Assembly: GCF_000341085.1 (NCBI RefSeq)
Contig: NZ_ANBA01000004.1
Location: 1-64,000 of the forward strand
Direction of reading: 5' to 3'
Length of the DNA: 64,000 nt
Source of the DNA: Nocardiopsis ganjiahuensis DSM 45031
GTDB lineage: Bacteria; Actinomycetota; Actinomycetes; Streptosporangiales; Streptosporangiaceae
The notes under the pieces are model-generated. The model had not been told where the DNA came from. It did no database searches and was given only the letters and a program-made list of their open reading frames with translations. Both the position numbers and the translations under genes were made by a program. Positions 1-64,000 of the stretch are shown here, in pieces; position 1 is the first letter of the stretch; every line of letters starts with the position of its first letter.

Positions 1-43
1 CCGGCCCGGGTGCGCCGGTCCGGACCGTGCCCGGTAGCGACCG

Positions 44-2029
44 GTGAGCCGCAAGATCCCACTCGCCGAGGGTGAGACCTGCCGCACCGCGTGCGCCCCC
101 GCGGCGCTGCGCGCCGGGGTGGACGAGAACACCGGTGAGCTCCTGTCGGCGCCTGTGCTGGCCAGGCGGGTGGGCTGGGCCACCGACCTGGTGTCCCATA
201 TGGCCTCCTCCCTGCTCAGCGAGCGCTGGAACACCACCGACGTGGACACGCTGGCCGCTGGGGTGGATACGGGAGGCCGCAAGCTTCCGTCGAATGCGTG
301 GATGGCGCTGCGCCGTCTGGGCTGGACCACCGCACCGCCCCAGGGTGTGCGGGTCAACGACCGGATCGTGCGCATGGCCCAGGAGCTAGCCGGGCGCGCT
401 GTGCGGTCGGTGAAGTGGCGCGCTGATGTGGTCGCCGGGGTCCTGGCCACCTGGCCCGCTGATCCGACCAAGCGCACCGAAGCCGAGTGGGAAGCGGTAC
501 GTGCTGCGATACCGGGCGGTGAGTACCTGCCCTCCAGCGTGATCCGCTCCCGTACCCGCCAGATCACCTCGTACCTGCGTAAGCACGAACGTCTCCCGGC
601 TGATGTGTTCGAGCTGGAACCGTCGCCCAGTGTGCCGCGGATGCTGCTGCTGTCCGCCTGTGACGCCCAGCAGGCCACCATCGAACGCTCCGCCACCGAG
701 CCGACCAAGGCCCTGCTGCGGTTGCAGCTCCCCACCCGCCCCGACCCCGCCTCCTACCGGGACTGGACGTGGGTCGCCTGCCCGATCACGTTTCCGCCCA
801 CGATCCCGGCCAACGCCGTGCTCCACCTGCCCGCCCTGCGCAACCTCGGCGGGAAGGTACGCGCCGACTTCGCCTACACCCACCCCGTGCCCAAGGCGTC
901 GGGCTCCGGGCACACCGTGGCCCTGGGCGTGGACTGGGGCCTGAACACCCTGCTCAGCGCGGGCGCGGCCCGACTCCACCACGACGGGCGCATCACCGCG
1001 CTCGGCACGGGCGGGCAGTTCCGAGCCGCCGGGGTGCTCGCCAAGCAGCACCGACTCCGCAAGCAGTCCGAGCGACTGCACGCCAAGACCGACCAGTACA
1101 CACGGCTGGCCGACCCTGCCTTGGAGGGCAAGGTCGCCGTACTCGCCAAAGAGATCGAGCAGGTCTCAAAGCGCCGCTCCACCCTCAACCATGCTTTGGC
1201 CTGGAGCGCTGCCCGCTGGACGGTGGACCAAGCCCTCGCCGCCGGGGCCACGGTCATCTACCTCGAAGACCTGCGATCGATGGAAGCCGGCGGCATGGGC
1301 CGCACGCACAACACCCGCCTGTCCCAGACCGTGCGTGGACGCATCGCGGAGCGCATGCGCCACCTGGCCGCCGAGATCGGCATCGCCGTGGTCACCGTGC
1401 CGCCCACGAACACCTCCAAGCACTGCCCGAACTGCCTGGTCCCACTCAGGCACCGCAAAGCTCCCGACCGCCCCACCGAGCCGGGCTGGAAATGGGCCCT
1501 CTGCCCCAACCCTGAATGCGGGTGGCAGGGCGACCGCGACCAAGGAGCCTGGCGACGCATCGCCGCACGCGGCCTCGCCCACCAGACCACGACCGTCGTG
1601 GACACAACCAGCAGCACCATGGTGATCCGCAAGGTCGTGGACCAGCTCGAAGCCAAGGCCCTCATCAGCACAGCCATCCCGAAAGCCAGCCGCAAAGACC
1701 GGTCCAAGACCGGACCCACCCGGCCCCGAACCAACCGTCCCGCGCCCAGGCGACGCGGGATTCCCTCCCCAACACGGTCTTCGGGTTGTGCTGGCCAGCG
1801 TCCGGAGGGACACGCACCACCGGGCCGGACAGGGCTGCCTCGCGCAGCCCACCGGCACCAGGGTGTGAGAACGATCAGCGCACCCACCACCCGGCCGCAC
1901 CGGGCCAGAGGGGCGGCGCTGGGCGCGGGCTTCCACCTGCACGCCCACGCCACCCCACCGCGGTGGGCAGATCCTCCCTCAGACACCATCAGTCTTACCG
2001 AGGATCACCAAGCAGATCAGAGACGCTAG
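44..2029 (+). CDS. TnpB/Cas12-superfamily RuvC nuclease (transposon-type)
   Basis: RNA-guided-nuclease-type protein of the TnpB (IS200/IS605 OrfB) and Cas12 superfamily. The RuvC-like site can be read in order: D297 in ALGVDWGLNTLL (RuvC-I), E408 in VIYLEDLRSM (RuvC-II) and D499 in GDRDQGAWRRI, which matches the DRDxNAAxNI signature of RuvC-III. A zinc finger (C461, C464, C487, C492) lies between II and III, as the family requires. About 295 residues precede RuvC-I, clearly more than in a typical TnpB of about 400 aa. The last 120 or so residues are Arg/Pro-rich and look like read-through of unconstrained DNA. The GTG start is bounded by an in-frame TAG nine bases upstream. No tnpA-type transposase is visible. 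Nuclease activity and a role in element maintenance are inferred from the family. Confidence 0.85.
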   Translation: MSRKIPLAEGETCRTACAPAALRAGVDENTGELLSAPVLARRVGWATDLVSHMASSLLSERWNTTDVDTLAAGVDTGGRKLPSNAWMALRRLGWTTAPPQGVRVNDRIVRMAQELAGRAVRSVKWRADVVAGVLATWPADPTKRTEAEWEAVRAAIPGGEYLPSSVIRSRTRQITSYLRKHERLPADVFELEPSPSVPRMLLLSACDAQQATIERSATEPTKALLRLQLPTRPDPASYRDWTWVACPITFPPTIPANAVLHLPALRNLGGKVRADFAYTHPVPKASGSGHTVALGVDWGLNTLLSAGAARLHHDGRITALGTGGQFRAAGVLAKQHRLRKQSERLHAKTDQYTRLADPALEGKVAVLAKEIEQVSKRRSTLNHALAWSAARWTVDQALAAGATVIYLEDLRSMEAGGMGRTHNTRLSQTVRGRIAERMRHLAAEIGIAVVTVPPTNTSKHCPNCLVPLRHRKAPDRPTEPGWKWALCPNPECGWQGDRDQGAWRRIAARGLAHQTTTVVDTTSSTMVIRKVVDQLEAKALISTAIPKASRKDRSKTGPTRPRTNRPAPRRRGIPSPTRSSGCAGQRPEGHAPPGRTGLPRAAHRHQGVRTISAPTTRPHRARGAALGAGFHLHAHATPPRWADPPSDTISLTEDHQADQRR

Positions 2030-2105
2030 AGGATCCGACCGACGACCCGTCCCGACCTGGCCGGAAACACGTCCTGGGCCGACCCCGGCCCGCGCGGACA
2101 TGAGG

Positions 2106-2138
2106 AACCCCGGTGCGGCCGTCCTCCGCACCGGGGTT
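2106..2138 (+). terminator. Perfect 13-bp hairpin downstream of the TnpB-like gene
   Basis: AACCCCGGTGCGG (2106-2118) pairs perfectly with CCGCACCGGGGTT (2126-2138) around a 7-nt loop. There is no T tract, which is common for actinobacterial terminators. It lies 77 bp past the stop codon and could equally be the last stem of a TnpB-associated guide RNA. Confidence 0.6.
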
Positions 2139-2410
2139 CGGCGACTCCCGGCACATGCTCGGTTGGTTTCCGTCGCGTCTCGTTGGACGGCCAACCCCCG
2201 CAAACGGTTCGCATTGCGCGCAAGGTTTTTGTCCCGAAGAGGGGAGAAAGATCCCCCACCGCCACGAACCGGTGCTTCGTCGCGCCTCGGAGACCACGGG
2301 CCGCCGGGCCGGCCGGCTCACCGGCGGTCGTGAGCATCAGATCCACTACCCCCGGGTAAGGCTGTGATGCAGACCACATCGACCCTTCCCTCAGTGAGGT
2401 GAAAGCGCCC
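2139..2410. other. Intergenic region upstream of the acyl-CoA dehydrogenase
   Basis: Together with 2030-2105 this makes about 380 bases without a convincing gene. Short open frames here lack ribosome sites and recognisable protein character. Apart from the hairpin at 2106-2138 and a GAGGTG ribosome site at 2395-2400 I see nothing assignable. The promoter of the next gene presumably lies here. Confidence 0.5.
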
Positions 2411-4351
2411 ATGTCGACGGTCGAACCACAGTCCGGGGCCCAACCCGAAGTCGACGAACGCCAGGCCCGCCAGGTGGCGGAGCAGGCCCGTGAGAGCGGG
2501 TGGAGCCGGCCCAGCTTCGCCAAGGAGCTGTACCTGGGCCGCCTGCGCCTGGAGCTGGTCCACCCCTTCCCCCGCCCCGACGAACCCGCCCGCCGGCAGG
2601 GCGAGGCCTTCCTCGCCCGGCTCCGGGAGGTGTGCGAGGGCATCGACCCGCAGCGAATCGAACGCGAGGAACGCATCCCCGACGAGACCATCGCGGCCCT
2701 GCGGGTGATCGGCGCGTTCGGGATGAAGATCCCCACCGAACACGGCGGTCTCGGCCTCACACAGGTCTACTACAACCGTGCCCTGATGCTGGTCGGCTCC
2801 GTCTCACCGGCGATCGGCGCCCTGCTCTCCGCCCACCAGTCCATCGGCGTGCCCCAGCCGGTCTCCATGTTCGGCACCGACGAGCAGAAGCGCGCCTTCC
2901 TCCCCCGCTGCGCCGCCGGCGCCATCAGCGCCTTCCTGCTCACCGAACCCGACGTCGGCAGCGACCCGGCACGGCTGCACTCCACGGCCACGCCCACGGA
3001 GGACGGTTCGGAGTACGTGCTGGACGGGGTCAAGCTGTGGACCACCAACGGCGTGGTCGCCGAGCTCCTCGTGGTGATGGCACGCGTTCCCGAGGGCCCC
3101 GGGCACCGGGGCGGCATCACGGCGTTCGTCGTCGAGGGCGACTCCCCCGGCATCACCGTGGAGCACCGCAACCGCTTCATGGGGCTCAAGGGGCTGGAGA
3201 ACGGGGTCACCCGCCTGCACCGGGTCCGTGTGCCCGCCGCCAACCGGATCGGCGAGGAGGGGCACGGGCTGCGCATCGCCCTGACCACCCTCAACACCGG
3301 GCGGCTCTCCCTGCCGGCCATGTGCGCGGGCGCGGGCAAGTGGGCCACCAAGGTCGCCCGCGAATGGGCGCGTGAACGCGTGCAGTGGGGCCGCCCGGTC
3401 GGCAGGCACGAGGAGGTGGCCAAGAAGCTGTCCTTCATCACCGCCACCGCCTACGCCATGGAGGCCATGCTGGACCTGTCCAGCCAGATGGCCGACGACA
3501 AGCGCCACGACATCCGCATCGAGGCGGCCATCGCCAAGCTGTGGGCGTCGGAGATGGCGTACACCGTCGCCGACGAACTCGTCCAGGTCCGCGGCGGGCG
3601 CGGTTTCGAGACCGCCGACTCCCTGGCCGCGCGCGGCGAACGCGGGGTGCCCGCCGAACAGATGCTCCGTGACCTGCGCATCAACAGAATTTTTGAGGGA
3701 TCGACGGAGATCATGCACCTCCTGATCGCCCGTGAGGCGGTGGACGCGCACCTGTCCGTGGCCGGGGACATCATCGACCCCGACGCCGGCCGCTCCGACA
3801 AGGCGCGCGCCGCCGCCAGGGCGAGCGGGTTCTACGCCCGGTGGCTGCCGACCCTGGTGGTCGGGCAGGGCCAGGTGCCCTCGGCCTTCGCGGAGTTCGG
3901 GCCGCTCGCCCCGCACCTGCGCTTCGTCGAGCGCGCCTCGCGCAAGCTGGCCCGGTCCACGTTCTACGCGATGTCGCGCTGGCAGGGGAGGATGGAGGTC
4001 AAGCAGGGCTTCCTCGGCCGGGTGGTGGACATCGGCGCCGAACTCTTCGCGATGAGCGCCGTGGTGGTCCGCGCCCGCTCCGACGCGGACGCCCACCCCG
4101 AGCGCGGCACCACCCCGCTCGAGCTGGCCGACGTCTTCTGCCACCAGTCCCGGCTGCGGATCGACGCTCTCTTCGAAGGGCTGTGGTCCAACACCGACGA
4201 CCTGGACGGCAAGCTCGCCCGCCGCCTGATGGACGACTCCTACACCTGGTTGGAGGAGGGGGTCATCGACCCGTCGCTGCCCGGGCCGCTGATCGCCCCC
4301 GCCGCCCCCGGGCCGTCCGAGAAGGAGAACCGGCACCGCCGGATGGGGTGA
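2411..4351 (+). CDS. Acyl-CoA dehydrogenase, long (FadE-like) form
   Basis: FAD-dependent acyl-CoA dehydrogenase, which catalyses the first oxidation of fatty acyl-CoA beta-oxidation in the cytoplasm. The flavin-binding signature LLTEPDVGSDPARL is followed by WTTNG. The catalytic base is the Glu of RIFEGSTEIMHLL, at the classical 'YEGT' position. At 646 aa it is much longer than the usual 380-aa enzymes, with about 200 extra residues after the catalytic core, a layout seen in some bacterial FadE proteins. I chose ATG 2411 because GAGGTG sits nine bases upstream; a GTG at 2399 is the alternative. A GC-rich hairpin follows the stop. The substrate chain length cannot be read from sequence. Confidence 0.9.
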   Translation: MSTVEPQSGAQPEVDERQARQVAEQARESGWSRPSFAKELYLGRLRLELVHPFPRPDEPARRQGEAFLARLREVCEGIDPQRIEREERIPDETIAALRVIGAFGMKIPTEHGGLGLTQVYYNRALMLVGSVSPAIGALLSAHQSIGVPQPVSMFGTDEQKRAFLPRCAAGAISAFLLTEPDVGSDPARLHSTATPTEDGSEYVLDGVKLWTTNGVVAELLVVMARVPEGPGHRGGITAFVVEGDSPGITVEHRNRFMGLKGLENGVTRLHRVRVPAANRIGEEGHGLRIALTTLNTGRLSLPAMCAGAGKWATKVAREWARERVQWGRPVGRHEEVAKKLSFITATAYAMEAMLDLSSQMADDKRHDIRIEAAIAKLWASEMAYTVADELVQVRGGRGFETADSLAARGERGVPAEQMLRDLRINRIFEGSTEIMHLLIAREAVDAHLSVAGDIIDPDAGRSDKARAAARASGFYARWLPTLVVGQGQVPSAFAEFGPLAPHLRFVERASRKLARSTFYAMSRWQGRMEVKQGFLGRVVDIGAELFAMSAVVVRARSDADAHPERGTTPLELADVFCHQSRLRIDALFEGLWSNTDDLDGKLARRLMDDSYTWLEEGVIDPSLPGPLIAPAAPGPSEKENRHRRMG

Positions 4352-4358
4352 GACCGGG

Positions 4359-4391
4359 CCGGGGCGGCCGTCTCCGCGAGGACCGCCCCGG
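4359..4391 (+). terminator. GC hairpin after the acyl-CoA dehydrogenase
   Basis: CCGGGGCGG (4359-4367) pairs with CCGCCCCGG (4383-4391) across a 15-nt loop, starting 8 bases past the stop codon. It is a plausible T-tract-less terminator. Confidence 0.5.
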
Positions 4392-4438
4392 AGGTCCGTC
4401 CCCCGGGAAATGTCGTGGGCGGGGGCTACGGTGATCAG

Positions 4439-5671
4439 ATGGCTGCACCGCACCCCCGCCGCGACGCGGAGTTCTCCCTGCCCCAGGCCCGTCGGATCGC
4501 CCTGGCCGCCCAGGGCTTCCAGGACCCCAGGCCCGCCGCCGAACCCACCCTCGCCCACCTGGCGCGCGTCGTGCGCCGGGTGGGCCTGCTGCAGATCGAC
4601 AGCGTGAACGTGCTGGCCCGCAGCCAGTACCTACCGGTCTTCGCGCGGCTGGGCGGCTACTCGACCGCCCTGCTGGACCGGGCCACCACCACCGCCGCGG
4701 GCAACAGCCCGGCCCGGCTGGTCGAGTGCTGGGCGCACGAGGCGAGCCTGGTGCCGCCTGCCACCCACCGCCTCATGCGGTACCGGATGGAACGCAACCG
4801 CGCCCAGGAGCACGTGGGGTGGATGAACGGCATCCGGGAGAAGAGCCCCGAGCTGGTCAAGGCGGTGCACGAGGAGGTGGCCCGGATCGGCCCGGCGACC
4901 GCCCGAGAGGTCGAGGCCGCCCTGGCCCACGACGTGCCGCGCGCCAAGGACCACTGGGGCTGGAACTGGTCCGAGGTCAAGAAGTGCCTGGAGTACCTGT
5001 TCTGGATCGGCGACCTCACCTCCAACGGCCGCAACACCCAGTTCGAGCGCCGCTACGACCTTCCCGAGCGCGTCCTGCCCGCCGACGTCCACGCGCTGCC
5101 GCACCCCACCCCGGAGGAGGCCCACCGCGAGCTGGTGGCCGTGGCCGCCCGCGCCCACGGGATCGCCACCGAACCCGACCTGCGCGACTACTTCCGGCTC
5201 AAGGGCAGCGAGTCCAGAGCCGCCGTCGCCGACCTCGTGGACTCCGGTGAGCTGGTCCCGGTCACGGTGCGCGGCTGGGACCGCCCCGCCTACCTGCACA
5301 AGGACGCCCGCGTCCCGCGCAAGGTGGACGCCCGGGCCCTGCTGAGCCCCTTCGACTCCCTGGTGTGGACCCGCGACCGCGCCGAGGAGCTGTTCGGCTT
5401 CCGGTACCGCCTGGAGATCTACGTGCCCGCCGCCAAACGCGTGCACGGCTACTACGTGCTGCCGTTCCTGCTCGGCGAGGACCTGGTCGCCCGCGTCGAC
5501 CTGAAGGCCGACCGCGCCTCGGGCACCCTGCTGGCCCGCCGGGTCACCCTGGAGGAGGACGCCCCCGCCGACACCGTGCCCGAACTGGTGGAGCAGTTGG
5601 AGGAGATGGCCGCCTGGCTCGGCCTGGAGAACGGAGTGGCCGGCGAAGGGCTGACCGACCCTGTCCGCTGA
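4439..5671 (+). CDS. YcaQ/AlkX-like winged-helix DNA glycosylase
   Basis: Member of the HTH_42/YcaQ family. Characterised members (AlkZ, YcaQ/AlkX) are DNA glycosylases that excise alkylated or crosslinked bases. The N-terminal motif [17 protein letters not shown] carries the Q-I-D triad corresponding to the catalytic QxD of YcaQ-type enzymes. The later stretch [19 protein letters not shown] is the second strongly conserved block. The length of about 410 aa fits the family. ATG 4439 gives [19 protein letters not shown], the usual kind of N-terminus; a GTG at 4415 in the same frame cannot be excluded. The gene stands alone between a terminator and the convergent toxin gene, and its stop is only four bases from that gene's end. 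Confidence 0.85.
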
Positions 5672-5675
5672 CGCC

Positions 5676-6212
5676 TCACTCCCCGCGGGTGAGGTCCATG
5701 ATCTCGTCGGTGGTCATCCCGGTGTCGCTCTTCCCTCGCAGCCGTTCGACAAGGTTTTGTCCTCGGGAAGCCTCTCCGGGCAACGGGGTGAACCCCTCCA
5801 TCGCGGCGGCCGCACGCAGGTTCTTGTCGAACACCGCACATGAAGTACAGCTCGGGTCAGCCGACCGGACGGCTTTCGCGGAGGCGAGCTGCACCGCGCC
5901 GTACGCTCTCAGACCGTGCACCGCCGTCAGCCGGACTGCTTCCTCGAGGATCTCGGCCGTGATCCTGACAGCGGAGAAACGTCGCTCCTCACCGGGCGTA
6001 CCGAAGTAGTCGGCCTCGAAGTCAGCAATCAGGATCCGGGTGTCCTCAACACCCAGTTCCCCCATCCGGTGCTTGCGCCAAAGGGCGGCTGGAAGCTCAA
6101 CCCTGGTCATCTGTGATACCACCAGAGGACCCGCCAAGTCACGGACCTCGCTACTGGCGTGTTCATCCGCGTAGAGCTTGACCACAGCGGATGTGTCAGC
6201 GAAAACGCTCAT
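5676..6212 (-). CDS. PIN-domain (VapC-like) toxin with one altered acidic residue
   Basis: PIN-domain ribonuclease-type toxin of 178 aa. Conserved acids are visible at D6 (FADTSAVVKLY), E39 (TRVELPAAL) and D129 (AVFDKNLRAA). The third Asp expected in the helix 'LRAYDAVQLASA' is Gly105 here (codon GGC), which would weaken Mg2+ binding. A longer reading from 6398 exists, but its N-terminal part is the antitoxin gene in another frame. ATG 6212 gives the canonical PIN start and overlaps the antitoxin gene by 17 bases, so the two are translationally coupled. It may be a weakened toxin or an RNA-binding derivative. Confidence 0.85.
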   Translation of the reverse strand: MSVFADTSAVVKLYADEHASSEVRDLAGPLVVSQMTRVELPAALWRKHRMGELGVEDTRILIADFEADYFGTPGEERRFSAVRITAEILEEAVRLTAVHGLRAYGAVQLASAKAVRSADPSCTSCAVFDKNLRAAAAMEGFTPLPGEASRGQNLVERLRGKSDTGMTTDEIMDLTRGE

Positions 6213-6504
6213 CGCGCCCTTCCGCCACAAGATCCTCCAACGGAGTTCCCCCTGCTGCCGCGCGGCGGGCCTTCTCGACGGCCTCACGGCTCGGTCGGGA
6301 ACGCGGGGCCCCGGAGACATCCAGCAGCCCGGCCTGCGCGAGTTTGGCCCGGACGGCTTGGGCCTCGTCACTCTCCAGGTCAGGATCGGTAGCCGCACGC
6401 ATCACTCGGGTGACGTACTCGTTCAGACTGACACCGCGTCGTTCCGCCGAGCACTTGACTCTGTGCATCAGCTCTTCTTCTGTTCTCCACGTCATCTGGC
6501 TCAT
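6196..6504 (-). CDS. Ribbon-helix-helix antitoxin
   Basis: Small antitoxin of 102 aa. The N-terminal half (TWRTEEELMHRVKCSAERRG then VSLNEYVTRVMRAA) has the strand-helix-helix pattern of Arc/MetJ-type DNA-binding antitoxins. The charged C-terminal half should wrap the PIN toxin. It is the first gene of the two-gene operon and overlaps the toxin by 17 bases. The promoter immediately upstream places the transcription start at or next to the ATG, so the mRNA is probably leaderless. A repeated TGCATGC element inside that promoter is the likely autorepression site. Confidence 0.85.
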   Translation of the reverse strand: MSQMTWRTEEELMHRVKCSAERRGVSLNEYVTRVMRAATDPDLESDEAQAVRAKLAQAGLLDVSGAPRSRPSREAVEKARRAAAGGTPLEDLVAEGRDERFR

Positions 6505-6507
6505 GAC

Positions 6508-6539
6508 TGCATGCTAGATGCATGCATGCCTGCTATCAA
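6508..6539 (-). promoter_or_regulatory. Promoter and likely operator of the toxin-antitoxin operon
   Basis: On the minus strand TTGATA (6539-6534) is followed by a 17-bp spacer and TAGCAT (6516-6511), and the ATG begins six bases later. TGCATGC repeats (6508-6514 and 6519-6529) overlap the spacer and -10. This is the expected position for a ribbon-helix-helix autorepressor. Confidence 0.65.
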
Positions 6540-6566
6540 AGGTCTTTTCCGAATCGGATACGAGAG

Positions 6567-6600
6567 CGGGCCGCGCACCCTGGTGCCGGTGCGCGGCCCG
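6567..6600 (-). terminator. 13-bp hairpin terminator of the thiolase gene
   Basis: CGGGCCGCGCACC (6567-6579) pairs perfectly with GGTGCGCGGCCCG (6588-6600) over an 8-nt loop, 17 bases past the thiolase stop. It separates that transcript from the toxin-antitoxin promoter. Confidence 0.7.
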
Positions 6601-6617
6601 TCGTGTTCGTGCCTGGG

Positions 6618-7760
6618 TCAGACGCGTTCGATGATGGTGACGTTGGCCTGGCCGCCGCCCTCGCACATGGTCTGGAGGCCGTAGCGGCCGCCGGTGCGCT
6701 GCAGCTCGTTGACCAGCTTGGTCATCAGAACGGAGCCGGTGGCGCCCAGGGGGTGGCCCAGGGCGATGGCACCGCCGTTCGGGTTGACCTTGGCCGGGTC
6801 GGCGCCGAGCTCGTCGATCCAGGACATCGGGACCGGGGCGAAGGCCTCGTTGATCTCGGTGACGTCGATGTCGTCGATGCTCAGACCGGCCTTCTCCAGG
6901 GCGATCTTGGTCGCCGGGATCGGCGCGGTGAGCATGTAGACCGGGTCGTCGCCGACCAGCGACAGCTGGACGATGCGGGCCAGCGGGGTCAGGTTGTGCC
7001 GCTCGACGGCCTTCTCGGAGGCGATGAGCAGCGCCCCGGCGCCCACGGAGATCTGGCTGGCGACCGCGGCCGTGAGCTCCCAGTCCTCACGCAGCGGCTT
7101 GAGCCCGGCCATCTTCTCCATGGTGGTGTCGGGGCGGATGCCCTCGTCCTTGGCCACCCCGGCGATCGGAGCGATCTGGGAGTCGAAGTAACCGGCCTCC
7201 TGGGCGGCGGCGGCGCGCTTGTGGCTCTCCAGCGCGAACTCCTCCAGCTGCTCGCGCTTGTAGCCCCACTTCTCACACATGAGCTGGGCGCCGCGGAACT
7301 GGGAGATCTCCTGGAAGCCGTACCGCTCGATCCAGCCCTCGCCGTACAGCGGGAGGTCGTTGTCGATGGCGAACTGGACGTTGGCGCCCATGGGGACCAT
7401 GCCCATGTTCTCCACGCCGGTCGCCACGACCAGGTCCTGGGTGCCGGACATGACGCCCTGGGCGGCGAAGTGGATGGACTGCTGCGAGGAGCCGCACTGG
7501 CGGTCGATGGTCACCCCGGGCACGGTCTCGGGCAGACCGGCGGACAGCCACGCGGTGCGGGCCAGGTCCAGGGCCTGCGGACCGGCCTGGCTGACCACGC
7601 CCATGATGACGTCCTCGACCGCACCGGGGTCGACCCCGGTGCGCTCGACGAGCTCCTTGAGGACGTGCGCCCCCAGGTCCGCCGGGTGCACGGCGGCCAG
7701 GGCGCCCTTCTTCGTGCCGACGGGGGTGCGTACCGCACCGACGATGTAGGCCTCAGCCAC
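6618..7760 (-). CDS. Acetyl-CoA acyltransferase (thiolase)
   Basis: Thiolase of 380 aa, catalysing the thiolytic or condensing step between 3-ketoacyl-CoA and acetyl-CoA. All active-site motifs are present: the nucleophile Cys in TIDRQCGSSQQSIHF, the His in GGAIALGHPLGATG and the second Cys in QTMCEGGGQANVTI. I chose GTG 7760 (VAEAYIVGAVRTPVG) because GGAGG lies six bases upstream and because the thiolase fold begins exactly there; the longer upstream reading is unrelated sequence. A palindrome 35 bp upstream (7795-7813) also precedes the acyl-CoA dehydrogenase at 11027, so the two are probably co-regulated in fatty acid degradation. Confidence 0.93.
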   Translation of the reverse strand: MAEAYIVGAVRTPVGTKKGALAAVHPADLGAHVLKELVERTGVDPGAVEDVIMGVVSQAGPQALDLARTAWLSAGLPETVPGVTIDRQCGSSQQSIHFAAQGVMSGTQDLVVATGVENMGMVPMGANVQFAIDNDLPLYGEGWIERYGFQEISQFRGAQLMCEKWGYKREQLEEFALESHKRAAAAQEAGYFDSQIAPIAGVAKDEGIRPDTTMEKMAGLKPLREDWELTAAVASQISVGAGALLIASEKAVERHNLTPLARIVQLSLVGDDPVYMLTAPIPATKIALEKAGLSIDDIDVTEINEAFAPVPMSWIDELGADPAKVNPNGGAIALGHPLGATGSVLMTKLVNELQRTGGRYGLQTMCEGGGQANVTIIERV

Positions 7761-7794
7761 TGGGTCCTCCAAGGGGCGTGGAATGTGACGTCTG

Positions 7795-7813
7795 AACCGA
7801 ACTGTATTCGGTT
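7795..7813. promoter_or_regulatory. Palindromic operator shared with the 11-kb acyl-CoA dehydrogenase
   Basis: AACCGAACTGTATTCGGTT: 7-bp inverted arms (AACCGAA/TTCGGTT) around a 5-bp spacer, 35 bp upstream of the thiolase start. The same arms and spacing recur at 10961-10979. The shape fits a dimeric TetR- or GntR-type repressor; no such regulator is encoded in the window. Confidence 0.75.
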
Positions 7814-7947
7814 TTGGGTTCCTGGCAAGACCCCGCCCCCCGTTTTCCCGGTTCCCGCCCAGCTCAGCAACCGAAGGTCGGTGCTGTCGGCTAGAGTTCC
7901 GAGCCTTCCGGAAGACGGACCACAGTGACGAAGAGAGGCGAGCGACC

Positions 7948-8595
7948 GTGGGCGCCAAGGCCAGCATGCTCCTCCGTTCCGACGGCGACACCACCGCTGC
8001 CCTGCGGCACGCGATGGACGTCCTGCCCCAGGGCTCGGCCGATCTGGTCCGGAGCACCTTCCCGGACCGGGTCGGGGAGCCCGAACCGGTGGGGGCCGGG
8101 TCGCTGGACGGGGTCGGCTACCCGCCCGAGGGAATCACCTACGCCGCCCGCTTCCCGGGGCTGGAGATCGTCTGCGCCCAGGACCTGTTCCTGCCGGGGT
8201 CGAAGCTGCCTCCGCACCTGGTGACGGCGGGCCGGGGCCGCCGCGTCGTCTCGCTCTGCGTGCACAGCGTGGTGGATCTGCTGGCCTTCGCGGTCTGGGA
8301 CGACGGCCGACTGGTGCGCTCGCTCAGTGTCTGCCCCGAAGACGGGGTCACCGAGGACATCGGGGAGCCGCTGCCCTGCGAAGCCCCCTACTGGGCGGGC
8401 GAACGCCGCCTCGAACCCGGGTTCCCCGGCGGAGCGCCCTACCCGTTGCCCTTCCATCCCCTGGAGATGGCCCGGGACGTGGCGGAGGCACTGCTCGGCT
8501 TCTGGTTCGAGGGCCTTCCGCCCGGGGACGGCTTCGCACCGGAACGGGTCGCTCTGGACGGTTTCCGCACCTCCTCCTGTCCCCGGCCGCGCTAG
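7948..8595 (+). CDS. DUF6928 family protein
   Basis: Cytoplasmic protein of 215 aa that I recognise as the actinobacterial DUF6928 family. The typical blocks are MGAKASMLLRSDGD at the start, PPEGITYAARFPGLEIVC, GRRVVSLCVHSVVDLLAFAVW, and PYWAGE followed by PYPLPFHPLEMA. Function is unknown. The GTG start has a GAGG ribosome site. It is divergent from the thiolase gene across the operator. Its stop codon is the TAG inside a CTAG that forms the left edge of the inverted-repeat element at 8592-8750, so the last few residues (TSSCPRPR) are close to the insertion point. Confidence 0.8.
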   Translation: MGAKASMLLRSDGDTTAALRHAMDVLPQGSADLVRSTFPDRVGEPEPVGAGSLDGVGYPPEGITYAARFPGLEIVCAQDLFLPGSKLPPHLVTAGRGRRVVSLCVHSVVDLLAFAVWDDGRLVRSLSVCPEDGVTEDIGEPLPCEAPYWAGERRLEPGFPGGAPYPLPFHPLEMARDVAEALLGFWFEGLPPGDGFAPERVALDGFRTSSCPRPR

Positions 8596-8750
8596 GCCCT
8601 GTTTTTTGGATCATTCCGCCCACCCGTCGCCCGCCACCACCCTCGACGGACGCCTACGGCGCAGTGCCTTCGCGGAACCAGGCGGCCTCTCCCCGCGCCG
8701 ATGTCGGCTCCGCCGACACGAGCGAAAGCATCCAGAAAAACAGGACCTAG
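8592..8750. mobile_element. MITE-like element between convergent genes, flanked by CTAG
   Basis: Imperfect terminal inverted repeats: CTAGGCCCTGTTTTTTGGAT at 8592-8611 and, reverse-complemented, the same sequence with one substitution and one inserted base at 8730-8750. The outermost CTAG on each side would be the target duplication. The interior (about 110 bp) has no open frame of note and contains a small hairpin, TGTCGGC-TCC-GCCGACA (8702-8718). CTAG targets are known for IS5-family elements, so a non-autonomous relative is plausible. A bidirectional terminator role is also possible, because each end carries a T-run. Confidence 0.6.
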
Positions 8751-10789
8751 CCCTCTCCGCGCTCGTGGTGGCGCAGGCGGGCGGCGTCGCCCTCGTCGCC
8801 CAGGGTGTTGCCGGTGACCCGCTCCAGGACGTCGAACACGTCCGGGTGCTCGTCCGGACCGAAGTCGGCGAGCAGCGAGCGCAGCGCCGTCCGCTGCGCC
8901 TCGTAGAGGTTCCGCACGGCGTCCTCGCCCCGCCAGTTGAGCTCCCAGGGCTCGTCCTGGTTGGCGAGGTATCCGGCGTCCAGCAGCTCCTGGTGGACGT
9001 CCTCCCACCGGGAGGCGTCCAACCCGGACATCCGGTTCAGGTCCGCCGCGCTCATCGGCCCCCTGACCCCGATGTGGCTGAGCGCCCAGCAGGCCTCCGT
9101 GGAGACCTCCAGCCCGCCCGCCTCGCGCAGCCGCGCGTACATCGTCTCCGCGCCCTCGGCCCCGCAGGCCGCGTAGATCTCACGCTCCACCTCGGCCATC
9201 GCGGAACGGCTGGGCGACGCCACCGGGGACACCGACTCGTCGAGGTTCGCGGCCCTGATGGTGGTGCGGAGCCGGTCCTGGCGCAGGAACAGGGCCAGCA
9301 CGAAGCCGACCAGGGCGACCGGGACCGCCCACAGGAACACCATGTCGATGGCGTCGGCGTAGGCGTCCAGGAAGCCTGCCTGGACCTGCGGCGGCAGCCG
9401 GTCGATGGCGCTCGGGTCGCTCTCCAGCGAGGCCGCGTCCACCCCCGGCGGCATGTCGGCCTGCCCGGCCCGGGCCGCCAGGTTCGAGGCGAGCTGTCCG
9501 GCGAACACCGCACCGAACACCGCCGTACCGAAGGACCCGCCGATGGACCGGAAGAAGGTCGCCGCGGAGGTCGACACACCCAGGTCGTCGTAGGAGGCGG
9601 CGTTCTGCACCACCAGCACCACCACCTGCATCACCAGGCCCAGCCCGGCGCCCAGGACGAAGAAGTAGGCCCCCATCTCCACCAGGGAGCTGTCCGCGCC
9701 CATGCCGGACATCAGGTAGAGGCCGATCGCCGTGAGCGCCATCCCCGCGATCGGGTAGACCTTGTAGCGGCCGGTCCTCGTCACCAGGCGGCCGCTGGTG
9801 ATGGAGGTGATGAGCATGCCCACCACCATCGGGAGCAGGTGCAGGCCCGACGCGGTCGGTGAGAGCCCGTGGACGACCTGGAGGAACAGCGGCAGGAACG
9901 CCATCGAACCCATCATCGCGAAGCCCACGCAGAAGCCGATGGACATGGCGACGACGATGGTCCGGTTGCGGAACAGGCTGAGCGGCATGACCGGGTCGTC
10001 GGCCCGGCGGGCGGTCAGCCACCAGCCCACGCCCAGGACCGCGGCGGCCACGGCCAGGGTGATGATCTGCCAGGACAGCCAGGCGTAGAGGCTGCCGCCC
10101 CAGGAGGCCACGAGGGTGAGGCAGACCGCGGTGGCGGCGAGCAGCACGATGCCCGCGTAGTCGATGCTCTGGCGGCCCGCCGGGGTCTGGCGGGGCAGCA
10201 CGGCCAGGACGGTGAGGAAGGCGACCAGCCCCAGCGGGAGGTTCACGTAGAACACCCACCGCCAGGACAGGTGGTCCACGAACAGGCCGCCCAGCAGGGG
10301 CCCGGCCACGCTGGAGACGCCGAAGACCGCGCCGAACAGGCCCTGGTACTTGCCGCGTTCCCTGGGTGAGACGACGTCGCCGATGATCGCCGAGGCCAGC
10401 ACCATGAGACCGCCGCCGCCGATCCCCTGGAGCCCTCTCGCCAGAACCAGCTGGAGCATGTCCTGCGCCATGCCGCACAGCGCCGAGCTCACGAGGAAGA
10501 TCGCGATGCACCACAGGAACAGCTTCTTGCGGCCGAACTGGTCGCCGAGCTTGCCCCAGAGCGGGGTGCTGGCGGTGACGGCCAGCAGGTAGGCGGTGAT
10601 CACCCAGGACAGGTGGTTGAGGCCGCCGAGGTCGGAGACGATCGTCGGCAGGGCGGTGGAGACGATGGTCTGGTCCAGCGCCGAGAGCAGGACGGCGAGC
10701 ATGAGAGCGGTCATGATGAGCGCGATCCGCCCCCCGTGGGGTTCGCCCCGTTCATGGTGCTCGCGCTGGTCGGCGGTGCTCTGTGACAT
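8747..10789 (-). CDS. DHA2-family MFS exporter with C-terminal winged-helix-like domain
   Basis: Fourteen-helix major facilitator drug exporter of the EmrB/QacA (DHA2) family, 680 aa. Helix 1 carries the [16 protein letters not shown] motif, loop 2-3 carries [13 protein letters not shown], and [18 protein letters not shown] follows. After the last helix (about residue 525) come about 155 cytoplasmic residues resembling a PadR/MarR-like winged helix ([20 protein letters not shown] then [18 protein letters not shown]). This extension occurs in some actinobacterial relatives; its role is unknown. ATG 10789 has GGAGG eight bases upstream. The stop TAG lies in the CTAG at the right edge of the small element at 8592-8750. 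Proton-driven efflux is a family inference. Confidence 0.88.
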
Positions 10790-10960
10790 CGGTTCGCCTC
10801 CCGGATCGAAGCCACCGCGCACGCCGTGGCCCTGCTGCGGCGGCAGGCCTACTGCCTCCACTACCCTGCTGCGGCCACCCTAGGAAGCCAACCCCGCCAA
10901 ACCATCAGGAACCGCCCGCCCGGCCCGTAACTTTGCCCCGGCTTGCCCCCTGCCCTTCAA

Positions 10961-10979
10961 AACCGAACGCGATTCGGTT
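10961..10979. promoter_or_regulatory. Palindromic operator of the acyl-CoA dehydrogenase gene
   Basis: AACCGAACGCGATTCGGTT: the same arms and the same 5-bp spacer length as the site at 7795-7813. It lies 47 bp upstream of the ATG at 11027, within the 237-bp intergenic region shared with the divergent exporter gene. Confidence 0.75.
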
Positions 10980-11026
10980 ACCGTGTGGGAACACCAGTGA
11001 TCCCCGACACCCTTCCGGAGCAGAGC

Positions 11027-12169
11027 ATGCAGCGGGAACTCTTCGACGCCGACCACGACCTCTTCCGCGAATCGGTGGCCGAGTTCCTCAAGAGGGAGGT
11101 CGTCCCCTTCCACGACCAGTGGGAGAAGGACGGCATCGTGCCCCGCGAGGTGTGGGTGAAGGCCGGCGAGGTCGGCCTCCTCGGCCACGGCGTCCCCGAG
11201 GAGTACGGGGGCACCGGGCTGAACGACTACCGGTACAACCAGATCGTCAACGAGGAGATCTGCCGGGCTCACGGCAGCGGCCTGGGCGTCACCCTCCAGA
11301 ACGACGTCATGGCGCCCTACATGGTGGGGCTGACCACCGACGAGCAGAAGAAGCGCTGGCTGCCCGGCTTCGCCGGCGGCGAGCTGATCACCGCGATCGC
11401 CATGACCGAGCCCGGTACCGGCAGCGACCTCCAGGGGATCAAGACCTCCGCCGTGCGCGACGGGGACGAGTACGTCGTCAACGGCAGCAAGACCTTCATC
11501 ACCAACGGCATCAACGCCGACCTGGTCGTCGTGGTCTGCCAGACCGACCCCGAGGCCGGAGCACAGGGCTTCTCCCTGATCGCCGTGGAGCGGGGCATGG
11601 CCGGTTTCGAGCGGGGCCGCAACCTCGACAAGATCGGCATGAAGGCGCAGGACACCGCCGAACTGTTCTTCGACAACGTGCGCGTCCCGGCCGCCAACCT
11701 GATCGGCACCGAGGGCCAGGGCTTCATCCACCTGCTCCAGAACCTTCCCCAGGAGCGGCTGTCGATCGCCACCTGCGCGGTCGCCTCGGCCGACTACATG
11801 CTCCAGCACACCATCGACTACTGCCGTGAGCGCACCGCCTTCGGCCGTTCGATCGGGCGCTTCCAGAACACCCGTTTCGTCCTGGCCGAGTTGGCGACCG
11901 AGGTGGACCTGGGCCGTACCTACGTCGACCGGGGCGTCGAGCTGCTCAACAAGGGTGAGCTGACCGTCGAGGACGCCGCCAAGGCCAAGTGGTGGACCAC
12001 CGAGATGTGCAACCGGGTCATGGACCGTTGCCTCCAGCTTCACGGCGGGTACGGGTACATGATGGAATACCCCGTGGCACGGGCCTGGCAGGACACCCGC
12101 GTTCAGACGATCTACGGTGGCACCACCGAGATCATGAAGGAGATCGTGGGCAGGGGCCTGGGCCTGTAG
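11027..12169 (+). CDS. Acyl-CoA dehydrogenase (IVD/LCAD-like catalytic base)
   Basis: Flavin-dependent acyl-CoA dehydrogenase of 380 aa. TEPGTGSDLQGIKTSAVRDG and FITNGINADLVVVV are the FAD/substrate signatures. The usual catalytic Glu position reads IYGGTTEIMKEI, with Gly instead of Glu. The base is therefore probably the Glu of LPQERLSIAT, the position used by isovaleryl-CoA and long-chain enzymes. ATG 11027 is chosen because GGAG lies six bases upstream and MQRELFDADHDLFRESV is a typical family start; an upstream in-frame reading crosses the operator. The shared palindrome links it to the thiolase at 6618-7760. The substrate may be a branched or long-chain acyl-CoA. Confidence 0.92.
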   Translation: MQRELFDADHDLFRESVAEFLKREVVPFHDQWEKDGIVPREVWVKAGEVGLLGHGVPEEYGGTGLNDYRYNQIVNEEICRAHGSGLGVTLQNDVMAPYMVGLTTDEQKKRWLPGFAGGELITAIAMTEPGTGSDLQGIKTSAVRDGDEYVVNGSKTFITNGINADLVVVVCQTDPEAGAQGFSLIAVERGMAGFERGRNLDKIGMKAQDTAELFFDNVRVPAANLIGTEGQGFIHLLQNLPQERLSIATCAVASADYMLQHTIDYCRERTAFGRSIGRFQNTRFVLAELATEVDLGRTYVDRGVELLNKGELTVEDAAKAKWWTTEMCNRVMDRCLQLHGGYGYMMEYPVARAWQDTRVQTIYGGTTEIMKEIVGRGLGL

Positions 12170-12199
12170 CCCGGGTGCGCGTCCGCCGGGCACGCCCCA

Positions 12200-12224
12200 G
12201 GGCGTGTGTCCGTCGAACACGCCC
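12200..12224 (+). terminator. Hairpin after the acyl-CoA dehydrogenase
   Basis: GGGCGTGT (12200-12207) pairs perfectly with ACACGCCC (12217-12224), 31 bases past the stop codon. Confidence 0.5.
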
Positions 12225-12250
12225 CAACCCCCGTTCGGAAGGGTCCGGTC

Positions 12251-12418
12251 ATGAGCGGATCGTGGGACGGCCTCATCGTGATGGGGCTGCTGGTGGTACT
12301 GCTCGTCATCCTCGTGCGCAAGCTCCGGCCCAGGATCCACATCCCCTGGGCAACCAGCGGCATCGTGGTGTTCTTCGTCTTCGTGTGCCTGCTGCTGTGG
12401 GCCAACTCCTATCGCTGA
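12251..12418 (+). CDS. Small two-helix membrane protein
   Basis: Protein of 55 aa. Residues 6-21 (DGLIVMGLLVVLLVIL) and 34-50 (TSGIVVFFVFVCLLLW) are hydrophobic helices separated by a basic loop (RKLRPRIHIPW), so both ends probably face the same side. A GGAAGGG ribosome site lies about eight bases before ATG 12251, which I prefer over a longer reading from 12206. It sits between two hairpins and is probably its own transcript. I do not recognise a family; function unknown. Confidence 0.6.
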   Translation: MSGSWDGLIVMGLLVVLLVILVRKLRPRIHIPWATSGIVVFFVFVCLLLWANSYR

Positions 12419-12467
12419 ACCCGGCCCGGGGCCGGTCCTGACGGCTCCCCGGGCCCGGACGCACCGA

Positions 12468-12509
12468 GGGCCCGCCGCTCCCAGCACCTCATCCGGGAGC
12501 GGCGGGCCC
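12468..12509 (+). terminator. Perfect 15-bp hairpin terminator
   Basis: GGGCCCGCCGCTCCC (12468-12482) pairs with GGGAGCGGCGGGCCC (12495-12509), followed by TTCGG. It terminates the small membrane gene and may also block read-through from the convergent NPP1-type gene. Confidence 0.7.
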
Positions 12510-12645
12510 TTCGGCGTCCGGGGGGAAGGCCGGGGCGCCGGACGGTCCGAAGGCGGGTAAGGACCGTACGACCGTGCCCGACCGTGGTGGTCCGGCGGGT
12601 CAGGGGCGGATCGGGGAACGGGGCGGAGAGCCGGCGGGCCTGGGA

Positions 12646-13449
12646 TCAGGGGGCGTACGGGTCGAAGTCGATCCCGTCGGGGAGCGCCTTGGCCAGGGAG
12701 TCACCGAACCGGTCGTCCTTCAGGTCGAGCTGGGCGGCTCCGAAGTCGGCCGCCACGAAGAGGTCCCGGATGCCCTCCGGGTACCCGTCCCAACCCACCA
12801 GGTCCGGGTACTGCCACTCGCCGTAGTGGTTCTCCGGCGGGTCGTCGTGACCGGCGGCGAACCGGAAGGCGTGAGTCGAGGCGCCGTCCTTGTGGTAGAC
12901 GATCTTGGGGTGGCTGCCCTCCCACAGGATGTCCCCGGCGGCACGGGTGTCGTAGTCCCCGTGGGCGGAGGCGGACACGTACCGGGCCTCGTCGTCCAGC
13001 ACCCACACCACGACGTGTTCCAGGTCGTGCCGGTGGCCGCAGCAACCGTGCACGGTCTGGTCCTTCTCGAAGTAGAGCGCGTACATGTAGGCGCACCACC
13101 CGCTGCCGTCGCAGCTGGCACGGGAATAGGAATTGGTGTTGTCCAGGTCGGACCTGTCCCGGCAGTTCCCGTTCAGCGCCCCCGAGGTCTTGAGCCCCCC
13201 GTTGATACTTCCGTCCGGGCCGATGGCGGGGGTGGAATAACAGCCGTCCGTGTCGTAGTCGAAGGCCGGCTGCCATTTCGCCTCGGCCTCGGAGGAATGA
13301 GCCGGAAGCGCGTCCGGCGGTTCGGCGAAGGCCGGAGCGGCGAGCGCGACCACCAGACCCAGTGCCCCGAGGAGCGTCGCCCCGCCGCGCAGACCGCGCC
13401 CCAGCGAACGCGACACGGACCCCGAGAACCTATTGGGACTTTGTTCCAT
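12646..13449 (-). CDS. Secreted NPP1/Nep1-like (NLP) protein
   Basis: Exported protein of 267 aa from the necrosis-inducing NPP1/Nep1-like family, whose characterised members bind plant membrane sphingolipids and lyse dicot cells. A Sec signal peptide (TLLGALGLVVALAAPAFA) should be cut before EPPDALP. The family heptapeptide, normally GHRHDWE, reads GHRHDLE here, keeping the metal-site His, Asp and Glu but losing Trp. Several Cys pairs (DGCYST, GNCRD, ASCDGSGWC, GCCGHRH) suggest disulfides. ATG 13449 (MEQSPNRF) is preferred to an upstream start because it gives a proper signal peptide. It is monocistronic with a promoter at 13546-13574. Cytolytic activity is not assured for the variant. Confidence 0.85.
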   Translation of the reverse strand: MEQSPNRFSGSVSRSLGRGLRGGATLLGALGLVVALAAPAFAEPPDALPAHSSEAEAKWQPAFDYDTDGCYSTPAIGPDGSINGGLKTSGALNGNCRDRSDLDNTNSYSRASCDGSGWCAYMYALYFEKDQTVHGCCGHRHDLEHVVVWVLDDEARYVSASAHGDYDTRAAGDILWEGSHPKIVYHKDGASTHAFRFAAGHDDPPENHYGEWQYPDLVGWDGYPEGIRDLFVAADFGAAQLDLKDDRFGDSLAKALPDGIDFDPYAP

Positions 13450-13545
13450 GAGGCCCCCCGGGGAACCCTGAACCGTTTCCACTTCCCCGAAGGACAATGC
13501 GCGCACCACCATTACCGAAGCCGGTCCGATCCTTTACTGTCCAAT

Positions 13546-13574
13546 AAAGTAACGAGCCGACTACAGACAATCAA
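13546..13574 (-). promoter_or_regulatory. Probable promoter of the NPP1-type gene
   Basis: On the minus strand TTGATT (13574-13569), a 17-bp spacer and TACTTT (13551-13546) lie in a locally A+T-rich stretch about 95 bp upstream of the start codon. Confidence 0.45.
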
Positions 13575-13661
13575 GGAGGGTAAGGAGCATTTTTTTCACA
13601 GCCGAAAACAGGTTTGCCGCGACACTGTCCCCGACCAGCGGAAAAGGACCCCGAGGTCGGA

Positions 13662-14474
13662 TCAGAGCCGCCCGGCATCAATGATCCGCTGGAGGAACTG
13701 ACGGGTGCGCGGCTCGGTCGGGTCACCCAGGACCCGCTCCGGCGGCCCCTGTTCGAGGATGCGTCCACCCTCGAGGAAGCACACGGTGTCGGCCACCTGC
13801 CGGGCGAACCCCATCTCGTGCGTGGCCAGGAGCATGGTCATCCCGTCCTCGCGGAGCCCGCGGACCAGGTCCAGCACCTCACCGACCAGCTCGGGGTCCA
13901 GGGCGCTGGTGACCTCGTCCAGCAGGAGCAGTCGCGGGGAGTTGACCAGTGCGCGGACGATCGCCACCCGCTGCTGCTGCCCGCCCGAGAGCCGGTCCGG
14001 GTACTCCGCGGCCTTGTCCAGGAGGCCGACCCGGTCCAGGAGGGCGCGCCCCCGTTCCTCGGCCTCCGCGCGCTGTCGGCGGTGCACCCGGCGCGGGGCG
14101 AGGGTGACGTTGTCCAGCACGGTCATGTGCGGGAACAGGTTGAACGACTGGAAGACCATCCCGATCCGTCGGCGCACCCGGTCCGGGTCGACCCTCGGGT
14201 CGGTGACGTGCTCGCCGTCCAGGTGGATCGAGCCGTCGCTGATCGGTTCCAGCAGGTTGGCGCAGCGCAGCAGGGTGGACTTGCCGGAGCCGGAGGCGCC
14301 GATGAGCACCACCACTCCGTGTTCGGGCACGTCGAGGTCGAGCCCGTCCAGCACCACGTTCCCGCGGAACTCCTTGCGGACCCCGCGCGCCCGCAGCACC
14401 GGGACGCCACCGCCGTCCTCCAGCCGTGAGAGCCGCTCCAGCTCACTCATCGCGCCGCCTTCGACCTGGCTCAT
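13662..14474 (-). CDS. Polar amino acid ABC transporter, ATP-binding subunit
   Basis: ATPase of 270 aa from the GlnQ/HisP class, powering uptake together with the permease and lipoprotein upstream. Walker A is GASGSGKST, the Q-loop is FQSFNLFPH, the signature is LSGGQQQRV, Walker B is LLLLDEVTSALD (Val replaces the usual Pro) and the switch His is in LATHEMGF. The gene is third in its operon; its ATG overlaps the permease TGA (ATGA at 14471-14474), so translation is coupled. The N-terminus has about 25 extra residues before VLRARGVRKEF, and a second ATG (MSEL) is a possible start. Confidence 0.93.
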   Translation of the reverse strand: MSQVEGGAMSELERLSRLEDGGGVPVLRARGVRKEFRGNVVLDGLDLDVPEHGVVVLIGASGSGKSTLLRCANLLEPISDGSIHLDGEHVTDPRVDPDRVRRRIGMVFQSFNLFPHMTVLDNVTLAPRRVHRRQRAEAEERGRALLDRVGLLDKAAEYPDRLSGGQQQRVAIVRALVNSPRLLLLDEVTSALDPELVGEVLDLVRGLREDGMTMLLATHEMGFARQVADTVCFLEGGRILEQGPPERVLGDPTEPRTRQFLQRIIDAGRL

Positions 14475-15331
14475 CGGGCCCCTTCCGAGGACTGTCTGCG
14501 GGCGGCCCGCACGGTGACCCAGTCGGTCACCGCCACCAACGGGATCGCCATCAGCACGAACAGCACCCCGGCCACCACGTACGGGGTGAAGTTGTAGGTC
14601 TGCGCGGTGGCGATCTGCGCGGCCCGGATGGCGTCGATCGGCCCGGCCAGGGAGATCAGCCCGACGTCCTTCTGCAGAGCCACCATGTCGTTGAGCAGGG
14701 GCGGTGAGACCCGGCGCACCGCCTGCGGCAGCACCACCCAGCGCATGGTCTGGGGGTAGGTGAGCCCGAGCGAGCGGGCCGCGGCGATCTGGCTGGGGTG
14801 GACGGACTCGATACCCGCCCGGAACACCTCGGCGATGTAGGCGCCGTAGGTGATGACCAGGGCGATCCCGCCGAGCACGAGCACGCTGGGGGTGCCCTCC
14901 AGCCGGAGCCCGGGCACACCGAAGGTCATCAGGTACAGCACGATGATCAGCGGGGCGCCCCGGAACCCGTACGTGTACGAGGTGGCCAGCGCGCGCAGCG
15001 GGAAGAACACGGGACCGCGCAGGGTCCGCATGATCGCCACGACCAGCCCCAGCGCGAGTGAGCCCAGCGCACAGAACACCAGGACGCGCACGTTGAGCCA
15101 GAGCCCGGTGAGGACCGCCGGAAGGGCGTCGCGGGCCACACCCAGGTCGAAGAAGGTCTCCCGGACCCGCTCCCAGCCGGGTGAGCCGACCACCACGGTG
15201 ATGAGCACGGCGCCCAGCAGCGCGGTGGACAGAGCGCCGACCAGGACCGAACGCACACTCTGGCGGCGGCGGAACGCGGTGCGTTCGTTCTCCAGGACGC
15301 TGGGGACGTACGGCTCTCCCGGGCCGATCAC
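14471..15331 (-). CDS. Polar amino acid ABC transporter, permease subunit
   Basis: Inner-membrane permease of 286 aa in the His/Glu/Gln/Arg three-TM family. Five or six hydrophobic helices are visible. The EAA loop reads AARSLGLTYPQTMRWVVLPQ, and EVFRAGIESVHPSQ before it is typical. The true start is GTG 15331 (VIGPGEPYVPSVLENERT), which overlaps the lipoprotein stop in a GTGA; a longer upstream reading is antisense-like filler in the lipoprotein gene. The second half of the N-terminus (VRETFFDLGVARDALPAVLTG) matches permeases that begin with a periplasmic loop. Confidence 0.9.
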   Translation of the reverse strand: MIGPGEPYVPSVLENERTAFRRRQSVRSVLVGALSTALLGAVLITVVVGSPGWERVRETFFDLGVARDALPAVLTGLWLNVRVLVFCALGSLALGLVVAIMRTLRGPVFFPLRALATSYTYGFRGAPLIIVLYLMTFGVPGLRLEGTPSVLVLGGIALVITYGAYIAEVFRAGIESVHPSQIAAARSLGLTYPQTMRWVVLPQAVRRVSPPLLNDMVALQKDVGLISLAGPIDAIRAAQIATAQTYNFTPYVVAGVLFVLMAIPLVAVTDWVTVRAARRQSSEGAR

Positions 15332-16221
15332 GACAGTTCGGGGACGTCGGCGGCCTCGGCCAGCCACTCCTGTTCGAGGTCGGCGAGGGTGCCGTCCTCC
15401 CGCAGGGTGTCCACGGCCGCGCCGACGCAGTCCGTCAAGGGCGAGTCGAGGTCCAGGACCAGCCCGAACTGCTCCTCCTCGTCCTCCGCGCCGGTCAGCG
15501 GCAGCTGACCGACGATCTCCGCGTCCTCCAGCTCCGCCGACGTGATGTAGAAGGCGGTGGGCAGGTCGAAGACGATCGCGTCCACCTGGCCGTTCTCCAG
15601 GGCCTGCTTGGCGTCGTCGTTGTTGTTGAAGACCAGGGGCTCCTGGTCCGGGTCGATGCTCTCGACCAGGGCGTCGTAGCTGGTGGTGCCCACCTGGGCG
15701 CCGATCACCAGGCCCTGGAGATCGGCCAGGCTCTCGGCTTCGGCGGCCTCGCCGTCGGAGAGCGCCACCACCGTCTGCCGGACGTCGTAGTACGCCGGGG
15801 AGAAGTCGACCGCGGCGCGGCGCTCCTCGGTGATGGAGAACTGGTTGATGTCGAAGTCGTAGTCCTTGGGCCCCGGGGCGATGGCGTTGTTGAACGTCAC
15901 CACGGTCCACTCGACCTGGTCCGCGGTGTACCCCAGCTCCTCGGCCACCGCGTAGGCCACTGCTGATTCGAACCCCTCCCCGTTGGCGGGGTCGTCGTCG
16001 ACGAACCACGGCGGGTAGGCCGGGCTGTCCGTGCCGACGGTGAGCGTTCCCTCGGCCAGTGTGGGCAGGGATCCGGGCTCGCAGGCGGCGCTGCCGGAGT
16101 CCTCACCCCCGGGGGCGGCCGCCTCCTCCTCGGGGGAGCAGGCGGTGGCCAGCAGCACGGCCGAGGCGGCGACCGCGCCCAGCCAGGCGGAGGGTCGGAC
16201 GAACTGCGGGGGCAGGGGCAT
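15328..16221 (-). CDS. Polar amino acid ABC transporter, substrate-binding lipoprotein
   Basis: Extracellular solute-binding protein family 3, 297 aa. The signal peptide ends in lipobox LLATAC with lipidated Cys28. The body shows the expected TLTVGTDSPAYPPWFV, then GFESAVAYAVAEELG, DYDFDINQFSITEERR, and the hinge-domain motif GLVIGAQVGTTSYDAL. It is the first gene of a three-gene operon (binding protein, permease, ATPase), each coupled by a 4-bp stop/start overlap. The exact amino acid cannot be deduced. A TAATGT -10-like box occurs upstream at about 16263-16268 but no good -35 accompanies it. Confidence 0.92.
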   Translation of the reverse strand: MPLPPQFVRPSAWLGAVAASAVLLATACSPEEEAAAPGGEDSGSAACEPGSLPTLAEGTLTVGTDSPAYPPWFVDDDPANGEGFESAVAYAVAEELGYTADQVEWTVVTFNNAIAPGPKDYDFDINQFSITEERRAAVDFSPAYYDVRQTVVALSDGEAAEAESLADLQGLVIGAQVGTTSYDALVESIDPDQEPLVFNNNDDAKQALENGQVDAIVFDLPTAFYITSAELEDAEIVGQLPLTGAEDEEEQFGLVLDLDSPLTDCVGAAVDTLREDGTLADLEQEWLAEAADVPELS

Positions 16222-16304
16222 GGAGGACTCCGGGGATCATGCGGGGGACGATGATTTCCCCACATTAGCGACCAAAACGGTGCATAACCAGGTCGTTTAC
16301 GTCA

Positions 16305-16321
16305 CGCCCCGGAGCGGGGCG
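16305..16321 (-). terminator. Short GC hairpin after the SpoIIE-phosphatase gene
   Basis: CGCCCCG (16305-16311) and CGGGGCG (16315-16321) form a 7-bp stem with a 3-nt loop directly past the phosphatase stop codon, before the ABC operon. Confidence 0.5.
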
Positions 16322-16327
16322 CCGCGC

Positions 16328-18616
16328 TCACTCCTCGTCGTCCTTCTCGGCCTCTTCGACCTCGACCTCGTCCTCGCCGTGCATGGGCATCTCGAACCAG
16401 ACCGCCTTGCCGTCCGGTGTGGGGCGCGAACCCCAGCGGCTGGCCAGCTGCTCGACCAGGTACAGGCCGCGGCCGCCCTCGTCGTCGGCGGCGGCGCTGC
16501 GGATGCGGGGCAGGCGCAGGTCGTGGTCGAAGACCTCCACCCACACGGCGTTGGCGCCGCGGCGCAAGCGGAGCAGGAACTCCTTCTCACCGGGGTCGTC
16601 GGTGGACTCGTCCTCCTCGGCGACCGCCTCCAGCAGGTCGCTCCAGTCCTCGTCGAACTCGTCGGCGCCGCCCGAGTCGAGCGGTGTCTCCGAGTCCAGG
16701 ACGCCGCTGCCGGTGAACTCTCGGTGCACCGGGTGCGGGGTGGCGTGGATGACCACGTTGGTGACGATCTCCGAGACCAGCAGGCAGGCGAGTTCGGCCT
16801 GGTCGCGGTCGACCCCCCACTCCTTGAAGGTGTCGGCCGCCAGGTGGCGGGCGGCACCCACGGTGGAGGCCTCCGAGGGGAACCAGCCCTCGCGCAGCGC
16901 CAGCTCCTCGGAGTGGGTGCGCACGACCAGCAGCGCGGTGTCGTCGTCCAGCTCGCCGGGCACGCTGTGCACGGCGGCCTCGGCGATCTGTTCCACGTCC
17001 TTGTCGGCGACCTCGGAGACCCGTTCGGTCAGCCGCTCCAGGGCGCGCTCGGGGTCGGCCAGGCCGCCGACCGGACGCCGGTCCACCAGGCCGTCGGTGT
17101 ACATGACCAGGGTGGCGCCGAGGGGCAGGCGCAGGTGGGCCTGGTGGTAGACGATGTCCTCGCCGGAACCGCCCTTGGCGCGGACGCCCAGCATGCGGTC
17201 GGTGACCTCCAGGTCGAGGGCCTCGACCGACTCCGAGGTGATGAGCAGCGGGGAGGCGTGCCCGGCGTTGGCGTAGGACAGCTCCCGGGACCAGGCGTCG
17301 TAGACCATGTAGAGGCAGCTGACGCTGGGGATCCAGACGCCGCCCTTGCCGTCGGGGGTGCCGAGCTGGCGCACCCACTCGTCGAGTTCGCGCAGGATGT
17401 CCGCGGGTTCCCGGTCGGCCTGGGCGAAGGCGCGCAGCGCGGCGCGCAGCTGGCCCATGACGGCGGCGGCGTGCGGGCCGCGGCCCTCGACGTCACCGAT
17501 GACCAGCCCGACCCGTCCGGCGGAGAGCGGGATGGCGTCGTAGAAGTCGCCGCCGACCTGGGTCTGGACGCCGTGCCCGTGTGCCTGGAGCGGCCCGGCG
17601 GGCAGGTAGCGGTGGGCCATGGTCAGCCCGTCCAGGGGCGGGAAACCGCTGGGCAGCAAGCTGTTCTGGAAGGCGAGCGCGGTGCTGCGCTCCTCCTCGA
17701 ACAGGCGGGCGTTGTCGATGGCCAGGGCGACCCGGGAGGCGATGGCGCCGACCAGGTCCCGGTCGAAGCCGCCGTAGCTGCTCTTCTGCCGCGGTGAGAG
17801 GCCGGACAGGGCCAGGGTGAGTACACCGAGGACCTCCCCGCGGGCCCGCAGCGGGGCGGCGATGGCCGAGGTGACGCCGACCTGGCGGGAGACCCGGTCG
17901 GAGCGGTCGTTGGGTGAGTTCTCGAAGAGGTAGTCGCTGCTGACGACCGTCTCCAGCCGGCGCAGTGCCTGGGTGATGAAGTGGCGTTCGGGGTAGCGGA
18001 CCTCGTCACCGACGTCGAACCAGGTGTTCTGCGGCGGGCTCCAGCCCTCGGCGTGCACGGAGACCTGTCTGACCAGCAGGTCGTGGTCGTAGAGGTCGAT
18101 GAAGCAGTGGTCGGCGAACTGCGGCACCAGGATCCCGGCCACGCCCTTGACGGTGGAGTCGAACTCCAGCGAGCTGGCCAGGCGGCTGCCGATGCGTTCG
18201 AGCAGGCCGTACTGCTCCTCGACCCGGCCGCTGCGCAGTGCCTCGCGGGCGATCAGGGTGATGCCGTCGATCTCGCCGGTGTCGTCGCGCATGGGCACGG
18301 CCTGGGCGCGCACGTGGATCCAGGTGGAATCGCCCTTGAGCACGGCGAACGTACCCTCCCACGGCTCACCGCGCAGGACGCGGCGGGCCAGCTGGGAGGC
18401 GTGTTCGCGGTCGGACTCGTGGATGCCGATGTCCAGCAGGGACAGGCCGACGTAGTCGCGCCCGCCGACGAACCCGAAGAGCTCGCGGGCGTACGGGTTC
18501 CAGTAGCGAAGGAGGCTGAACCGGTCGATGACGACGATGGCGATCTGGGCCTGGTCGACGACCTCGGCCGTGGCGAGCGCGTCGCTCTCCCGGAAGGGCT
18601 CACCCCACCGTGTCAT
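16328..18616 (-). CDS. PAS-GAF-SpoIIE phosphatase with HATPase (anti-sigma-type) domain
   Basis: Cytoplasmic sensor phosphatase of 762 aa. Domain order: PAS (about 20-130, with NPYARELFGF), GAF (about 140-300), SpoIIE/PP2C phosphatase (about 330-545; metal acids in QVGGDFYDAI, DVEGRGPHAAAVMG, MYTDGLVDRR and ELDDDTALLVV) and a C-terminal RsbW-like HATPase (about 560-750; N-box SEIVTNVVIHA, G-box GRGLYLVEQLA). In such hybrids the phosphatase reactivates an anti-anti-sigma factor and the kinase-like domain may bind a sigma factor. An acidic insertion (EFDEDWSDLLEAVAEEDEST) splits the HATPase domain between the N- and G-boxes. No partner STAS or sigma gene is adjacent. Confidence 0.9.
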   Translation of the reverse strand: MTRWGEPFRESDALATAEVVDQAQIAIVVIDRFSLLRYWNPYARELFGFVGGRDYVGLSLLDIGIHESDREHASQLARRVLRGEPWEGTFAVLKGDSTWIHVRAQAVPMRDDTGEIDGITLIAREALRSGRVEEQYGLLERIGSRLASSLEFDSTVKGVAGILVPQFADHCFIDLYDHDLLVRQVSVHAEGWSPPQNTWFDVGDEVRYPERHFITQALRRLETVVSSDYLFENSPNDRSDRVSRQVGVTSAIAAPLRARGEVLGVLTLALSGLSPRQKSSYGGFDRDLVGAIASRVALAIDNARLFEEERSTALAFQNSLLPSGFPPLDGLTMAHRYLPAGPLQAHGHGVQTQVGGDFYDAIPLSAGRVGLVIGDVEGRGPHAAAVMGQLRAALRAFAQADREPADILRELDEWVRQLGTPDGKGGVWIPSVSCLYMVYDAWSRELSYANAGHASPLLITSESVEALDLEVTDRMLGVRAKGGSGEDIVYHQAHLRLPLGATLVMYTDGLVDRRPVGGLADPERALERLTERVSEVADKDVEQIAEAAVHSVPGELDDDTALLVVRTHSEELALREGWFPSEASTVGAARHLAADTFKEWGVDRDQAELACLLVSEIVTNVVIHATPHPVHREFTGSGVLDSETPLDSGGADEFDEDWSDLLEAVAEEDESTDDPGEKEFLLRLRRGANAVWVEVFDHDLRLPRIRSAAADDEGGRGLYLVEQLASRWGSRPTPDGKAVWFEMPMHGEDEVEVEEAEKDDEE

Positions 18617-18768
18617 CTAGCCGCCACCTCGCCGTCATGAGCTGCACACATGCCCGCTCCGGGTACCCCGAACGACCGCACCTTGGGGCGAGCGTAGCAA
18701 CACCGTCAACGTTCCCGCAGCGCAATGAGACAATCCCGATGAGCAACCAATCAACGTGTACGGACGCG

Positions 18769-19467
18769 TCACGGCTTGGCGACGAAGATGTGCCCGGCGA
18801 CGTCGGCGGGGAGTTCGGTGTTCCCGTCCTCGCCGATGACGCGTACTCCGTCGTCCGAAGCCCGAAGTACAACTTCCTGTCCCGGTTGTACCCCGGATTT
18901 GCGCAAGGTGAGCATGATGTCCGCGTCCGGCTGAAGCTGTTCGCTGATGCGGCGCACGGTGACGGTGGTCTCCGTGTTGGAGGCGGCGTCGATCATCGGG
19001 ACGATGGAGTCGTCGGTGAACGGCTCGGGGGAGTAACCCTCCAGGCCGAGCTCCTCGAGGCCGGGGATCGGGTTGCCGTGCGGGCACACCGACGGGGCGT
19101 TGAGCAGCGTCACCAGACGCTCCTCCACCGCCTCCGAGATGACGTGCTCCCAGCGGCAGGCCTCGATGTGGACGTCCTCCCACGGCAGCCCGATGACGTC
19201 GACGAGCAGGCGCTCGGCGAGCCGGTGCTTGCGCATGACGTGAGTGGCCAGCCTGCGCCCCTCAGCGGTCATCACGAGGTGTCGGTCGTTCTCGACCCTC
19301 AGCAGGCCGTCACGCTCCATGCGGGCGACGGTCTGGCTCACCGTCGGTCCACTCTGGTGCAGGCGCTCGGCGATCCGGGCCCGAAGCGGGACGATGCCCT
19401 CCTCTTCGAGCTCGAAGACCGTACGGAGGTACATCTCCGTGGTGTCGATCAGCCCGTGTGCGGTCAA
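18769..19467 (-). CDS. ideR: DtxR/IdeR-type metal-dependent repressor
   Basis: Iron-dependent (possibly Mn) transcription regulator of 232 aa, closely matching DtxR/IdeR. The N-terminus LIDTTEMYLRTVFELEEEG is nearly identical to DtxR. With a +2 offset all ligands are kept: M12, C104, E107, H108 for the primary site and H81, E85, H100 for the ancillary site. The recognition helix region is SGPTVSQTVARMERDGL. A C-terminal SH3-like domain (PGQEVVLRASDDGVRVIG) completes the DtxR layout. The start is TTG 19467, preceded by GGAGGGGAG; an upstream reading adds unrelated residues. It is monocistronic. No canonical 19-bp iron box is visible nearby. Confidence 0.92.
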   Translation of the reverse strand: MTAHGLIDTTEMYLRTVFELEEEGIVPLRARIAERLHQSGPTVSQTVARMERDGLLRVENDRHLVMTAEGRRLATHVMRKHRLAERLLVDVIGLPWEDVHIEACRWEHVISEAVEERLVTLLNAPSVCPHGNPIPGLEELGLEGYSPEPFTDDSIVPMIDAASNTETTVTVRRISEQLQPDADIMLTLRKSGVQPGQEVVLRASDDGVRVIGEDGNTELPADVAGHIFVAKP

Positions 19468-19845
19468 GACTCCCCTCCCAAGGCTCTGCGCCCGACGCGC
19501 GGTCACGTGCGGGCACGGCAGGTCTCTCACAACACAGGCCGGGACCACGTGATTCCCTGGGGCCGAGTGGGGACCGGGGCGTCCGCAGGACCGCGGGAGC
19601 GACCACCGATACGTCAAGCATATCGTGGCGCACCGACCGTGGATTTCGGCACTGTCTCACGATGTGGACACAAGCGGCCCGTGCACGCCGGGACGGTCAA
19701 GGGTCCGAGGTCACAGGCCTACAGGCTGGCTGGTTGAAACATGAAGTATCCGAAAGACCCTTGCGGAAAACTCTCGGAGACCCCGACACCTCCCGGACGC
19801 ACGTACGACGCGACCAACACCACCCCTGATCAGGAGCGCGGATTC
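19468..19845. other. Divergent intergenic region between the metal repressor and a hypothetical gene
   Basis: About 380 bases with no supported gene. It must hold the start signals of both divergent genes, but I can assign no clear -10/-35 pair. An in-frame extension of the rightward gene to 19741 lacks a ribosome site. Confidence 0.45.
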
Positions 19846-20379
19846 ATGGGACCATCCGTTGACGAGGTTTTGGACTGGCTCTCCCAGCAGACCGTGGAGG
19901 GCCTCCTCGTGCCCGGATACGTCAACCGCGACGAGCACCCCGCGACACACCTGCGCAACCGCTGGGTGTACCTGTCCACCGCGGCCGGCCCCTACCTGTG
20001 CGCCCACCAGCCGCTCGATGACGTGGTGGTGCGGTTGTCGGTGGTCGACTCCGTGTCCGACGCCGAACGCGACGTCACCGAGTTCCTCGACGAGGGTGAG
20101 GAGTTCACCCTCGTGCACCTGACCGACCTGTACTTCCCCGCGCTCGAGAGCGCGGGTCCGCTCACCGGGGCCCGCTACTACCTCGACCCGCGTTCCGACC
20201 CCGGGAAGGGCACGGTGGCCGCCCTCGAACTCTCCCTCGGCGCCTACACCACCCTGTTCCTCGACCCCCTGACGTGGGGCGGTCTGGAGCTGGGCCGCCG
20301 AGGCGACTTCGAGCGCTGGTACGCGAACAGGTTCTCCGTCCACCAGCGTCACCTGCGCGAGGTCCGCTGGGCTCCCTAG
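19846..20379 (+). CDS. Hypothetical actinobacterial protein
   Basis: Cytoplasmic acidic protein of 177 aa that I do not recognise. It begins MGPSVDEVLDWLSQQTVEG and has an alternating strand/helix pattern. The C-terminal half (LELSLGAYTTLFLDPLTWGG, then FERWYANRFSVHQRHLREV) looks like a globular domain with several Trp/Tyr residues. ATG 19846 is preferred because GGAG lies about ten bases upstream. It converges on pdxH, and a shared hairpin separates the two. No signal peptide or membrane segment. Confidence 0.7.
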   Translation: MGPSVDEVLDWLSQQTVEGLLVPGYVNRDEHPATHLRNRWVYLSTAAGPYLCAHQPLDDVVVRLSVVDSVSDAERDVTEFLDEGEEFTLVHLTDLYFPALESAGPLTGARYYLDPRSDPGKGTVAALELSLGAYTTLFLDPLTWGGLELGRRGDFERWYANRFSVHQRHLREVRWAP

Positions 20380-20398
20380 GAGTTCCGGCCGCGCCGCC

Positions 20399-20425
20399 GG
20401 GAGTGCCCGGACCCCGGGTACTCCC
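20399..20425. terminator. Bidirectional terminator between convergent genes
   Basis: GGGAGTGCCCGG (20399-20410) pairs with CCGGGTACTCCC (20414-20425), with one G-T wobble and a 3-nt loop, midway between stops at 20379 and 20443. Confidence 0.65.
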
Positions 20426-20442
20426 GGGCTCCCCGGAGGCGT

Positions 20443-21093
20443 TCAGGGGGCGAGGCGCTCGATCTCCCACTCGCCCTCGCTCCACAGGTAGCGGAACCGG
20501 TCGTGCATGCGGTCCTCGCCGCCCTGCCAGAACTCCACCTCCCGGGGGATCAGCCGGAAACCGCCCCAGTAGGCGGGCCTGGGGATGGGCTCGTCCGCCC
20601 GCCACACCGAGTCGAACTCGTGGAAGAGGCGGTCCAGCTCGGTCCGGTCGGACACCGGCTGGGACTGGCGCTCGCTCGCCCACGCGCCCAGTTGGGAACC
20701 GCGCGGACGGGAGGCGAAGTAGCGGTCGTTCTCCTCGTCGCTGAGCCGTTCCACGTACCCCGCGATCAGGACCTGGCGGCGGATCGCGTGCCAGGGGAAC
20801 ACCACGCAGGCGCGGCGGTCGGCCTCCAGGGCCTGTCCCTTGCGCGAGGTGTAGTTGGTGAAGAAGCGCAGGCCGGAGCGGTCGTAGCCCTTCATCAGCA
20901 CCGTGCGCGAACGGGGCATGCCGGAGGGCTCCACCGACGACAGCACCATGGCGTTGGGCTCGGCGAGGCCGGAGTCGTAGGCCTCGCCGAACCACAGGTG
21001 GAACTGCGTCATCGGATGCTCGTCCAGAGCGGAGCGGCGCAGAGGTTCACCCATGTACGGTTTCCGCAGATCGGCTGGGTTCTGGTGGTCCAC
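20443..21093 (-). CDS. pdxH: Pyridoxamine 5'-phosphate oxidase
   Basis: FMN-dependent oxidase of 216 aa that makes pyridoxal 5'-phosphate from PNP or PMP, the last step of de novo and salvage vitamin B6 synthesis. Diagnostic blocks: EPNAMVLSSV, SRTVLMKGYD, FFTNYTSRKGQ, SRPRGSQLGAWASERQSQPV, and EFWQGGEDRMHDRFRY near the C-terminus (PLP/FMN site signature). GTG 21093 gives MDHQNPADLRKPYMGEPLRR, matching the 'R..Y...L' N-terminal pattern of the family. The gene follows the large receptor-like gene (stop 21106) by 12 bp and may be read from the same transcript. Confidence 0.95.
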   Translation of the reverse strand: MDHQNPADLRKPYMGEPLRRSALDEHPMTQFHLWFGEAYDSGLAEPNAMVLSSVEPSGMPRSRTVLMKGYDRSGLRFFTNYTSRKGQALEADRRACVVFPWHAIRRQVLIAGYVERLSDEENDRYFASRPRGSQLGAWASERQSQPVSDRTELDRLFHEFDSVWRADEPIPRPAYWGGFRLIPREVEFWQGGEDRMHDRFRYLWSEGEWEIERLAP

Positions 21094-21105
21094 AGGGGCA
21101 TACTC

Positions 21106-26161
<5,056 letters not shown>

Positions 26162-26179
26162 GAGGACCCGCGAACTCGC

Positions 26180-26215
26180 AGGGGTCGGTCCGCGCGCAGG
26201 CGCTGACCGACCCCT
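26180..26215. terminator. Hairpin terminator after serC
   Basis: AGGGGTCGGTC (26180-26190) pairs perfectly with GACCGACCCCT (26205-26215). It lies between serC and the convergent island gene at 26232. Confidence 0.65.
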
Positions 26216-26231
26216 CACCGGTTCCAAGGGA

Positions 26232-26873
26232 TTACCGTCCCAGGTCCGGCCCCTTCGGCTGAGGCCTCTGAAGTCCTTGCGCCCCTCTTCCCTGGCTCTG
26301 GGACGGCTGGGGGTCGGACTGCTGCCCGGCGGACGGCCGGGGAGGACCGGCCTGGGCCCGGTTGAGCAGAGATGAGGTGGTCGGCGCCGCCGAAGCGGTC
26401 TTCCCTTCCGTTCCGGCCTTGCCGGTCTCGGTCCCCGTGCCGTCCTTGGCCTCGGCCTCCGCACCCTGAGCCTGTGCCCGGGACCGCTCCGCCGAGGCCG
26501 ACTGCCCCTCCTGCCCCGCACCGGCCTTCTCGAACTCGACCGCGCCGGACTTACGGCTCTCCATCCGCAGCGAACCGTCCGCGCCCGCGTGAATGACGTG
26601 TCCGCGGGTGCCGGCCCTCAGGCCACCTTCCTGGGTCTCCTTTGTATAGTCCGACCGCGGCGGATACATTCGCCCGTCGAATTCCAACCCGGGGTCAGGG
26701 TTCTTCGGCACACCGCTGAAGTCGTCCTCGACCCCGTTCATGGTGTCGCTGACCTGCTTCATGGCATCCTGTGCGTTTTCCGCGGGAGGAAGTTCACGAA
26801 GCCGATCATAGAAGATCGAGATGCGTTCACGAATAGATTTCTTGTCCGACACCTCTTGAGGCTCATCCGCCAT
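26232..26873 (-). CDS. Unknown island protein with disordered basic tail
   Basis: Protein of 213 aa that I do not recognise. Residues 1-105 look folded (KKSIRERISIFYDRLRELPP, DAMKQVSDTMNGVEDDFSG, LEFDGRMYPPRSDYTKE, GTRGHVIHAGADGSLRME). Residues 106-213 are low-complexity and rich in Ala, Gly, Gln, Ser and Pro. The last part starts with APTTSSLLNRAQAG and runs 45 residues to a basic end. Similar Ser/Thr-LL-plus-tail endings occur in the proteins at 28642-29823 and 42266-43897, which suggests a shared export or docking signal. It lies 39 bp downstream of the small gene at 26913, forming a two-gene unit. No signal peptide or membrane helix. The first half of the DNA is more A+T-rich than the neighbouring serC. 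Confidence 0.65.
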   Translation of the reverse strand: MADEPQEVSDKKSIRERISIFYDRLRELPPAENAQDAMKQVSDTMNGVEDDFSGVPKNPDPGLEFDGRMYPPRSDYTKETQEGGLRAGTRGHVIHAGADGSLRMESRKSGAVEFEKAGAGQEGQSASAERSRAQAQGAEAEAKDGTGTETGKAGTEGKTASAAPTTSSLLNRAQAGPPRPSAGQQSDPQPSQSQGRGAQGLQRPQPKGPDLGR

Positions 26874-26912
26874 GGCAACACCCGCTGGCGGCGAACACCG
26901 AGAAGGCCCTCA

Positions 26913-27185
26913 TCAGGCACTCCCTCGCAGACGCCCGGTCACGGTGGCCAGCGCCTCATCAAGGGAACCGGCGACATTCCGAAAACCAACGAAGGCTTCG
27001 TCCTGATTCGGGTTCACGTCGAAGCCCCACTCACCTTCCGACTCGGATCCCTGGATCACGGCAAAATCATTACCGAACCAAAGATCGACCGTGACCGCTC
27101 CCGAAGGAAATACCTCCAGCCTGAACCGAGCACCTTCAGGCATACGCTCGGAAATCCACTGCTCCAGGGCGGCTTCGTCAACCAT
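26913..27185 (-). CDS. Small acidic protein, possible adaptor or immunity partner
   Basis: Protein of 90 aa with no family that I recognise. It begins MVDEAALEQWISERMPEGAR and has an alternating strand pattern (FRLEVFPSGAVTVDLWFG, FAVIQGSESEGEWGFDV) followed by a C-terminal helix (SLDEALATVTGRLRG). Net charge is strongly negative. AGAGGA lies six bases before ATG 27185; the longer in-frame reading upstream is unrelated. It precedes the tail-bearing gene at 26232-26873 in the same unit, as 29840-30439 precedes 28642-29823. Size, charge and position fit a chaperone or immunity protein, but that is inference only. Confidence 0.6.
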   Translation of the reverse strand: MVDEAALEQWISERMPEGARFRLEVFPSGAVTVDLWFGNDFAVIQGSESEGEWGFDVNPNQDEAFVGFRNVAGSLDEALATVTGRLRGSA

Positions 27186-27591
27186 CGACTTCCTCTTTTC
27201 CCAACGACTTCCGAATGAGCCTGGATAAACCGTACCCGAGAGAGGGTCTCTCCAGCCACCCTGAACATTGGACAACCGAACCGGCGCGAAGCCCTCACCG
27301 AACATGAATGTGCCGAGCGCGCACTCAGGAATATGGCTGCCTCGGGTTACGCAACAGACCGATCCGCATGGCCTACCTCGAGACCGGCAGTCCTGCGTAT
27401 CCTCTGACCCATCCATGATGTCCCGACACCGCCACCGCACCGGTCCGGCCTCCTCCGCCACGCTCCCCGCCGGAGCGTCCCAGGTCGGTGAAGCCACACC
27501 GCCGCCTCGTGGAGAATGGAAGCCGACCCGCCGCGTGTGGGTCGGCCTCCTCCTCCTACTTCCGCTCATCGCTTTTCAGGACGGTCCCACT
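27186..27591. other. Intergenic region, A+T-richer
   Basis: About 400 bases between the small acidic gene (leftward) and the phosphodiesterase gene (rightward). It must hold both promoters, but none is clear. An in-frame reading (from 27268 or 27418) extends the rightward gene across a chance hydrophobic stretch at 27535-27580; it lacks a ribosome site and I do not accept it. Confidence 0.4.
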
Positions 27592-28599
27592 GTGCGCAGG
27601 AACAAGAAGACTGAAGTCCCCATCAAGATCATTTCCCACCGCGGGGCTTCCGGTCACCGGCCCGAACACACCCTGGCCTCGTACGAACTGGGCGCCCGCC
27701 ACGGCGGGGACTTCATCGAGATGGACCTGGTCGCCACCAGCGACGGGCACCTGATCTGCCGCCACGAGCAGGAGATCGGCGGGACCACGGACGTGGCCGA
27801 CCGCCCCGAGTTCGCGGACCGGCGCACCACGCGGACCATCGACGGCCGCGAGGCCGAGGGGTTCTTCGCGCAGGACTTCACCCTCGCCGAGATCAAGACC
27901 CTGCGCGCCCGGGAGCGCATGGCCGAGGTGCGTCCGGACAACGCGGTGATGGACGGGACCTACGAGATCCCGACCCTGCAGGAGGTCATCGAACTGGCCC
28001 TGTCCCTCACCCAGCAGCTGGGCCGCCCGATCGGGATCTACCCGGAGACCAAGCACCCGGCCTACCACGTGGAGCAGGGCCTGGACCTGGAGCCGCCGCT
28101 GATCGCCGCGCTGCGCGAGGCCGAGCTGGTCGGCGAGGAGCCGAAGGTCCCCGTGTTCCTCCAGTCCTTCGAGGCCGAGAGCCTGCGCAAGCTCGCCGAG
28201 ACCGGGCTGCCCCTCGTGTACCTGATGGGCACCGAGGAGCACTGGCTGCACTACACGACTCCGGACGGCCTGGCCGAGGTGGCGACGTTCGCGCACGCGA
28301 TCGGCCCGCACAAGAGCCTGGTCATCCCCACCGACGAGGACGGCTCCCTGGGCGAGCCCACCGACCTGGTCGAGAAGGCTCACGAGGCCGGGCTGGCCGT
28401 GCACCCCTACACGTTCCGCAGCGAGAACCACTTCCTGCCGACCGACCTGCGCTCGGACGGCGACCCCAAGGACTACGGGGGCTTCGCCGCGGAGTACGAG
28501 GCCTTCTTCGAGGCCGGCGTGGACGGCGTGTTCTCCGACTTCTCCAGGCACGCCTTCCTGTGCCGCGAGCACTTTCTGGACCCGCAGCCCGAGAAGTAG
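27592..28599 (+). CDS. glpQ: Glycerophosphodiester phosphodiesterase
   Basis: GDPD/GlpQ-type enzyme of 335 aa, hydrolysing glycerophosphodiesters to glycerol-3-phosphate and an alcohol. The TIM-barrel motifs are clear: IISHRGASGHRPEHTLASYE (catalytic His), DFIEMDLVATSDGHLICRHE (metal Glu/Asp and second His), GIYPETKHPAYH, and the terminal FFEAGVDGVFSDFSRHA. The GTG start is set by AGGA about ten bases upstream. A hydrophobic stretch further upstream in the same frame (WVGLLLLLPLIAF) could be a signal anchor if a GTG at 27535 is used, so secretion is undecided. The final 60 bp before FSRHA recur at 46664-46723, bracketing the island core. Confidence 0.88.
   Translation: MRRNKKTEVPIKIISHRGASGHRPEHTLASYELGARHGGDFIEMDLVATSDGHLICRHEQEIGGTTDVADRPEFADRRTTRTIDGREAEGFFAQDFTLAEIKTLRARERMAEVRPDNAVMDGTYEIPTLQEVIELALSLTQQLGRPIGIYPETKHPAYHVEQGLDLEPPLIAALREAELVGEEPKVPVFLQSFEAESLRKLAETGLPLVYLMGTEEHWLHYTTPDGLAEVATFAHAIGPHKSLVIPTDEDGSLGEPTDLVEKAHEAGLAVHPYTFRSENHFLPTDLRSDGDPKDYGGFAAEYEAFFEAGVDGVFSDFSRHAFLCREHFLDPQPEK
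28489..28548 (+). repeat. Left copy of a 60-bp direct repeat (glpQ 3' end)
   Basis: This stretch near the end of glpQ matches 46664-46723 in the same orientation at 55 of 60 positions. Four of the five differences fall at third or conservative codon positions, so both copies derive from coding sequence. The repeats bracket the secretion-like gene cluster. Confidence 0.7.
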
Positions 28600-28608
28600 C
28601 ACCCCGTT

Positions 28609-28634
28609 CCCGGACCCGCGGACACGGGTCCGGG
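28609..28634. terminator. Hairpin terminator after glpQ
   Basis: CCCGGACCCG (28609-28618) pairs perfectly with CGGGTCCGGG (28625-28634) around a 6-nt loop, between convergent stops at 28599 and 28642. Confidence 0.65.
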
Positions 28635-28641
28635 GACTTGC

Positions 28642-29823
28642 TCAATCGCCGCGCCCGTGCCCCTTGCCCGGGCCGTCCTGACGTGGACTCCTCGGCTGTG
28701 CCGGCCTGGCCTTGGACGCAGCGCCCCTCACCGCAGGCCCAGCGTGCTCATGGGCCTTGGTGACGTCAGGACCCACGGAGGCCGATCTGGTCCCCGCCCC
28801 AGCCGAACGCGCCGCTGTGGGAGCGCCTCGACTGCCCCGGTGCAGGAGGTGGCTGGTGGTGGGCGAAGTGGACGTTGCAGGCGTGGGATCCGCAACCGCA
28901 GGAACAGTCCTGGTCGCCGTTGGGGGACCCGAAGGCCCCACAGTCGCCGCCACACCCGTACCGGGCCCTTTCAGGTCCTTGTAGGAGTCACCGCTCCGCA
29001 ACAGCTCCGATGCCCGGTCCCGTTCGTCCTGCAATCCCGGCGGTAGCTTGATGCCGTCGAGCTTGTGCGCGAGAGCATGCGGAGGCGGGGTGCTCGGAGG
29101 AAGCCCTTCCCGTGCCAACACATCCGCGGACGGGCCCTTCTCGTCGTAGTAGTCCATCGACACCTGCGCACGAACCTGGTCATGCGCCAGGAACCGGTCC
29201 ACACTGCCTGGAAGATGCGCGTGCTCAGGAAAATCGGTCACGAACTTGATGTTCTCGGCCCCGACGTCCGGATGCTTCACCAGAGCAGGGAGTTCATTCT
29301 TCCCAAGAATGGATTCCGGATGCACGTCAGGAACAAATACTTGGACCTCCCCGCGCGCAGCCTCGACAAAAGACTCGGAGAGGTCGGCCCATGCCGCGTC
29401 CCGCCCCTGCTCCACAACCGACGGGGAGACATCATAAAATTCTTCCAAATGTTCGATAATAGGCTCATCAAACAGCCTGTACGAGTCAAGTTTTTCACCG
29501 ACTGGAGTTTCGGAGAGCACTTGATAGTTTCGAGTCTTGGCGCACGCTTTTGCTTGGAAGTGACTCTCAACGGGAGCTGTCGAGGAGTCCGGGGAAGATT
29601 GAAACGACCAAAAAGCAAAGCTCTTGTGGTCGACCCTGTCCACTGGATTATTAGAGGTGTAGTCACTCAGGTACCCGAGTACATCTGGCTTCCCCCCTGA
29701 GATATAGCCGGAACTCCTGCAGTCGTCAATAAGCCTTCTCGCACTGCGCTCAACATCGCCAGGCGAAAGGTATTTGTAGTCCTCTTGAATCTTCCAGGAT
29801 TCCACCCACTCCGCGGGCGTCAT
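28642..29823 (-). CDS. Unknown island protein, candidate secretion substrate
   Basis: Protein of 393 aa, family not recognised. Residues 1-275 look globular: MTPAEWVESWKIQEDYKYLS, GDVERSARRLIDDCRSSGY, FDEPIIEHLEEFYDVSPSV, and ALVKHPDVGAENIKFVTDFP near the middle. After about residue 290 the chain is low-complexity (Pro, Ala, Gly, Ser, Arg). It carries SPTTSHLLHRGSRGAP followed by a basic 68-residue tail like those at 26232 and 42266. No signal peptide. The 5' half is A+T-rich for this genome. ATG 29823 follows AGAGG by seven bases; a GTG at 29847 is an alternative. It lies 16 bp after the gene at 29840-30439. A secreted toxin or effector is possible, but no catalytic motif is clear. Confidence 0.65.
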   Translation of the reverse strand: MTPAEWVESWKIQEDYKYLSPGDVERSARRLIDDCRSSGYISGGKPDVLGYLSDYTSNNPVDRVDHKSFAFWSFQSSPDSSTAPVESHFQAKACAKTRNYQVLSETPVGEKLDSYRLFDEPIIEHLEEFYDVSPSVVEQGRDAAWADLSESFVEAARGEVQVFVPDVHPESILGKNELPALVKHPDVGAENIKFVTDFPEHAHLPGSVDRFLAHDQVRAQVSMDYYDEKGPSADVLAREGLPPSTPPPHALAHKLDGIKLPPGLQDERDRASELLRSGDSYKDLKGPGTGVAATVGPSGPPTATRTVPAVADPTPATSTSPTTSHLLHRGSRGAPTAARSAGAGTRSASVGPDVTKAHEHAGPAVRGAASKARPAQPRSPRQDGPGKGHGRGD

Positions 29824-29839
29824 CCCCTTTCCTCTGGGA

Positions 29840-30439
29840 CTAGCCACGACTTGCCGCCTCCGCCGGTGGACAGAAAGCGATCTTCAGGACAGATGCTGCC
29901 CCGCCCTCGGCGTCCCAAGTAAACCCAGCTACGCCCAAAGTGAGCAGCACAACCGGCCCGTCGACCCCTCGAGACGGCTCCCACAAGGAAAGTCTGAAAG
30001 GATTTCCCTTGGCGGTCTCCGGCTTCCACCAGAAACCATCGACGGGCGACTCCGGGAAATCGCTGTCACCAGCAGCCCCAGACCAGGTCAGCTCCCCCCA
30101 AACTCCTGACACAAGCTCTGTGTATCGCTGCCAAGCAGCCACACCCTCCTCGACCACAGCCATCTTCTCCTCAACCACCGAAGTCTCAGCCCGCCACTGC
30201 GGATCGAAAAACTTCAGCGACACCACAGGATCCCAGTGCCCGTTGGCGGCAAGCTTGATGACGTTCCCGTGCCGTGTGAGCACCTTGAGGTCACGCTCAA
30301 CCGTTTGTGGCTTCCACTCGTACCGAGCGCACCACTCGTCAAAACCTGGGTGACCAGGAAGCGGAGGACCCTTCCAAATATCCGCCCAACCCACCCGGGC
30401 CAAATCCTCAAGCTCCAGCAGCAATGACTCACTCGACAT
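29840..30439 (-). CDS. Unknown island protein, partner of the downstream tail-bearing protein
   Basis: Acidic cytoplasmic protein of 199 aa, not recognised. Features: MSSESLLLELEDLARVGWAD at the start, many Trp residues (WGELTWSG, DGFWWKPE), and a C-terminal stretch PVVLLTLGVAGFTWDAEGG. ATG 30439 has GGAG six bases upstream; upstream in-frame sequence to 30562 is rejected. It directly precedes and is probably co-transcribed with the protein at 28642-29823, as the small gene at 26913 precedes 26232. A chaperone or immunity role fits this arrangement but is not shown by any motif. Confidence 0.6.
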   Translation of the reverse strand: MSSESLLLELEDLARVGWADIWKGPPLPGHPGFDEWCARYEWKPQTVERDLKVLTRHGNVIKLAANGHWDPVVSLKFFDPQWRAETSVVEEKMAVVEEGVAAWQRYTELVSGVWGELTWSGAAGDSDFPESPVDGFWWKPETAKGNPFRLSLWEPSRGVDGPVVLLTLGVAGFTWDAEGGAASVLKIAFCPPAEAASRG

Positions 30440-30726
30440 ACCAAACTCCACCTGCACAGAACTGCTCCTTTTCATTTCCGGCACCAGCAAGACAACACCG
30501 AACATCCCTTGCACTCCGGGTAAGCCCTGGAGGCATTTGTTGAAGTATCCACCACACCACACAACGCCCGACCCACATAGAGGCGTTGACGATCTGGCTC
30601 ATCTTGTCCGACAGGTCAGCAAGGGCCTCGGCTTCCCCGGGCCCACCCGCCGACGGCCTCGGCCCGCTCGACGGCCACACCCGTCATGGCGTAGACCTGC
30701 TGTGCCGGCCCGTACCCCTGCCCTTG
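30440..30726. other. Non-coding stretch with a possible gene remnant
   Basis: No intact gene. On the minus strand, the frame after the stop at 30727 continues QVYAMTGVAVERAEAVGGWA. A neighbouring frame then gives EALADLSDKMSQIVNASMWV before ending near 30540. The change of frame in the middle suggests a decayed coding sequence of about 60 codons. Confidence 0.35.
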
Positions 30727-31926
30727 TCAGCACATATTCTCGGATCCTCCGACCGACAAGTGGATGTGGTCGTAGTGGTTCTCGGTGTTGTTGCCTCTGT
30801 CCTCCATCGGCGTGGAAACACTCAGCCAATCACCGACGTGACCGTTCTTCCCCCACCAAATCCTCTGCTCGTAGATGACACACAGATTCGTGTATTTATC
30901 ATTGTTCATGATCAGGGCATTGATCACCTGACGCGCCTTGGCGTGAGACTCCTGATGCACAATGGAAGCATTGTGTTCAGGATACCCGACATAGAAGTCG
31001 CAAGCATTTCCACTGCCATGCTTTCCGTCATCTCCAGGTCGAATGCAGTGATAGTTTTCCTGGTTTTCCCCGATATTTCCACCCGGTGTCATATTGGCCA
31101 ACCAAACCCCCTGATCACCAAAGGTAGTGGCCATGACGATATAGAGCTCACACATCTCGGGATGGAGGGTGGGCGACCATCTGGAAGTGGGAACTCGATC
31201 GGGCCTTCCGCCACATTCCGCATTTGGGTCGACCGCCAACTCCGTGAACGCCAGGGAGTCATAGTGCTCTTTGCGCTCGATGACTTTGTCATAATATTCT
31301 TGCCCCGCGTTGTATCCGCCGATCGCGCTCCTCAGGCCGCTGTCAGTGGTGAGGTCGTTGTTACCGCTCTCACACAGGTGACCCACTGCGGCCGCCGCCG
31401 CATCGAAGACGTTCTGCGGGTCCTTTTCCCCATCGTCATTCCCGTCCTCCCCGTAGATCTCCCATGACCCAGGGATGAACTGCATGGGGCCAACAGCGCG
31501 GTCCCAGTCCGTGTCACCGTCGTACTCACCCTCATCCGTGTCTCGGATGGCCTGGGTGTTGTTGCTTCCATTGAGTGCGATTCCGATGATCGGAGGGCTG
31601 ACCTTCCCGTTCGCGTCAATGGCCCGGCCGGTGTTCGAGCCACCGTCGGAGGAACTGTAGGTTGCGTGCTTGGTCTCCACCCACCCGATAGCGGCCACCA
31701 GGGTCCACGTCATTCCCTGGCAACCTGGAGAGATTTCTTCGGCGCGCTGGGTGGCCATGAAGTAGGCCTGCAGCAGGGTGGGATCGATACCCTCAACCTC
31801 CGCAGGAAATCCAGCCGCGTGGGCGAATCCATCCATCTCGTCGGTAAACATCATCACGAATATCATCACGAACACGAGCGGAATGACAAAGAAACCGACC
31901 GGGAGCAGTACCAGCAATGCCCTCAA
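30727..31926 (-). CDS. Membrane-anchored lytic transglycosylase with C-terminal ARB_07466-like domain
   Basis: Peptidoglycan hydrolase of 399 aa, the likely VirB1-like wall-opening enzyme of the secretion cluster. An N-terminal anchor helix (residues 4-27) is followed by an MltB/SLT-type domain with the catalytic Glu84 (LVAAIGWVETKHATY), RAVGPMQFIPGSWEIYG and IGGYNAGQEYYDKV. The C-terminal 120 residues, with CDFYVGYPEHN and STPMEDRGNNTENHYDHIHL, match the ARB_07466-type domain often fused to such enzymes in actinobacteria. The start codon is TTG 31926 with GGAG upstream. It is transcribed away from the main operon from a shared A+T-rich intergenic region. Confidence 0.85.
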   Translation of the reverse strand: MRALLVLLPVGFFVIPLVFVMIFVMMFTDEMDGFAHAAGFPAEVEGIDPTLLQAYFMATQRAEEISPGCQGMTWTLVAAIGWVETKHATYSSSDGGSNTGRAIDANGKVSPPIIGIALNGSNNTQAIRDTDEGEYDGDTDWDRAVGPMQFIPGSWEIYGEDGNDDGEKDPQNVFDAAAAAVGHLCESGNNDLTTDSGLRSAIGGYNAGQEYYDKVIERKEHYDSLAFTELAVDPNAECGGRPDRVPTSRWSPTLHPEMCELYIVMATTFGDQGVWLANMTPGGNIGENQENYHCIRPGDDGKHGSGNACDFYVGYPEHNASIVHQESHAKARQVINALIMNNDKYTNLCVIYEQRIWWGKNGHVGDWLSVSTPMEDRGNNTENHYDHIHLSVGGSENMC

Positions 31927-32255
31927 AAATTCACTCCGATTCCATCACGCAGCAAAAAATCGATGTTTCGACCGTCTTCGCGTGACCAAGCGCTCCACTC
32001 TCACAAAAGAGGCCTGCTTCGACGGGATCCGTCGACTCAAGTCCCAAACGCTTGGCTCAGCCCCGCCAGAACCCTCGACGAGCTCCAATATCATTCGACC
32101 CCAATCGAATCAACATCTTCCTCATAACGACTTCGGCCTTCCTTCTGTCCTCCCCCGGGGAGCATCCCAGCCGGCACCCCCTCCTCTTCGATGCCCTCTG
32201 TAGCATTCCGATGACTCTGGCCCGATTACAAGCTGCCTAAATATGTGGAGAACGT
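31927..32255. other. Divergent control region of the secretion cluster
   Basis: About 330 bases without a supported gene, A+T-rich for this genome, between the transglycosylase gene (leftward) and the DUF6668 gene (rightward). It must contain both promoters. I cannot assign -35/-10 boxes with confidence; TAAATA at 32238-32243 is a candidate. Confidence 0.45.
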
Positions 32256-32879
32256 GTGTCCGATTCTCACAATCCATGGATTTCCCCTGATGAGAGGCCA
32301 AACGAAGACGAGCCGGCGAGCCGTCCGGTCGAGGACGGTCTACATGACATCAAGGTGGAAACGACCGGACCAGTAGCCCCTCAGCCAGGCAATGGCATCA
32401 CCGCCAACGGCGGACTACCTGTCCGAACAACAGCAGAAAAGGCCAGGTTGTGGTGGGTGGGAGCACATGGAGGAGCTGGGGAGACCACGCTCTCGAAGCT
32501 CCTGAATGGATCACGTGACGCACATCATGCATGGCCGGTTCCGGCCAATCCCGAGCTCGGTTCTTCCGCTGTCGTTCTCTGCTGTCGAACCAACGCGGCA
32601 GGACTTCAGGCAGCTCAGGAAGCCCTGACCCAATGGGCCTCGGGGGCCGTGCCCGGTGTTCAGCTGCTCGGGCTGGTCCTGATCGCGGATGCGCCGACCA
32701 AACTGCCCAAGGCCCTCAAGGAGTACTCCAAGCTGGTCGGCGGAGGAGCACCGCGCACCTGGGACCTCCCTTGGGTCGAAGAGTGGCGTACCGACTCACC
32801 CGCCACGAATTCGGACCTACGAAGCTCGAACCGAAAGCTCCGCCGCTTCATCAGAAGCGCCGAACACCTCATCACCTGA
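32256..32879 (+). CDS. DUF6668-like protein with degenerate P-loop
   Basis: Protein of 207 aa. After a disordered N-terminus of 60 residues, RLWWVGAHGGAGETTLSKLL (residues 64-83) looks like a Walker A motif GxxGxGKT in which Lys is replaced by Glu. Two later strands (SAVVLCCRTNAAGLQAAQEA and VQLLGLVLIADAPTKLPK) complete a SIMIBI-like core. I recognise this as DUF6668, found in actinobacterial plasmids and conjugation-like loci. ATP hydrolysis is unlikely without the Lys; it may act as a regulator or partner of the MinD-type ATPase at 43971-46232. GTG 32256 has GGAG five bases upstream. It is the first gene of the rightward operon. Confidence 0.7.
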   Translation: MSDSHNPWISPDERPNEDEPASRPVEDGLHDIKVETTGPVAPQPGNGITANGGLPVRTTAEKARLWWVGAHGGAGETTLSKLLNGSRDAHHAWPVPANPELGSSAVVLCCRTNAAGLQAAQEALTQWASGAVPGVQLLGLVLIADAPTKLPKALKEYSKLVGGGAPRTWDLPWVEEWRTDSPATNSDLRSSNRKLRRFIRSAEHLIT

Positions 32880-32903
32880 CCCACCGAAAGAAGAAACACC
32901 CCC

Positions 32904-33203
32904 ATGTTCGAAACCATCGAGTTCGCTTCTACGGCCCTGGCCAGCGCCCCCATGTTCATCGACAACGTCGACACCCAGGCTCCCCCGGGGCTGGACTCCG
33001 GCTTCACCACCATCCTCGGCTGGGCCAAGTGGCTCGCCCTCGCTGTCTGTGTCCTGGGCCTGATCATCGCCGGGGCCCTCATGGCCATTCAGTCCCGTCG
33101 GGGTGAGGGCGGCGAACACATGAGCAAGATCGGAATGGTGCTGGCCGGAGTCATCATCATCTCGGCCGCCACAAGCCTGGTTTCCTTCCTCATCGACGCC
33201 TGA
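32904..33203 (+). CDS. VirB2/TrbC-like pilin subunit
   Basis: Small membrane protein of 99 aa with the size and layout of type IV secretion pilins. It has an N-terminal segment of 33 residues (possibly processed), helix 1 (about 42-63, LALAVCVLGLIIAGALMAIQ), a short charged loop SRRGEGGEHMSKI, and helix 2 (about 77-97). The loop and both helices closely resemble residues 93-157 of the VirB6-like protein at 34027-35667. Position ahead of VirB8-, VirB6- and VirB4-like genes supports the call. It lies 24 bp after the DUF6668 gene with a weak GAAAGAAG ribosome site. Assembly into a pilus is inference. Confidence 0.65.
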   Translation: MFETIEFASTALASAPMFIDNVDTQAPPGLDSGFTTILGWAKWLALAVCVLGLIIAGALMAIQSRRGEGGEHMSKIGMVLAGVIIISAATSLVSFLIDA

Positions 33204-33238
33204 GGGCCTGTCATCGTCGTGTCTTAAGCGAGGCGTGA

Positions 33239-34027
33239 ATGAGTGAGAAGAAGCCGCAGGTCTCTGTTGCGACCATCGTCTCCGGGGTCTTCCTCGCCGT
33301 GGTCGTCATCGGGGGTCTCATCACGATTTTGTGGCCCCAGGACGAAACCCCGGCCGAAGACGGGTCCACAGCAACCGAGGGTGGCGAGAAGGGCCCGGAG
33401 GAGGACGCGGAGGAGGACGCGGAGGAGGACGCGGCCCCTGTCCCGTCCAGCCCTCCGTCGGCGGATCCTTCCTTCACCGCCTCCGCGAGCGGCAGCCTCT
33501 GCGGGCTCGAGCCGCACGAGACGGGCTTCGAGTACCTCATGGACCAGCACACCGAATGGGACGACGTCAACGGTATGCGTGCCCCGAGCAGCGCGGAGGA
33601 CGGCCCCGGGGTGGAAGACGGCGCAGTCCGCTACTGCTATTCGCGAACGGCTGACGGTGCCGCCCTGGCCGCGGCCAACTTCCTCGTTCTGGTCAACATG
33701 TACCCCGACCAGATGGACAGCAACTGGGAAAGACTCATCGCGCCCGGACCGGGGCGGGACGACTTCATTTCGGGGCTCGAAGAGGAGCCGGAGACAGATG
33801 CCGCTCCGGCACAGATCATCGGCGCGAAGATCGTTTCCTACACCGAGGACTCCGCGCGGGTGAGCATTGCGATCACCTCCACTGACGGCATGAACGTGAG
33901 TATGTCCTTCGACCTGGACTGGGTCGAAGGGGACTGGAAAATCGCTGTGAACGACGACGGCACAGCTGATCCGAACATGACCGTGCTCAACCAACTCACA
34001 GGGTTCACCCCCTGGGCGGCGATCTGA
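33239..34027 (+). CDS. VirB8/TcpC-like single-pass membrane protein
   Basis: Protein of 262 aa: a short cytoplasmic start, one helix (residues 10-31, TIVSGVFLAVVVIGGLITIL), then an extracellular part. A low-complexity linker contains three EEDA units encoded by a 12-bp tandem repeat (33397-33432). The following 160 residues (LCGLEPHETGFEYLM onward, ending VEGDWKIAVND and LTGFTPW) have the NTF2-like layout of VirB8-type scaffold proteins: helix, helix, then beta-sheet with a GDWKI-type strand. Two Cys (SLCGL, RYCYS) may form a disulfide. The stop TGA overlaps the ATG of the next gene (TGATG). Function by analogy only. Confidence 0.6.
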   Translation: MSEKKPQVSVATIVSGVFLAVVVIGGLITILWPQDETPAEDGSTATEGGEKGPEEDAEEDAEEDAAPVPSSPPSADPSFTASASGSLCGLEPHETGFEYLMDQHTEWDDVNGMRAPSSAEDGPGVEDGAVRYCYSRTADGAALAAANFLVLVNMYPDQMDSNWERLIAPGPGRDDFISGLEEEPETDAAPAQIIGAKIVSYTEDSARVSIAITSTDGMNVSMSFDLDWVEGDWKIAVNDDGTADPNMTVLNQLTGFTPWAAI

Positions 34028-35667
34028 TGAGCGATGAAGACTGCGGATGGGACATCAAGTGTGGCATAGAGAGCATCATCGTGAGCGTAACCGATAGATG
34101 GAAAGAGGATTTCGCAGACGCTACCAACAGCGTCGTCGAAACAATGCTCACCTTCTGGCTGGACAAGCCGACCAGAAGAATCGATGACGGAGGGGAGGTG
34201 GCGAGCGACGGGTTCAACACGAACGCGGATATCGTCTACCCCGGCTCCAGCTCGGACGATCCCAGTGTCTACAGCAATGTGGCGCCGGACACCACCGGGC
34301 ATTTCGCTGAAATCCTGGGCCTCATGACCTGGGTCGGATTAGCTGTCGCCGTTCTGTCCATCATCTTACTCGGCGCGATGATGGGGATCGCCAGATCAAG
34401 GGGTGAGGGAGGCCAGCACCTGACGAAGATCACAGTGGTCCTGGGATCTGTCATTCTCATTTCAGGTGCGACTTCGTTCATCGGCGGTTTCATGACCCTG
34501 ATGGGGGACCGGCCAATTCCAGGAAGCGGAGTCGGCTTCCTCCAGAGCCGACTCCACTTCTATGTCGGTGTCGCAGCCATCGCCTCGGTCATTTTCGCCG
34601 GAGTCAAAATGGCTTGGGAGCAACGAGCCGACCCCGGCAAGGAGCTCCTCAAGTCATTGCTGACGCTGCTGATCGTCGCGATGGCCTCGGTGACCTTCAT
34701 CAACACCGCGATCCTCCTTGCCGACGAGTTCTCACTCTGGATCATCAAGGAAGCCGTCGCCGAAACCGATGCCGGAGCGATCGCTACGGCTTTCCTGGCC
34801 GCCACCGGTATGGCCGCGATGGCCGGCATGGGCGGCGGTCTCGTACTGATCATCCTGCTCGCTCTGTTCATCATCCTCGTCGGCCTGATCCAGTTCATCA
34901 TGATGATCGTCCGCGACGGGATGCTCATCCTCCTTGCGGGCGTCCTCCCCCTCACTGCCTCCTTCACCAACACCCAGATGGGGAAACAGTGGTTCCAGAA
35001 GGCCGTGGGTTGGCTGGTCGCCTTTCTGTTGTACAAGCCGGTGGCAGCGATCGTCTACGCGCTGGTGTTCGTCATGCTGCAATTCGACGGCAACGCCGAC
35101 ACCGGCACGGAAATCGTGGACAACCTCACGAACATCATCATCGGGCTCACCATGATGCTCGTCGCGGTCTTCGCGCTTCCCGCGCTCATGAAGTTCGTCG
35201 CTCCCGCGGTGGGCGCGGCCGCGGGTGGATCCGCGGCGACCACCGTGTCCTCTTCCGGCTCCGGCTCTCAGGACATGCCCTCCGGAGCCAGTGGCGGAGG
35301 TGGCGGCGGCCGTAGCGGCGGTGGCGGCGGAGGCGGCGGAGGCGGCGGTCAGCCGTCCGGCAATTCGGGTTCTGCTTCCAAGTCCAGCGCACCTGGCGGT
35401 GGCACTCCCGGAGGCGGCGGTTCGGGCGCTGGGGCCGGAGCGGGCGGTGGCGCGGCGGGCGGCGGAGCGGCAGGCGGCGGCGCGGCGGCAGGCGGCGGCG
35501 CGGCAGCGGGCGGCGGCGCGGCCGGCAGTGCGGCGATGAAGTCCAACCCCAAGACCGCGGCCATCTACGCCGCGGCCAAGGCCGCCCAGCAAGTGGCGAG
35601 CAAGACCCAGCAGACGATGAACGACGCAGTCGAAGGCGGGGAGGGACCCAGTGGCAGCCAACGCTGA
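34027..35667 (+). CDS. VirB6/TrbL-like polytopic membrane protein with N-terminal pilin-like domain
   Basis: Membrane protein of 546 aa. Residues 93-157 (ILGLMTWVGLAVAVLSIILL, loop RSRGEGGQHLTKI, second helix) repeat the pilin-like protein encoded at 32904. There follow about five helices: 179-195, 209-232, a long pair in 258-305, then 322-345 and 365-385. These include the Gly-rich AGMGGGLVLIILLALFIILV and MIVRDGMLILLAGVLPL, typical of VirB6/TrbL inner-membrane channel proteins. The last 150 residues are Gly/Ala/Ser-rich and encoded by long GGC runs, then KTAAIYAAAKAAQQVAS. It starts one base inside the previous stop codon and overlaps the next gene by 17 bp. Confidence 0.75.
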   Translation: MSDEDCGWDIKCGIESIIVSVTDRWKEDFADATNSVVETMLTFWLDKPTRRIDDGGEVASDGFNTNADIVYPGSSSDDPSVYSNVAPDTTGHFAEILGLMTWVGLAVAVLSIILLGAMMGIARSRGEGGQHLTKITVVLGSVILISGATSFIGGFMTLMGDRPIPGSGVGFLQSRLHFYVGVAAIASVIFAGVKMAWEQRADPGKELLKSLLTLLIVAMASVTFINTAILLADEFSLWIIKEAVAETDAGAIATAFLAATGMAAMAGMGGGLVLIILLALFIILVGLIQFIMMIVRDGMLILLAGVLPLTASFTNTQMGKQWFQKAVGWLVAFLLYKPVAAIVYALVFVMLQFDGNADTGTEIVDNLTNIIIGLTMMLVAVFALPALMKFVAPAVGAAAGGSAATTVSSSGSGSQDMPSGASGGGGGGRSGGGGGGGGGGGQPSGNSGSASKSSAPGGGTPGGGGSGAGAGAGGGAAGGGAAGGGAAAGGGAAAGGGAAGSAAMKSNPKTAAIYAAAKAAQQVASKTQQTMNDAVEGGEGPSGSQR

Positions 35668-37153
35668 CCTCGCCCGCACAGTCCGGACCTACGGCAACTG
35701 GAGGCGACCCGCCTCCGCGGGGATCATGGGGCTCGGGACTCTGGGCACCATGTTCCTCCTCGGCAGCCTGATCATCATCGTGTTCGTGGTCATGATCGGG
35801 GGAATGCTGCGCGGCGCCATCGCGGCCGCCTTCCTCGGAATCGTCTTGGTAGGCGTGCTCACCAAGGACAAACACGGCAAAAGCGCCATGTCGAAGATCG
35901 GAGTACGCATGCTCTGGTGGAAGGCCCGGATGCTGGGCGCGCACCTCTACAGGTCGGGCCCGCTCGGCCGGGCGGCCTGGGGCCGCTACCAGCTCCCCGG
36001 TATCGCCGCTCCCCTGCGCCTGAGTGAGCACAAGGACTCCTACGGGCGTCCGTTCGCCCTCCTGCACATGCCCTCGGCGAATCACTTCACCTGTGTCATC
36101 GCTTCCGAACCCGACGGCGCGGCCCTGGTCGACATGGAACAGGTCGACTCCTGGGTGGCCGAGTGGGGCCACTGGCTGGCCAACCTGGGGGACGAGGCGG
36201 GTATGGTCGCGGCCTCCGTGACCGTGGAGACAGCGCCGGACACCGGCACCAGGTTGACCCGGGAGGTCATGGGGCAGATCGACGAGGAGGCTCCGGAGTT
36301 CGCTCAGCGGGTTCTTCTGGAGACGGTCGAGGCCTATCCCCACGGCTCCTCCACCGTCCGGGCCTTCGTCGCACTGACCTTCAGCCCGGGCAAGGAGAAG
36401 AAGTCCACCCCGGAGGAGATGGGACGGGAGATCGCCACCCACATCCCCGGTCTGACCCAGAGCCTCGCCGGGACCGGTGCCGGCGCGGCTCGGCCCATGG
36501 ACGCCCAGGAACTCTGCGAGGTCGTCCTCACCGCCTACGACCCGGCCGCCGCGGTCCTCATCGAGGAGGCCAAGGCTGTCGGAGAGACACCTGAGATCTC
36601 CTGGGCCGACGTGGGCCCCACAGCTCATCAGGCGGGGTGGGACAAGCTTCGGCATGACAGCGCCCTGTCCGTCTCCTGGACGATGACCAGCGCCCCCCGC
36701 GGAAACGTCCAGTCGAGCATTCTGACCCGCCTGCTCACGCCCCACGGGGACATCGCGCGCAAACGGGTGACGATGCTGTACCGACCGCTCGACCCCGCAC
36801 GAACCGCCGCCATCGTCGAGGCGGACCTGCGGGCCGCGCAGTTCAGGGCGACCTCCAATGCCAAGCCCACCGCGCGAGACCTCATGGAGTCCCGTTCGGC
36901 TCAGGCGACAGCTTCGGAGGAGGCGGCCGGTGCCGGCCTGGTGAACTTCGGCATGATCGTCACGGCCACCGTGGACGACCTGGACAAGGAAGCGGACGCG
37001 CGCGCGGCCATCATGAATCTCGCCGCGGCCTCGCGGCTGCGCCTCCGTCCCGCGTACGGCGCGCAGGACTCCACCTTCGCGGCGAGCCTTCCCCTGGGCA
37101 TCGTGTTGCCCGCACACCTCAGGATCCCCGTCGAGATCAGGGAGCAGATGTGA
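35651..37153 (+). CDS. SCO6880 family protein (VirB3/VirB4 N-terminal-like)
   Basis: Protein of 500 aa recognised as the SCO6880 family, a membrane component of actinobacterial type IV secretion-like loci. Two N-terminal helices (about 25-70: FLLGSLIIIVFVVMIGGM and AAFLGIVLVGVL) resemble VirB3/PrgI. The remaining 400 residues (YGRPFALLHMPSANHFTCVI, WVAEWGHWLANLGDE, VTMLYRPLDPARTAAIVEAD, ARAAIMNLAAASRLRLRPAY) resemble the N-terminal, non-ATPase half of VirB4. Together with the next gene it therefore makes a split VirB4. GTG 35651 has GGAGGG upstream. Its stop overlaps the next GTG (GTGA). Confidence 0.85.
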   Translation: MAANADLARTVRTYGNWRRPASAGIMGLGTLGTMFLLGSLIIIVFVVMIGGMLRGAIAAAFLGIVLVGVLTKDKHGKSAMSKIGVRMLWWKARMLGAHLYRSGPLGRAAWGRYQLPGIAAPLRLSEHKDSYGRPFALLHMPSANHFTCVIASEPDGAALVDMEQVDSWVAEWGHWLANLGDEAGMVAASVTVETAPDTGTRLTREVMGQIDEEAPEFAQRVLLETVEAYPHGSSTVRAFVALTFSPGKEKKSTPEEMGREIATHIPGLTQSLAGTGAGAARPMDAQELCEVVLTAYDPAAAVLIEEAKAVGETPEISWADVGPTAHQAGWDKLRHDSALSVSWTMTSAPRGNVQSSILTRLLTPHGDIARKRVTMLYRPLDPARTAAIVEADLRAAQFRATSNAKPTARDLMESRSAQATASEEAAGAGLVNFGMIVTATVDDLDKEADARAAIMNLAAASRLRLRPAYGAQDSTFAASLPLGIVLPAHLRIPVEIREQM

Positions 37154-38751
37154 GCCCGAGGAAGAAGGGTGGGAAAACCACCCAGAAGAGCGCAGACAAG
37201 GCACCCCGGGAGATCCGCCCCAAACGTCCGGGTCCACGCGGTTGGGCCAACTTCGGAGGTGGCGAGTCGACGGTCGTCGAGATGGCTGACGAGTGGCGCG
37301 GAACGACCGTTCAGGTCTGCGGCCTCTGGCCGTTCGCCGTGGGAACGGGCACCCCTATGGTGGGTGTGCCGATCGGCCGCAACATCATGTCCGGTGCGAC
37401 GCTGTGCTGTGATCCGATCTCCTGGTTCCAGAGGGCCAACCTGATCTCGAACCCCTCGATGTTCGTGCTCGGCAAACCCGGCCTGGGCAAGTCGACGATC
37501 ACCCGGCGTATGGCCACAGGCCTGACCGGGTACGGGGTTCAGCCCTTCATCCTCGGCGACCTCAAGCCCGACTACGTGGACCTGGTCGAGGCCCTCGGCG
37601 GACAGGTCATCACCCTGGGGCGCGGCCGCGGGCACATCAACGTCCTGGATCCCGGGCAGGCCGGCGCGGTCATCGACCGCCTCCCCCCAGCCGCCAGGGC
37701 CACGGTGCTGGCGGACGTGCACGGACGACGTCTCACCATGGTGACGGCGCTCCTGACCATCATGCGGTCCGCGCCCGTCACCGACCGTGAGGAGACCATC
37801 CTCGACCGTGCCCTGAAGGTCCTGGACGAACGCCACGAGGGGACGCCGGTCCTCAAGGACCTGCTCCAGTGCATCCAGGACGCCCCCGAGCCCGTACGCC
37901 AGGTGGCCCTCGACCGGGGCGACATGAACCGGTACCGGGAGATCACCGATCACCTGGAAGCGTCCCTCATCGGTCTGGTCGGCGGTGGCCGTCTCGGCGA
38001 GATCTTCTCCGAACCGACCACCACCCCCATGCTCCGCGACCGGCCCGTGGTGTTCGACGTGTCGAACATCGACGACTCCGAGATGGACCTCCAGGCAGCG
38101 GTTCTCCTGGCCTGCTGGTCCACCGGCTTCGCCACCATCAACCTCTCCCACGCGCTCGCCGACGCCGGGCTGGAGCCCCGCCGGCACTACTTCGTGATCC
38201 TGGACGAGCTCTGGCGCGCGCTCAGGGCCGGGCACGGCATGGTGGACCGTGTGGACGCTCTGACCAGGCTCAACCGTCAGCGCGGCGTGGGCATGGCGAT
38301 GATCTCCCACACGATGAGCGACCTCATGTCACTGCCCAACGTCGAGGACCGGAACAAGGCGAAGGGATTCGTCGAGCGTTCCGGGATGGTCGTCTGCGGA
38401 GGATTGCCCCGGGCCGAGATGCCCATGCTCTCCGAGGTCATCCCCTTCTCCCAGATCGAGCAGGAGATGCTCGGTTCCTGGCAGGACCCACCGGCCTGGG
38501 ACTCCCGCTCGGGCACGGAGACGGCCCCGCCCGGACGAGGCAAGTTCCTCATCAAGGTCGGCGGGCGTCCGGGTATCCCCGTCCAGGTCCAGCTCACCGA
38601 AGCGGAGAAGGGCATCAACGACACCAACAAGCTCTGGCACACGCAGTCCCGTATCGGCAGCAAGGCCGCAGAGCCGGAGAGCGCAGACCAGAGGGACTCC
38701 GGTGCCACGGACTCCCCCCTGACGAGCCCTTCCGAGGAGATCGAGGCATGA
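37150..38751 (+). CDS. VirB4-like secretion ATPase
   Basis: Cytoplasmic ATPase of 533 aa from the VirB4/TraC class that energises type IV secretion. Walker A is FVLGKPGLGKSTITRR (Gly108-Thr116) and Walker B is YFVILDELWRAL (around residue 350). RQRGVGMAMISHTMSDLMSL and SGMVVCGGLPRAEMPMLSEV are the conserved downstream blocks. It lacks the usual N-terminal half, which the preceding SCO6880 protein seems to supply. The first 30 residues are very basic. The ATG of the coupling-protein gene overlaps its TGA (ATGA at 38748-38751), so the three genes are translationally coupled. Confidence 0.88.
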   Translation: MSPRKKGGKTTQKSADKAPREIRPKRPGPRGWANFGGGESTVVEMADEWRGTTVQVCGLWPFAVGTGTPMVGVPIGRNIMSGATLCCDPISWFQRANLISNPSMFVLGKPGLGKSTITRRMATGLTGYGVQPFILGDLKPDYVDLVEALGGQVITLGRGRGHINVLDPGQAGAVIDRLPPAARATVLADVHGRRLTMVTALLTIMRSAPVTDREETILDRALKVLDERHEGTPVLKDLLQCIQDAPEPVRQVALDRGDMNRYREITDHLEASLIGLVGGGRLGEIFSEPTTTPMLRDRPVVFDVSNIDDSEMDLQAAVLLACWSTGFATINLSHALADAGLEPRRHYFVILDELWRALRAGHGMVDRVDALTRLNRQRGVGMAMISHTMSDLMSLPNVEDRNKAKGFVERSGMVVCGGLPRAEMPMLSEVIPFSQIEQEMLGSWQDPPAWDSRSGTETAPPGRGKFLIKVGGRPGIPVQVQLTEAEKGINDTNKLWHTQSRIGSKAAEPESADQRDSGATDSPLTSPSEEIEA

Positions 38752-40457
38752 GCCGAGCAACCAAGGCACCCACCGGGATGAACACCGAAGCCGTCGTCAT
38801 CTGGGTGGCGATCATCTCCGTGGTGCTCCTGGTCTCCACCGTGTGCGTGGCCGTCCAGGCCGGCGCCTGGTGGACCGGCACCACGGCGCCCGCCCCGTAC
38901 AACCCGTTCGACCAGGTCTTCGGGGTTCTCGGGGGAGACATCGCCTGGACACCGGCTCACACGGTCGCGCTGGTGCTCCAGTGGCTGCTCATCCTGGGCC
39001 TGCTGCTGCTCGTGTTCACCTATCGGAAGGGGGGCAGGGCCAGGGTCGACGATTCGGCCGCGCACATGGGGAGCGGTGACGACCTCGAGAAGCTGACGGA
39101 GAAGGGGGCCCTGGCCAAGGCCGAGCGACTGGGAGTGAAGGGGTCACCCGGCGTCCCGATCGGTCGCACCCTCCGGAGCCGGAAGATGCTGTACGGCTCG
39201 TGGGAGGACATGCACGTCGACATCTGGGGACCGCGTACCGGTAAGACCACCTCCCGCGCGATCCCCGCGATCCTGCAGGCCCCCGGTCCCGTCCTCGTCA
39301 CCAGTAACAAGCGCGACGTCGTCGACGCCACCCGCGGTGTCCGGGAGCTCTCCGGGGACGTGTGGGTCTTCGACCCGCAGGGCATCGCCCTCGAGGAACC
39401 GAACTGGTGGTGGAATCCGCTGAGCTACGTCACCGACGAGGTGAAGGCGGCCAAACTCGCCGGGCACTTCGTCGCCGGTTCCAGGGACTCCGACGCCAAG
39501 ACCGACGCCTTCTTCGACGGTGCGGCCCAGGACCTGCTCGCCGGGCTGATCCTGGCCGCGGCTCTGGACGACCGTTCGATCCTGCAGGTCTACACGTGGC
39601 TGACACGCCCCCACGACGACGAGGCCGTTGGCATCCTGTCCCGGCACCGCTACGAGCTGGTGGCCGACAACGTGTCCGGCGTGGTGAACTCACCGGAGAA
39701 ACAGCGCGGTGGTGTGTACGGAACCGCGATGCAGATGGTCTCCTGCCTGATGAGCCGCCAGATCTCGCCCTGGATCACCCCGCAGGGTGACGGCGGCCCC
39801 GACACGCGCAAGCACTTCGATCCGAAGGAGTTCACCGCCAGGGGCGGCACCCTCTACTCCCTGTCCAAGGAGGGCAAGGGCAGCGCCGGGCCCCTGGTCA
39901 CCGCGTTGACGGTGGCCGTCGTGGAGGCCGCGGAGGAGCTGGCGACGACGCAGAAGGGCGGCCGTCTCGCGACCCCGCTGCTGGGTGTGCTGGACGAGGC
40001 CGCGAACGTGTGCCGGTGGAACGAGCTTCCCTCGCTCTACTCCCACTACGGGTCCAGGGGCATCGTGCTGATGACCATCCTCCAGTCCTGGTCCCAGGGC
40101 GTGGACGTGTGGGGGCAGAGCGGCATGCGCAAGCTCTGGTCGGCCTCGAACATCAAGATGTACGGCGGCGGCGTCTCCGAGGTGGAGTTCCTCAACGAGC
40201 TCTCCCAGCTGATCGGCGACCACGACGTGGAGCGAGCCTCCATCTCCTCCTCCGCAGGCGCTCAGGGGGGGCGCTCGGTGTCGTGGCAGGTCGATCAGGA
40301 ACGCACCATGGACGTCGCCGCGCTGGGCTCCATGCCTCCGGGGAGGGCGGTGGTCATCGCCTCGGGCACCCCGCCGACGCTCGTGGAGACGGTGCCCTGG
40401 ATGTCCGGGCCGATGAAGGAAGCCGTGGTCGAGTCGCTGCAGCGATACGAGCCCTGA
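38748..40457 (+). CDS. VirD4/TraG-type coupling ATPase
   Basis: Type IV coupling protein of 569 aa. Two N-terminal helices (about 14-36 and 68-87) anchor it. A Walker A motif WGPRTGKTTS lies near residue 162 and a Walker B motif LLGVLDEAANVCRW near 410. LPSLYSHYGSRGIVLMTILQ is the TraM-recognition/TraG C-terminal signature, and WSASNIKMYGGGVSEVEFL follows. Such proteins select and feed substrates (relaxase-DNA or proteins) into the channel. I start at ATG 38748; longer in-frame sequence upstream is antisense-like filler within the VirB4 gene. With no relaxase in the window, its substrate may be protein. Confidence 0.88.
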   Translation: MSRATKAPTGMNTEAVVIWVAIISVVLLVSTVCVAVQAGAWWTGTTAPAPYNPFDQVFGVLGGDIAWTPAHTVALVLQWLLILGLLLLVFTYRKGGRARVDDSAAHMGSGDDLEKLTEKGALAKAERLGVKGSPGVPIGRTLRSRKMLYGSWEDMHVDIWGPRTGKTTSRAIPAILQAPGPVLVTSNKRDVVDATRGVRELSGDVWVFDPQGIALEEPNWWWNPLSYVTDEVKAAKLAGHFVAGSRDSDAKTDAFFDGAAQDLLAGLILAAALDDRSILQVYTWLTRPHDDEAVGILSRHRYELVADNVSGVVNSPEKQRGGVYGTAMQMVSCLMSRQISPWITPQGDGGPDTRKHFDPKEFTARGGTLYSLSKEGKGSAGPLVTALTVAVVEAAEELATTQKGGRLATPLLGVLDEAANVCRWNELPSLYSHYGSRGIVLMTILQSWSQGVDVWGQSGMRKLWSASNIKMYGGGVSEVEFLNELSQLIGDHDVERASISSSAGAQGGRSVSWQVDQERTMDVAALGSMPPGRAVVIASGTPPTLVETVPWMSGPMKEAVVESLQRYEP

Positions 40458-40512
40458 CCCCCCACCCATGTCGTATTCGCATTCACAGCCCAAAGAACAA
40501 GGACACGAGACT

Positions 40513-41817
40513 ATGACCTTCTTGCCAGGAAAAGCCTCGAAAGCATCCGGTATCGCGCTTTCGGTTCTCCTGCTCGCCACCGCGTGCGGCGGGGGCGGGG
40601 GTTCCGAAGGCGATGCTGAGGAAGGCGGCGAAGGGGAATCCTCCGAAGCGTCCGCCCCACTCGCCGGAGACGGTTTCCTCGCGCTGGCTTGCGGCGAGGG
40701 ATCGATCACCGTGTCCCGGTTCTCCGACGACGACGGTTCCCTCCAGGCCGAACACGTCTACTCCGCCGCCGAAGTCACGTCCGCGGACGAACCCCGGCTC
40801 CCGAACAGCCGGGTCGTCGAAACCCTCAAGAGCGTGGAGCTCCCGGACTGCGTGATCGAGTCCGACGAGACCTGGTACTACGAGGACCAGGCACTGACTC
40901 GCAACCAGGCGCACGAACTGTCCGGCCTCGTCGTCCCGGACGGTTCGCTGCTCCTGGTGGACATCGTCGAGGAGGTGGACGGCTCGGACGTGCGGACCAT
41001 CGGCGCCATGACGTCCTCCGGCGAGGTCGAAGCCCTTCTGCCCGCGGACGACGCCGACGGTTTCAGCGGGGCCCCCGTCCGGACGTCCGCCCGCTACCGC
41101 CACTCGGACGGAACCCTCACCTACCTCGAGGCGAACCCCTCCGATGAGGCCAAGACGGTGATGTCCCTCTCCGTCGACAGCGGACAGAATCAGGAGCTCG
41201 GCCCGTGTGACACCGAGTGCGGGAGGGTCATCGTCGACCCCTACTCCGAACTCGTCTACGGAACGATCGGCCCCGACGAGCCCGAGGCCAACGGCATTGA
41301 CAACAACCTCGCCCGGTACTTCTCCAACCACGACGGAAGCATGGTCGGCTTCTACACCAAGATGGCGAACGGCGGTCTGCACCTCCATCACCGCGCCGGT
41401 GACGAGTCTCCGGTGTTCAGCAGGGGAAGATGGCCCGTGAACTACAGCGAAGCCGTCGGCAAGCACGATCTGACCTACGTCGCCCCCGAGAACAGTGCGG
41501 GCGCCACCTATGCCGGCGGTCTTCCCGTGTTCACCGTGGGCGACAACGAGCTGATGCTCAGCGACAACTCCTTCACCGTTCGCGCCTTCGACGACGAATT
41601 CAGCGAGGAGACCGCGGACCGGGAGATCCTGCCCGGGAGCGACCGCGTCAACGAGCACCCGGTCCTCTCCGGGGAGCGGGACCAGATCCTCTTCCGCTCC
41701 TCCGACGCGACCGGCAACGTCTCCTGGTTCACCGTGCCCGTCAGCGGCGGAGATCCTCAGGAGATCGGGGCCGCCGAGGGAGAACACGCCACCATGGTCC
41801 CCATCCACTGGTTCTGA
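40513..41817 (+). CDS. Lipoprotein of the secretion cluster
   Basis: Exported lipoprotein of 434 aa: signal helix ALSVLLLATAC with lipidated Cys25, then a Gly/Glu-rich linker and a large domain rich in beta-strands and repeated Asp/Gly turns (DGTLTYLEAN, VIVDPYSELVYGTIG, DGSMVGFYTKMANGGLHL, PVFTVGDNELMLS, RDQILFRSSDATGN), suggesting a beta-propeller. Family not recognised. ATG 40513 follows AAGGA by ten bases; an in-frame start at 40468 gives a worse signal peptide. It lies 55 bp after the coupling-ATPase gene, so it is probably in the same operon. A surface role in the secretion apparatus is inferred from position. Confidence 0.7.
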   Translation: MTFLPGKASKASGIALSVLLLATACGGGGGSEGDAEEGGEGESSEASAPLAGDGFLALACGEGSITVSRFSDDDGSLQAEHVYSAAEVTSADEPRLPNSRVVETLKSVELPDCVIESDETWYYEDQALTRNQAHELSGLVVPDGSLLLVDIVEEVDGSDVRTIGAMTSSGEVEALLPADDADGFSGAPVRTSARYRHSDGTLTYLEANPSDEAKTVMSLSVDSGQNQELGPCDTECGRVIVDPYSELVYGTIGPDEPEANGIDNNLARYFSNHDGSMVGFYTKMANGGLHLHHRAGDESPVFSRGRWPVNYSEAVGKHDLTYVAPENSAGATYAGGLPVFTVGDNELMLSDNSFTVRAFDDEFSEETADREILPGSDRVNEHPVLSGERDQILFRSSDATGNVSWFTVPVSGGDPQEIGAAEGEHATMVPIHWF

Positions 41818-41850
41818 CGCTTCGGTTCGGTTCAGGAGAGACAGCAGTAC

Positions 41851-42213
41851 ATGAGCGACACATCCGAGACAGCGGACAACAACGGGTCGTCCGAACCCCT
41901 GCACACGGACGCCGTCGACTTCTTCGACCGCTACTTCCGCCACGTCTACAAGCGCAGGGTGGGTGTCCGCAACCAGCACCGCTGGTCAGCACGCTGGTGG
42001 GACATCCCGGAAGTCGTCATTCGCATGGACGCCATCTGGCGGGCCTGGGAGAGTCTGAGCAGCGACCCCACGGTGGGGATGAGCACCTGGCTCCGGGACC
42101 ACGCCGATTACCACATGAGTATCCTCCTGTCCCCCGACGGCCCGATGGCGAACGCGGAGGACAGCAACCAACACGGCGAACCGCTACCGCACGAAGCACC
42201 ACCCGAGTACTGA
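41851..42213 (+). CDS. DUF4913 family protein
   Basis: Small protein of 120 aa with the DUF4913 signature: FFDRYFRHVYKRRV, RWSARWWDIPEVVIRMDAIW, RAWE, then GMSTWLRDHADYHMSILLSP and DGPM. This family of unknown function is common in actinobacterial plasmids and conjugation-like islands, often near VirD4-type genes. It ends the rightward operon, 33 bp after the lipoprotein gene, and a strong bidirectional hairpin follows. No signal peptide or membrane helix. Confidence 0.82.
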   Translation: MSDTSETADNNGSSEPLHTDAVDFFDRYFRHVYKRRVGVRNQHRWSARWWDIPEVVIRMDAIWRAWESLSSDPTVGMSTWLRDHADYHMSILLSPDGPMANAEDSNQHGEPLPHEAPPEY

Positions 42214-42217
42214 GCCG

Positions 42218-42253
42218 GGGGCGGTGCGTGGGAGCAACCCCACGCACCGCCCC
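42218..42253. terminator. Perfect 15-bp bidirectional terminator
   Basis: GGGGCGGTGCGTGGG (42218-42232) pairs with CCCACGCACCGCCCC (42239-42253) around a 6-nt loop. It lies between convergent stops at 42213 and 42266. Confidence 0.75.
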
Positions 42254-42265
42254 TGGAGAAGACAC

Positions 42266-43897
42266 TCAGCGACCTGTCCCCTGACCGCTTCTCGTCTGGT
42301 CGACAGTGCGGTTGGGGCCCTGAGGACCGGTGCGGCCGACGCCTTCGCTCTGCTGGGCCGGAGCCTTTCGTGTGGCTCCTCCGGCCCTCTGCGCGGACGC
42401 ATCGAGCAGCTCGTTCGAGGACGGCTGGGGCGGGGCCTGCTGACCCGGCTCCGGTCCTGTGGAAGGACCGGGGCTGGAAGCTCCCCCGCTTTCCTGGGGA
42501 GCCGACTCAGTGGACTGCCCGTTGTCGGCCTCCCGGCCCTGACCGGTCTTCGAGGCTGACACACCCTGGCCCTCAGCTTCCGGGCCCTCCTGAGCAGCGC
42601 TGTCCTGCTCGACCCCCTCCTCGGCCTCAGGCGTCTCCTGTGAAACTGCCTCATCCTGAGACTGATCCTCAGCTTGGGCGCTTTCCCCTGCCTCGGCGCC
42701 TTCCTCGGCCTCGGTCTCCTCCTCCGCGACGCTCCCCTCGACCTCAGAGCGCTCCTCGGCCTCGGTCCCCTCCCCGGCCTCAGCGCCGGCCTCGGTCTCA
42801 GCACCTTGCTCGGCGTCAGAGCGCTCCTCAACCTGGGCTCCCTCGGCCTCAGGCCCCTCCTCCGCGACGCTCTCCTCAATCTCAGAGCGCTCCTCGGCCT
42901 CGGTTCCCTCCTCGGCCCCAGCACCTTGCTCGGCGTCAGAGCGCTCCTCAGCCTCGGCCCCCTCGACCTCAGGCCCCTCCTCCGCGACGCCTTCCTCTAC
43001 CTCAGTGCCTTCCTCGGCCTCAGCGCCGGCCTCGGACTCAGTGGCTTCTTCGGCTTCGGCACGCTCCTCGGCCTCCACGCTCTCCTCGGCCTCGGGGGCC
43101 TCCTCGACAAGACTGTCCTGCTCGACCCCCTCCTCGGCTTCAGGCGCCTCCTGGGAAACCGCCTCGTCCTGAGACGGCTCTTCGACTGCTTTCTCCGCCT
43201 CGGAAACGGTCTCCTGGTCATCCTTCGATTCGGCCAGGGCGCTACGCTCTGCGGCCTGCCGCTCCTGATGCTCTCTACCGGCCGCGACCCACGGGTCGTT
43301 GATCACGGAGGTCGGAACCAGCACGACCATGTAGTCCGCCTGGAACTGCTCCTGCTGGAACTGACGGTTCGCGAACACATGCCTCTGGTTCTCGTGGAAC
43401 CCGGCCAGCCCCTCAGCCTCTCGAGCATTGTTCGCGCGGAGATTCTGGGAGTCCTGTCGGAAACCGCTGAAAGCCGCCTGCCGGTCGGGAACCTGCTGCC
43501 CGTAGGTCTGGTGCACACGTTCCGGATCGATACCCCAGCGCTTCTCGCACTGGCGCCGGAACCTCCGGTAGAGCAAGCGTGCCAGCAAGCTGCCGCCGGC
43601 ATGTTCGCGCAGGTTGGCGGAGGCGGTCGCGATCTTCTCGGGGTTGGCGTCCCGCCACCACCCGTCTCGGCCCATGCCCCGCATGTTCCTGATGCTCTGC
43701 CGGCGGTGCTGCCGGTTCTCCTTCGGTGACCGGTTGTGCCGCGGTACGTCCTTCACCCCCGTACGCCCGGCTGCGTAGTTCTGTCTCATGAACTTGCGCG
43801 CGCTTCGAGCGCCTGTGTGGCGGGCCAGACTCATTCCGGTCTGGAACACCTGCTGGAGCATCTCATCGACACCGTCGTTCGGCTGTTCGACGTACAT
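42266..43897 (-). CDS. Long acidic-repeat protein of the secretion cluster
   Basis: Protein of 543 aa, family not recognised. Residues 1-215 are basic and helical (DEMLQQVFQTGMSLARHTGA, LLARLLYRRFRRQCEKRWGI, FANRQFQQEQFQADYMVVLV). Residues about 215-470 are Glu/Ala-rich imperfect repeats of about 40 residues (units starting EERSDAEQGA and containing EERSEIEESVAEEGPE). This acidic block is bracketed by two copies of SQDEAVSQE[AT]PEAEEGVE. The last 75 residues are Pro/Gln/Gly-rich and basic, with PSSNELLDASAQRAGG 47 residues from the end, like the tails at 26232 and 28642. ATG 43897 follows GAGG by about eight bases. It is probably co-transcribed with the MinD-type gene upstream (73-bp gap). 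A secreted or channel-associated protein is possible. Confidence 0.65.
   Translation of the reverse strand: MYVEQPNDGVDEMLQQVFQTGMSLARHTGARSARKFMRQNYAAGRTGVKDVPRHNRSPKENRQHRRQSIRNMRGMGRDGWWRDANPEKIATASANLREHAGGSLLARLLYRRFRRQCEKRWGIDPERVHQTYGQQVPDRQAAFSGFRQDSQNLRANNAREAEGLAGFHENQRHVFANRQFQQEQFQADYMVVLVPTSVINDPWVAAGREHQERQAAERSALAESKDDQETVSEAEKAVEEPSQDEAVSQEAPEAEEGVEQDSLVEEAPEAEESVEAEERAEAEEATESEAGAEAEEGTEVEEGVAEEGPEVEGAEAEERSDAEQGAGAEEGTEAEERSEIEESVAEEGPEAEGAQVEERSDAEQGAETEAGAEAGEGTEAEERSEVEGSVAEEETEAEEGAEAGESAQAEDQSQDEAVSQETPEAEEGVEQDSAAQEGPEAEGQGVSASKTGQGREADNGQSTESAPQESGGASSPGPSTGPEPGQQAPPQPSSNELLDASAQRAGGATRKAPAQQSEGVGRTGPQGPNRTVDQTRSGQGTGR
42600..43174 (-). repeat. Tandem and flanking repeats within the acidic-repeat gene
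   Basis: Two nearly identical 62-bp segments (42600-42661 and 43113-43174) bracket a block of imperfect repeats of roughly 120 bp. All keep the reading frame of the host gene, so length variation by recombination would preserve the protein. Confidence 0.65.
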
Positions 43898-43970
43898 CCG
43901 TCATCCTCGTTCGGGGGAAGCCCATCCATGGGGCGTGCGGGCTGAAGCGGAACCGAGAGGCTCGGAGAAC

Positions 43971-46232
43971 TCAACGCATCCTCGCAAGCCCTTCCACAGT
44001 CAAGAGGGCCATACGTCGGCAGGCGGAGCGGGTGGGTTCCTGGAGGCGTTCCAGGTGGATGACCCCGCCGTCGGCCAGGTGTTCGTCGTAGGGAATGCGC
44101 ACGACCCCGCCGGTGGACCGATCGATCCGGCTCTCCAGATCCTTGATCTCCTGGCTGGGCGCAGCCTTGCGATCCACGCGGGTGATGACGACGATCGCCC
44201 GGTTCGCCAGATCCTGATATCCGTTCTGCGCCAACCAGGAGAAGGTCGATTCGGCTGATCTCACCGAGTCCAGGGAGGGTTCGAGCACGACGATCACCTG
44301 ATCCGTCATCCCCAGCACTTCGGACATTCCGGGCCGGTACAGGCCGGTTCCGCAGTCGTTGAGGACAAGGTCGTAGTACCTGCCCAGGAGGTCCGCCACC
44401 GCGCGGTAACGCTTCTCGTCGATGCCACCATGCGTGGTGGGCACCGCTGGGGCGACCAGGGCGTGCAGCCTGGCATCATTCACGGACACGTACTGACGGA
44501 GTTCGGTGTAGCTGCCGATCTGCTCGGCTCGGGAGCTCAGGTCATGCAGGGTCTGCTTGTTCTGAAGCAGGATCCGATCACGCAACGTGCCCCGGTCGGG
44601 GTTGGCGTCCACAACGACCACCCTGCTCTCCCTGGCGGAGGCGAGGAAGGATCCGAGCAGTACGGAGGCGGTGGTCTTGCCGACACCCCCCTTGAGGCTG
44701 AGTACGGTGATCCTGCGGTGCACGGGGAGCGGGATCTGGATGCCGCTCATGAAGTCAGCGTGGCTGAGCTGGTCACCGGCTCGCTGGGCTTTGTCTCCGA
44801 GTCCGGGCAGGAAGCGACGAAGCCCACCCGAACGGGGCCTCAACGACACGAGTGGACCGGTCGCGGTATTCGCCGCCCCGGCCGTGGGCTGCGGCCCGGT
44901 GGGCACCCGTTCCCTGTTGAGCTCGTTCATTGCGCTCTGCCAGGCGTTCACGGCTTCCGCTGGACTGATACCCGACGTCGGCGGCATACCGTCAGGGCTG
45001 GCCGGCGCAGCAGGCTCAGAGGACGCTGCGGGGCGCTGTCGCGGTGGAGCGTCTGCGAAACCCGGGTGAGCGGAGGGCCCCGGCGGCACCCCGGGCACAG
45101 CGGACCTTCCTGCCGACGGACCTCCTCCGGAGCTGTCGGAACCGGGGCCCCCGGGAGGAGACACCGGTTGTCCATGCAGCGAACCCAGCCCAGGGACGGG
45201 GGCGGAGTTGGGAGGAGCATGGTCAGCACGAGCGGCTCGGGGCCCAGGAACGGCCTCCTTCGAAGGAGTGTCAGGAGGAGTCCTCGCCTCCGTGAGCGGC
45301 CCGAAGGATTCCCCCAGACTCGAAGAGACGTCTACGATCTCGTCCTCCGTGCGCTCGATCCGTTCGGGCTCCGGTTGAACGGCCTCCACCGACACCTGTC
45401 CGGCTGCCTGGCCCGGGCTCGGCTCGACACTGGGTCCGCCCTCCGCCACCGAAGGCGCCGGGCTCTTCACCGAGGGCTTCTCGTCCGCAGGCAACGCGGC
45501 CGTCAGCGGTCCGGATGACGGTCCGGAGGGTTCGGCTCCAGGGGCGGTCCCGCCGACAGGGATCTGGGGAGCTGGCGCCGCATCGGCCTCGGGCCGTGGC
45601 GCGTTCGTCTCCGGTTCGGCCCGGTCGTTTCCCTCCCCCGCCGAGGAGACCGGCTCCGGAGACCTCGTGAACGGTGCCGGAGGCCGGGACTGGGGTTCGG
45701 GGCCCTGGCCTACTGTTCCCTGGGGTTCAGGAAGGTGACCCACCGTTCCCTGCGGCCGGTCGAAAGCCTCGTGAGGGTCGGCGGCGGCTGGTGAGTGCGA
45801 CTCAGATGGAAGTACTCCACCGGTGGACTCGCTGATGCCCTCCGACGCGGTCCTGCCTCCCCCTCTCAGGCGAAAGCGGCGCTTCTTCTGGGGCTTGGAA
45901 TCAGAGGTCGGCTCAACCCTCTGGGTCTTCTTGGCCGGCTTCTCTTTCTTCTGTTTGGGCAGTTCAACGGACGTATCGCTCTCGACAGCCCCGTCTTCGT
46001 AGACGATCAGGGGCCACTCACCCGAGGCGTCGATTGTTCGAGCGCGAACAGGGCGCTTCAGTTTCCTCGCGGTATCCGCGATCACGGCCACGACTTCGAC
46101 CCTCAGTTTGGAAACATCCTCGTGGGACACAGCGTGCGCCACACCGTTGACCATCACCCTGGCCCGTGTGTCGTCGACGATCTCTGCGGTAATCCTCGGA
46201 AAATCCGGCACCTGTCCGTGATCTGTTCTCAT
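43971..46232 (-). CDS. MinD/ParA-type ATPase with long disordered N-terminus
   Basis: Protein of 753 aa. Residues 1-85 form a small conserved domain (FPRITAEIVDDTRARVMVNG, GEWPLIVYEDG). About 85-490 are low-complexity, Pro/Gly/Ser/Glu-rich. The C-terminal 260 residues are a MinD/ParA ATPase with deviant Walker A ITVLSLKGGVGKTTASVLLG (around residue 519), VVVVDANPDRGTL, LVLNDCGTGLYRPGM and AIVVITRVDRKAAP. The layout recalls EspI-type ATPases of ESX (type VII) loci and the MinD-like proteins of actinobacterial conjugation loci. It might position or gate the secretion apparatus. ATG 46232 has a purine-rich ribosome site (GAGGAGAGAGG); an upstream reading to 46271 is not preferred. Confidence 0.82.
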   Translation of the reverse strand: MRTDHGQVPDFPRITAEIVDDTRARVMVNGVAHAVSHEDVSKLRVEVVAVIADTARKLKRPVRARTIDASGEWPLIVYEDGAVESDTSVELPKQKKEKPAKKTQRVEPTSDSKPQKKRRFRLRGGGRTASEGISESTGGVLPSESHSPAAADPHEAFDRPQGTVGHLPEPQGTVGQGPEPQSRPPAPFTRSPEPVSSAGEGNDRAEPETNAPRPEADAAPAPQIPVGGTAPGAEPSGPSSGPLTAALPADEKPSVKSPAPSVAEGGPSVEPSPGQAAGQVSVEAVQPEPERIERTEDEIVDVSSSLGESFGPLTEARTPPDTPSKEAVPGPRAARADHAPPNSAPVPGLGSLHGQPVSPPGGPGSDSSGGGPSAGRSAVPGVPPGPSAHPGFADAPPRQRPAASSEPAAPASPDGMPPTSGISPAEAVNAWQSAMNELNRERVPTGPQPTAGAANTATGPLVSLRPRSGGLRRFLPGLGDKAQRAGDQLSHADFMSGIQIPLPVHRRITVLSLKGGVGKTTASVLLGSFLASARESRVVVVDANPDRGTLRDRILLQNKQTLHDLSSRAEQIGSYTELRQYVSVNDARLHALVAPAVPTTHGGIDEKRYRAVADLLGRYYDLVLNDCGTGLYRPGMSEVLGMTDQVIVVLEPSLDSVRSAESTFSWLAQNGYQDLANRAIVVITRVDRKAAPSQEIKDLESRIDRSTGGVVRIPYDEHLADGGVIHLERLQEPTRSACRRMALLTVEGLARMR

Positions 46233-46663
46233 GACCTCTCTCCTCGGGTGAGCGCAACTACACAGGTCCATCCGAAGGGCAGTGCTCTGGATTCACGCGT
46301 CGGGGCGCAAAGCTCCACAGAGAGCCCGCCGTGCCACTCAGGTGGCTCCTGAGCACACGGTCGCACTACTGTGACCGTCCTGCACGGTAGTTGGTTCGCC
46401 ACATATTCGATAAATCACTCGTCGGCGCACACGGCTGCTTTTTCTATCCCTATGCGCACGGAGCAGGGACAACACCCCCATATGGCCAACAAGTGGTTCA
46501 GGACGTTTCTCTGGGCCATCACCTGGAGGAAGAGGGCACCGCGCGTTGACCGGGAGAGCGATGGCCTGTACGCAGCACTGATCTTCGATGTGCGGATCGA
46601 GGTCCGTACGAGCTGGGAGAATCCTGACCACAGAGCGTTCCTTCTCCTGTTCCCCGCGCCTGC

Positions 46664-46723
46664 GCCGAGCACGAGGCCTTCTTCGAGGACGGCGTGGACG
46701 GCGTGTTCTCCGGCTTCTCCCGG
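46664..46723 (+). repeat. Right copy of the 60-bp direct repeat (glpQ 3'-end fragment)
   Basis: 55 of 60 bases match 28489-28548. Translated in frame it reads AEHEAFFEDGVDGVFSGFSR, the C-terminal signature of a glycerophosphodiesterase. Similarity stops abruptly on both sides, so it is a remnant rather than a gene. Confidence 0.7.
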
Positions 46724-46839
46724 TGTTCGAGGTGGACGAACCGGCCGCCCTCCGCGGTCCCGACCGCCACCGCCAGGGCCACGGCTGCCGCTGCCAGGGC
46801 CGCCAGGGGGAAGGATCGGAGAGATCTCCGGGGCAACAC
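46724..46839 (-). pseudogene. Truncated start of a secreted protein gene
   Basis: From ATG 46839 (minus) the frame reads LPRRSLRSFPLAALAAAAVA then LAVAVGTAEGGRFVHLEH, a convincing basic-hydrophobic signal sequence. It then enters the antisense of the phosphodiesterase fragment and loses protein character. It looks like the surviving 5' end of a gene cut by the rearrangement that made the island boundary. Confidence 0.35.
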
Positions 46840-46977
46840 CCGTCCGTGTTCCGGAGTGCCGCTGTCTCGCGAGGCGCGGTCACCAGCCCACCTGCCCTTA
46901 GCCGCCGGGCGGCCGCCGCCCGGATCACCGGGGTGGGACGCACCGGGAGGTCTGCTGGTTCGGGCTCCCGGGGGCGG

Positions 46978-48057
46978 TCAGGTGCGGCGGACCAGGAGGA
47001 CGATGCCGCCGATCAGGACGGCGGCGACGGCGATGCCGCCCAGGATGAGCGGTGTGGCGCCGAAGGAGCTTCCCTCCTCGGCGTCCTCCCTGTCCACGAC
47101 CGGGGAGGCGTCCGCGCCCTCCTCGTCCGCGCTCTCGTCACCGGTCTCGGCCGCGGCGTCGGGGCGCTGGTCGCCCTCCAGCGGGATCCTCCAGACCCGG
47201 GAGTTCATGCCCTCGGTCCCGGCCATCAGAGCGGTGCCGTCCGGGGTGAAGGCCACCGACTCGCCCTGGTCCATCTCCGGCAGGTCGAAGGAGCCCACCG
47301 AGGCGCCCGGCACCCCGTCGGTGGCGTCGTAGAGGGTCACGCCCCAGTAGGTGCGGATGGCGTAGCGGGTCCCGTCCGGGCTGAACGCGGCGTCGGTGGA
47401 GAACAACGGCGCGGAGTCAACCCTGCTCAGGACGTTCTCGCCGTCCGGGTCCAGGTTCTCGGGGGCGGCGTACACACTGCCCGCGAACTCCTTGGACACC
47501 ACGTACAGGCGGCCGTCGCGCGGGTCGATCATCATCCCCTCGGCGTCGCGGCCCCCGTCCTCGTAGGTGAAGGTGAGCACCGACGGGTCCAGGACCAGGT
47601 CGCCCAGGACCTCGGGTTCGGTGAAGTGGTAGACGCGGACGTTCGGCCAGCCGCCGCCGAAGTTGTCGCCGATGTCGCCGACGAACACCGCGGGTTCGCC
47701 TTCGGGTCCCTGGGCGACGCTGACCGCCTCCCAGTCGCGGCGCTCCACGTTCAGGGTGACGGTCGCGAGCGTCTCGCCCTCCTCGTTCACCGCGTACACC
47801 TCGGCCAGGTGGTCGCCGCTGTCGTTGTGCGTCCACCACACGCCCTCGTGCCTCAGCGAGGGCGCCAGCCCGCTGGACTCGGAGATGCGGTCGTCCTGGA
47901 ACTCGAAGGCGATCTCCGAACCCTCGGGGCCCTCGCTCCCGCGCGGGTAGTCGAATCCCCCCGTCCCGTCCTCGGGGTCCACGGGGGCCGCCGTGGCGGG
48001 TACCGCCGGACCGAGCGCGAACAGGGCGGCCGCGGCGAGGGCCAGAGCTCTTCTCAT
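46978..48057 (-). CDS. Secreted, C-terminally membrane-anchored protein (propeller-like)
   Basis: Protein of 359 aa. Signal peptide ALALAAAALFALGPAVPATA is probably cleaved before APVDPED. The extracellular part has repeated beta-propeller-like segments: GVWWTHNDSGDHLAEVYAVN, GEPAVFVGDIGDNFGGGWPN, TYEDGGRDAEGMMIDPRDGR, STDAAFSPDGTRYAIRTYWG, GESVAFTPDGTALMAGTEG. An acidic linker leads to a terminal helix (LILGGIAVAAVLIGGIVLLV) with an RRT tail, so the protein is membrane-tethered. Family not named with certainty; similar actinobacterial proteins are annotated as esterase-like or WD40-like. ATG 48057 is chosen; MAGM at 48066 is possible but too close to its purine-rich site. Confidence 0.75.
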   Translation of the reverse strand: MRRALALAAAALFALGPAVPATAAPVDPEDGTGGFDYPRGSEGPEGSEIAFEFQDDRISESSGLAPSLRHEGVWWTHNDSGDHLAEVYAVNEEGETLATVTLNVERRDWEAVSVAQGPEGEPAVFVGDIGDNFGGGWPNVRVYHFTEPEVLGDLVLDPSVLTFTYEDGGRDAEGMMIDPRDGRLYVVSKEFAGSVYAAPENLDPDGENVLSRVDSAPLFSTDAAFSPDGTRYAIRTYWGVTLYDATDGVPGASVGSFDLPEMDQGESVAFTPDGTALMAGTEGMNSRVWRIPLEGDQRPDAAAETGDESADEEGADASPVVDREDAEEGSSFGATPLILGGIAVAAVLIGGIVLLVRRT

Positions 48058-48148
48058 GCCCGCCATCCTGCCAGGGGGAGCACCGGGGGGCTTGCACCCG
48101 GGTGCGAGCGGGCACATTCGGCTTACAGAGCGCCGTAAGGAGATGCCC

Positions 48149-48874
48149 ATGAGGATCGTCGCCTGTCTCAACGGTGATCGCCGACCGGGTGCGCACCCAG
48201 CCCTGCCCGTGTCCGTCGACCAACTCGTCACCGATGCCCACGCCGTGGTGGCCGCGGGCGCCACCGGCCTCCACATACACCCGCGCGACTCCCGGGGCGC
48301 GGAGTCCCTGGAACCCCAGGTGGTGGCGGCGCTGATGGAGCGGATGCGCTCGGACGGACCCGACGTGCCGGTGTCGCTGACCACCTCCCTGTCGGCGGAG
48401 TCCGACCCCTGGCGTCGCTACGACCTCGTGCAGAGATGGGCCTCGCCGCTGTTGCCCGACTCGGTGTCGGTGAACCTGCACGAGGCGGGGTCGGTGGACC
48501 TGGTCCATCTGCTGGGCGACCGCCGGGTGGAGGTGGAGGCGGGGGTGTGGACGGTGGACGCGGCCCGCATCCTGGCCGCCACCCGGGTGGAGGTGGCGTC
48601 GGTTCTGGTGGAGCCGACCCAGGTGTCGGTGGAGGACGCCCTGCGCAACACGGCGGCGATCACCACCGTGCTGAACCGGGCCGGGGTGAGGGTCCCGCGC
48701 ATGCTGCACGGCGCGGACGCGACGGCCTGGCCGATGCTGGAGCAGGCCCTGGAGGACGGGCTGGACATCCGGATCGGGTTGGAGGACACGATGCGGCTGC
48801 CCGACGGCACGGAGGCGCACGACAACGCGGCGCTCGTGGAGCACGCGGTCACCCTGGCCTCCGCGGCCGCCTGA
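48149..48874 (+). CDS. BKACE family enzyme (3-keto acid cleavage type)
   Basis: Short member (241 aa) of the beta-keto acid cleavage enzyme family (DUF849; the prototype is 3-keto-5-aminohexanoate cleavage enzyme). These Zn2+ TIM-barrel enzymes condense beta-keto acids with acetyl-CoA. Visible markers: GATGLHIHPRD (metal His pair), VPVSLTTSLSA, SVSVNLHEAGSVDL, RVEVEAGVWTVD, and the C-terminal RIGLEDTMRLPDGT. Typical members have about 275-310 residues, so this is a compact form; many actinobacterial homologues are this length. ATG 48149 is preferred because AAGGAG lies six bases upstream. It converges on the next gene with a 5-bp gap. Confidence 0.82.
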   Translation: MRIVACLNGDRRPGAHPALPVSVDQLVTDAHAVVAAGATGLHIHPRDSRGAESLEPQVVAALMERMRSDGPDVPVSLTTSLSAESDPWRRYDLVQRWASPLLPDSVSVNLHEAGSVDLVHLLGDRRVEVEAGVWTVDAARILAATRVEVASVLVEPTQVSVEDALRNTAAITTVLNRAGVRVPRMLHGADATAWPMLEQALEDGLDIRIGLEDTMRLPDGTEAHDNAALVEHAVTLASAAA

Positions 48875-48879
48875 CGGTC

Positions 48880-49266
48880 CTACCCGACGTCGCGGGCGCT
48901 GCGCGGCACGGGTTCGCCGTCCGCTTCCATGCCCCAGCTGACGATGCGCTTCGGATGGACGCGGATACGGGGGTTGTCCCCCTCGACGGCTTCGGCCCGG
49001 CCCCGGATCTCGATGCCGCGCGGCTGCCAGGGCGGCAGGACGTCGTCGATGACCAGGGAGGCGCGCCCGGTGCGCCGGACGTCGCGGAACTTCTTGGTGC
49101 GCTCGAAGGAGTGGCCGCTGATCTCCACGACCGTGTCGTCGTCGGCGAGGGACCAGCCGACGGGTGTGACGTGGATGTCGCCGTCGGGTCCGACGGTGGC
49201 CACCCGGGCGAGCCTGCGCTCGCCCCCGCTGAGGTAGGCGAGTTCGGGGCCGCTGAAAACGCTCAT
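48880..49266 (-). CDS. PPOX-class F420-dependent oxidoreductase
   Basis: Small split-barrel protein (128 aa) of the PNPOx-like superfamily, actinobacterial F420-dependent class. Markers: YLSGGERRLARVATVGPDGD then IHVTPVGWSLADDDTVVEIS, then GHSFERTKKFRDVRRTGRAS and PRGIEIRGRAEAVEG; the end RIVSWGMEADG is typical. Substrate unknown. It is transcribed leftward, the same way as the MerR gene 36 bp upstream, and may be co-transcribed with it. Confidence 0.82.
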   Translation of the reverse strand: MSVFSGPELAYLSGGERRLARVATVGPDGDIHVTPVGWSLADDDTVVEISGHSFERTKKFRDVRRTGRASLVIDDVLPPWQPRGIEIRGRAEAVEGDNPRIRVHPKRIVSWGMEADGEPVPRSARDVG

Positions 49267-49302
49267 GTTCGCTCCCTGGGGATGGCTGAACGTGCGGCGA
49301 TT

Positions 49303-49656
49303 CTACGCCTCGGCGCTTTCGGCCAGGTGGCGTTCGAGCCGCCGCTCGGTGGCGGTGAGCGCGTCGATGCGTTCCCGGACCGCCTGGAGGCGCTGTTCGT
49401 AGAGGGCGACCGCCTCCGCGCACTCGGGCTCGCGGACGAGGTCGAGTTCGAGGCAGTTCCGCAGCTCCTGGATGTCCTCGGAGGTCAGCCCGGACTCGAG
49501 GAGGAGCCGGATGTTGCGCACCCGCTCGACGGCCTCCGTCCCGTACTCGCGGTAGCCGTTGGCCGCCCGCTCGGAGGCGAGCAGGCCGCGTTGTTCGTAG
49601 TACCGCAGGGACCGCGGGCTGGCGCCCGTGCGTTCGGCGAGTTCTCCGATCCGCAT
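49303..49656 (-). CDS. MerR family transcriptional regulator
   Basis: Regulator of 117 aa. The winged-helix N-terminus MRIGELAERTGASPRSLRYY, EQRGLL and YREYGTEAVERVRNIRLLLE are diagnostic. The C-terminal half is a dimerising coiled coil (VALYEQRLQAVRERIDALTA) with no large ligand-binding domain. Two Cys (RNCLELD, EPECAEA) could sense metal or redox, but their spacing does not match MerR, CueR or SoxR. ATG 49656 is the family start. It lies 70 bp downstream of the exporter gene at 49727-50944 and in the same direction, and that gene has a MerR-type promoter. Confidence 0.88.
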   Translation of the reverse strand: MRIGELAERTGASPRSLRYYEQRGLLASERAANGYREYGTEAVERVRNIRLLLESGLTSEDIQELRNCLELDLVREPECAEAVALYEQRLQAVRERIDALTATERRLERHLAESAEA

Positions 49657-49726
49657 ACCGACTCCGTCCTCGATGGGGGGTGCGTTCCGGTGGCCCGGAC
49701 CCCTTCCACATCCTACGAACCGCCGC

Positions 49727-50944
49727 TCAGGCCGCGTCGGCGCGGCTCTCCCGCGCCGACGGCGCGGAGGCGGGGAACCACCGGACCGAGAACGCCATGA
49801 ACACGAGGGCCGCCAGACCGACCGCGGTGGCCGCGACCGGCACACCGGCTCCTCCGTACCCGGCGACGACCGCGCCGCCAGCGGCACCCGCCAGCGCCGT
49901 GCCCACGTACAGCCCGCCGGTGTTCAGGGCCAGGGCCTCGGTGCCCCCGTCCCCCGCCAGGTGGAGGATGCGGGCGTTCATCGGGGCGGCGAAGCCCCAG
50001 GCCGCGAAACCCCACAGTGCCAGCACACAGCCCAGAACCCACACCGGCGCGGTTCCGCCGCCCAGGTACCCGAGCACGGCCAGGAGCAGGCTGGTCCCGA
50101 CCATCCCCGCGAAGGCGGCGATCAGGACGCGGTCGGCGCCCCAGCGGTCGGTGGCCCGGCCGCACAGGAGGGTGCCCACGGCCCCGGCGGCGCCCACCAC
50201 GGCGATCAGCGGGGCGAGGGCGGCCCCGCCGGCACCGGTGAGGTCGCGGGTGATCGGGGCGACATAGGTGTAGGTCATGAAACCGCAGGTGGCGCCCGCC
50301 ACCGTGCCGGTGACGCACATCAGGACGGCCGGTCGGCCCAGGTGGCGCAGCTGCTCGCGGACGCCGGTGTCCGGCGCCCCGGGGAGCTGGGGCAGGCGCA
50401 GGGCCGAGGCGGCGAGAACCGCGCAGGTCAGCAGCGCCACGGCGACGAAGGCCGAGCGCCAGCCGAAGGCGGCTCCCAGGAGTGCTCCGATCGGCACGCC
50501 GAGGAAGAGGGCGACGGTCAGCCCGGCCGCGACCGCCCCGACCGCGCGCCCGGTCCGGCCGGGCGGGGCGAGCCCGGCCGCCATGGAGAAGGCGGCCGGG
50601 GTGAGGGCGGCGGCGATCAGCGCGGCGATCACCCGCATCGCCATCAGGAGGGCGTAGGTGGGCACGAGGGCGGTGAGCAGGTTGGTGAGGGCGAACAGCG
50701 CGAGTCCGCAGAGGAGGAGGGTGCGACGGGGCACCCGCGCGGTGGCCACGGCCAACGGCGGGGCCGCGACGGCGTAGGTGAGGGAGAAGGCGGTGACGAG
50801 CTGGCCGGCGGCGGCGACGCCGACGTCGAGGTCGCGGGCGATGACCGGGAGGAGCCCGGCGATGACGAGGTCGTCGGTCCCGACGGCGAAGGCGGTCAGG
50901 GCCAGGCACACCAGCCAGCCCGAGCGGAGCGTGTGAGTGGACAT
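49727..50944 (-). CDS. MFS transporter (DHA1/AraJ-like exporter)
   Basis: Twelve-helix major facilitator protein of 405 aa. Helix 1 is WLVCLALTAFAVGTDDLVIA, loop 2-3 carries PLAVATARVPRRTLLLCG, and helix 5 has the antiporter-type motif VALFLGVPIGALLGAAFGWR (motif C, GxxxGP-like), indicating proton-driven export. The substrate is unknown. It is preceded by a palindrome-containing promoter with 19-bp spacing (50953-50983), the hallmark of MerR control, and is followed by a merR-type gene, so a drug- or stress-inducible efflux unit is likely. ATG 50944. Confidence 0.9.
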   Translation of the reverse strand: MSTHTLRSGWLVCLALTAFAVGTDDLVIAGLLPVIARDLDVGVAAAGQLVTAFSLTYAVAAPPLAVATARVPRRTLLLCGLALFALTNLLTALVPTYALLMAMRVIAALIAAALTPAAFSMAAGLAPPGRTGRAVGAVAAGLTVALFLGVPIGALLGAAFGWRSAFVAVALLTCAVLAASALRLPQLPGAPDTGVREQLRHLGRPAVLMCVTGTVAGATCGFMTYTYVAPITRDLTGAGGAALAPLIAVVGAAGAVGTLLCGRATDRWGADRVLIAAFAGMVGTSLLLAVLGYLGGGTAPVWVLGCVLALWGFAAWGFAAPMNARILHLAGDGGTEALALNTGGLYVGTALAGAAGGAVVAGYGGAGVPVAATAVGLAALVFMAFSVRWFPASAPSARESRADAA

Positions 50945-50952
50945 GGCGGCAC

Positions 50953-50983
50953 GGTAGAAGCCTGACACCGGTGTCAGGGTCAA
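50953..50983 (-). promoter_or_regulatory. MerR-type promoter of the exporter gene
   Basis: On the minus strand TTGACC (50983-50978), a 19-bp spacer and TCTACC (50958-50953). A perfect 18-bp palindrome CCTGACACCGGTGTCAGG (50961-50978) fills the spacer. The long spacer and centred dyad are diagnostic for activation by MerR-family proteins. Confidence 0.8.
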
Positions 50984-51057
50984 ACCGGGACCGCGGGGGC
51001 GGACGCGCGGAGGGTGCGAGGACGGTCGCGCGGGAGACGCGGGCGCGAAGGCGCCGA

Positions 51058-51156
51058 TCAGCCCAGGAGGGCGCCCAGGACCACGATGAGCATGATCGAG
51101 CCGAGCACCACTGGCAGCAGCCAGCGCTGCTTGCGGTTGTTGGTGAGCATGCTCAT
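51058..51156 (-). CDS. Small membrane peptide coupled to the RNA phosphodiesterase gene
   Basis: Peptide of 32 aa: MSMLTNNRKQRWLLPVVLGS, then a continuous hydrophobic helix IMLIVVLGALLG to the end. Its ATG overlaps the stop of the upstream gene (TCAT on the plus strand, 51153-51156), a typical translational-coupling arrangement, and a GGGG purine patch lies upstream. It is too short for routine gene finders. Basic N-terminus and one helix suggest a single-pass peptide with its N-terminus inside the cell. Function unknown. Confidence 0.55.
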   Translation of the reverse strand: MSMLTNNRKQRWLLPVVLGSIMLIVVLGALLG

Positions 51157-51746
51157 GACGTGCCCCGCTCCGGGTCTCGTTGGGATTCGCTACCCCAGGG
51201 TAGTCCCCAGGTCCGGACGGTCCGGTAGCGGTCCCGCCCCGAGGCACCGCTCTCCATGAGGTGGACACGGTCGGCCCGCCAGCCCGCGGAGGGCGCGGAG
51301 CCGAGTACGCGGAGGGTGTCGGCGACGTCCCGGGGCGGCCGGGCGCGGGCCAGGGTGACGTGCGGCACGAAGGGGCGTGACGGGACGGGCACCCCCGCAC
51401 CGCGTGCGGCAGCGGCCAGGGCGTCGGCGAGGTCGTGGAGTCCGTCCCCGGCCGCGCCGACCCACAGCACCGAGGCCCGGTGCGGCCCCGGACCGGAGCG
51501 CCGGGGGAAGGTGCCCCAGTTGCCGAGGACCAGGTCCGGTGCGGGGTGCCCGTCCAGCGCACGCTCCAGCGCGGCGGAGAGTTCGGGGAGCCGCGCCCCG
51601 GCCCCGCCGAGGAAGACCAGCGTGAGGTGCCACTCCTCCGGTCGGGTCCAGCGCAGTCCCCGCGCCGTGGGGCGGGCGGCGCGTACCGACTCCGCCAACC
51701 GGTCGCGGACCCCCTCGGACGGCCGGATCGCGACGAACAGACTCAT
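51153..51746 (-). CDS. thpR: RNA 2',3'-cyclic phosphodiesterase
   Basis: 2H-phosphoesterase of 197 aa (formerly LigT, 2'-5' RNA ligase). Both catalytic HxTx motifs are present, HLTLVFLGG and HVTLARARP, separated by about 85 residues as in ThpR. The N-terminus MSLFVAIRPSEGVRDRLAES and the EEWHLTL context are typical. It hydrolyses 2',3'-cyclic phosphate ends of RNA in vitro; the cellular substrate is unclear. The longer upstream reading is rejected because its translation is low-complexity. The stop overlaps the start of the small membrane peptide gene. Confidence 0.9.
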   Translation of the reverse strand: MSLFVAIRPSEGVRDRLAESVRAARPTARGLRWTRPEEWHLTLVFLGGAGARLPELSAALERALDGHPAPDLVLGNWGTFPRRSGPGPHRASVLWVGAAGDGLHDLADALAAAARGAGVPVPSRPFVPHVTLARARPPRDVADTLRVLGSAPSAGWRADRVHLMESGASGRDRYRTVRTWGLPWGSESQRDPERGTS

Positions 51747-51834
51747 GGGGTCATCCTTTCTCCGGTACCCGACAGGCGTCGGAACCGTTAGTGTCACCGG
51801 GTCCCTTCCCGCCTTCGCCCTGTGAGCCGCCTCC

Positions 51835-52566
51835 GTGTCCCTTCTCGTCTGCGTGTTCGCGGTCCTGGTGCTGGCCGCCCTGGTCCGGATCACCGCGGGG
51901 TTCGGGTTCTCCCTCGTCGCCGTGCCACCGCTGGCGCTGCTCCTGGACCCGGTGACGGCCGTGGTGGTCTCGGCGACCCTGGCGGTTCCGCTGAACCTGT
52001 GGGTCGCGCTGCGGGACCGGGCGCACGTGGACCGGAGGGCCGCCCCGCTGCTGCTCGTGTGCGCCCTGTCCGGGGTGCCCTTCGGTCTGTGGGCGCTCAA
52101 CGTCCTGTCCGAGCAGACCCTGCTGGTACTGATCGCGGTCACGGTGGTCCTCGGCACGGTCCTGGTGTGGCGGCGCGTCCGCGTCCCCGGCGGGATGTAC
52201 GCGGTCGCCGGGATGAGTGCGCTCTCGGGCGCGGCGTTCGCCTCGACCGCCATCGACGGCCCGCTCATGGTGGCCGGACTCCAGGGGTCGAGGCTGGCCG
52301 AGCTGGAACCCCGGGTCCAGCGGGCCACACTCGCCGTGACGTTCTCCGCGACGAGCGTGGCGACGCTGGTGGGGTTCGGGGCCGGGGAGCAGCTAACCCC
52401 GCAGATCGGCGTTCTGCTGCTGCTCGGCGCCCCGGCCCTGCTGATCGGGACCCTCGTCGGTGAACGCCTCTTCCTCAGGCTCGACGCCGAGCTGTTCCGC
52501 CGCGCCGTGCTGGTGCTGCTGGCGGTCAGCTCCGTCTCCGTGGTCACCCGCGTGGTCACGGCCTGA
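51835..52566 (+). CDS. TauE/SafE family membrane protein
   Basis: Eight-helix putative anion exporter (sulfite or organosulfonate class), 243 aa. The duplicated TauE layout is visible: ITAGFGFSLVAVPPLALLLD in the first half and GMSALSGAAFASTAIDGPLM in the second, with VPFGLWALN in loop 3. GTG 51835 is used. The gene's last 174 bases overlap, in antisense, the C-terminal extension of the convergent MFS gene. Substrate unknown. Confidence 0.85.
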   Translation: MSLLVCVFAVLVLAALVRITAGFGFSLVAVPPLALLLDPVTAVVVSATLAVPLNLWVALRDRAHVDRRAAPLLLVCALSGVPFGLWALNVLSEQTLLVLIAVTVVLGTVLVWRRVRVPGGMYAVAGMSALSGAAFASTAIDGPLMVAGLQGSRLAELEPRVQRATLAVTFSATSVATLVGFGAGEQLTPQIGVLLLLGAPALLIGTLVGERLFLRLDAELFRRAVLVLLAVSSVSVVTRVVTA

Positions 52567-53829
52567 ACCCGCCGGAGCGGTCTCGGCCCTGCGCCACCGC
52601 CGGGGCAGGAGGTCGCGGACAGCGACACCCTTGGTGCGCATCAGCAGCACGGAGAGCACGCTGACCACCACGACGGTCACCGCGCCGCCCGTGAACAGGC
52701 TGGCCTGCGGTCCGAAGGCGTCGGCGATCAGGCCCACCACCGGGGCGCCGATCGGGGCCACGCCCATGAACACCAGCAGGAACATGCTCATCACACGGCC
52801 GCGCATCTGCGGATCGACGCTCATCTGGAAGGTGGCGTTGAGCGTGGTCACGAAGGTCATGAAGAGCACGCCCATCGGGACCAGGACCAGTACGAACGCC
52901 ACGTAGCCCGGCATCAGCCCCGCCAGGAGCTGGGTGACGCCGAACCCCATCGAGCCGATCAGCACCAGTTTGAGGCGCGGGCGGTCGCGCCGCGCGGCCA
53001 GCAGGGCGCCGATCAGCGCGCCCACCGCGAGCGCCGCGGCCGCCACTCCGAAGGCCTCGGCGCCGGCCTCGAACACGTTGTTGACCATGAGGGCGATCTG
53101 GTTCTGCCCGTTGGCGCCGAAGAACTGCACCGATCCCGCGAGGACCAGGAGCAGCACCAGGTCGCGCCTGCCCCCGATGTAGCTCAGCCCCGCCCGGATC
53201 TGCCCCTTGCCGCGCGGCATGCGTTCGGTGGGGTTGAGGTCGGCGGTGCGGACCATCAGCAGCGCGGCGATCGTGAAGGCGAACGAGAGCCCGTTGATCA
53301 TGAACACGGGCCCGCTGCCGATCAGGCCGATGAGCAGGCCGGCGATGGCGGGACCGGTGACCCGGCCCAGCTGGAAGCTGGCGCTGTTCAGGGCGATCGC
53401 GTTGGGGAGCAGGTCCCGGTCGACCATCTCCGGGACGAACGCCTGGCGTCCCGGGTTGTCGAGCACGGTGATCATGCCCAGGCCGAAGGCGAACACGTAG
53501 ACGTGCCAGACCTCGGCGGCGCCGAGTGTGGCCAGGACGCCCAGGGCGACGGCGAGCACGCCCATGCCGGCCTGGGTGAGGATCAGCAGCTTGCGTTTGT
53601 CGAAGCGGTCGACCATGGCGCCGCCCCAGAGCCCGAAGAAGAGCATGGGCAGGAACTGGAGCGCGGTGGTCATCCCCAGCGCGATGCCGCTGCCGCCGCT
53701 GAGCTGGAGGACCAGCCAGTCCTGGGCGATGCGCTGCATCCAGGTGCCGGGGTTGGAGATCAGCTGGCCGAGGGCGTAGATCCGGTAGTTGCGGACGGCC
53801 AGGGAACGGAACATCGCGATACGGCGCAT
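52393..53829 (-). CDS. MFS transporter (MFS_3/EntS-like), read through into an antisense tail
   Basis: Major facilitator of the EntS/MFS_3 type. It begins RSLAVRNYRIYALGQLISNP and GTWMQRIAQDWLVLQLSGG, the characteristic N-terminus, with VDRFDKRKLLILTQAGMG in loop 2-3. Helices end near residue 405 (VTVVVVSVLSVLLMRTKGVA). After RRWRRAE, about 70 residues rich in His, Gln, Asp and Gly follow; they are the antisense of the TauE/SafE gene, so the native stop has probably been lost. ATG 53829 has GGGAGGGA upstream. Substrate unknown. Confidence 0.85.
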   Translation of the reverse strand: MRRIAMFRSLAVRNYRIYALGQLISNPGTWMQRIAQDWLVLQLSGGSGIALGMTTALQFLPMLFFGLWGGAMVDRFDKRKLLILTQAGMGVLAVALGVLATLGAAEVWHVYVFAFGLGMITVLDNPGRQAFVPEMVDRDLLPNAIALNSASFQLGRVTGPAIAGLLIGLIGSGPVFMINGLSFAFTIAALLMVRTADLNPTERMPRGKGQIRAGLSYIGGRRDLVLLLVLAGSVQFFGANGQNQIALMVNNVFEAGAEAFGVAAAALAVGALIGALLAARRDRPRLKLVLIGSMGFGVTQLLAGLMPGYVAFVLVLVPMGVLFMTFVTTLNATFQMSVDPQMRGRVMSMFLLVFMGVAPIGAPVVGLIADAFGPQASLFTGGAVTVVVVSVLSVLLMRTKGVAVRDLLPRRWRRAETAPAGSGRDHAGDHGDGADRQQHQHGAAEQLGVEPEEEAFTDEGPDQQGRGAEQQQNADLRG

Positions 53830-53908
53830 CAGTCCCTCCCCGTGGGGAGTGGGTACCGGGGAAGGACTGAAACGGCCACCGGAACGTGGCTACGGAGACG
53901 GAGAAGTA

Positions 53909-53943
53909 AACGGCGTTGACTCATCATCTGAGCCAACGCCGTT
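53909..53943 (-). terminator. Terminator of the NCS2 permease gene
   Basis: AACGGCGTTG (53909-53918) pairs with CAACGCCGTT (53934-53943). After one A-C mismatch, CTCA pairs with TGAG around a 5-nt loop. On the minus strand it is followed by TTTACTTCT, a fair T tract, about 55 bases past the permease stop. Confidence 0.7.
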
Positions 53944-53998
53944 CACCGTGCCGCGCATTCCCCGCGAGCGGGGTGTCAACCGCCGTGGCGGGGAGGGA

Positions 53999-55450
53999 TC
54001 AGCCGATCAGCGCGTAGATCGGCGCCTCGGCGAAGTGGATCAGGAAGACCACCGAGATCAGCCAGAGGAGGGGGTGGACCCGGCGGGCCCGCCCCGTGAC
54101 CAGCATGACGAAGGCGTAGGCGAGCAGGCCGAACCCGATCCCGTTCGCGATCGAGTAGGTGAACGGCATCATGATGATCGCCAGGAAGGAGCCGATGCCG
54201 ATGGCCGGGTCCTTGAAGTCGATGTTGGTCACCTGGGTCATCATCATGAAACCGACGATGACCAGCACCGGGGTGGCCGCCTCGAAGGGCACCAGGGTGA
54301 CCAGCGGGGTGAACAGGGTCGCCACCACGAACATCGCTCCGGTGACGATCGGGGCGATACCCGTCCGGGCGCCCTCACCGACACCGGCGGCGGACTCGGC
54401 GTAGACAGTCGCCACGGAGGCCGAGCCCACACCGCCCAGGACGGTACCGATGGCGTCGGCGGCCAGGACTCCGCGGCTGCCCTCGATGTTGCCGTCCTCG
54501 TCAGCGAGGCCGCCCTGCTGGGCGACACCCACCATGGTCCCCATGGTGTCGAAGAAGTCGGCCAGGAGCAGCGTGAAGGCCAGCATCACGACGGTGGCGA
54601 CACCGACGTCCGCGAAGCGTCCGGAGAGACCGCCCTCGGCGAACAGGCCCAGGAGCGAGATGTCGGGCACCGCGACCACGTCGCCCAGGCTCGTGGGAAG
54701 GCTCGGGACGGTCAGGCCCCAGCCGAGGCCCTCTCCGCCGTCGCCCAGAAGGGTCTCGACCACGATCGCGATCACGGTGGTGACCACGATGCCGATGAGG
54801 AGCGCACCGCGCACGTTGCGCACGTAGAGGGCGATGCTCAGGAGCAGGCCGACGACGAAGATCAGGATCGGCCAGCCGTTGAGGCCGCCGTTGCCGAGCT
54901 GGACCGGGGTGCCCTCGCCGGCCTGCACGAAGCCCGCGTTGACCAGGCCGATGAAGGCCAGGAAGAGGCCGACACCGACGGCGATGGCGACCTTCAGGCC
55001 GGGCGGGATGGCGGAGAAGACCGCGGTACGGAAGCCGGTCAGCACCAGGATGAGGAGCAGGACGCCCTCGATGATGATCAGCAGGAAGACGTCGGCCCAG
55101 GACATCAGCGGCGCGATGCCGTAGGCGACGACGGCGTTCAGGCCCATACCCGCCGCGATGGCGAACGGGTAACGGCTGACCACGCCCATGAGGACACAGG
55201 AGAGGGCTGCGACCAGGGCTGTCATCGCGGCGACGCCGGGGATGCCCAGGGTCTCACCGTTGACATCCTCGGCGGTACCGATGATCAGCGGGTTGAGGAC
55301 GACGATGTAGGCCATGGCGAAGAAGGTCGCCATGCCGCCGCGGATCTCCGTGCCGACGGTGGAGCCGCGCTCGGAGATGCGGAAGAAGCGGTCCAGGGCG
55401 CCCTTGGGCTGCCTGGACTGATCAGTGGGGGAGGATTTTGATGCGTTCAC
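53999..55450 (-). CDS. NCS2 family purine permease (AdeQ/PbuG-type)
   Basis: Nucleobase permease of 483 aa from the azaguanine-like branch of NCS2 (guanine/hypoxanthine or adenine). Signatures: RGGMATFFAMAYIVVLNPLI, AIAAGMGLNAVVAYG in helix 3, LLADFFDTMGTMVGVAQQGG, the central acidic motif of helix 8, then SASVATVYAESAAGVGEGAR and FKDPAIGIGSFLAIIMMPFT. GTG 55450 (VNASKSSPTDQSRQPKG) is chosen because a sigma-70-type promoter at 55500-55528 would lie inside any longer reading. DUF2530 is divergently transcribed. Confidence 0.93.
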   Translation of the reverse strand: MNASKSSPTDQSRQPKGALDRFFRISERGSTVGTEIRGGMATFFAMAYIVVLNPLIIGTAEDVNGETLGIPGVAAMTALVAALSCVLMGVVSRYPFAIAAGMGLNAVVAYGIAPLMSWADVFLLIIIEGVLLLILVLTGFRTAVFSAIPPGLKVAIAVGVGLFLAFIGLVNAGFVQAGEGTPVQLGNGGLNGWPILIFVVGLLLSIALYVRNVRGALLIGIVVTTVIAIVVETLLGDGGEGLGWGLTVPSLPTSLGDVVAVPDISLLGLFAEGGLSGRFADVGVATVVMLAFTLLLADFFDTMGTMVGVAQQGGLADEDGNIEGSRGVLAADAIGTVLGGVGSASVATVYAESAAGVGEGARTGIAPIVTGAMFVVATLFTPLVTLVPFEAATPVLVIVGFMMMTQVTNIDFKDPAIGIGSFLAIIMMPFTYSIANGIGFGLLAYAFVMLVTGRARRVHPLLWLISVVFLIHFAEAPIYALIG

Positions 55451-55499
55451 GTCGTCAGCCTGACCTGGTCGTGTTACTGGACAACAAGGATTCTGCGCC

Positions 55500-55528
55500 A
55501 GATTAGTTGCATCTTCGTACAACAACAG
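55500..55528 (-). promoter_or_regulatory. Promoter of the NCS2 permease gene
   Basis: On the minus strand CTGTTG (55528-55523), a 17-bp spacer and TAATCT (55505-55500), in an A+T-rich island. It predicts a 5' leader of about 43 bases before GTG 55450. I see no purine-riboswitch fold in that leader. Confidence 0.6.
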
Positions 55529-55670
55529 TCACGTGTTTCACGTTCGCTTCATAGAAAACACCATGTGGTGGGATGATCCTTCGGTCGGATGTGACCAACG
55601 CATCCCGCCCCTGACCACGGGCGACACCAGCCGCTCCCCCCGCCGACGGACCACCGGATAGCCTGGATCC

Positions 55671-55958
55671 GTGCCCAAACCTCGCCAGCCAGACCCCGAA
55701 GTCCACGAGAGCGACTACCGAGTCCCGGCCGCCATCGGCACGGTCGCGTGGGCGATCGCGCTCGTGGTGCTCCTCGCCATGGGAGACGGCCTGCCCGCGT
55801 CGGAACAGTGGTGGATCGGCGTGTGTGTGACCGGGATCGCCCTCGGCGTCTTCGGTTTCCTCTACATCCCGTACCTGTTCCGCAAGCGCGACGAGGCGGC
55901 GGATCGCGCCGCCGACCGGACCGCCGGCCGGGGTGTCCCCGACCCCGGGACCCGCTGA
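55671..55958 (+). CDS. DUF2530 family membrane protein
   Basis: Protein of 95 aa with two helices (about 20-38, AAIGTVAWAIALVVLLAMG, and 48-70, IGVCVTGIALGVFGFLYIPY) and a charged C-terminal tail. GTVAWAIALVVLL and the YIPYLFRKRDEAA region are the DUF2530 pattern of actinobacteria. Function unknown. GTG 55671 starts MPKPRQPDPEVHESDYRVP. It stands between the divergent permease gene and the leaderless methyltransferase gene. Confidence 0.8.
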   Translation: MPKPRQPDPEVHESDYRVPAAIGTVAWAIALVVLLAMGDGLPASEQWWIGVCVTGIALGVFGFLYIPYLFRKRDEAADRAADRTAGRGVPDPGTR

Positions 55959-55996
55959 GTCGGCCCCGCCACACCGGGGCACTTCGTCACCTGACC

Positions 55997-56009
55997 GATA
56001 ATGGGCGGG
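55997..56009 (+). promoter_or_regulatory. Leaderless -10 element of the methyltransferase gene
   Basis: GATAAT (55997-56002) ends six bases before GTG 56009, which lacks a ribosome site. Transcription should start at or next to the start codon. Confidence 0.5.
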
Positions 56010-57505
56010 TGTCTGAGACAGAATTCCCGCGCGGACTCGCCGACCGCCTCCGCGGCATCCTCATCGACGCCGACTACACGGTGTCCGGGGTGCGCGACCG
56101 ACTCGGCGACGCCGCAGCCAAAGCCCTGGCCCGCGAGCAGCTCGTGCCCGCACTCCGCGCCACGGGCGGGGAGGAACGCCTCGGACTGCTCCTGCGCCTT
56201 TGGTGGCTCCAGACCCCCATTCCGGCACGGGCGGCCCGATCCATCCTCCCCGTCGACGAACTCGCCGAGGCCGGGCTGGTCACCGTCGAGGAGGGCGCCG
56301 ACGGCCCCGTCGTGCGCGCCCTCGTCCACCTGGGCCCCTGGGAACTGGAGGACGACCGCCCCGGGTTCGTCGTCTCCGACCCCAAGGTGCGCCCCGGCAG
56401 CGGGGCCGTCCCCGGCCACGACCACGTGGTCGGTGCGGGCGGCGCCTCCGCCAACCTCTCCCGGCTGATCGTCGACGGGCCCTTCGAGCGCGCCCTGGAC
56501 CTCGGCACGGGCTGCGGCGTGCAGGCCCTGCACCTGGCCTCGCGGGCCCGCGAGGTGGTCGCCACCGACCTCAACCCGCGCGCCGTGCACCTGGCCGGAA
56601 TCAGCCTGGCGCTGTCCGGGGTCACGGACGCGCGGCTGGCCCAGGGTTCGCTGTTCGAGCCGGTCAAGGGTGAGCGCTTCGACCTGATCGTGTCCAACCC
56701 GCCGTTCGTCATCACCCCCGAGGCGGCCCGCTACACCTACCGTGAGTCCGACCTGCCCGGCGACACCGTGTGCGCCGAACTGGTCCGGCAGGCGCCCACC
56801 TACCTCACCGAGGGCGGCTGGGGGCAGTTCCTCGCCAACTGGACGCACACCGACAGCGACGACTGGGAGGACCGGGTCGGCGGCTGGATCACCGGCACCG
56901 GCTGCTCCGGCTGGGTCGTGCAGCGCGACGTCCAGGACCCCGCCGAGTACGTGGAGCTGTGGCTGCGCGACTCCTGCGAGCACGGCACCCCCGAGTACAA
57001 CCGGCGCTACGACGCCTGGTTGGACTACTTCGACCGTGAGGGCATCAGGGGCATCGGCTTCGGCTGGATCAGCCTGCGCAACGACGTCGCCCAGGACGCC
57101 ACCGTGAAGGTGGAGGAGCTGCGGCACGACGTCCAGCAGCCGGTCGGCCCCTACCTGCCGGACGTGGTGGACGGGGCGATGACCGCCCACCGCCTCACCG
57201 ACGCCGCGCTGCTGGCCGCCCACGTGGCGCTGGCGCCGAACGTGGTCGAGGAGCGCGTGGCCGTGCCCGGGGCGCCCGACCCGGAGAAGATCGTGCTGCG
57301 CCAGCGCGAAGGGCTGCGCCGGGTGGCCCGCATCGGCACCGTGGAGGCGGCCCTGGCCAGTGTCTGCGACGGCACCATGCCGGTCGGCCCGCTGCTGGAC
57401 GCCATCGCCGAACTCATGGGCGAGGACCCGGTCATGATCCGCGAACGCACCCCGGAGGCCCTGCGCACCCTGATCTCCGAGGGGTTCTTCCGCGTCGCGC
57501 GCTAG
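56009..57505 (+). CDS. SAM-dependent methyltransferase, N5-glutamine/HemK-like
   Basis: Methyltransferase of 498 aa. An N-terminal helical domain of 150 residues is followed by the Rossmann core: ALDLGTGCGVQALHLASRA (motif I), EVVATDLNPRAVHLA (acidic motif II) and DLIVSNPPFVITPE (NPPF, around residue 230), the hallmark of enzymes methylating an amide or exocyclic amino nitrogen, such as PrmC or RsmC. A C-terminal extension of about 180 residues (ending TPEALRTLISEGFFRVAR) resembles a winged helix. The same three-part protein is widespread in actinobacteria; its substrate is unknown to me. GTG 56009, probably leaderless. Confidence 0.85.
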   Translation: MSETEFPRGLADRLRGILIDADYTVSGVRDRLGDAAAKALAREQLVPALRATGGEERLGLLLRLWWLQTPIPARAARSILPVDELAEAGLVTVEEGADGPVVRALVHLGPWELEDDRPGFVVSDPKVRPGSGAVPGHDHVVGAGGASANLSRLIVDGPFERALDLGTGCGVQALHLASRAREVVATDLNPRAVHLAGISLALSGVTDARLAQGSLFEPVKGERFDLIVSNPPFVITPEAARYTYRESDLPGDTVCAELVRQAPTYLTEGGWGQFLANWTHTDSDDWEDRVGGWITGTGCSGWVVQRDVQDPAEYVELWLRDSCEHGTPEYNRRYDAWLDYFDREGIRGIGFGWISLRNDVAQDATVKVEELRHDVQQPVGPYLPDVVDGAMTAHRLTDAALLAAHVALAPNVVEERVAVPGAPDPEKIVLRQREGLRRVARIGTVEAALASVCDGTMPVGPLLDAIAELMGEDPVMIRERTPEALRTLISEGFFRVAR

Positions 57506-57570
57506 CGAACCCCCTCGGCCCACTGCGGCGATAGCCGAGGAGAACAGCGCCGCCACCGAGGAGTCCTACC

Positions 57571-58242
57571 GTGTCCACCGAGCCGACCGTCCGTCCCGCC
57601 GGCGGGCCCGAGGAGGATCCGAGCCGGGGCCGCTCACCCTGGGTCCACCTGGGCGCCTCCGTGGGGGTGGGCCTGCTCGTCGGGTTCCTCACCTCGTTCG
57701 CGCAGGGGTTCCTCCCCGACGTGCTGCACCCGATGGCCAACTCCGCCGGTTCCTGGAGCCTGGTCGCCTTCCTCCTGGCACTGCGGTGCCCGCGCCGGGG
57801 GTTCGCCGTGGCCGTCGGTGTGCTCTCGCTGTTCGCGATGGTCGCCGGGTACGACGCGGCCTCGGTTCTGCGCGGCTTCGCGGTGTCCCTGGGTTCGTCG
57901 CTCTTCTGGATCGTCGCCGCCGTCGCGGTGGGCCCGTTCCTGGGGTGGGGCGGCCACGAGCTCGGGGTCCGTTCCCGGATCGCCCCGCTCGCGGTGGGAG
58001 CCATGAGCGGTGTGCTGGTCGGCGAGGGTGTCTACGGGCTCACCGTGATCGCCGCCACCACCCCCGCCGCGTACTGGACCGGCTCGGTCACCGTCGGTCT
58101 GCTGTTCCTGCTCCTGGCGATCGTGCGCGCCTTCCCCCGCCCGGTCCCCGCGCTGGTGGCAGTGGGCACGACCGCCCTGGTCTCCCTGGCCTTCAACGCG
58201 GTCTACACGGCTGATCTCATTCAGTTCTTCCCCCTGTTCTGA
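57571..58242 (+). CDS. DUF6518-like membrane protein
   Basis: Integral membrane protein of 223 aa with about six helices (LGASVGVGLLVGFLTSFAQG, SWSLVAFLLAL, GFAVAVGVLSLFAMVAGYDA, LGSSLFWIVAAVAVGPFLGW, VTVGLLFLLLAIVRAFP, LVAVGTTALVSLAFNAVY). HPMANSAGSWSLVAFLLALR is the block by which I place it in DUF6518. GTG 57571 has GAGGAG upstream. The last 26 bp overlap the convergent exporter gene. Function unknown. Confidence 0.72.
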   Translation: MSTEPTVRPAGGPEEDPSRGRSPWVHLGASVGVGLLVGFLTSFAQGFLPDVLHPMANSAGSWSLVAFLLALRCPRRGFAVAVGVLSLFAMVAGYDAASVLRGFAVSLGSSLFWIVAAVAVGPFLGWGGHELGVRSRIAPLAVGAMSGVLVGEGVYGLTVIAATTPAAYWTGSVTVGLLFLLLAIVRAFPRPVPALVAVGTTALVSLAFNAVYTADLIQFFPLF

Positions 58243-59782
58243 CCGTCCCCGTCCCGCCCCGGTCCCCGGCCCCGCGCCCCTCGTGACCGCGTTTGTGGAG
58301 GAAGCTGAACGCGGCCGACGCGAACAGCACCACGGCGGCGACGACCAGGGTGGCCGTGTAGCCGTTGTCGAAGGCCCGGGACGCACTGTCCAGCAGCTCG
58401 GCGGCGGCACCGGGCTCCAACCCCTCGGCAGCGGCACGGGCCTCGTCCATGCCGTCCCCGGCCGCCTCCGGCGCCCGCGCGGGCAGGGACACGGTGCGGG
58501 CGTAGAGGGCGGCCATCAGGCTGCCCAGGACCGCGACCCCGGTCAGGCTGCCCAACTCGTAGGAGACCTCCTCCACCGAGGCGGCCATGCCCGCGCGGTG
58601 GGCGGGCGCGTTCCCCACGATCGCCGCGGAGGCGGCCGTCATCGCCGCGCCGGTCCCCGCGCCGACCACCAGCAGGCCCGCGACCGTCCAGGCCAGCGGG
58701 GCCGAGGCGGACAGCAGCACCCCCACGGTGCCCAGGGCCGTCGTCAACAGTCCCGCGACGATCACCGGCCGGGTGCCCAGGCGGTACAGCAACGCACCGG
58801 CGGTCACCCCCACGGGCAGGGCGCCCAGGGCGGTCGCGGCGACGGTCAGCCCGGACTGGAACGGGGTGAGGCCCAGCACCAGCTGCAGGCGCTGGGTCAG
58901 CACCAGTTGCACGCCCGCAAGCGCGAACATCGCCATGCCCGCGGCGAGCACCCCGATGAGGATGCGCGGGTCGCGGAAGAGCGCGAAGTCGATCAGGGGG
59001 TAGGGCTGGGAGCGCTGGCGCCGCACGAAGGTCCAGAACCCGGCGACCGCCGCGGCCAGGGCCACCGCCACGGCCGGCGCGGACGGTTCCGGACCAGTGG
59101 CCTCCTTGACCGTGTAGACCACACCCACCAGGCCGACCATGACCTGCACGGAGGCGAGGAGGTCCCACGGCCGGTCGGAGCCGCCCGAGCCGCCGGGCGC
59201 GACCACGGCCGCCAGGACCAGCGCCACCAGCACGATCGGCACGTTCACCAGGAAGACCGAACCCCACCAGAAGAACTCCAGCAGCGCGCCCCCGACGATC
59301 GGCCCGATCGCCGCGCCGATCATCGCCATCGTGCCCCAGACACCGATCGCGATCCCGCGTTCGCGCTCGTCCACGAAGGTGATGCGGATCAGCGACAGCG
59401 TGGCGGGCATCATCGCGGCGGCACCCACCGCGAGGAAGGCCCGCCCGGCGATCAGCATGACGGGAGTGATGGCGTAGGCGGCGGTCAGTGAGGCGGCCCC
59501 GAACAGCACGAGCCCGATCAGGTACATCCGCTTGTGGCCGACCCGGTCCCCGAGAGTCCCGGCGCCCAGCAGCAGGCCCGCCGTCACCAGGGGGTAGGCG
59601 TTGATGATCCAGAGCCGTTCCGAGGGGTCGGCCCGGAGTTCGGCGCTCAGGGTGGGCAGCGCGGTGTACAGGATCGTCATGTCCACCGAGATCAGCAGCA
59701 GCCCGGCCGAGACCGCGGCCAGGACCAGCCAGCGTCCGGCCTTGGAGACCGGCTGGACCCCTGCTTCGCTCAGGTCGCTCAC
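58217..59782 (-). CDS. DHA2-family MFS exporter (SmvA/QacA-like)
   Basis: Fourteen-helix drug exporter of 521 aa. Helix 1 has the QacA/SmvA motif LLISVDMTILYTALPTLSAE with the Asp characteristic of quaternary-ammonium exporters, and loop 2-3 is LGDRVGHKRMYLIG. MIGAAIGPIVGGALLEFFWW is motif C of helix 5, confirming antiport. An extracytoplasmic segment before the last helix (AAEGLEPGAAAELLDSASRA) is normal for the group. GTG 59782 is preceded by GGAGGAG. Substrates are probably cationic biocides or dyes, by family only. Confidence 0.9.
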   Translation of the reverse strand: MSDLSEAGVQPVSKAGRWLVLAAVSAGLLLISVDMTILYTALPTLSAELRADPSERLWIINAYPLVTAGLLLGAGTLGDRVGHKRMYLIGLVLFGAASLTAAYAITPVMLIAGRAFLAVGAAAMMPATLSLIRITFVDERERGIAIGVWGTMAMIGAAIGPIVGGALLEFFWWGSVFLVNVPIVLVALVLAAVVAPGGSGGSDRPWDLLASVQVMVGLVGVVYTVKEATGPEPSAPAVAVALAAAVAGFWTFVRRQRSQPYPLIDFALFRDPRILIGVLAAGMAMFALAGVQLVLTQRLQLVLGLTPFQSGLTVAATALGALPVGVTAGALLYRLGTRPVIVAGLLTTALGTVGVLLSASAPLAWTVAGLLVVGAGTGAAMTAASAAIVGNAPAHRAGMAASVEEVSYELGSLTGVAVLGSLMAALYARTVSLPARAPEAAGDGMDEARAAAEGLEPGAAAELLDSASRAFDNGYTATLVVAAVVLFASAAFSFLHKRGHEGRGAGDRGGTGTVRTGGRTE

Positions 59783-60035
59783 AAGCGCTCTCCTCCGGGG
59801 TCGGGGCGGTGATCCCCTCGCCTCCGGCCGGCAGGACCGCGGCGTCGAGGACCGGAGCCGGGTCGCACGCGCGCCACCCTATCCACCGGAGGGCGCGGTC
59901 ACGAAGGTGCCTCCGGTCACGCTGGTGTGCCCTGCGCTGAAGGCCGCTTCCACCGACGGGTCGATGGTCCCTGCCGGCTCCGTTGAATCCATGGCCGGAC
60001 TCCGTGCGAGGCGCATACGAATATCGGAGCGGGGG

Positions 60036-60479
60036 CTAGATCTCGGTGAAGACGACCTCGCCCTCGCCGTTCTCCTTGCCGCTCTCGATCAGCACGAGGC
60101 CCGGTTCGTCGACGTGCACGGTGACCTCCTCACCGCACTCCAGCCCCACCATGTGGGTCTCGCCCGGGGCGAACTGGTCGAGGTCGGCGGGGAGCTGCAC
60201 GGAGCAGGACACGGACTGGTCCAGGTGGTCGAACTCCGCGGTGGGCCGGTAACCGGAGAAGAACGGGGTGGAGCGCCCGCCGTCCTCGGTGGCGTACAGG
60301 GTGAGGTCGACCGTGATCTGTTCGCCGGCTCCGAAGACCCGCTCGACGGCTTCCTCCTCCCCTGCGGCGGGGGCGGTCTCCGGAGCCCCCTCCTGCGGTT
60401 CCTCGGGGGTTTCGGAGGCACAGCCCGACGCGGTGAGCAGGGCTGCGAGGGCGAGAACGGCGACGGGGGGAGTGCGCAC
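60036..60479 (-). CDS. Small secreted lipoprotein
   Basis: Lipoprotein of 147 aa: signal peptide with lipobox LTASGC (Cys20), then a Glu/Pro/Ala-rich linker and a small beta-rich domain (QITVDLTLYATEDGGRSTPF, SVSCSVQLPADLDQ, THMVGLECGEEVTVHVDEPG). Two internal Cys may pair. I recognise no family. The GTG start has AGGACA upstream. It sits alone between a DHA2 exporter gene and a MOSC gene. Confidence 0.72.
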   Translation of the reverse strand: MRTPPVAVLALAALLTASGCASETPEEPQEGAPETAPAAGEEEAVERVFGAGEQITVDLTLYATEDGGRSTPFFSGYRPTAEFDHLDQSVSCSVQLPADLDQFAPGETHMVGLECGEEVTVHVDEPGLVLIESGKENGEGEVVFTEI

Positions 60480-60624
60480 GGGGGTGTCCTGTTCGGCTGG
60501 GGGAAGACGAAGGTACTCCAGCAGACGCCGGAAGCGCCGTTCCGGTTCCCGCTCGGCGGCGGTCGTTCTGACATCACCAGGTCAGGTTCGGTCCCGTGTC
60601 TACCGGGGCCGGTAGCTTCTTTCC

Positions 60625-61500
60625 ATGAGCCTTTCTCCGACGGCCCGCGTGGCCGCGCTCGTCGTCCACCCCGTGAAGGGGTGCGCCGGACTCCCCCTGC
60701 GCACCGCCGAACTCACCCCGGCCGGGATCGCCCACGACCGCTCGTTCATGGTGGTCGACGGCTCCGGTGCCTTCCTCAGCCAGCGCAAGGACCCCCGGAT
60801 GGCGCGGATCGTGCCCGAACTCGACGCCGAGGGCACCCGCCTGGTGCTGCGCACCGAGGGCTTCACCCCGGTCAAGGTGGACGTGGACCCCGAGGGCCCC
60901 CGCCTGGACGTGACCGTGCACAAGCAGCCCCTCGTGGGCGTGGACCAGGGCGACGAAGTCGCCGGGTGGCTGACCGAGGTGTTCGGGCGGTCGAGCCGAC
61001 TCGTGCGGGTCCCCGACGACCACCGGCGCGAGACCAGCGGGCTCACCCCCGGCACCGCCGGTTTCGCCGACGGCCACGCCGTCGTGATGGGGTCGCTGTC
61101 CTCACTGGACCTGCTCAACGAGCGCATCCTCGCCACCGGCGGCGAGGCCGTGCCGATGGCCCGCTTCCGGCCCAACGTCGTGGTCTCCGGCTGGCCGGAC
61201 GCGCACACCGAGGACCGGGTGCGCAGGGTCCGCCTGGGCGGCGCGGAGCTGGGTTACGCGAAGGTGTGCATCCGGTGCGCGGTCACCACCGTCGACCAGG
61301 AGAGCGGGGAGAAGTGCGGCCCCGAGCCCCTGCGCTCCCTGGCCGGGTACCGCCGCGCGGACGACGGCGGGGTGGCGTTCTGCTCGAAGTTCGCCGTGAC
61401 CGCGCCCGGGACGGTGTCCGTGGGTGACCCGCTGGAGGTCGTCGAGTGGGCCGAACCCGAGCAGGGACTGGGCTCCCGCCTCGCCGACGCCACCCGTTGA
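60625..61500 (+). CDS. MOSC domain protein (YcbX-like)
   Basis: Molybdopterin-cofactor-binding-type protein of 291 aa: an N-terminal beta-barrel (RVAALVVHPVKGCAGLPLRT, GIAHDRSFMVVDGSGAFLSQ) plus a C-terminal MOSC domain (MARFRPNVVVSGWPDAHTED, GAELGYAKVCIRCAVTTVDQ). The Cys in KVCIRC is the conserved MOSC Cys that coordinates or donates sulfur to molybdenum in relatives. YcbX reduces N-hydroxylated bases; this one may too. ATG 60625. Confidence 0.9.
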   Translation: MSLSPTARVAALVVHPVKGCAGLPLRTAELTPAGIAHDRSFMVVDGSGAFLSQRKDPRMARIVPELDAEGTRLVLRTEGFTPVKVDVDPEGPRLDVTVHKQPLVGVDQGDEVAGWLTEVFGRSSRLVRVPDDHRRETSGLTPGTAGFADGHAVVMGSLSSLDLLNERILATGGEAVPMARFRPNVVVSGWPDAHTEDRVRRVRLGGAELGYAKVCIRCAVTTVDQESGEKCGPEPLRSLAGYRRADDGGVAFCSKFAVTAPGTVSVGDPLEVVEWAEPEQGLGSRLADATR

Positions 61501-61737
61501 GCCGACCCTCATCACGAAGGTACAGCGGACCGGCAGCCGATGATCCGGCCGCGGAAATTCTGTGGACAACCCACTGACGTCCAGGTTTTCAGGGGCAGAA
61601 GTGCGGGAGCAGCGCCCCTGGGGATGTGAGAGCGGCGCGGACTTTCTCCAGGGCCCGGGACCGCTGGGCCCTGCTGAAAGCAGCCATGGCCTCCGGTTCC
61701 CCGCTCCCCGAGCCCTGGGAGCGCTGACCCCCGAACG

Positions 61738-61773
61738 GGACGCCCCGCCGAGTCGCTGCTCGGCGGGGCGTCC
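61738..61773 (-). terminator. Perfect 15-bp hairpin terminator of the last gene
   Basis: GGACGCCCCGCCGAG (61738-61752) pairs with CTCGGCGGGGCGTCC (61759-61773) around a 6-nt loop, 17 bases past the stop codon of the leftward gene. The stretch 61501-61737 holds nothing else that I can assign. Confidence 0.75.
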
Positions 61774-61789
61774 TGACGGGGCGGAACCC

Positions 61790-64000
61790 CTACTCCAGGT
61801 CGGCCTCGGCGAGCAGGTGCGGGGCCGCGGACGGGTCCCGCAGCACGGCCGCGAGCAGGTGGCGGCGGGACCACTGCCCCACCCGCCAGCACAGGGCACG
61901 GGCCAGCCCTTCCGTCCCGGAGGCGTGCACGGTGCCGTCGCCGGTGTACCACTCCACCTCCACACCGTCCACGACGAGCTTCTGGTGGTGCAGGTAGGTG
62001 CGGTCCGGCTCCTCGTCACCGGCGAGGAACAGCGCCGCCTCGTCGGGGACCGCGCGGATCTGGCCCGCCGATCCCACCTTCCCGGTGACGCTCTCGGAGG
62101 CCAGGTCCAGGTCGAGCACGTCGGCGAGCCGCTCGGCGGTGTCCGCTTCGGCCAGTACCAGCGGCCGGTCCGCCACCAGGGGCAGCAGGTCCGGGGAGTC
62201 CACCACCACGGCGTCCTCGGCGTCGGCGACCACGATCGCCCCGCCCTGGACCGCGCGCACCAGGGCGGGCGGGGTGACGAGGTCGGCGTCGACCCCGGCC
62301 AGGGCGGTCCACAGGCGGCGCAGCGCCGTGCGGCCCACGTGCCGGGCCGGGTCGGCCAGCCGGTGGAGCAGGTCGTCGGCGCCGTCGGGGTCGGCGAGCA
62401 GGTCGGCGAGGGTCGTACGGACGCCGAGGGCCCGGGCGAACTCCGGGTCGACGTCGGCGGGCACCTCGTCGTAGAGCCCGAGGAGCGCGTGTTCGGCGTC
62501 GGCGGTGCGCAGCCCGACCGGGGCCCGGCCGTCCAGGAGGGCCCGGGAGCGCAGCCACCAGGCGGTGTAGGAGGGCACGTCGACGACCCGGCCGTCCGGC
62601 ATGAGCAGGCGGGCGGGTTCGGTGACGGCCGCTCGCAGCGGTCCCTGCGAGAGCATCGCCAGGGCCTGGGGCCAGGCGTCGTCGTCGATGTAGTCGAGGT
62701 CGGCGACACACACCAGCTCGGGGGCCACGGGCGGGAGTTCGGGGTCACCGACGCGCTCGAGGACCTCGTCGGCCCAGTCCTCCAGGCCGTCGGGGCCGTC
62801 CTCGCCGGCGGCGCCGTCGAAGGAGTCGACCAGGTCCTCGCCGAGCGCGGCCTCCTCGGCCCGGACCACGGTCAGCCCCCACAGGGCGCCCACCGCGCGC
62901 AGGGCGTCGGTTCCGTGGCGGCGGACGAGGTCGTCGTGGACGGTGCCGAAGGGCGCGTCGTCGACCAGGAGGTCGGCCAGCGGCGCCCCGGGGACGAGGA
63001 GTTCGGCGGCGATCGAGTAGCCGTCCTCGTCGTCGCGCAGGGCCAGCTCGGACAGCCAGGGCGCGTCCTCGACCGTGGTCCCGGAGGCGGCGACCAGGTC
63101 CAGGACGGCCTCGGCCACGGGCTCGGGGTCCTCGGCGTCCAGGGACTCCCGGACGGCGGCCTCGGTGTTGGGATCGGCCAGGACCGTGGCGGCTCCGGCC
63201 TCCACCGCGCCCAGGCGCAGCAGCAGCGGGTGTGCGGCGTCGGGGTGCACCACGCGCACGCCCAGGGTGGCCAGGGTGGCGGGGTCGAGCCGGTTGCCCT
63301 CGGCGTCGGTGACCTTGGACCAGTCCTCGGTGGGCAGCAGCAGCGAGCGCGGCCCCCGCACGAGGCGGCCGTCGGCCAGCGGAACCGGCAGGGAGCCCAG
63401 TTCGTCGAGATCGGCGCCGCCGCCCCCGGCGGTGCCCAGGGCCGCGTAGAGGCCCGCCCACCACTCCGGCGGGCGCTGGGTGTCACCGAGCAGGTCGGCG
63501 AGGTCGGCCAGGCCGAGGCGGCGCACGCGCAGTGAGGCCAGCGCCGGGTGCCGGGGGCTCCAGGAGCCCGGCAGCAGGGGCGGGACGAGTTCGGCGAGCA
63601 GGCCGACGAGGTCGGCGGCACCGCTCGCGCCACCGGTGTCCAGGAGGACGGCGTCGCGTGGGGCGACGGGGTGCCCGGCCGCCGTGACCAGGAACGGGGC
63701 GTCCAGGAGGGGCTCGGCGACCCGGGCGCGGAAGACCGCGTCGACGGCGCCGCCGCCCACACGGGTGGCGGGCACCAGGTCGAGGGCGGCCCTGGGGTCG
63801 AAGCGGCGCAGAAGCGCGCAGTAGGCGGTCGCGGCCTCCATGAGCAGGAGGTCGGTGGCCGCGCCCGGCTGCACGGCGCGCCGGTCCGAGCCCAGCGGGA
63901 ACGTGCCGATGAGGACGGCGGGCAGGTCGAGTTCGGTGTCGGTGGGCGTGGGCGCGTGCACGACGTGCTCGACGTCGGCGGGCAGCGCGGCCACACCGCC
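61790..64000 (-). CDS. C-terminal part of a large protein, possibly sacsin-type ATPase family (cut by window edge)
   Basis: At least 735 residues of a longer leftward gene whose start lies beyond position 64000; the internal Met near 63994 should not be taken as the start. The sequence is Ala/Leu/Asp/Glu-rich and made of repeated helical segments (PALASLRVRRLGLADLADLL, WLSELALRDDEDGYSIAAEL, ALWGLTVVRAEEAALGEDLV), ending in a conserved block: TYLHHQKLVVDGVEVEWYTG, then LARALCWRVGQWSRRHLLAA. This pattern matches the C-terminal region of actinobacterial proteins described as 'sacsin N-terminal ATP-binding-like' (an HSP90-type GHKL ATPase), but the ATPase domain itself is outside the window, so the call is tentative. 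Confidence 0.55.
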   Translation of the reverse strand, partial: GGVAALPADVEHVVHAPTPTDTELDLPAVLIGTFPLGSDRRAVQPGAATDLLLMEAATAYCALLRRFDPRAALDLVPATRVGGGAVDAVFRARVAEPLLDAPFLVTAAGHPVAPRDAVLLDTGGASGAADLVGLLAELVPPLLPGSWSPRHPALASLRVRRLGLADLADLLGDTQRPPEWWAGLYAALGTAGGGGADLDELGSLPVPLADGRLVRGPRSLLLPTEDWSKVTDAEGNRLDPATLATLGVRVVHPDAAHPLLLRLGAVEAGAATVLADPNTEAAVRESLDAEDPEPVAEAVLDLVAASGTTVEDAPWLSELALRDDEDGYSIAAELLVPGAPLADLLVDDAPFGTVHDDLVRRHGTDALRAVGALWGLTVVRAEEAALGEDLVDSFDGAAGEDGPDGLEDWADEVLERVGDPELPPVAPELVCVADLDYIDDDAWPQALAMLSQGPLRAAVTEPARLLMPDGRVVDVPSYTAWWLRSRALLDGRAPVGLRTADAEHALLGLYDEVPADVDPEFARALGVRTTLADLLADPDGADDLLHRLADPARHVGRTALRRLWTALAGVDADLVTPPALVRAVQGGAIVVADAEDAVVVDSPDLLPLVADRPLVLAEADTAERLADVLDLDLASESVTGKVGSAGQIRAVPDEAALFLAGDEEPDRTYLHHQKLVVDGVEVEWYTGDGTVHASGTEGLARALCWRVGQWSRRHLLAAVLRDPSAAPHLLAEADLE

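What the first reader, a model, noticed from the sequence alone, without database searches (positions are those of the whole stretch)
26232..46271. Relaxase-less type IV secretion-like island, candidate protein-delivery system
Seen: transglycosylase, pilin-like, VirB8-like, VirB6/TrbL-like, SCO6880, VirB4 and VirD4 genes, with a lipoprotein, DUF4913, DUF6668 and a MinD-type ATPase. The rightward genes are tightly coupled (TGATG, GTGA and ATGA overlaps). Not seen: relaxase, integrase, origin or replication protein. Established: VirB4 plus VirD4 define type IV secretion in both DNA transfer and protein secretion. Inference: the coupling ATPase may serve protein substrates encoded at the flanks (26232, 28642, 42266), making this a wall-spanning delivery system of a Gram-positive actinomycete. 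A degraded conjugative element is the main alternative.
Basis: partly seen in the sequence, partly recalled or inferred. Interest (0 to 1): 0.85.

Follow-up and report, generated by a model that had tools for sequence, protein, structure and literature searches.

The report
Relaxase-less secretion island with toxin–immunity pairs
A Nocardiopsis chromosome carries a complete DNA-transfer-type secretion machine, with no DNA-transfer-starting enzyme found in its genome, flanked by predicted toxin and immunity gene pairs whose tails resemble those of that enzyme in related plasmids, which suggests a Gram-positive machine that injects toxins into neighbouring cells.

Summary
In detail: a complete minimal Gram-positive type IV secretion system (transglycosylase, pilin, VirB8, VirB6, SCO6880, VirB4 ATPase, VirD4) lies in a Nocardiopsis chromosome, inserted between GDPD and gene o468 and conserved there in 5 of 40 genus genomes. 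Four Pfam relaxase families are absent from the 7.35-Mb draft genome. The delivery idea gains evidence. ORF 28642-29847 is a predicted ADP-ribosyl-cyclase (CD38-fold) NAD-degrading toxin; homologues of its upstream overlapping 240-aa gene precede 9 of 9 stand-alone relatives. ORF 26232-26873 has an upstream 90-aa partner in 3 of 3 genomes. In related loci Zeta, Fic and GT4 toxins carry disordered tails like those of plasmid relaxases ('..DRGPER'). A 6-residue model trained only on relaxase tails accepts 12 of 30 cargo tails, against 2% of 1,626 background tails and 1 of 25 tails of other Zeta-type ORFs. Two relatives without a T4SS at the site keep toxin or immunity genes there. Best reading: a domesticated integrated conjugation machine that now delivers toxins. 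Secretion and toxicity are untested, and the window's own tails match the model only moderately (empirical p 0.04-0.13).

The parts
26232..26873 (-). o213, candidate effector 2: about 110-aa domain of unknown function plus Pro/Gly/Arg-rich tail ending PKGPDLGR
   Evidence: Homologues in 2 other of 250 family genomes, both with relaxase-like tails ending DRGPER and DRGPEL; own tail scores p 0.127 with the 6-residue model
26913..27185 (-). o90, candidate immunity protein of o213 (90 aa, start at an internal ATG of the longer ORF)
   Evidence: Homologues directly upstream of o213-like genes in L259 and L260 (E 2e-6); orphan homologue between serC and GDPD in G001 (E 2e-26)
28488..28548 (+). Left copy of a 61-bp direct repeat, inside the 3' part of GDPD
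   Evidence: 92% identical to 46663-46723
28642..29847 (-). o401, candidate effector 1: predicted ADP-ribosyl cyclase (CD38-fold) NAD(P)-degrading toxin with tail ending GKGHGRGD
   Evidence: PDB profile search ranks ADP-ribosyl cyclases first, weakly (E 0.07 and 0.18); low-confidence model aligns best to ARC toxins; domain found at the end of a YD-repeat protein; own tail p 0.038
29840..30562 (-). o240, candidate immunity protein of o401; the real start may be downstream of 30562
   Evidence: Overlaps the o401 start; homologues directly upstream of 9 of 9 stand-alone o401-like genes; lone homologue at the GDPD site of G007
30727..31926 (-). VirB1-like membrane-anchored transglycosylase
   Evidence: Weak SLT matches, one N-terminal hydrophobic segment, orthologue in all 5 islands
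32256..32879 (+). DUF6668 protein
   Evidence: PF20373 2.3e-14
32904..33203 (+). VirB2-like pilin
   Evidence: PF18895 1.6e-5, PF04956 5.4e-5
33239..34027 (+). VirB8-like NTF2-fold protein
34027..35667 (+). VirB6/TrbL-like polytopic protein with an N-terminal pilin-like segment
   Evidence: PF04610 3.3e-4; pilin similarity 46.6%, E 1.6e-15
35651..37153 (+). SCO6880 family protein; probably the membrane and N-terminal part of a split VirB4 (inference)
   Evidence: NF042935 5.7e-174
37150..38751 (+). VirB4-type ATPase domain protein
   Evidence: NF045971 6.2e-13; Walker A GKPGLGKS, Walker B-like FVILDE
38748..40457 (+). VirD4 coupling protein
   Evidence: PF12696 2.4e-32, PF02534 4.5e-24; TrwB in the PDB 3.8e-4
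40468..41817 (+). Lipoprotein-like accessory protein
   Evidence: Lipobox LLLATAC by eye; orthologue in all 5 islands, 39-55% identity
41851..42213 (+). DUF4913 protein
   Evidence: PF16259 1.5e-29
42266..43897 (-). o543, T4SS-linked accessory protein with acidic repeats and a tail ending SGQGTGR
   Evidence: 29 homologous ORFs in fetched loci, beside relaxases in conjugative loci; family tails pass the relaxase model in 11 of 25 distinct tails; own p 0.065
43971..46271 (-). MinD/ParA-type ATPase with long disordered middle
   Evidence: PF01656 3.7e-12
46663..46723 (+). Right copy of the GDPD-derived direct repeat
   Evidence: a 92-bp, 98.9% repeat in G011, none found in G013, G033 and G006

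Best explanation
The island is a domesticated, chromosomal type IV secretion system that delivers protein toxins instead of DNA. An integrative conjugative element inserted at the 3' end of GDPD (inferred from the repeats), lost its DNA-processing genes and kept the channel (VirB1, B2, B6, B8, SCO6880, B4) and the coupling ATPase VirD4 (shown by homology and fold). VirD4 recognises a disordered C-terminal tail ending in a Gly/Asp/Glu-Arg motif, which relaxases of sister conjugative plasmids also carry (shared tail shown statistically; recognition inferred). Cargo are toxin and immunity pairs: o401, predicted to destroy NAD(P)+, with o240 as immunity, and o213 with o90 (prediction). Cargo differs between strains: Zeta kinase, GT4 glycosyltransferase and others occupy the same or related loci (shown). 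The likely target is neighbouring bacteria, because immunity-like genes accompany the toxins and some persist as orphans (inference).
For: Machine present and conserved at one site in 5 of 40 genus genomes; dN 0.07-0.09 against dS 0.58-0.87 for SCO6880, VirB4 and VirD4. No PF03432, PF08751, PF03389 or PF13814 in the own genome. o401: ADP-ribosyl cyclases rank first in PDB sequence and structure comparisons; same domain ends a YD-repeat protein. o240-like gene upstream of 9 of 9 stand-alone o401-like genes; o90-like upstream of 3 of 3 o213-like genes. Relaxase-trained tail model: 12 of 30 cargo tails (p 3e-13), 4 of 9 found later (p 2e-5), 1 of 25 other Zeta-type tails, 2% of 1,626 background tails. 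Zeta, Fic, GT4 with antitoxin-type neighbours in sister loci. Orphan effector or immunity genes at the site in G001, G026 and G007.
Against: Nothing experimental. Own tails score only p 0.038 (o401), 0.065 (o543), 0.127 (o213); non-Zeta cargo passes in 3 of 15; some cargo tails lack the motif (HAD-like in G039, G014 and G007; G026 o401 homologue). o401 model has pLDDT 51 and the PDB sequence match is weak. Relaxase classes other than four families untested; draft genome. Sister genomes G013, G033, G007, G014, G039 and G006 have PF13814 genes elsewhere, and G011, G006 have PF08751 genes elsewhere. In 6 of the loci holding Zeta or Fic homologues a relaxase is also present, so such toxins also ride on conjugative elements. 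G011's near-perfect 92-bp repeat may mean recent integration there.
Confidence: 0.66

Rival explanations
1. A degraded or parked conjugative element whose toxin and partner pairs are addiction or anti-competitor modules acting inside the host cell; the T4SS is residual.
For: GDPD-derived repeats flank the island; sister systems sit on plasmids, 449 plasmid records hold SCO6880 homologues; Zeta/PhdYeFM and Fic/VbhA are classic toxin-antitoxin combinations.
Against: All core genes are open and under purifying selection; same site and gene set in 5 species; addiction does not explain why toxins of unrelated folds share the relaxase-type tail.
Confidence: 0.17
2. The machine is a conjugation apparatus working in trans for plasmids or other elements whose relaxases come and go.
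For: G006 has a small replicon with PF03432 and PF08751 genes; sister systems are conjugative.
Against: The PF03432 proteins of that replicon end in PATYTPYR, without the tail; the own genome has none of four relaxase families.
Confidence: 0.1
3. A developmental channel like the Streptomyces Cmd cluster, acting in sporulation or chromosome segregation.
For: CmdB is VirB4-like; SCO6878, SCO6880 and SCO6881 resemble CmdB, C and D; cmd mutants sporulate abnormally and transfer of plasmid pQC542 was unchanged (PMC2782261, passages).
Against: Present at this site in only 5 of 40 genus genomes, too patchy for a core developmental role; SCO6878 or SCO6881 mutants showed no such defect (PMC2782261).
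Confidence: 0.05

Closest known systems
BID-domain substrates of alpha-proteobacterial T4SS (VbhT Fic toxin, PezT/Zeta-BID toxins, BID relaxases; PMC6509941, passages)
   Same: Relaxases and Fic or Zeta toxins share one C-terminal T4SS signal that includes a charged tail; toxins sit beside T4SS genes
   Different: BID is a folded domain of about 100 aa; no BID family matched in the flank proteins scanned here; different phylum and envelope; here a relaxase-less chromosomal version
Bacteria-killing X-T4SS of Xanthomonadales (PMC6536674, passages)
   Same: Chromosomal T4SS with effector and immunity pairs and effectors recognised by VirD4 through a C-terminal region
   Different: Gram-negative class A system with VirB7/9/10/11 and the XVIPCD signal; none of these families was matched here
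SCO6880/SLP2-type conjugation genes and the Cmd cluster of Streptomyces (PMC2782261, passages)
   Same: Same VirB4-like and SCO6880-like proteins; SLP2 genes needed for plasmid transfer
   Different: Here VirD4 plus toxin and immunity pairs; Cmd affects sporulation
Patescibacteria T4SS (PMC12102498, passages)
   Same: Monoderm T4SS, relaxase absent in most clusters, VirB2-like pilins
   Different: Other phylum; no shared-tail toxins described in the passages seen
ADP-ribosyl cyclase antibacterial toxins Tac1 and ARCtox (PMC12356396, PMC12605009, passages)
   Same: Predicted fold and three aligned catalytic positions of o401; immunity gene beside the toxin
   Different: Known ones are tied to T7SS, T6SS or CDI; o401 is a stand-alone protein beside a T4SS

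Membership tests
Type IV secretion system, minimal Gram-positive type | VirB4-type and VirD4-type ATPases | tested here: met
Type IV secretion system, minimal Gram-positive type | VirB1-, VirB2-, VirB6- and VirB8-like channel proteins in one locus | tested here: met
   Weak but consistent family matches and NTF2 fold for VirB8
Integrative conjugative element | Relaxase encoded in the element | tested here: not met
   0 matches of four relaxase families in the own genome; other classes untested
Integrative conjugative element | Integrase and flanking att-type repeats | tested here: inconclusive
   Repeats present; no integrase family among 19 proteins scanned
Integrative conjugative element | Origin of transfer | not tested
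   No oriT search was made
BID-type T4SS effector system | BID domain at the C-terminus of substrates | tested here: not met
   No BID family matched in the Pfam scans of flank and toxin proteins
BID-type T4SS effector system | Signal shared by relaxases and toxins | tested here: met
   Relaxase-trained model accepts 12 of 30 cargo tails against 2% of background; analogous, not homologous, signal
X-T4SS (bacteria-killing) | VirB7 with N0 domain, full class A set including VirB7/9/10/11, XVIPCD effectors | tested here: not met
   No such families among the island proteins (8-11)
X-T4SS (bacteria-killing) | T4SS-dependent killing | not testable with these tools
   Needs experiment
ADP-ribosyl cyclase (Tox-ARC, CD38 fold) toxin: o401 | CD38-type fold | tested here: inconclusive
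ADP-ribosyl cyclase (Tox-ARC, CD38 fold) toxin: o401 | Two catalytic Trp and two catalytic Glu (W273, E299, W323, E356 in PMC12605009) | tested here: inconclusive
   E113, W153 and E185 fall on E299, W323 and E356 in the alignments (chain offset 238, my count); W153 and E185 invariant in 3 orthologues, E113 shifted by one in L081; first Trp not aligned
ADP-ribosyl cyclase (Tox-ARC, CD38 fold) toxin: o401 | Adjacent immunity gene | tested here: met
   o240-like gene upstream of 9 of 9 stand-alone relatives; immunity function itself untested
ADP-ribosyl cyclase (Tox-ARC, CD38 fold) toxin: o401 | NAD(P) hydrolysis and toxicity | not testable with these tools
   Needs experiment

The most novel reading that the evidence does not exclude
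The first dedicated interbacterial toxin-injecting type IV secretion system of Gram-positive bacteria: actinobacterial conjugation machines recruit toxins (NADase, Zeta, Fic, GT4) through a copy of the relaxase's short Arg-ended C-terminal signal, and in Nocardiopsis the relaxase has been discarded, so that the chromosomal machine is purely a weapon with swappable effector and immunity cassettes.
Probability: 0.53. Interest if true: 0.92.

Novelty: new variant of a known kind. Interest (0 to 1): 0.82.

Why it matters
A 2025 review (PMC12857230, passages and section 22) says nearly all known Gram-positive T4SS functions are limited to DNA transfer and calls dedicated Gram-positive effector translocators a long-standing question; its effector example is the Streptococcus suis 89K island. 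[quoted passage not shown] The two 2025 ARC-toxin papers (passages) name T6SS, T7SS and CDI as delivery routes. This locus gives a concrete case with named cargo, named immunity candidates and a named candidate signal, so the question becomes directly testable.

Tried and rejected
Relaxase hidden among the flank ORFs: no relaxase family hit in the window proteins scanned with Pfam and NCBIfam (8-11).

Tails as a property of Zeta kinases as such: rejected, 1 of 25 distinct tails of other Zeta-type ORFs in the genus passes. In one search I had moved L231 and L251 from that control to the test set after seeing their tails; one search puts them back, and I quote.

Rows dropped before the counts: two relaxase hits (L127, L128; C-termini not comparable); three toxin-homology rows (a ubiquitous chromosomal Zeta-like gene of the own contig and two Fic fragments in L086); two relaxase fragments (L089, L093) and o213 from the background. 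The 787-aa and 368-aa proteins were not in the cargo set (scores: both fail). o213 was put in the cargo set by its place, not by a domain; it fails the threshold. Of 30 Zeta loci, one (L230) was not analysed, one (L247) runs off its end and two (L233, L234) were already cargo. The rows are related by descent, so p-values overstate independence.

A two-part tail regex (helix-like part plus end) was made after seeing tails: 1 of 1,938 background genes (o213 itself), 6 of 14 relaxases, 6 of 31 cargo rows, 0 of 24 other Zeta rows; post hoc, described only.

More o401 homologues in viral contigs: none. The o401 model has poor confidence and is used only with sequence evidence. VirB4 by single sequence against the PDB: no hit at 0.01 (99). 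PHROGs scan of 10 island proteins: weak matches only. Foldseek of the VirB8 model: no match at E <= 0.001 (101).

Literature: searches showed me no paper on toxin delivery by an SCO6880-type T4SS; this is absence within those nine searches of one open-access library, and several listings were capped. Seen as passages: PMC2782261, PMC12857230 (plus section 22), PMC12102498, PMC6509941, PMC6536674, PMC5512222, PMC3218068, PMC12605009, PMC12356396, PMC3482391; others only as listings.
Full report

Site and history. SCO6880-family matches occur in 27 of 40 genus genomes, over the cut-off in 20. In five (own, G033, G013, G011, G006) the same island sits at the same site. In 4 of 20 fetched relatives GDPD and o468 lie 69-111 bp apart (between alignment ends), so the island is an insertion. 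A 61-bp piece of GDPD is repeated at the right end (92% identity; 92 bp at 98.9% in G011; none found in G013, G033 and G006), which looks like an integration scar. Between own and G013 the VirB4 and VirD4 proteins have dN 0.07-0.09 and dS 0.58-0.63; dS of serC is 0.32; o401 is more diverged (0.33/1.63). The island is under constraint, and its effectors are exchanged or evolve fast.

No relaxase found. Whole-genome searches gave no PF03432, PF08751, PF03389 or PF13814 in the own genome. PF03432 and PF08751 are also absent from G013, G033, G007, G014 and G039, which have the same or a sister system; these five do have PF13814 genes, on other contigs than their T4SS. G011 and G006 have PF08751 genes on other contigs, G006 also PF03432 genes. 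The method finds relaxases where expected: a PF08751 gene lies 18 kb from SCO6880 in G031, and relaxase homologues occur in 18 of 80 named loci, 8 of the 54 full-length ones.

The tail. Flank proteins end in long Pro/Gly/Arg-rich tails. Relaxases of conjugative relatives end in a similar way (..GADRGPER..GHDRGGLDR), and so do Zeta (..GKGPDIER..DRGTER), GT4 (..SERGPER) and o213-like proteins (..NDRGPER). A 6-position score model was trained only on 11 distinct relaxase tails (14 relaxases), with the threshold at the top 2% of 1,626 distinct background tails. Cargo: 12 of 30 distinct tails pass (binomial p 3e-13), Zeta 9 of 15 and the rest 3 of 15. o543 family: 11 of 25. Homologues found afterwards by homology searches: 4 of 9 (p 2e-5). 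Other Zeta-type ORFs of the genus: 1 of 25. The window's own tails have empirical p of 0.038 (o401), 0.065 (o543) and 0.127 (o213): the signal is clear for the group and moderate for this locus. Group 2 proteins of G039, G014 and G007 use other ends (..GSGPSKK..NSVSR) that fail the model, so the signal, if it is one, varies.

Mechanism. Shown: machine, site, absence of four relaxase families, paired genes, tails shared beyond background. Inferred: VirD4 reads the tail, the channel passes the protein through the wall, the toxin enters a neighbour and destroys NAD(P)+, and o240 protects kin. Not known: whether delivery needs contact, whether DNA also passes, and what o213 does.

What is known. 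Alpha-proteobacterial Fic and Zeta toxins share the BID signal with relaxases (PMC6509941, passages), the closest logic; no BID domain was matched here. X-T4SS of Xanthomonadales kill bacteria (PMC6536674, passages). Patescibacteria have T4SS mostly without relaxase (PMC12102498, passages). Streptomyces Cmd genes are T4SS-like and chromosomal, and their deletion did not change transfer of an SLP2-derived plasmid (PMC2782261, passages). Conjugative elements are known to send effectors with their DNA (PMC5512222, passages). A review calls dedicated effector export by Gram-positive T4SS a long-standing question (PMC12857230, section 22). My nine searches showed no report of toxin delivery by this family.

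Verdict. Real and conserved; a new variant of effector-delivering T4SS, predicted and untested.

Noticed in passing
window 32904-33203 and 34264-34482: The VirB6-like protein has an N-terminal segment homologous to the separate pilin (46.6% identity, E 1.6e-15), a pilin-VirB6 fusion also seen in related loci.
   Followed up: partly
L130-L158 (Kribbella and one Streptomyces-labelled record): 16 of 80 named loci hold a sister T4SS beside rplI, 9 of them also with a dnaB-like gene in view; no relaxase homologue was seen within the 10-kb flanks. A chromosomal relaxase-less lineage of its own.
   Followed up: partly
L126:12492-17948: A conjugative-type locus of Knoellia with relaxase (PF03432 7.9e-17), Fic toxin and VbhA antitoxin side by side.
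   Followed up: yes
L090:7123-7932 and 9123-10229: A Fic protein and an unrelated 368-aa protein of Marinitenerispora end in nearly the same long tail (..GPT(D/E).P..S.GPRRP), unlike the relaxase type.
   Followed up: partly
L134, L135, L137, L145: Pseudoclavibacter chromosomal T4SS loci beside an aminoacyl-tRNA-synthetase-like gene, no relaxase homologue in the held DNA.
   Followed up: no
L200:3900-9400 and L202:4000-10600: The GDPD-o468 gap is a cargo site: G026 and G001 hold Zeta-like and other tailed genes there without a T4SS at that place.
   Followed up: partly
window contig C4, 77778-78926 (outside the window): A Zeta-type kinase gene found in most genus genomes searched, without the tail; served as control.
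   Followed up: yes
plasmid collection: 449 plasmid records hold SCO6880 homologues; MOB-suite of them non-mobilizable, so relaxase-less or undetected-relaxase plasmids of this family may be common.
   Followed up: no
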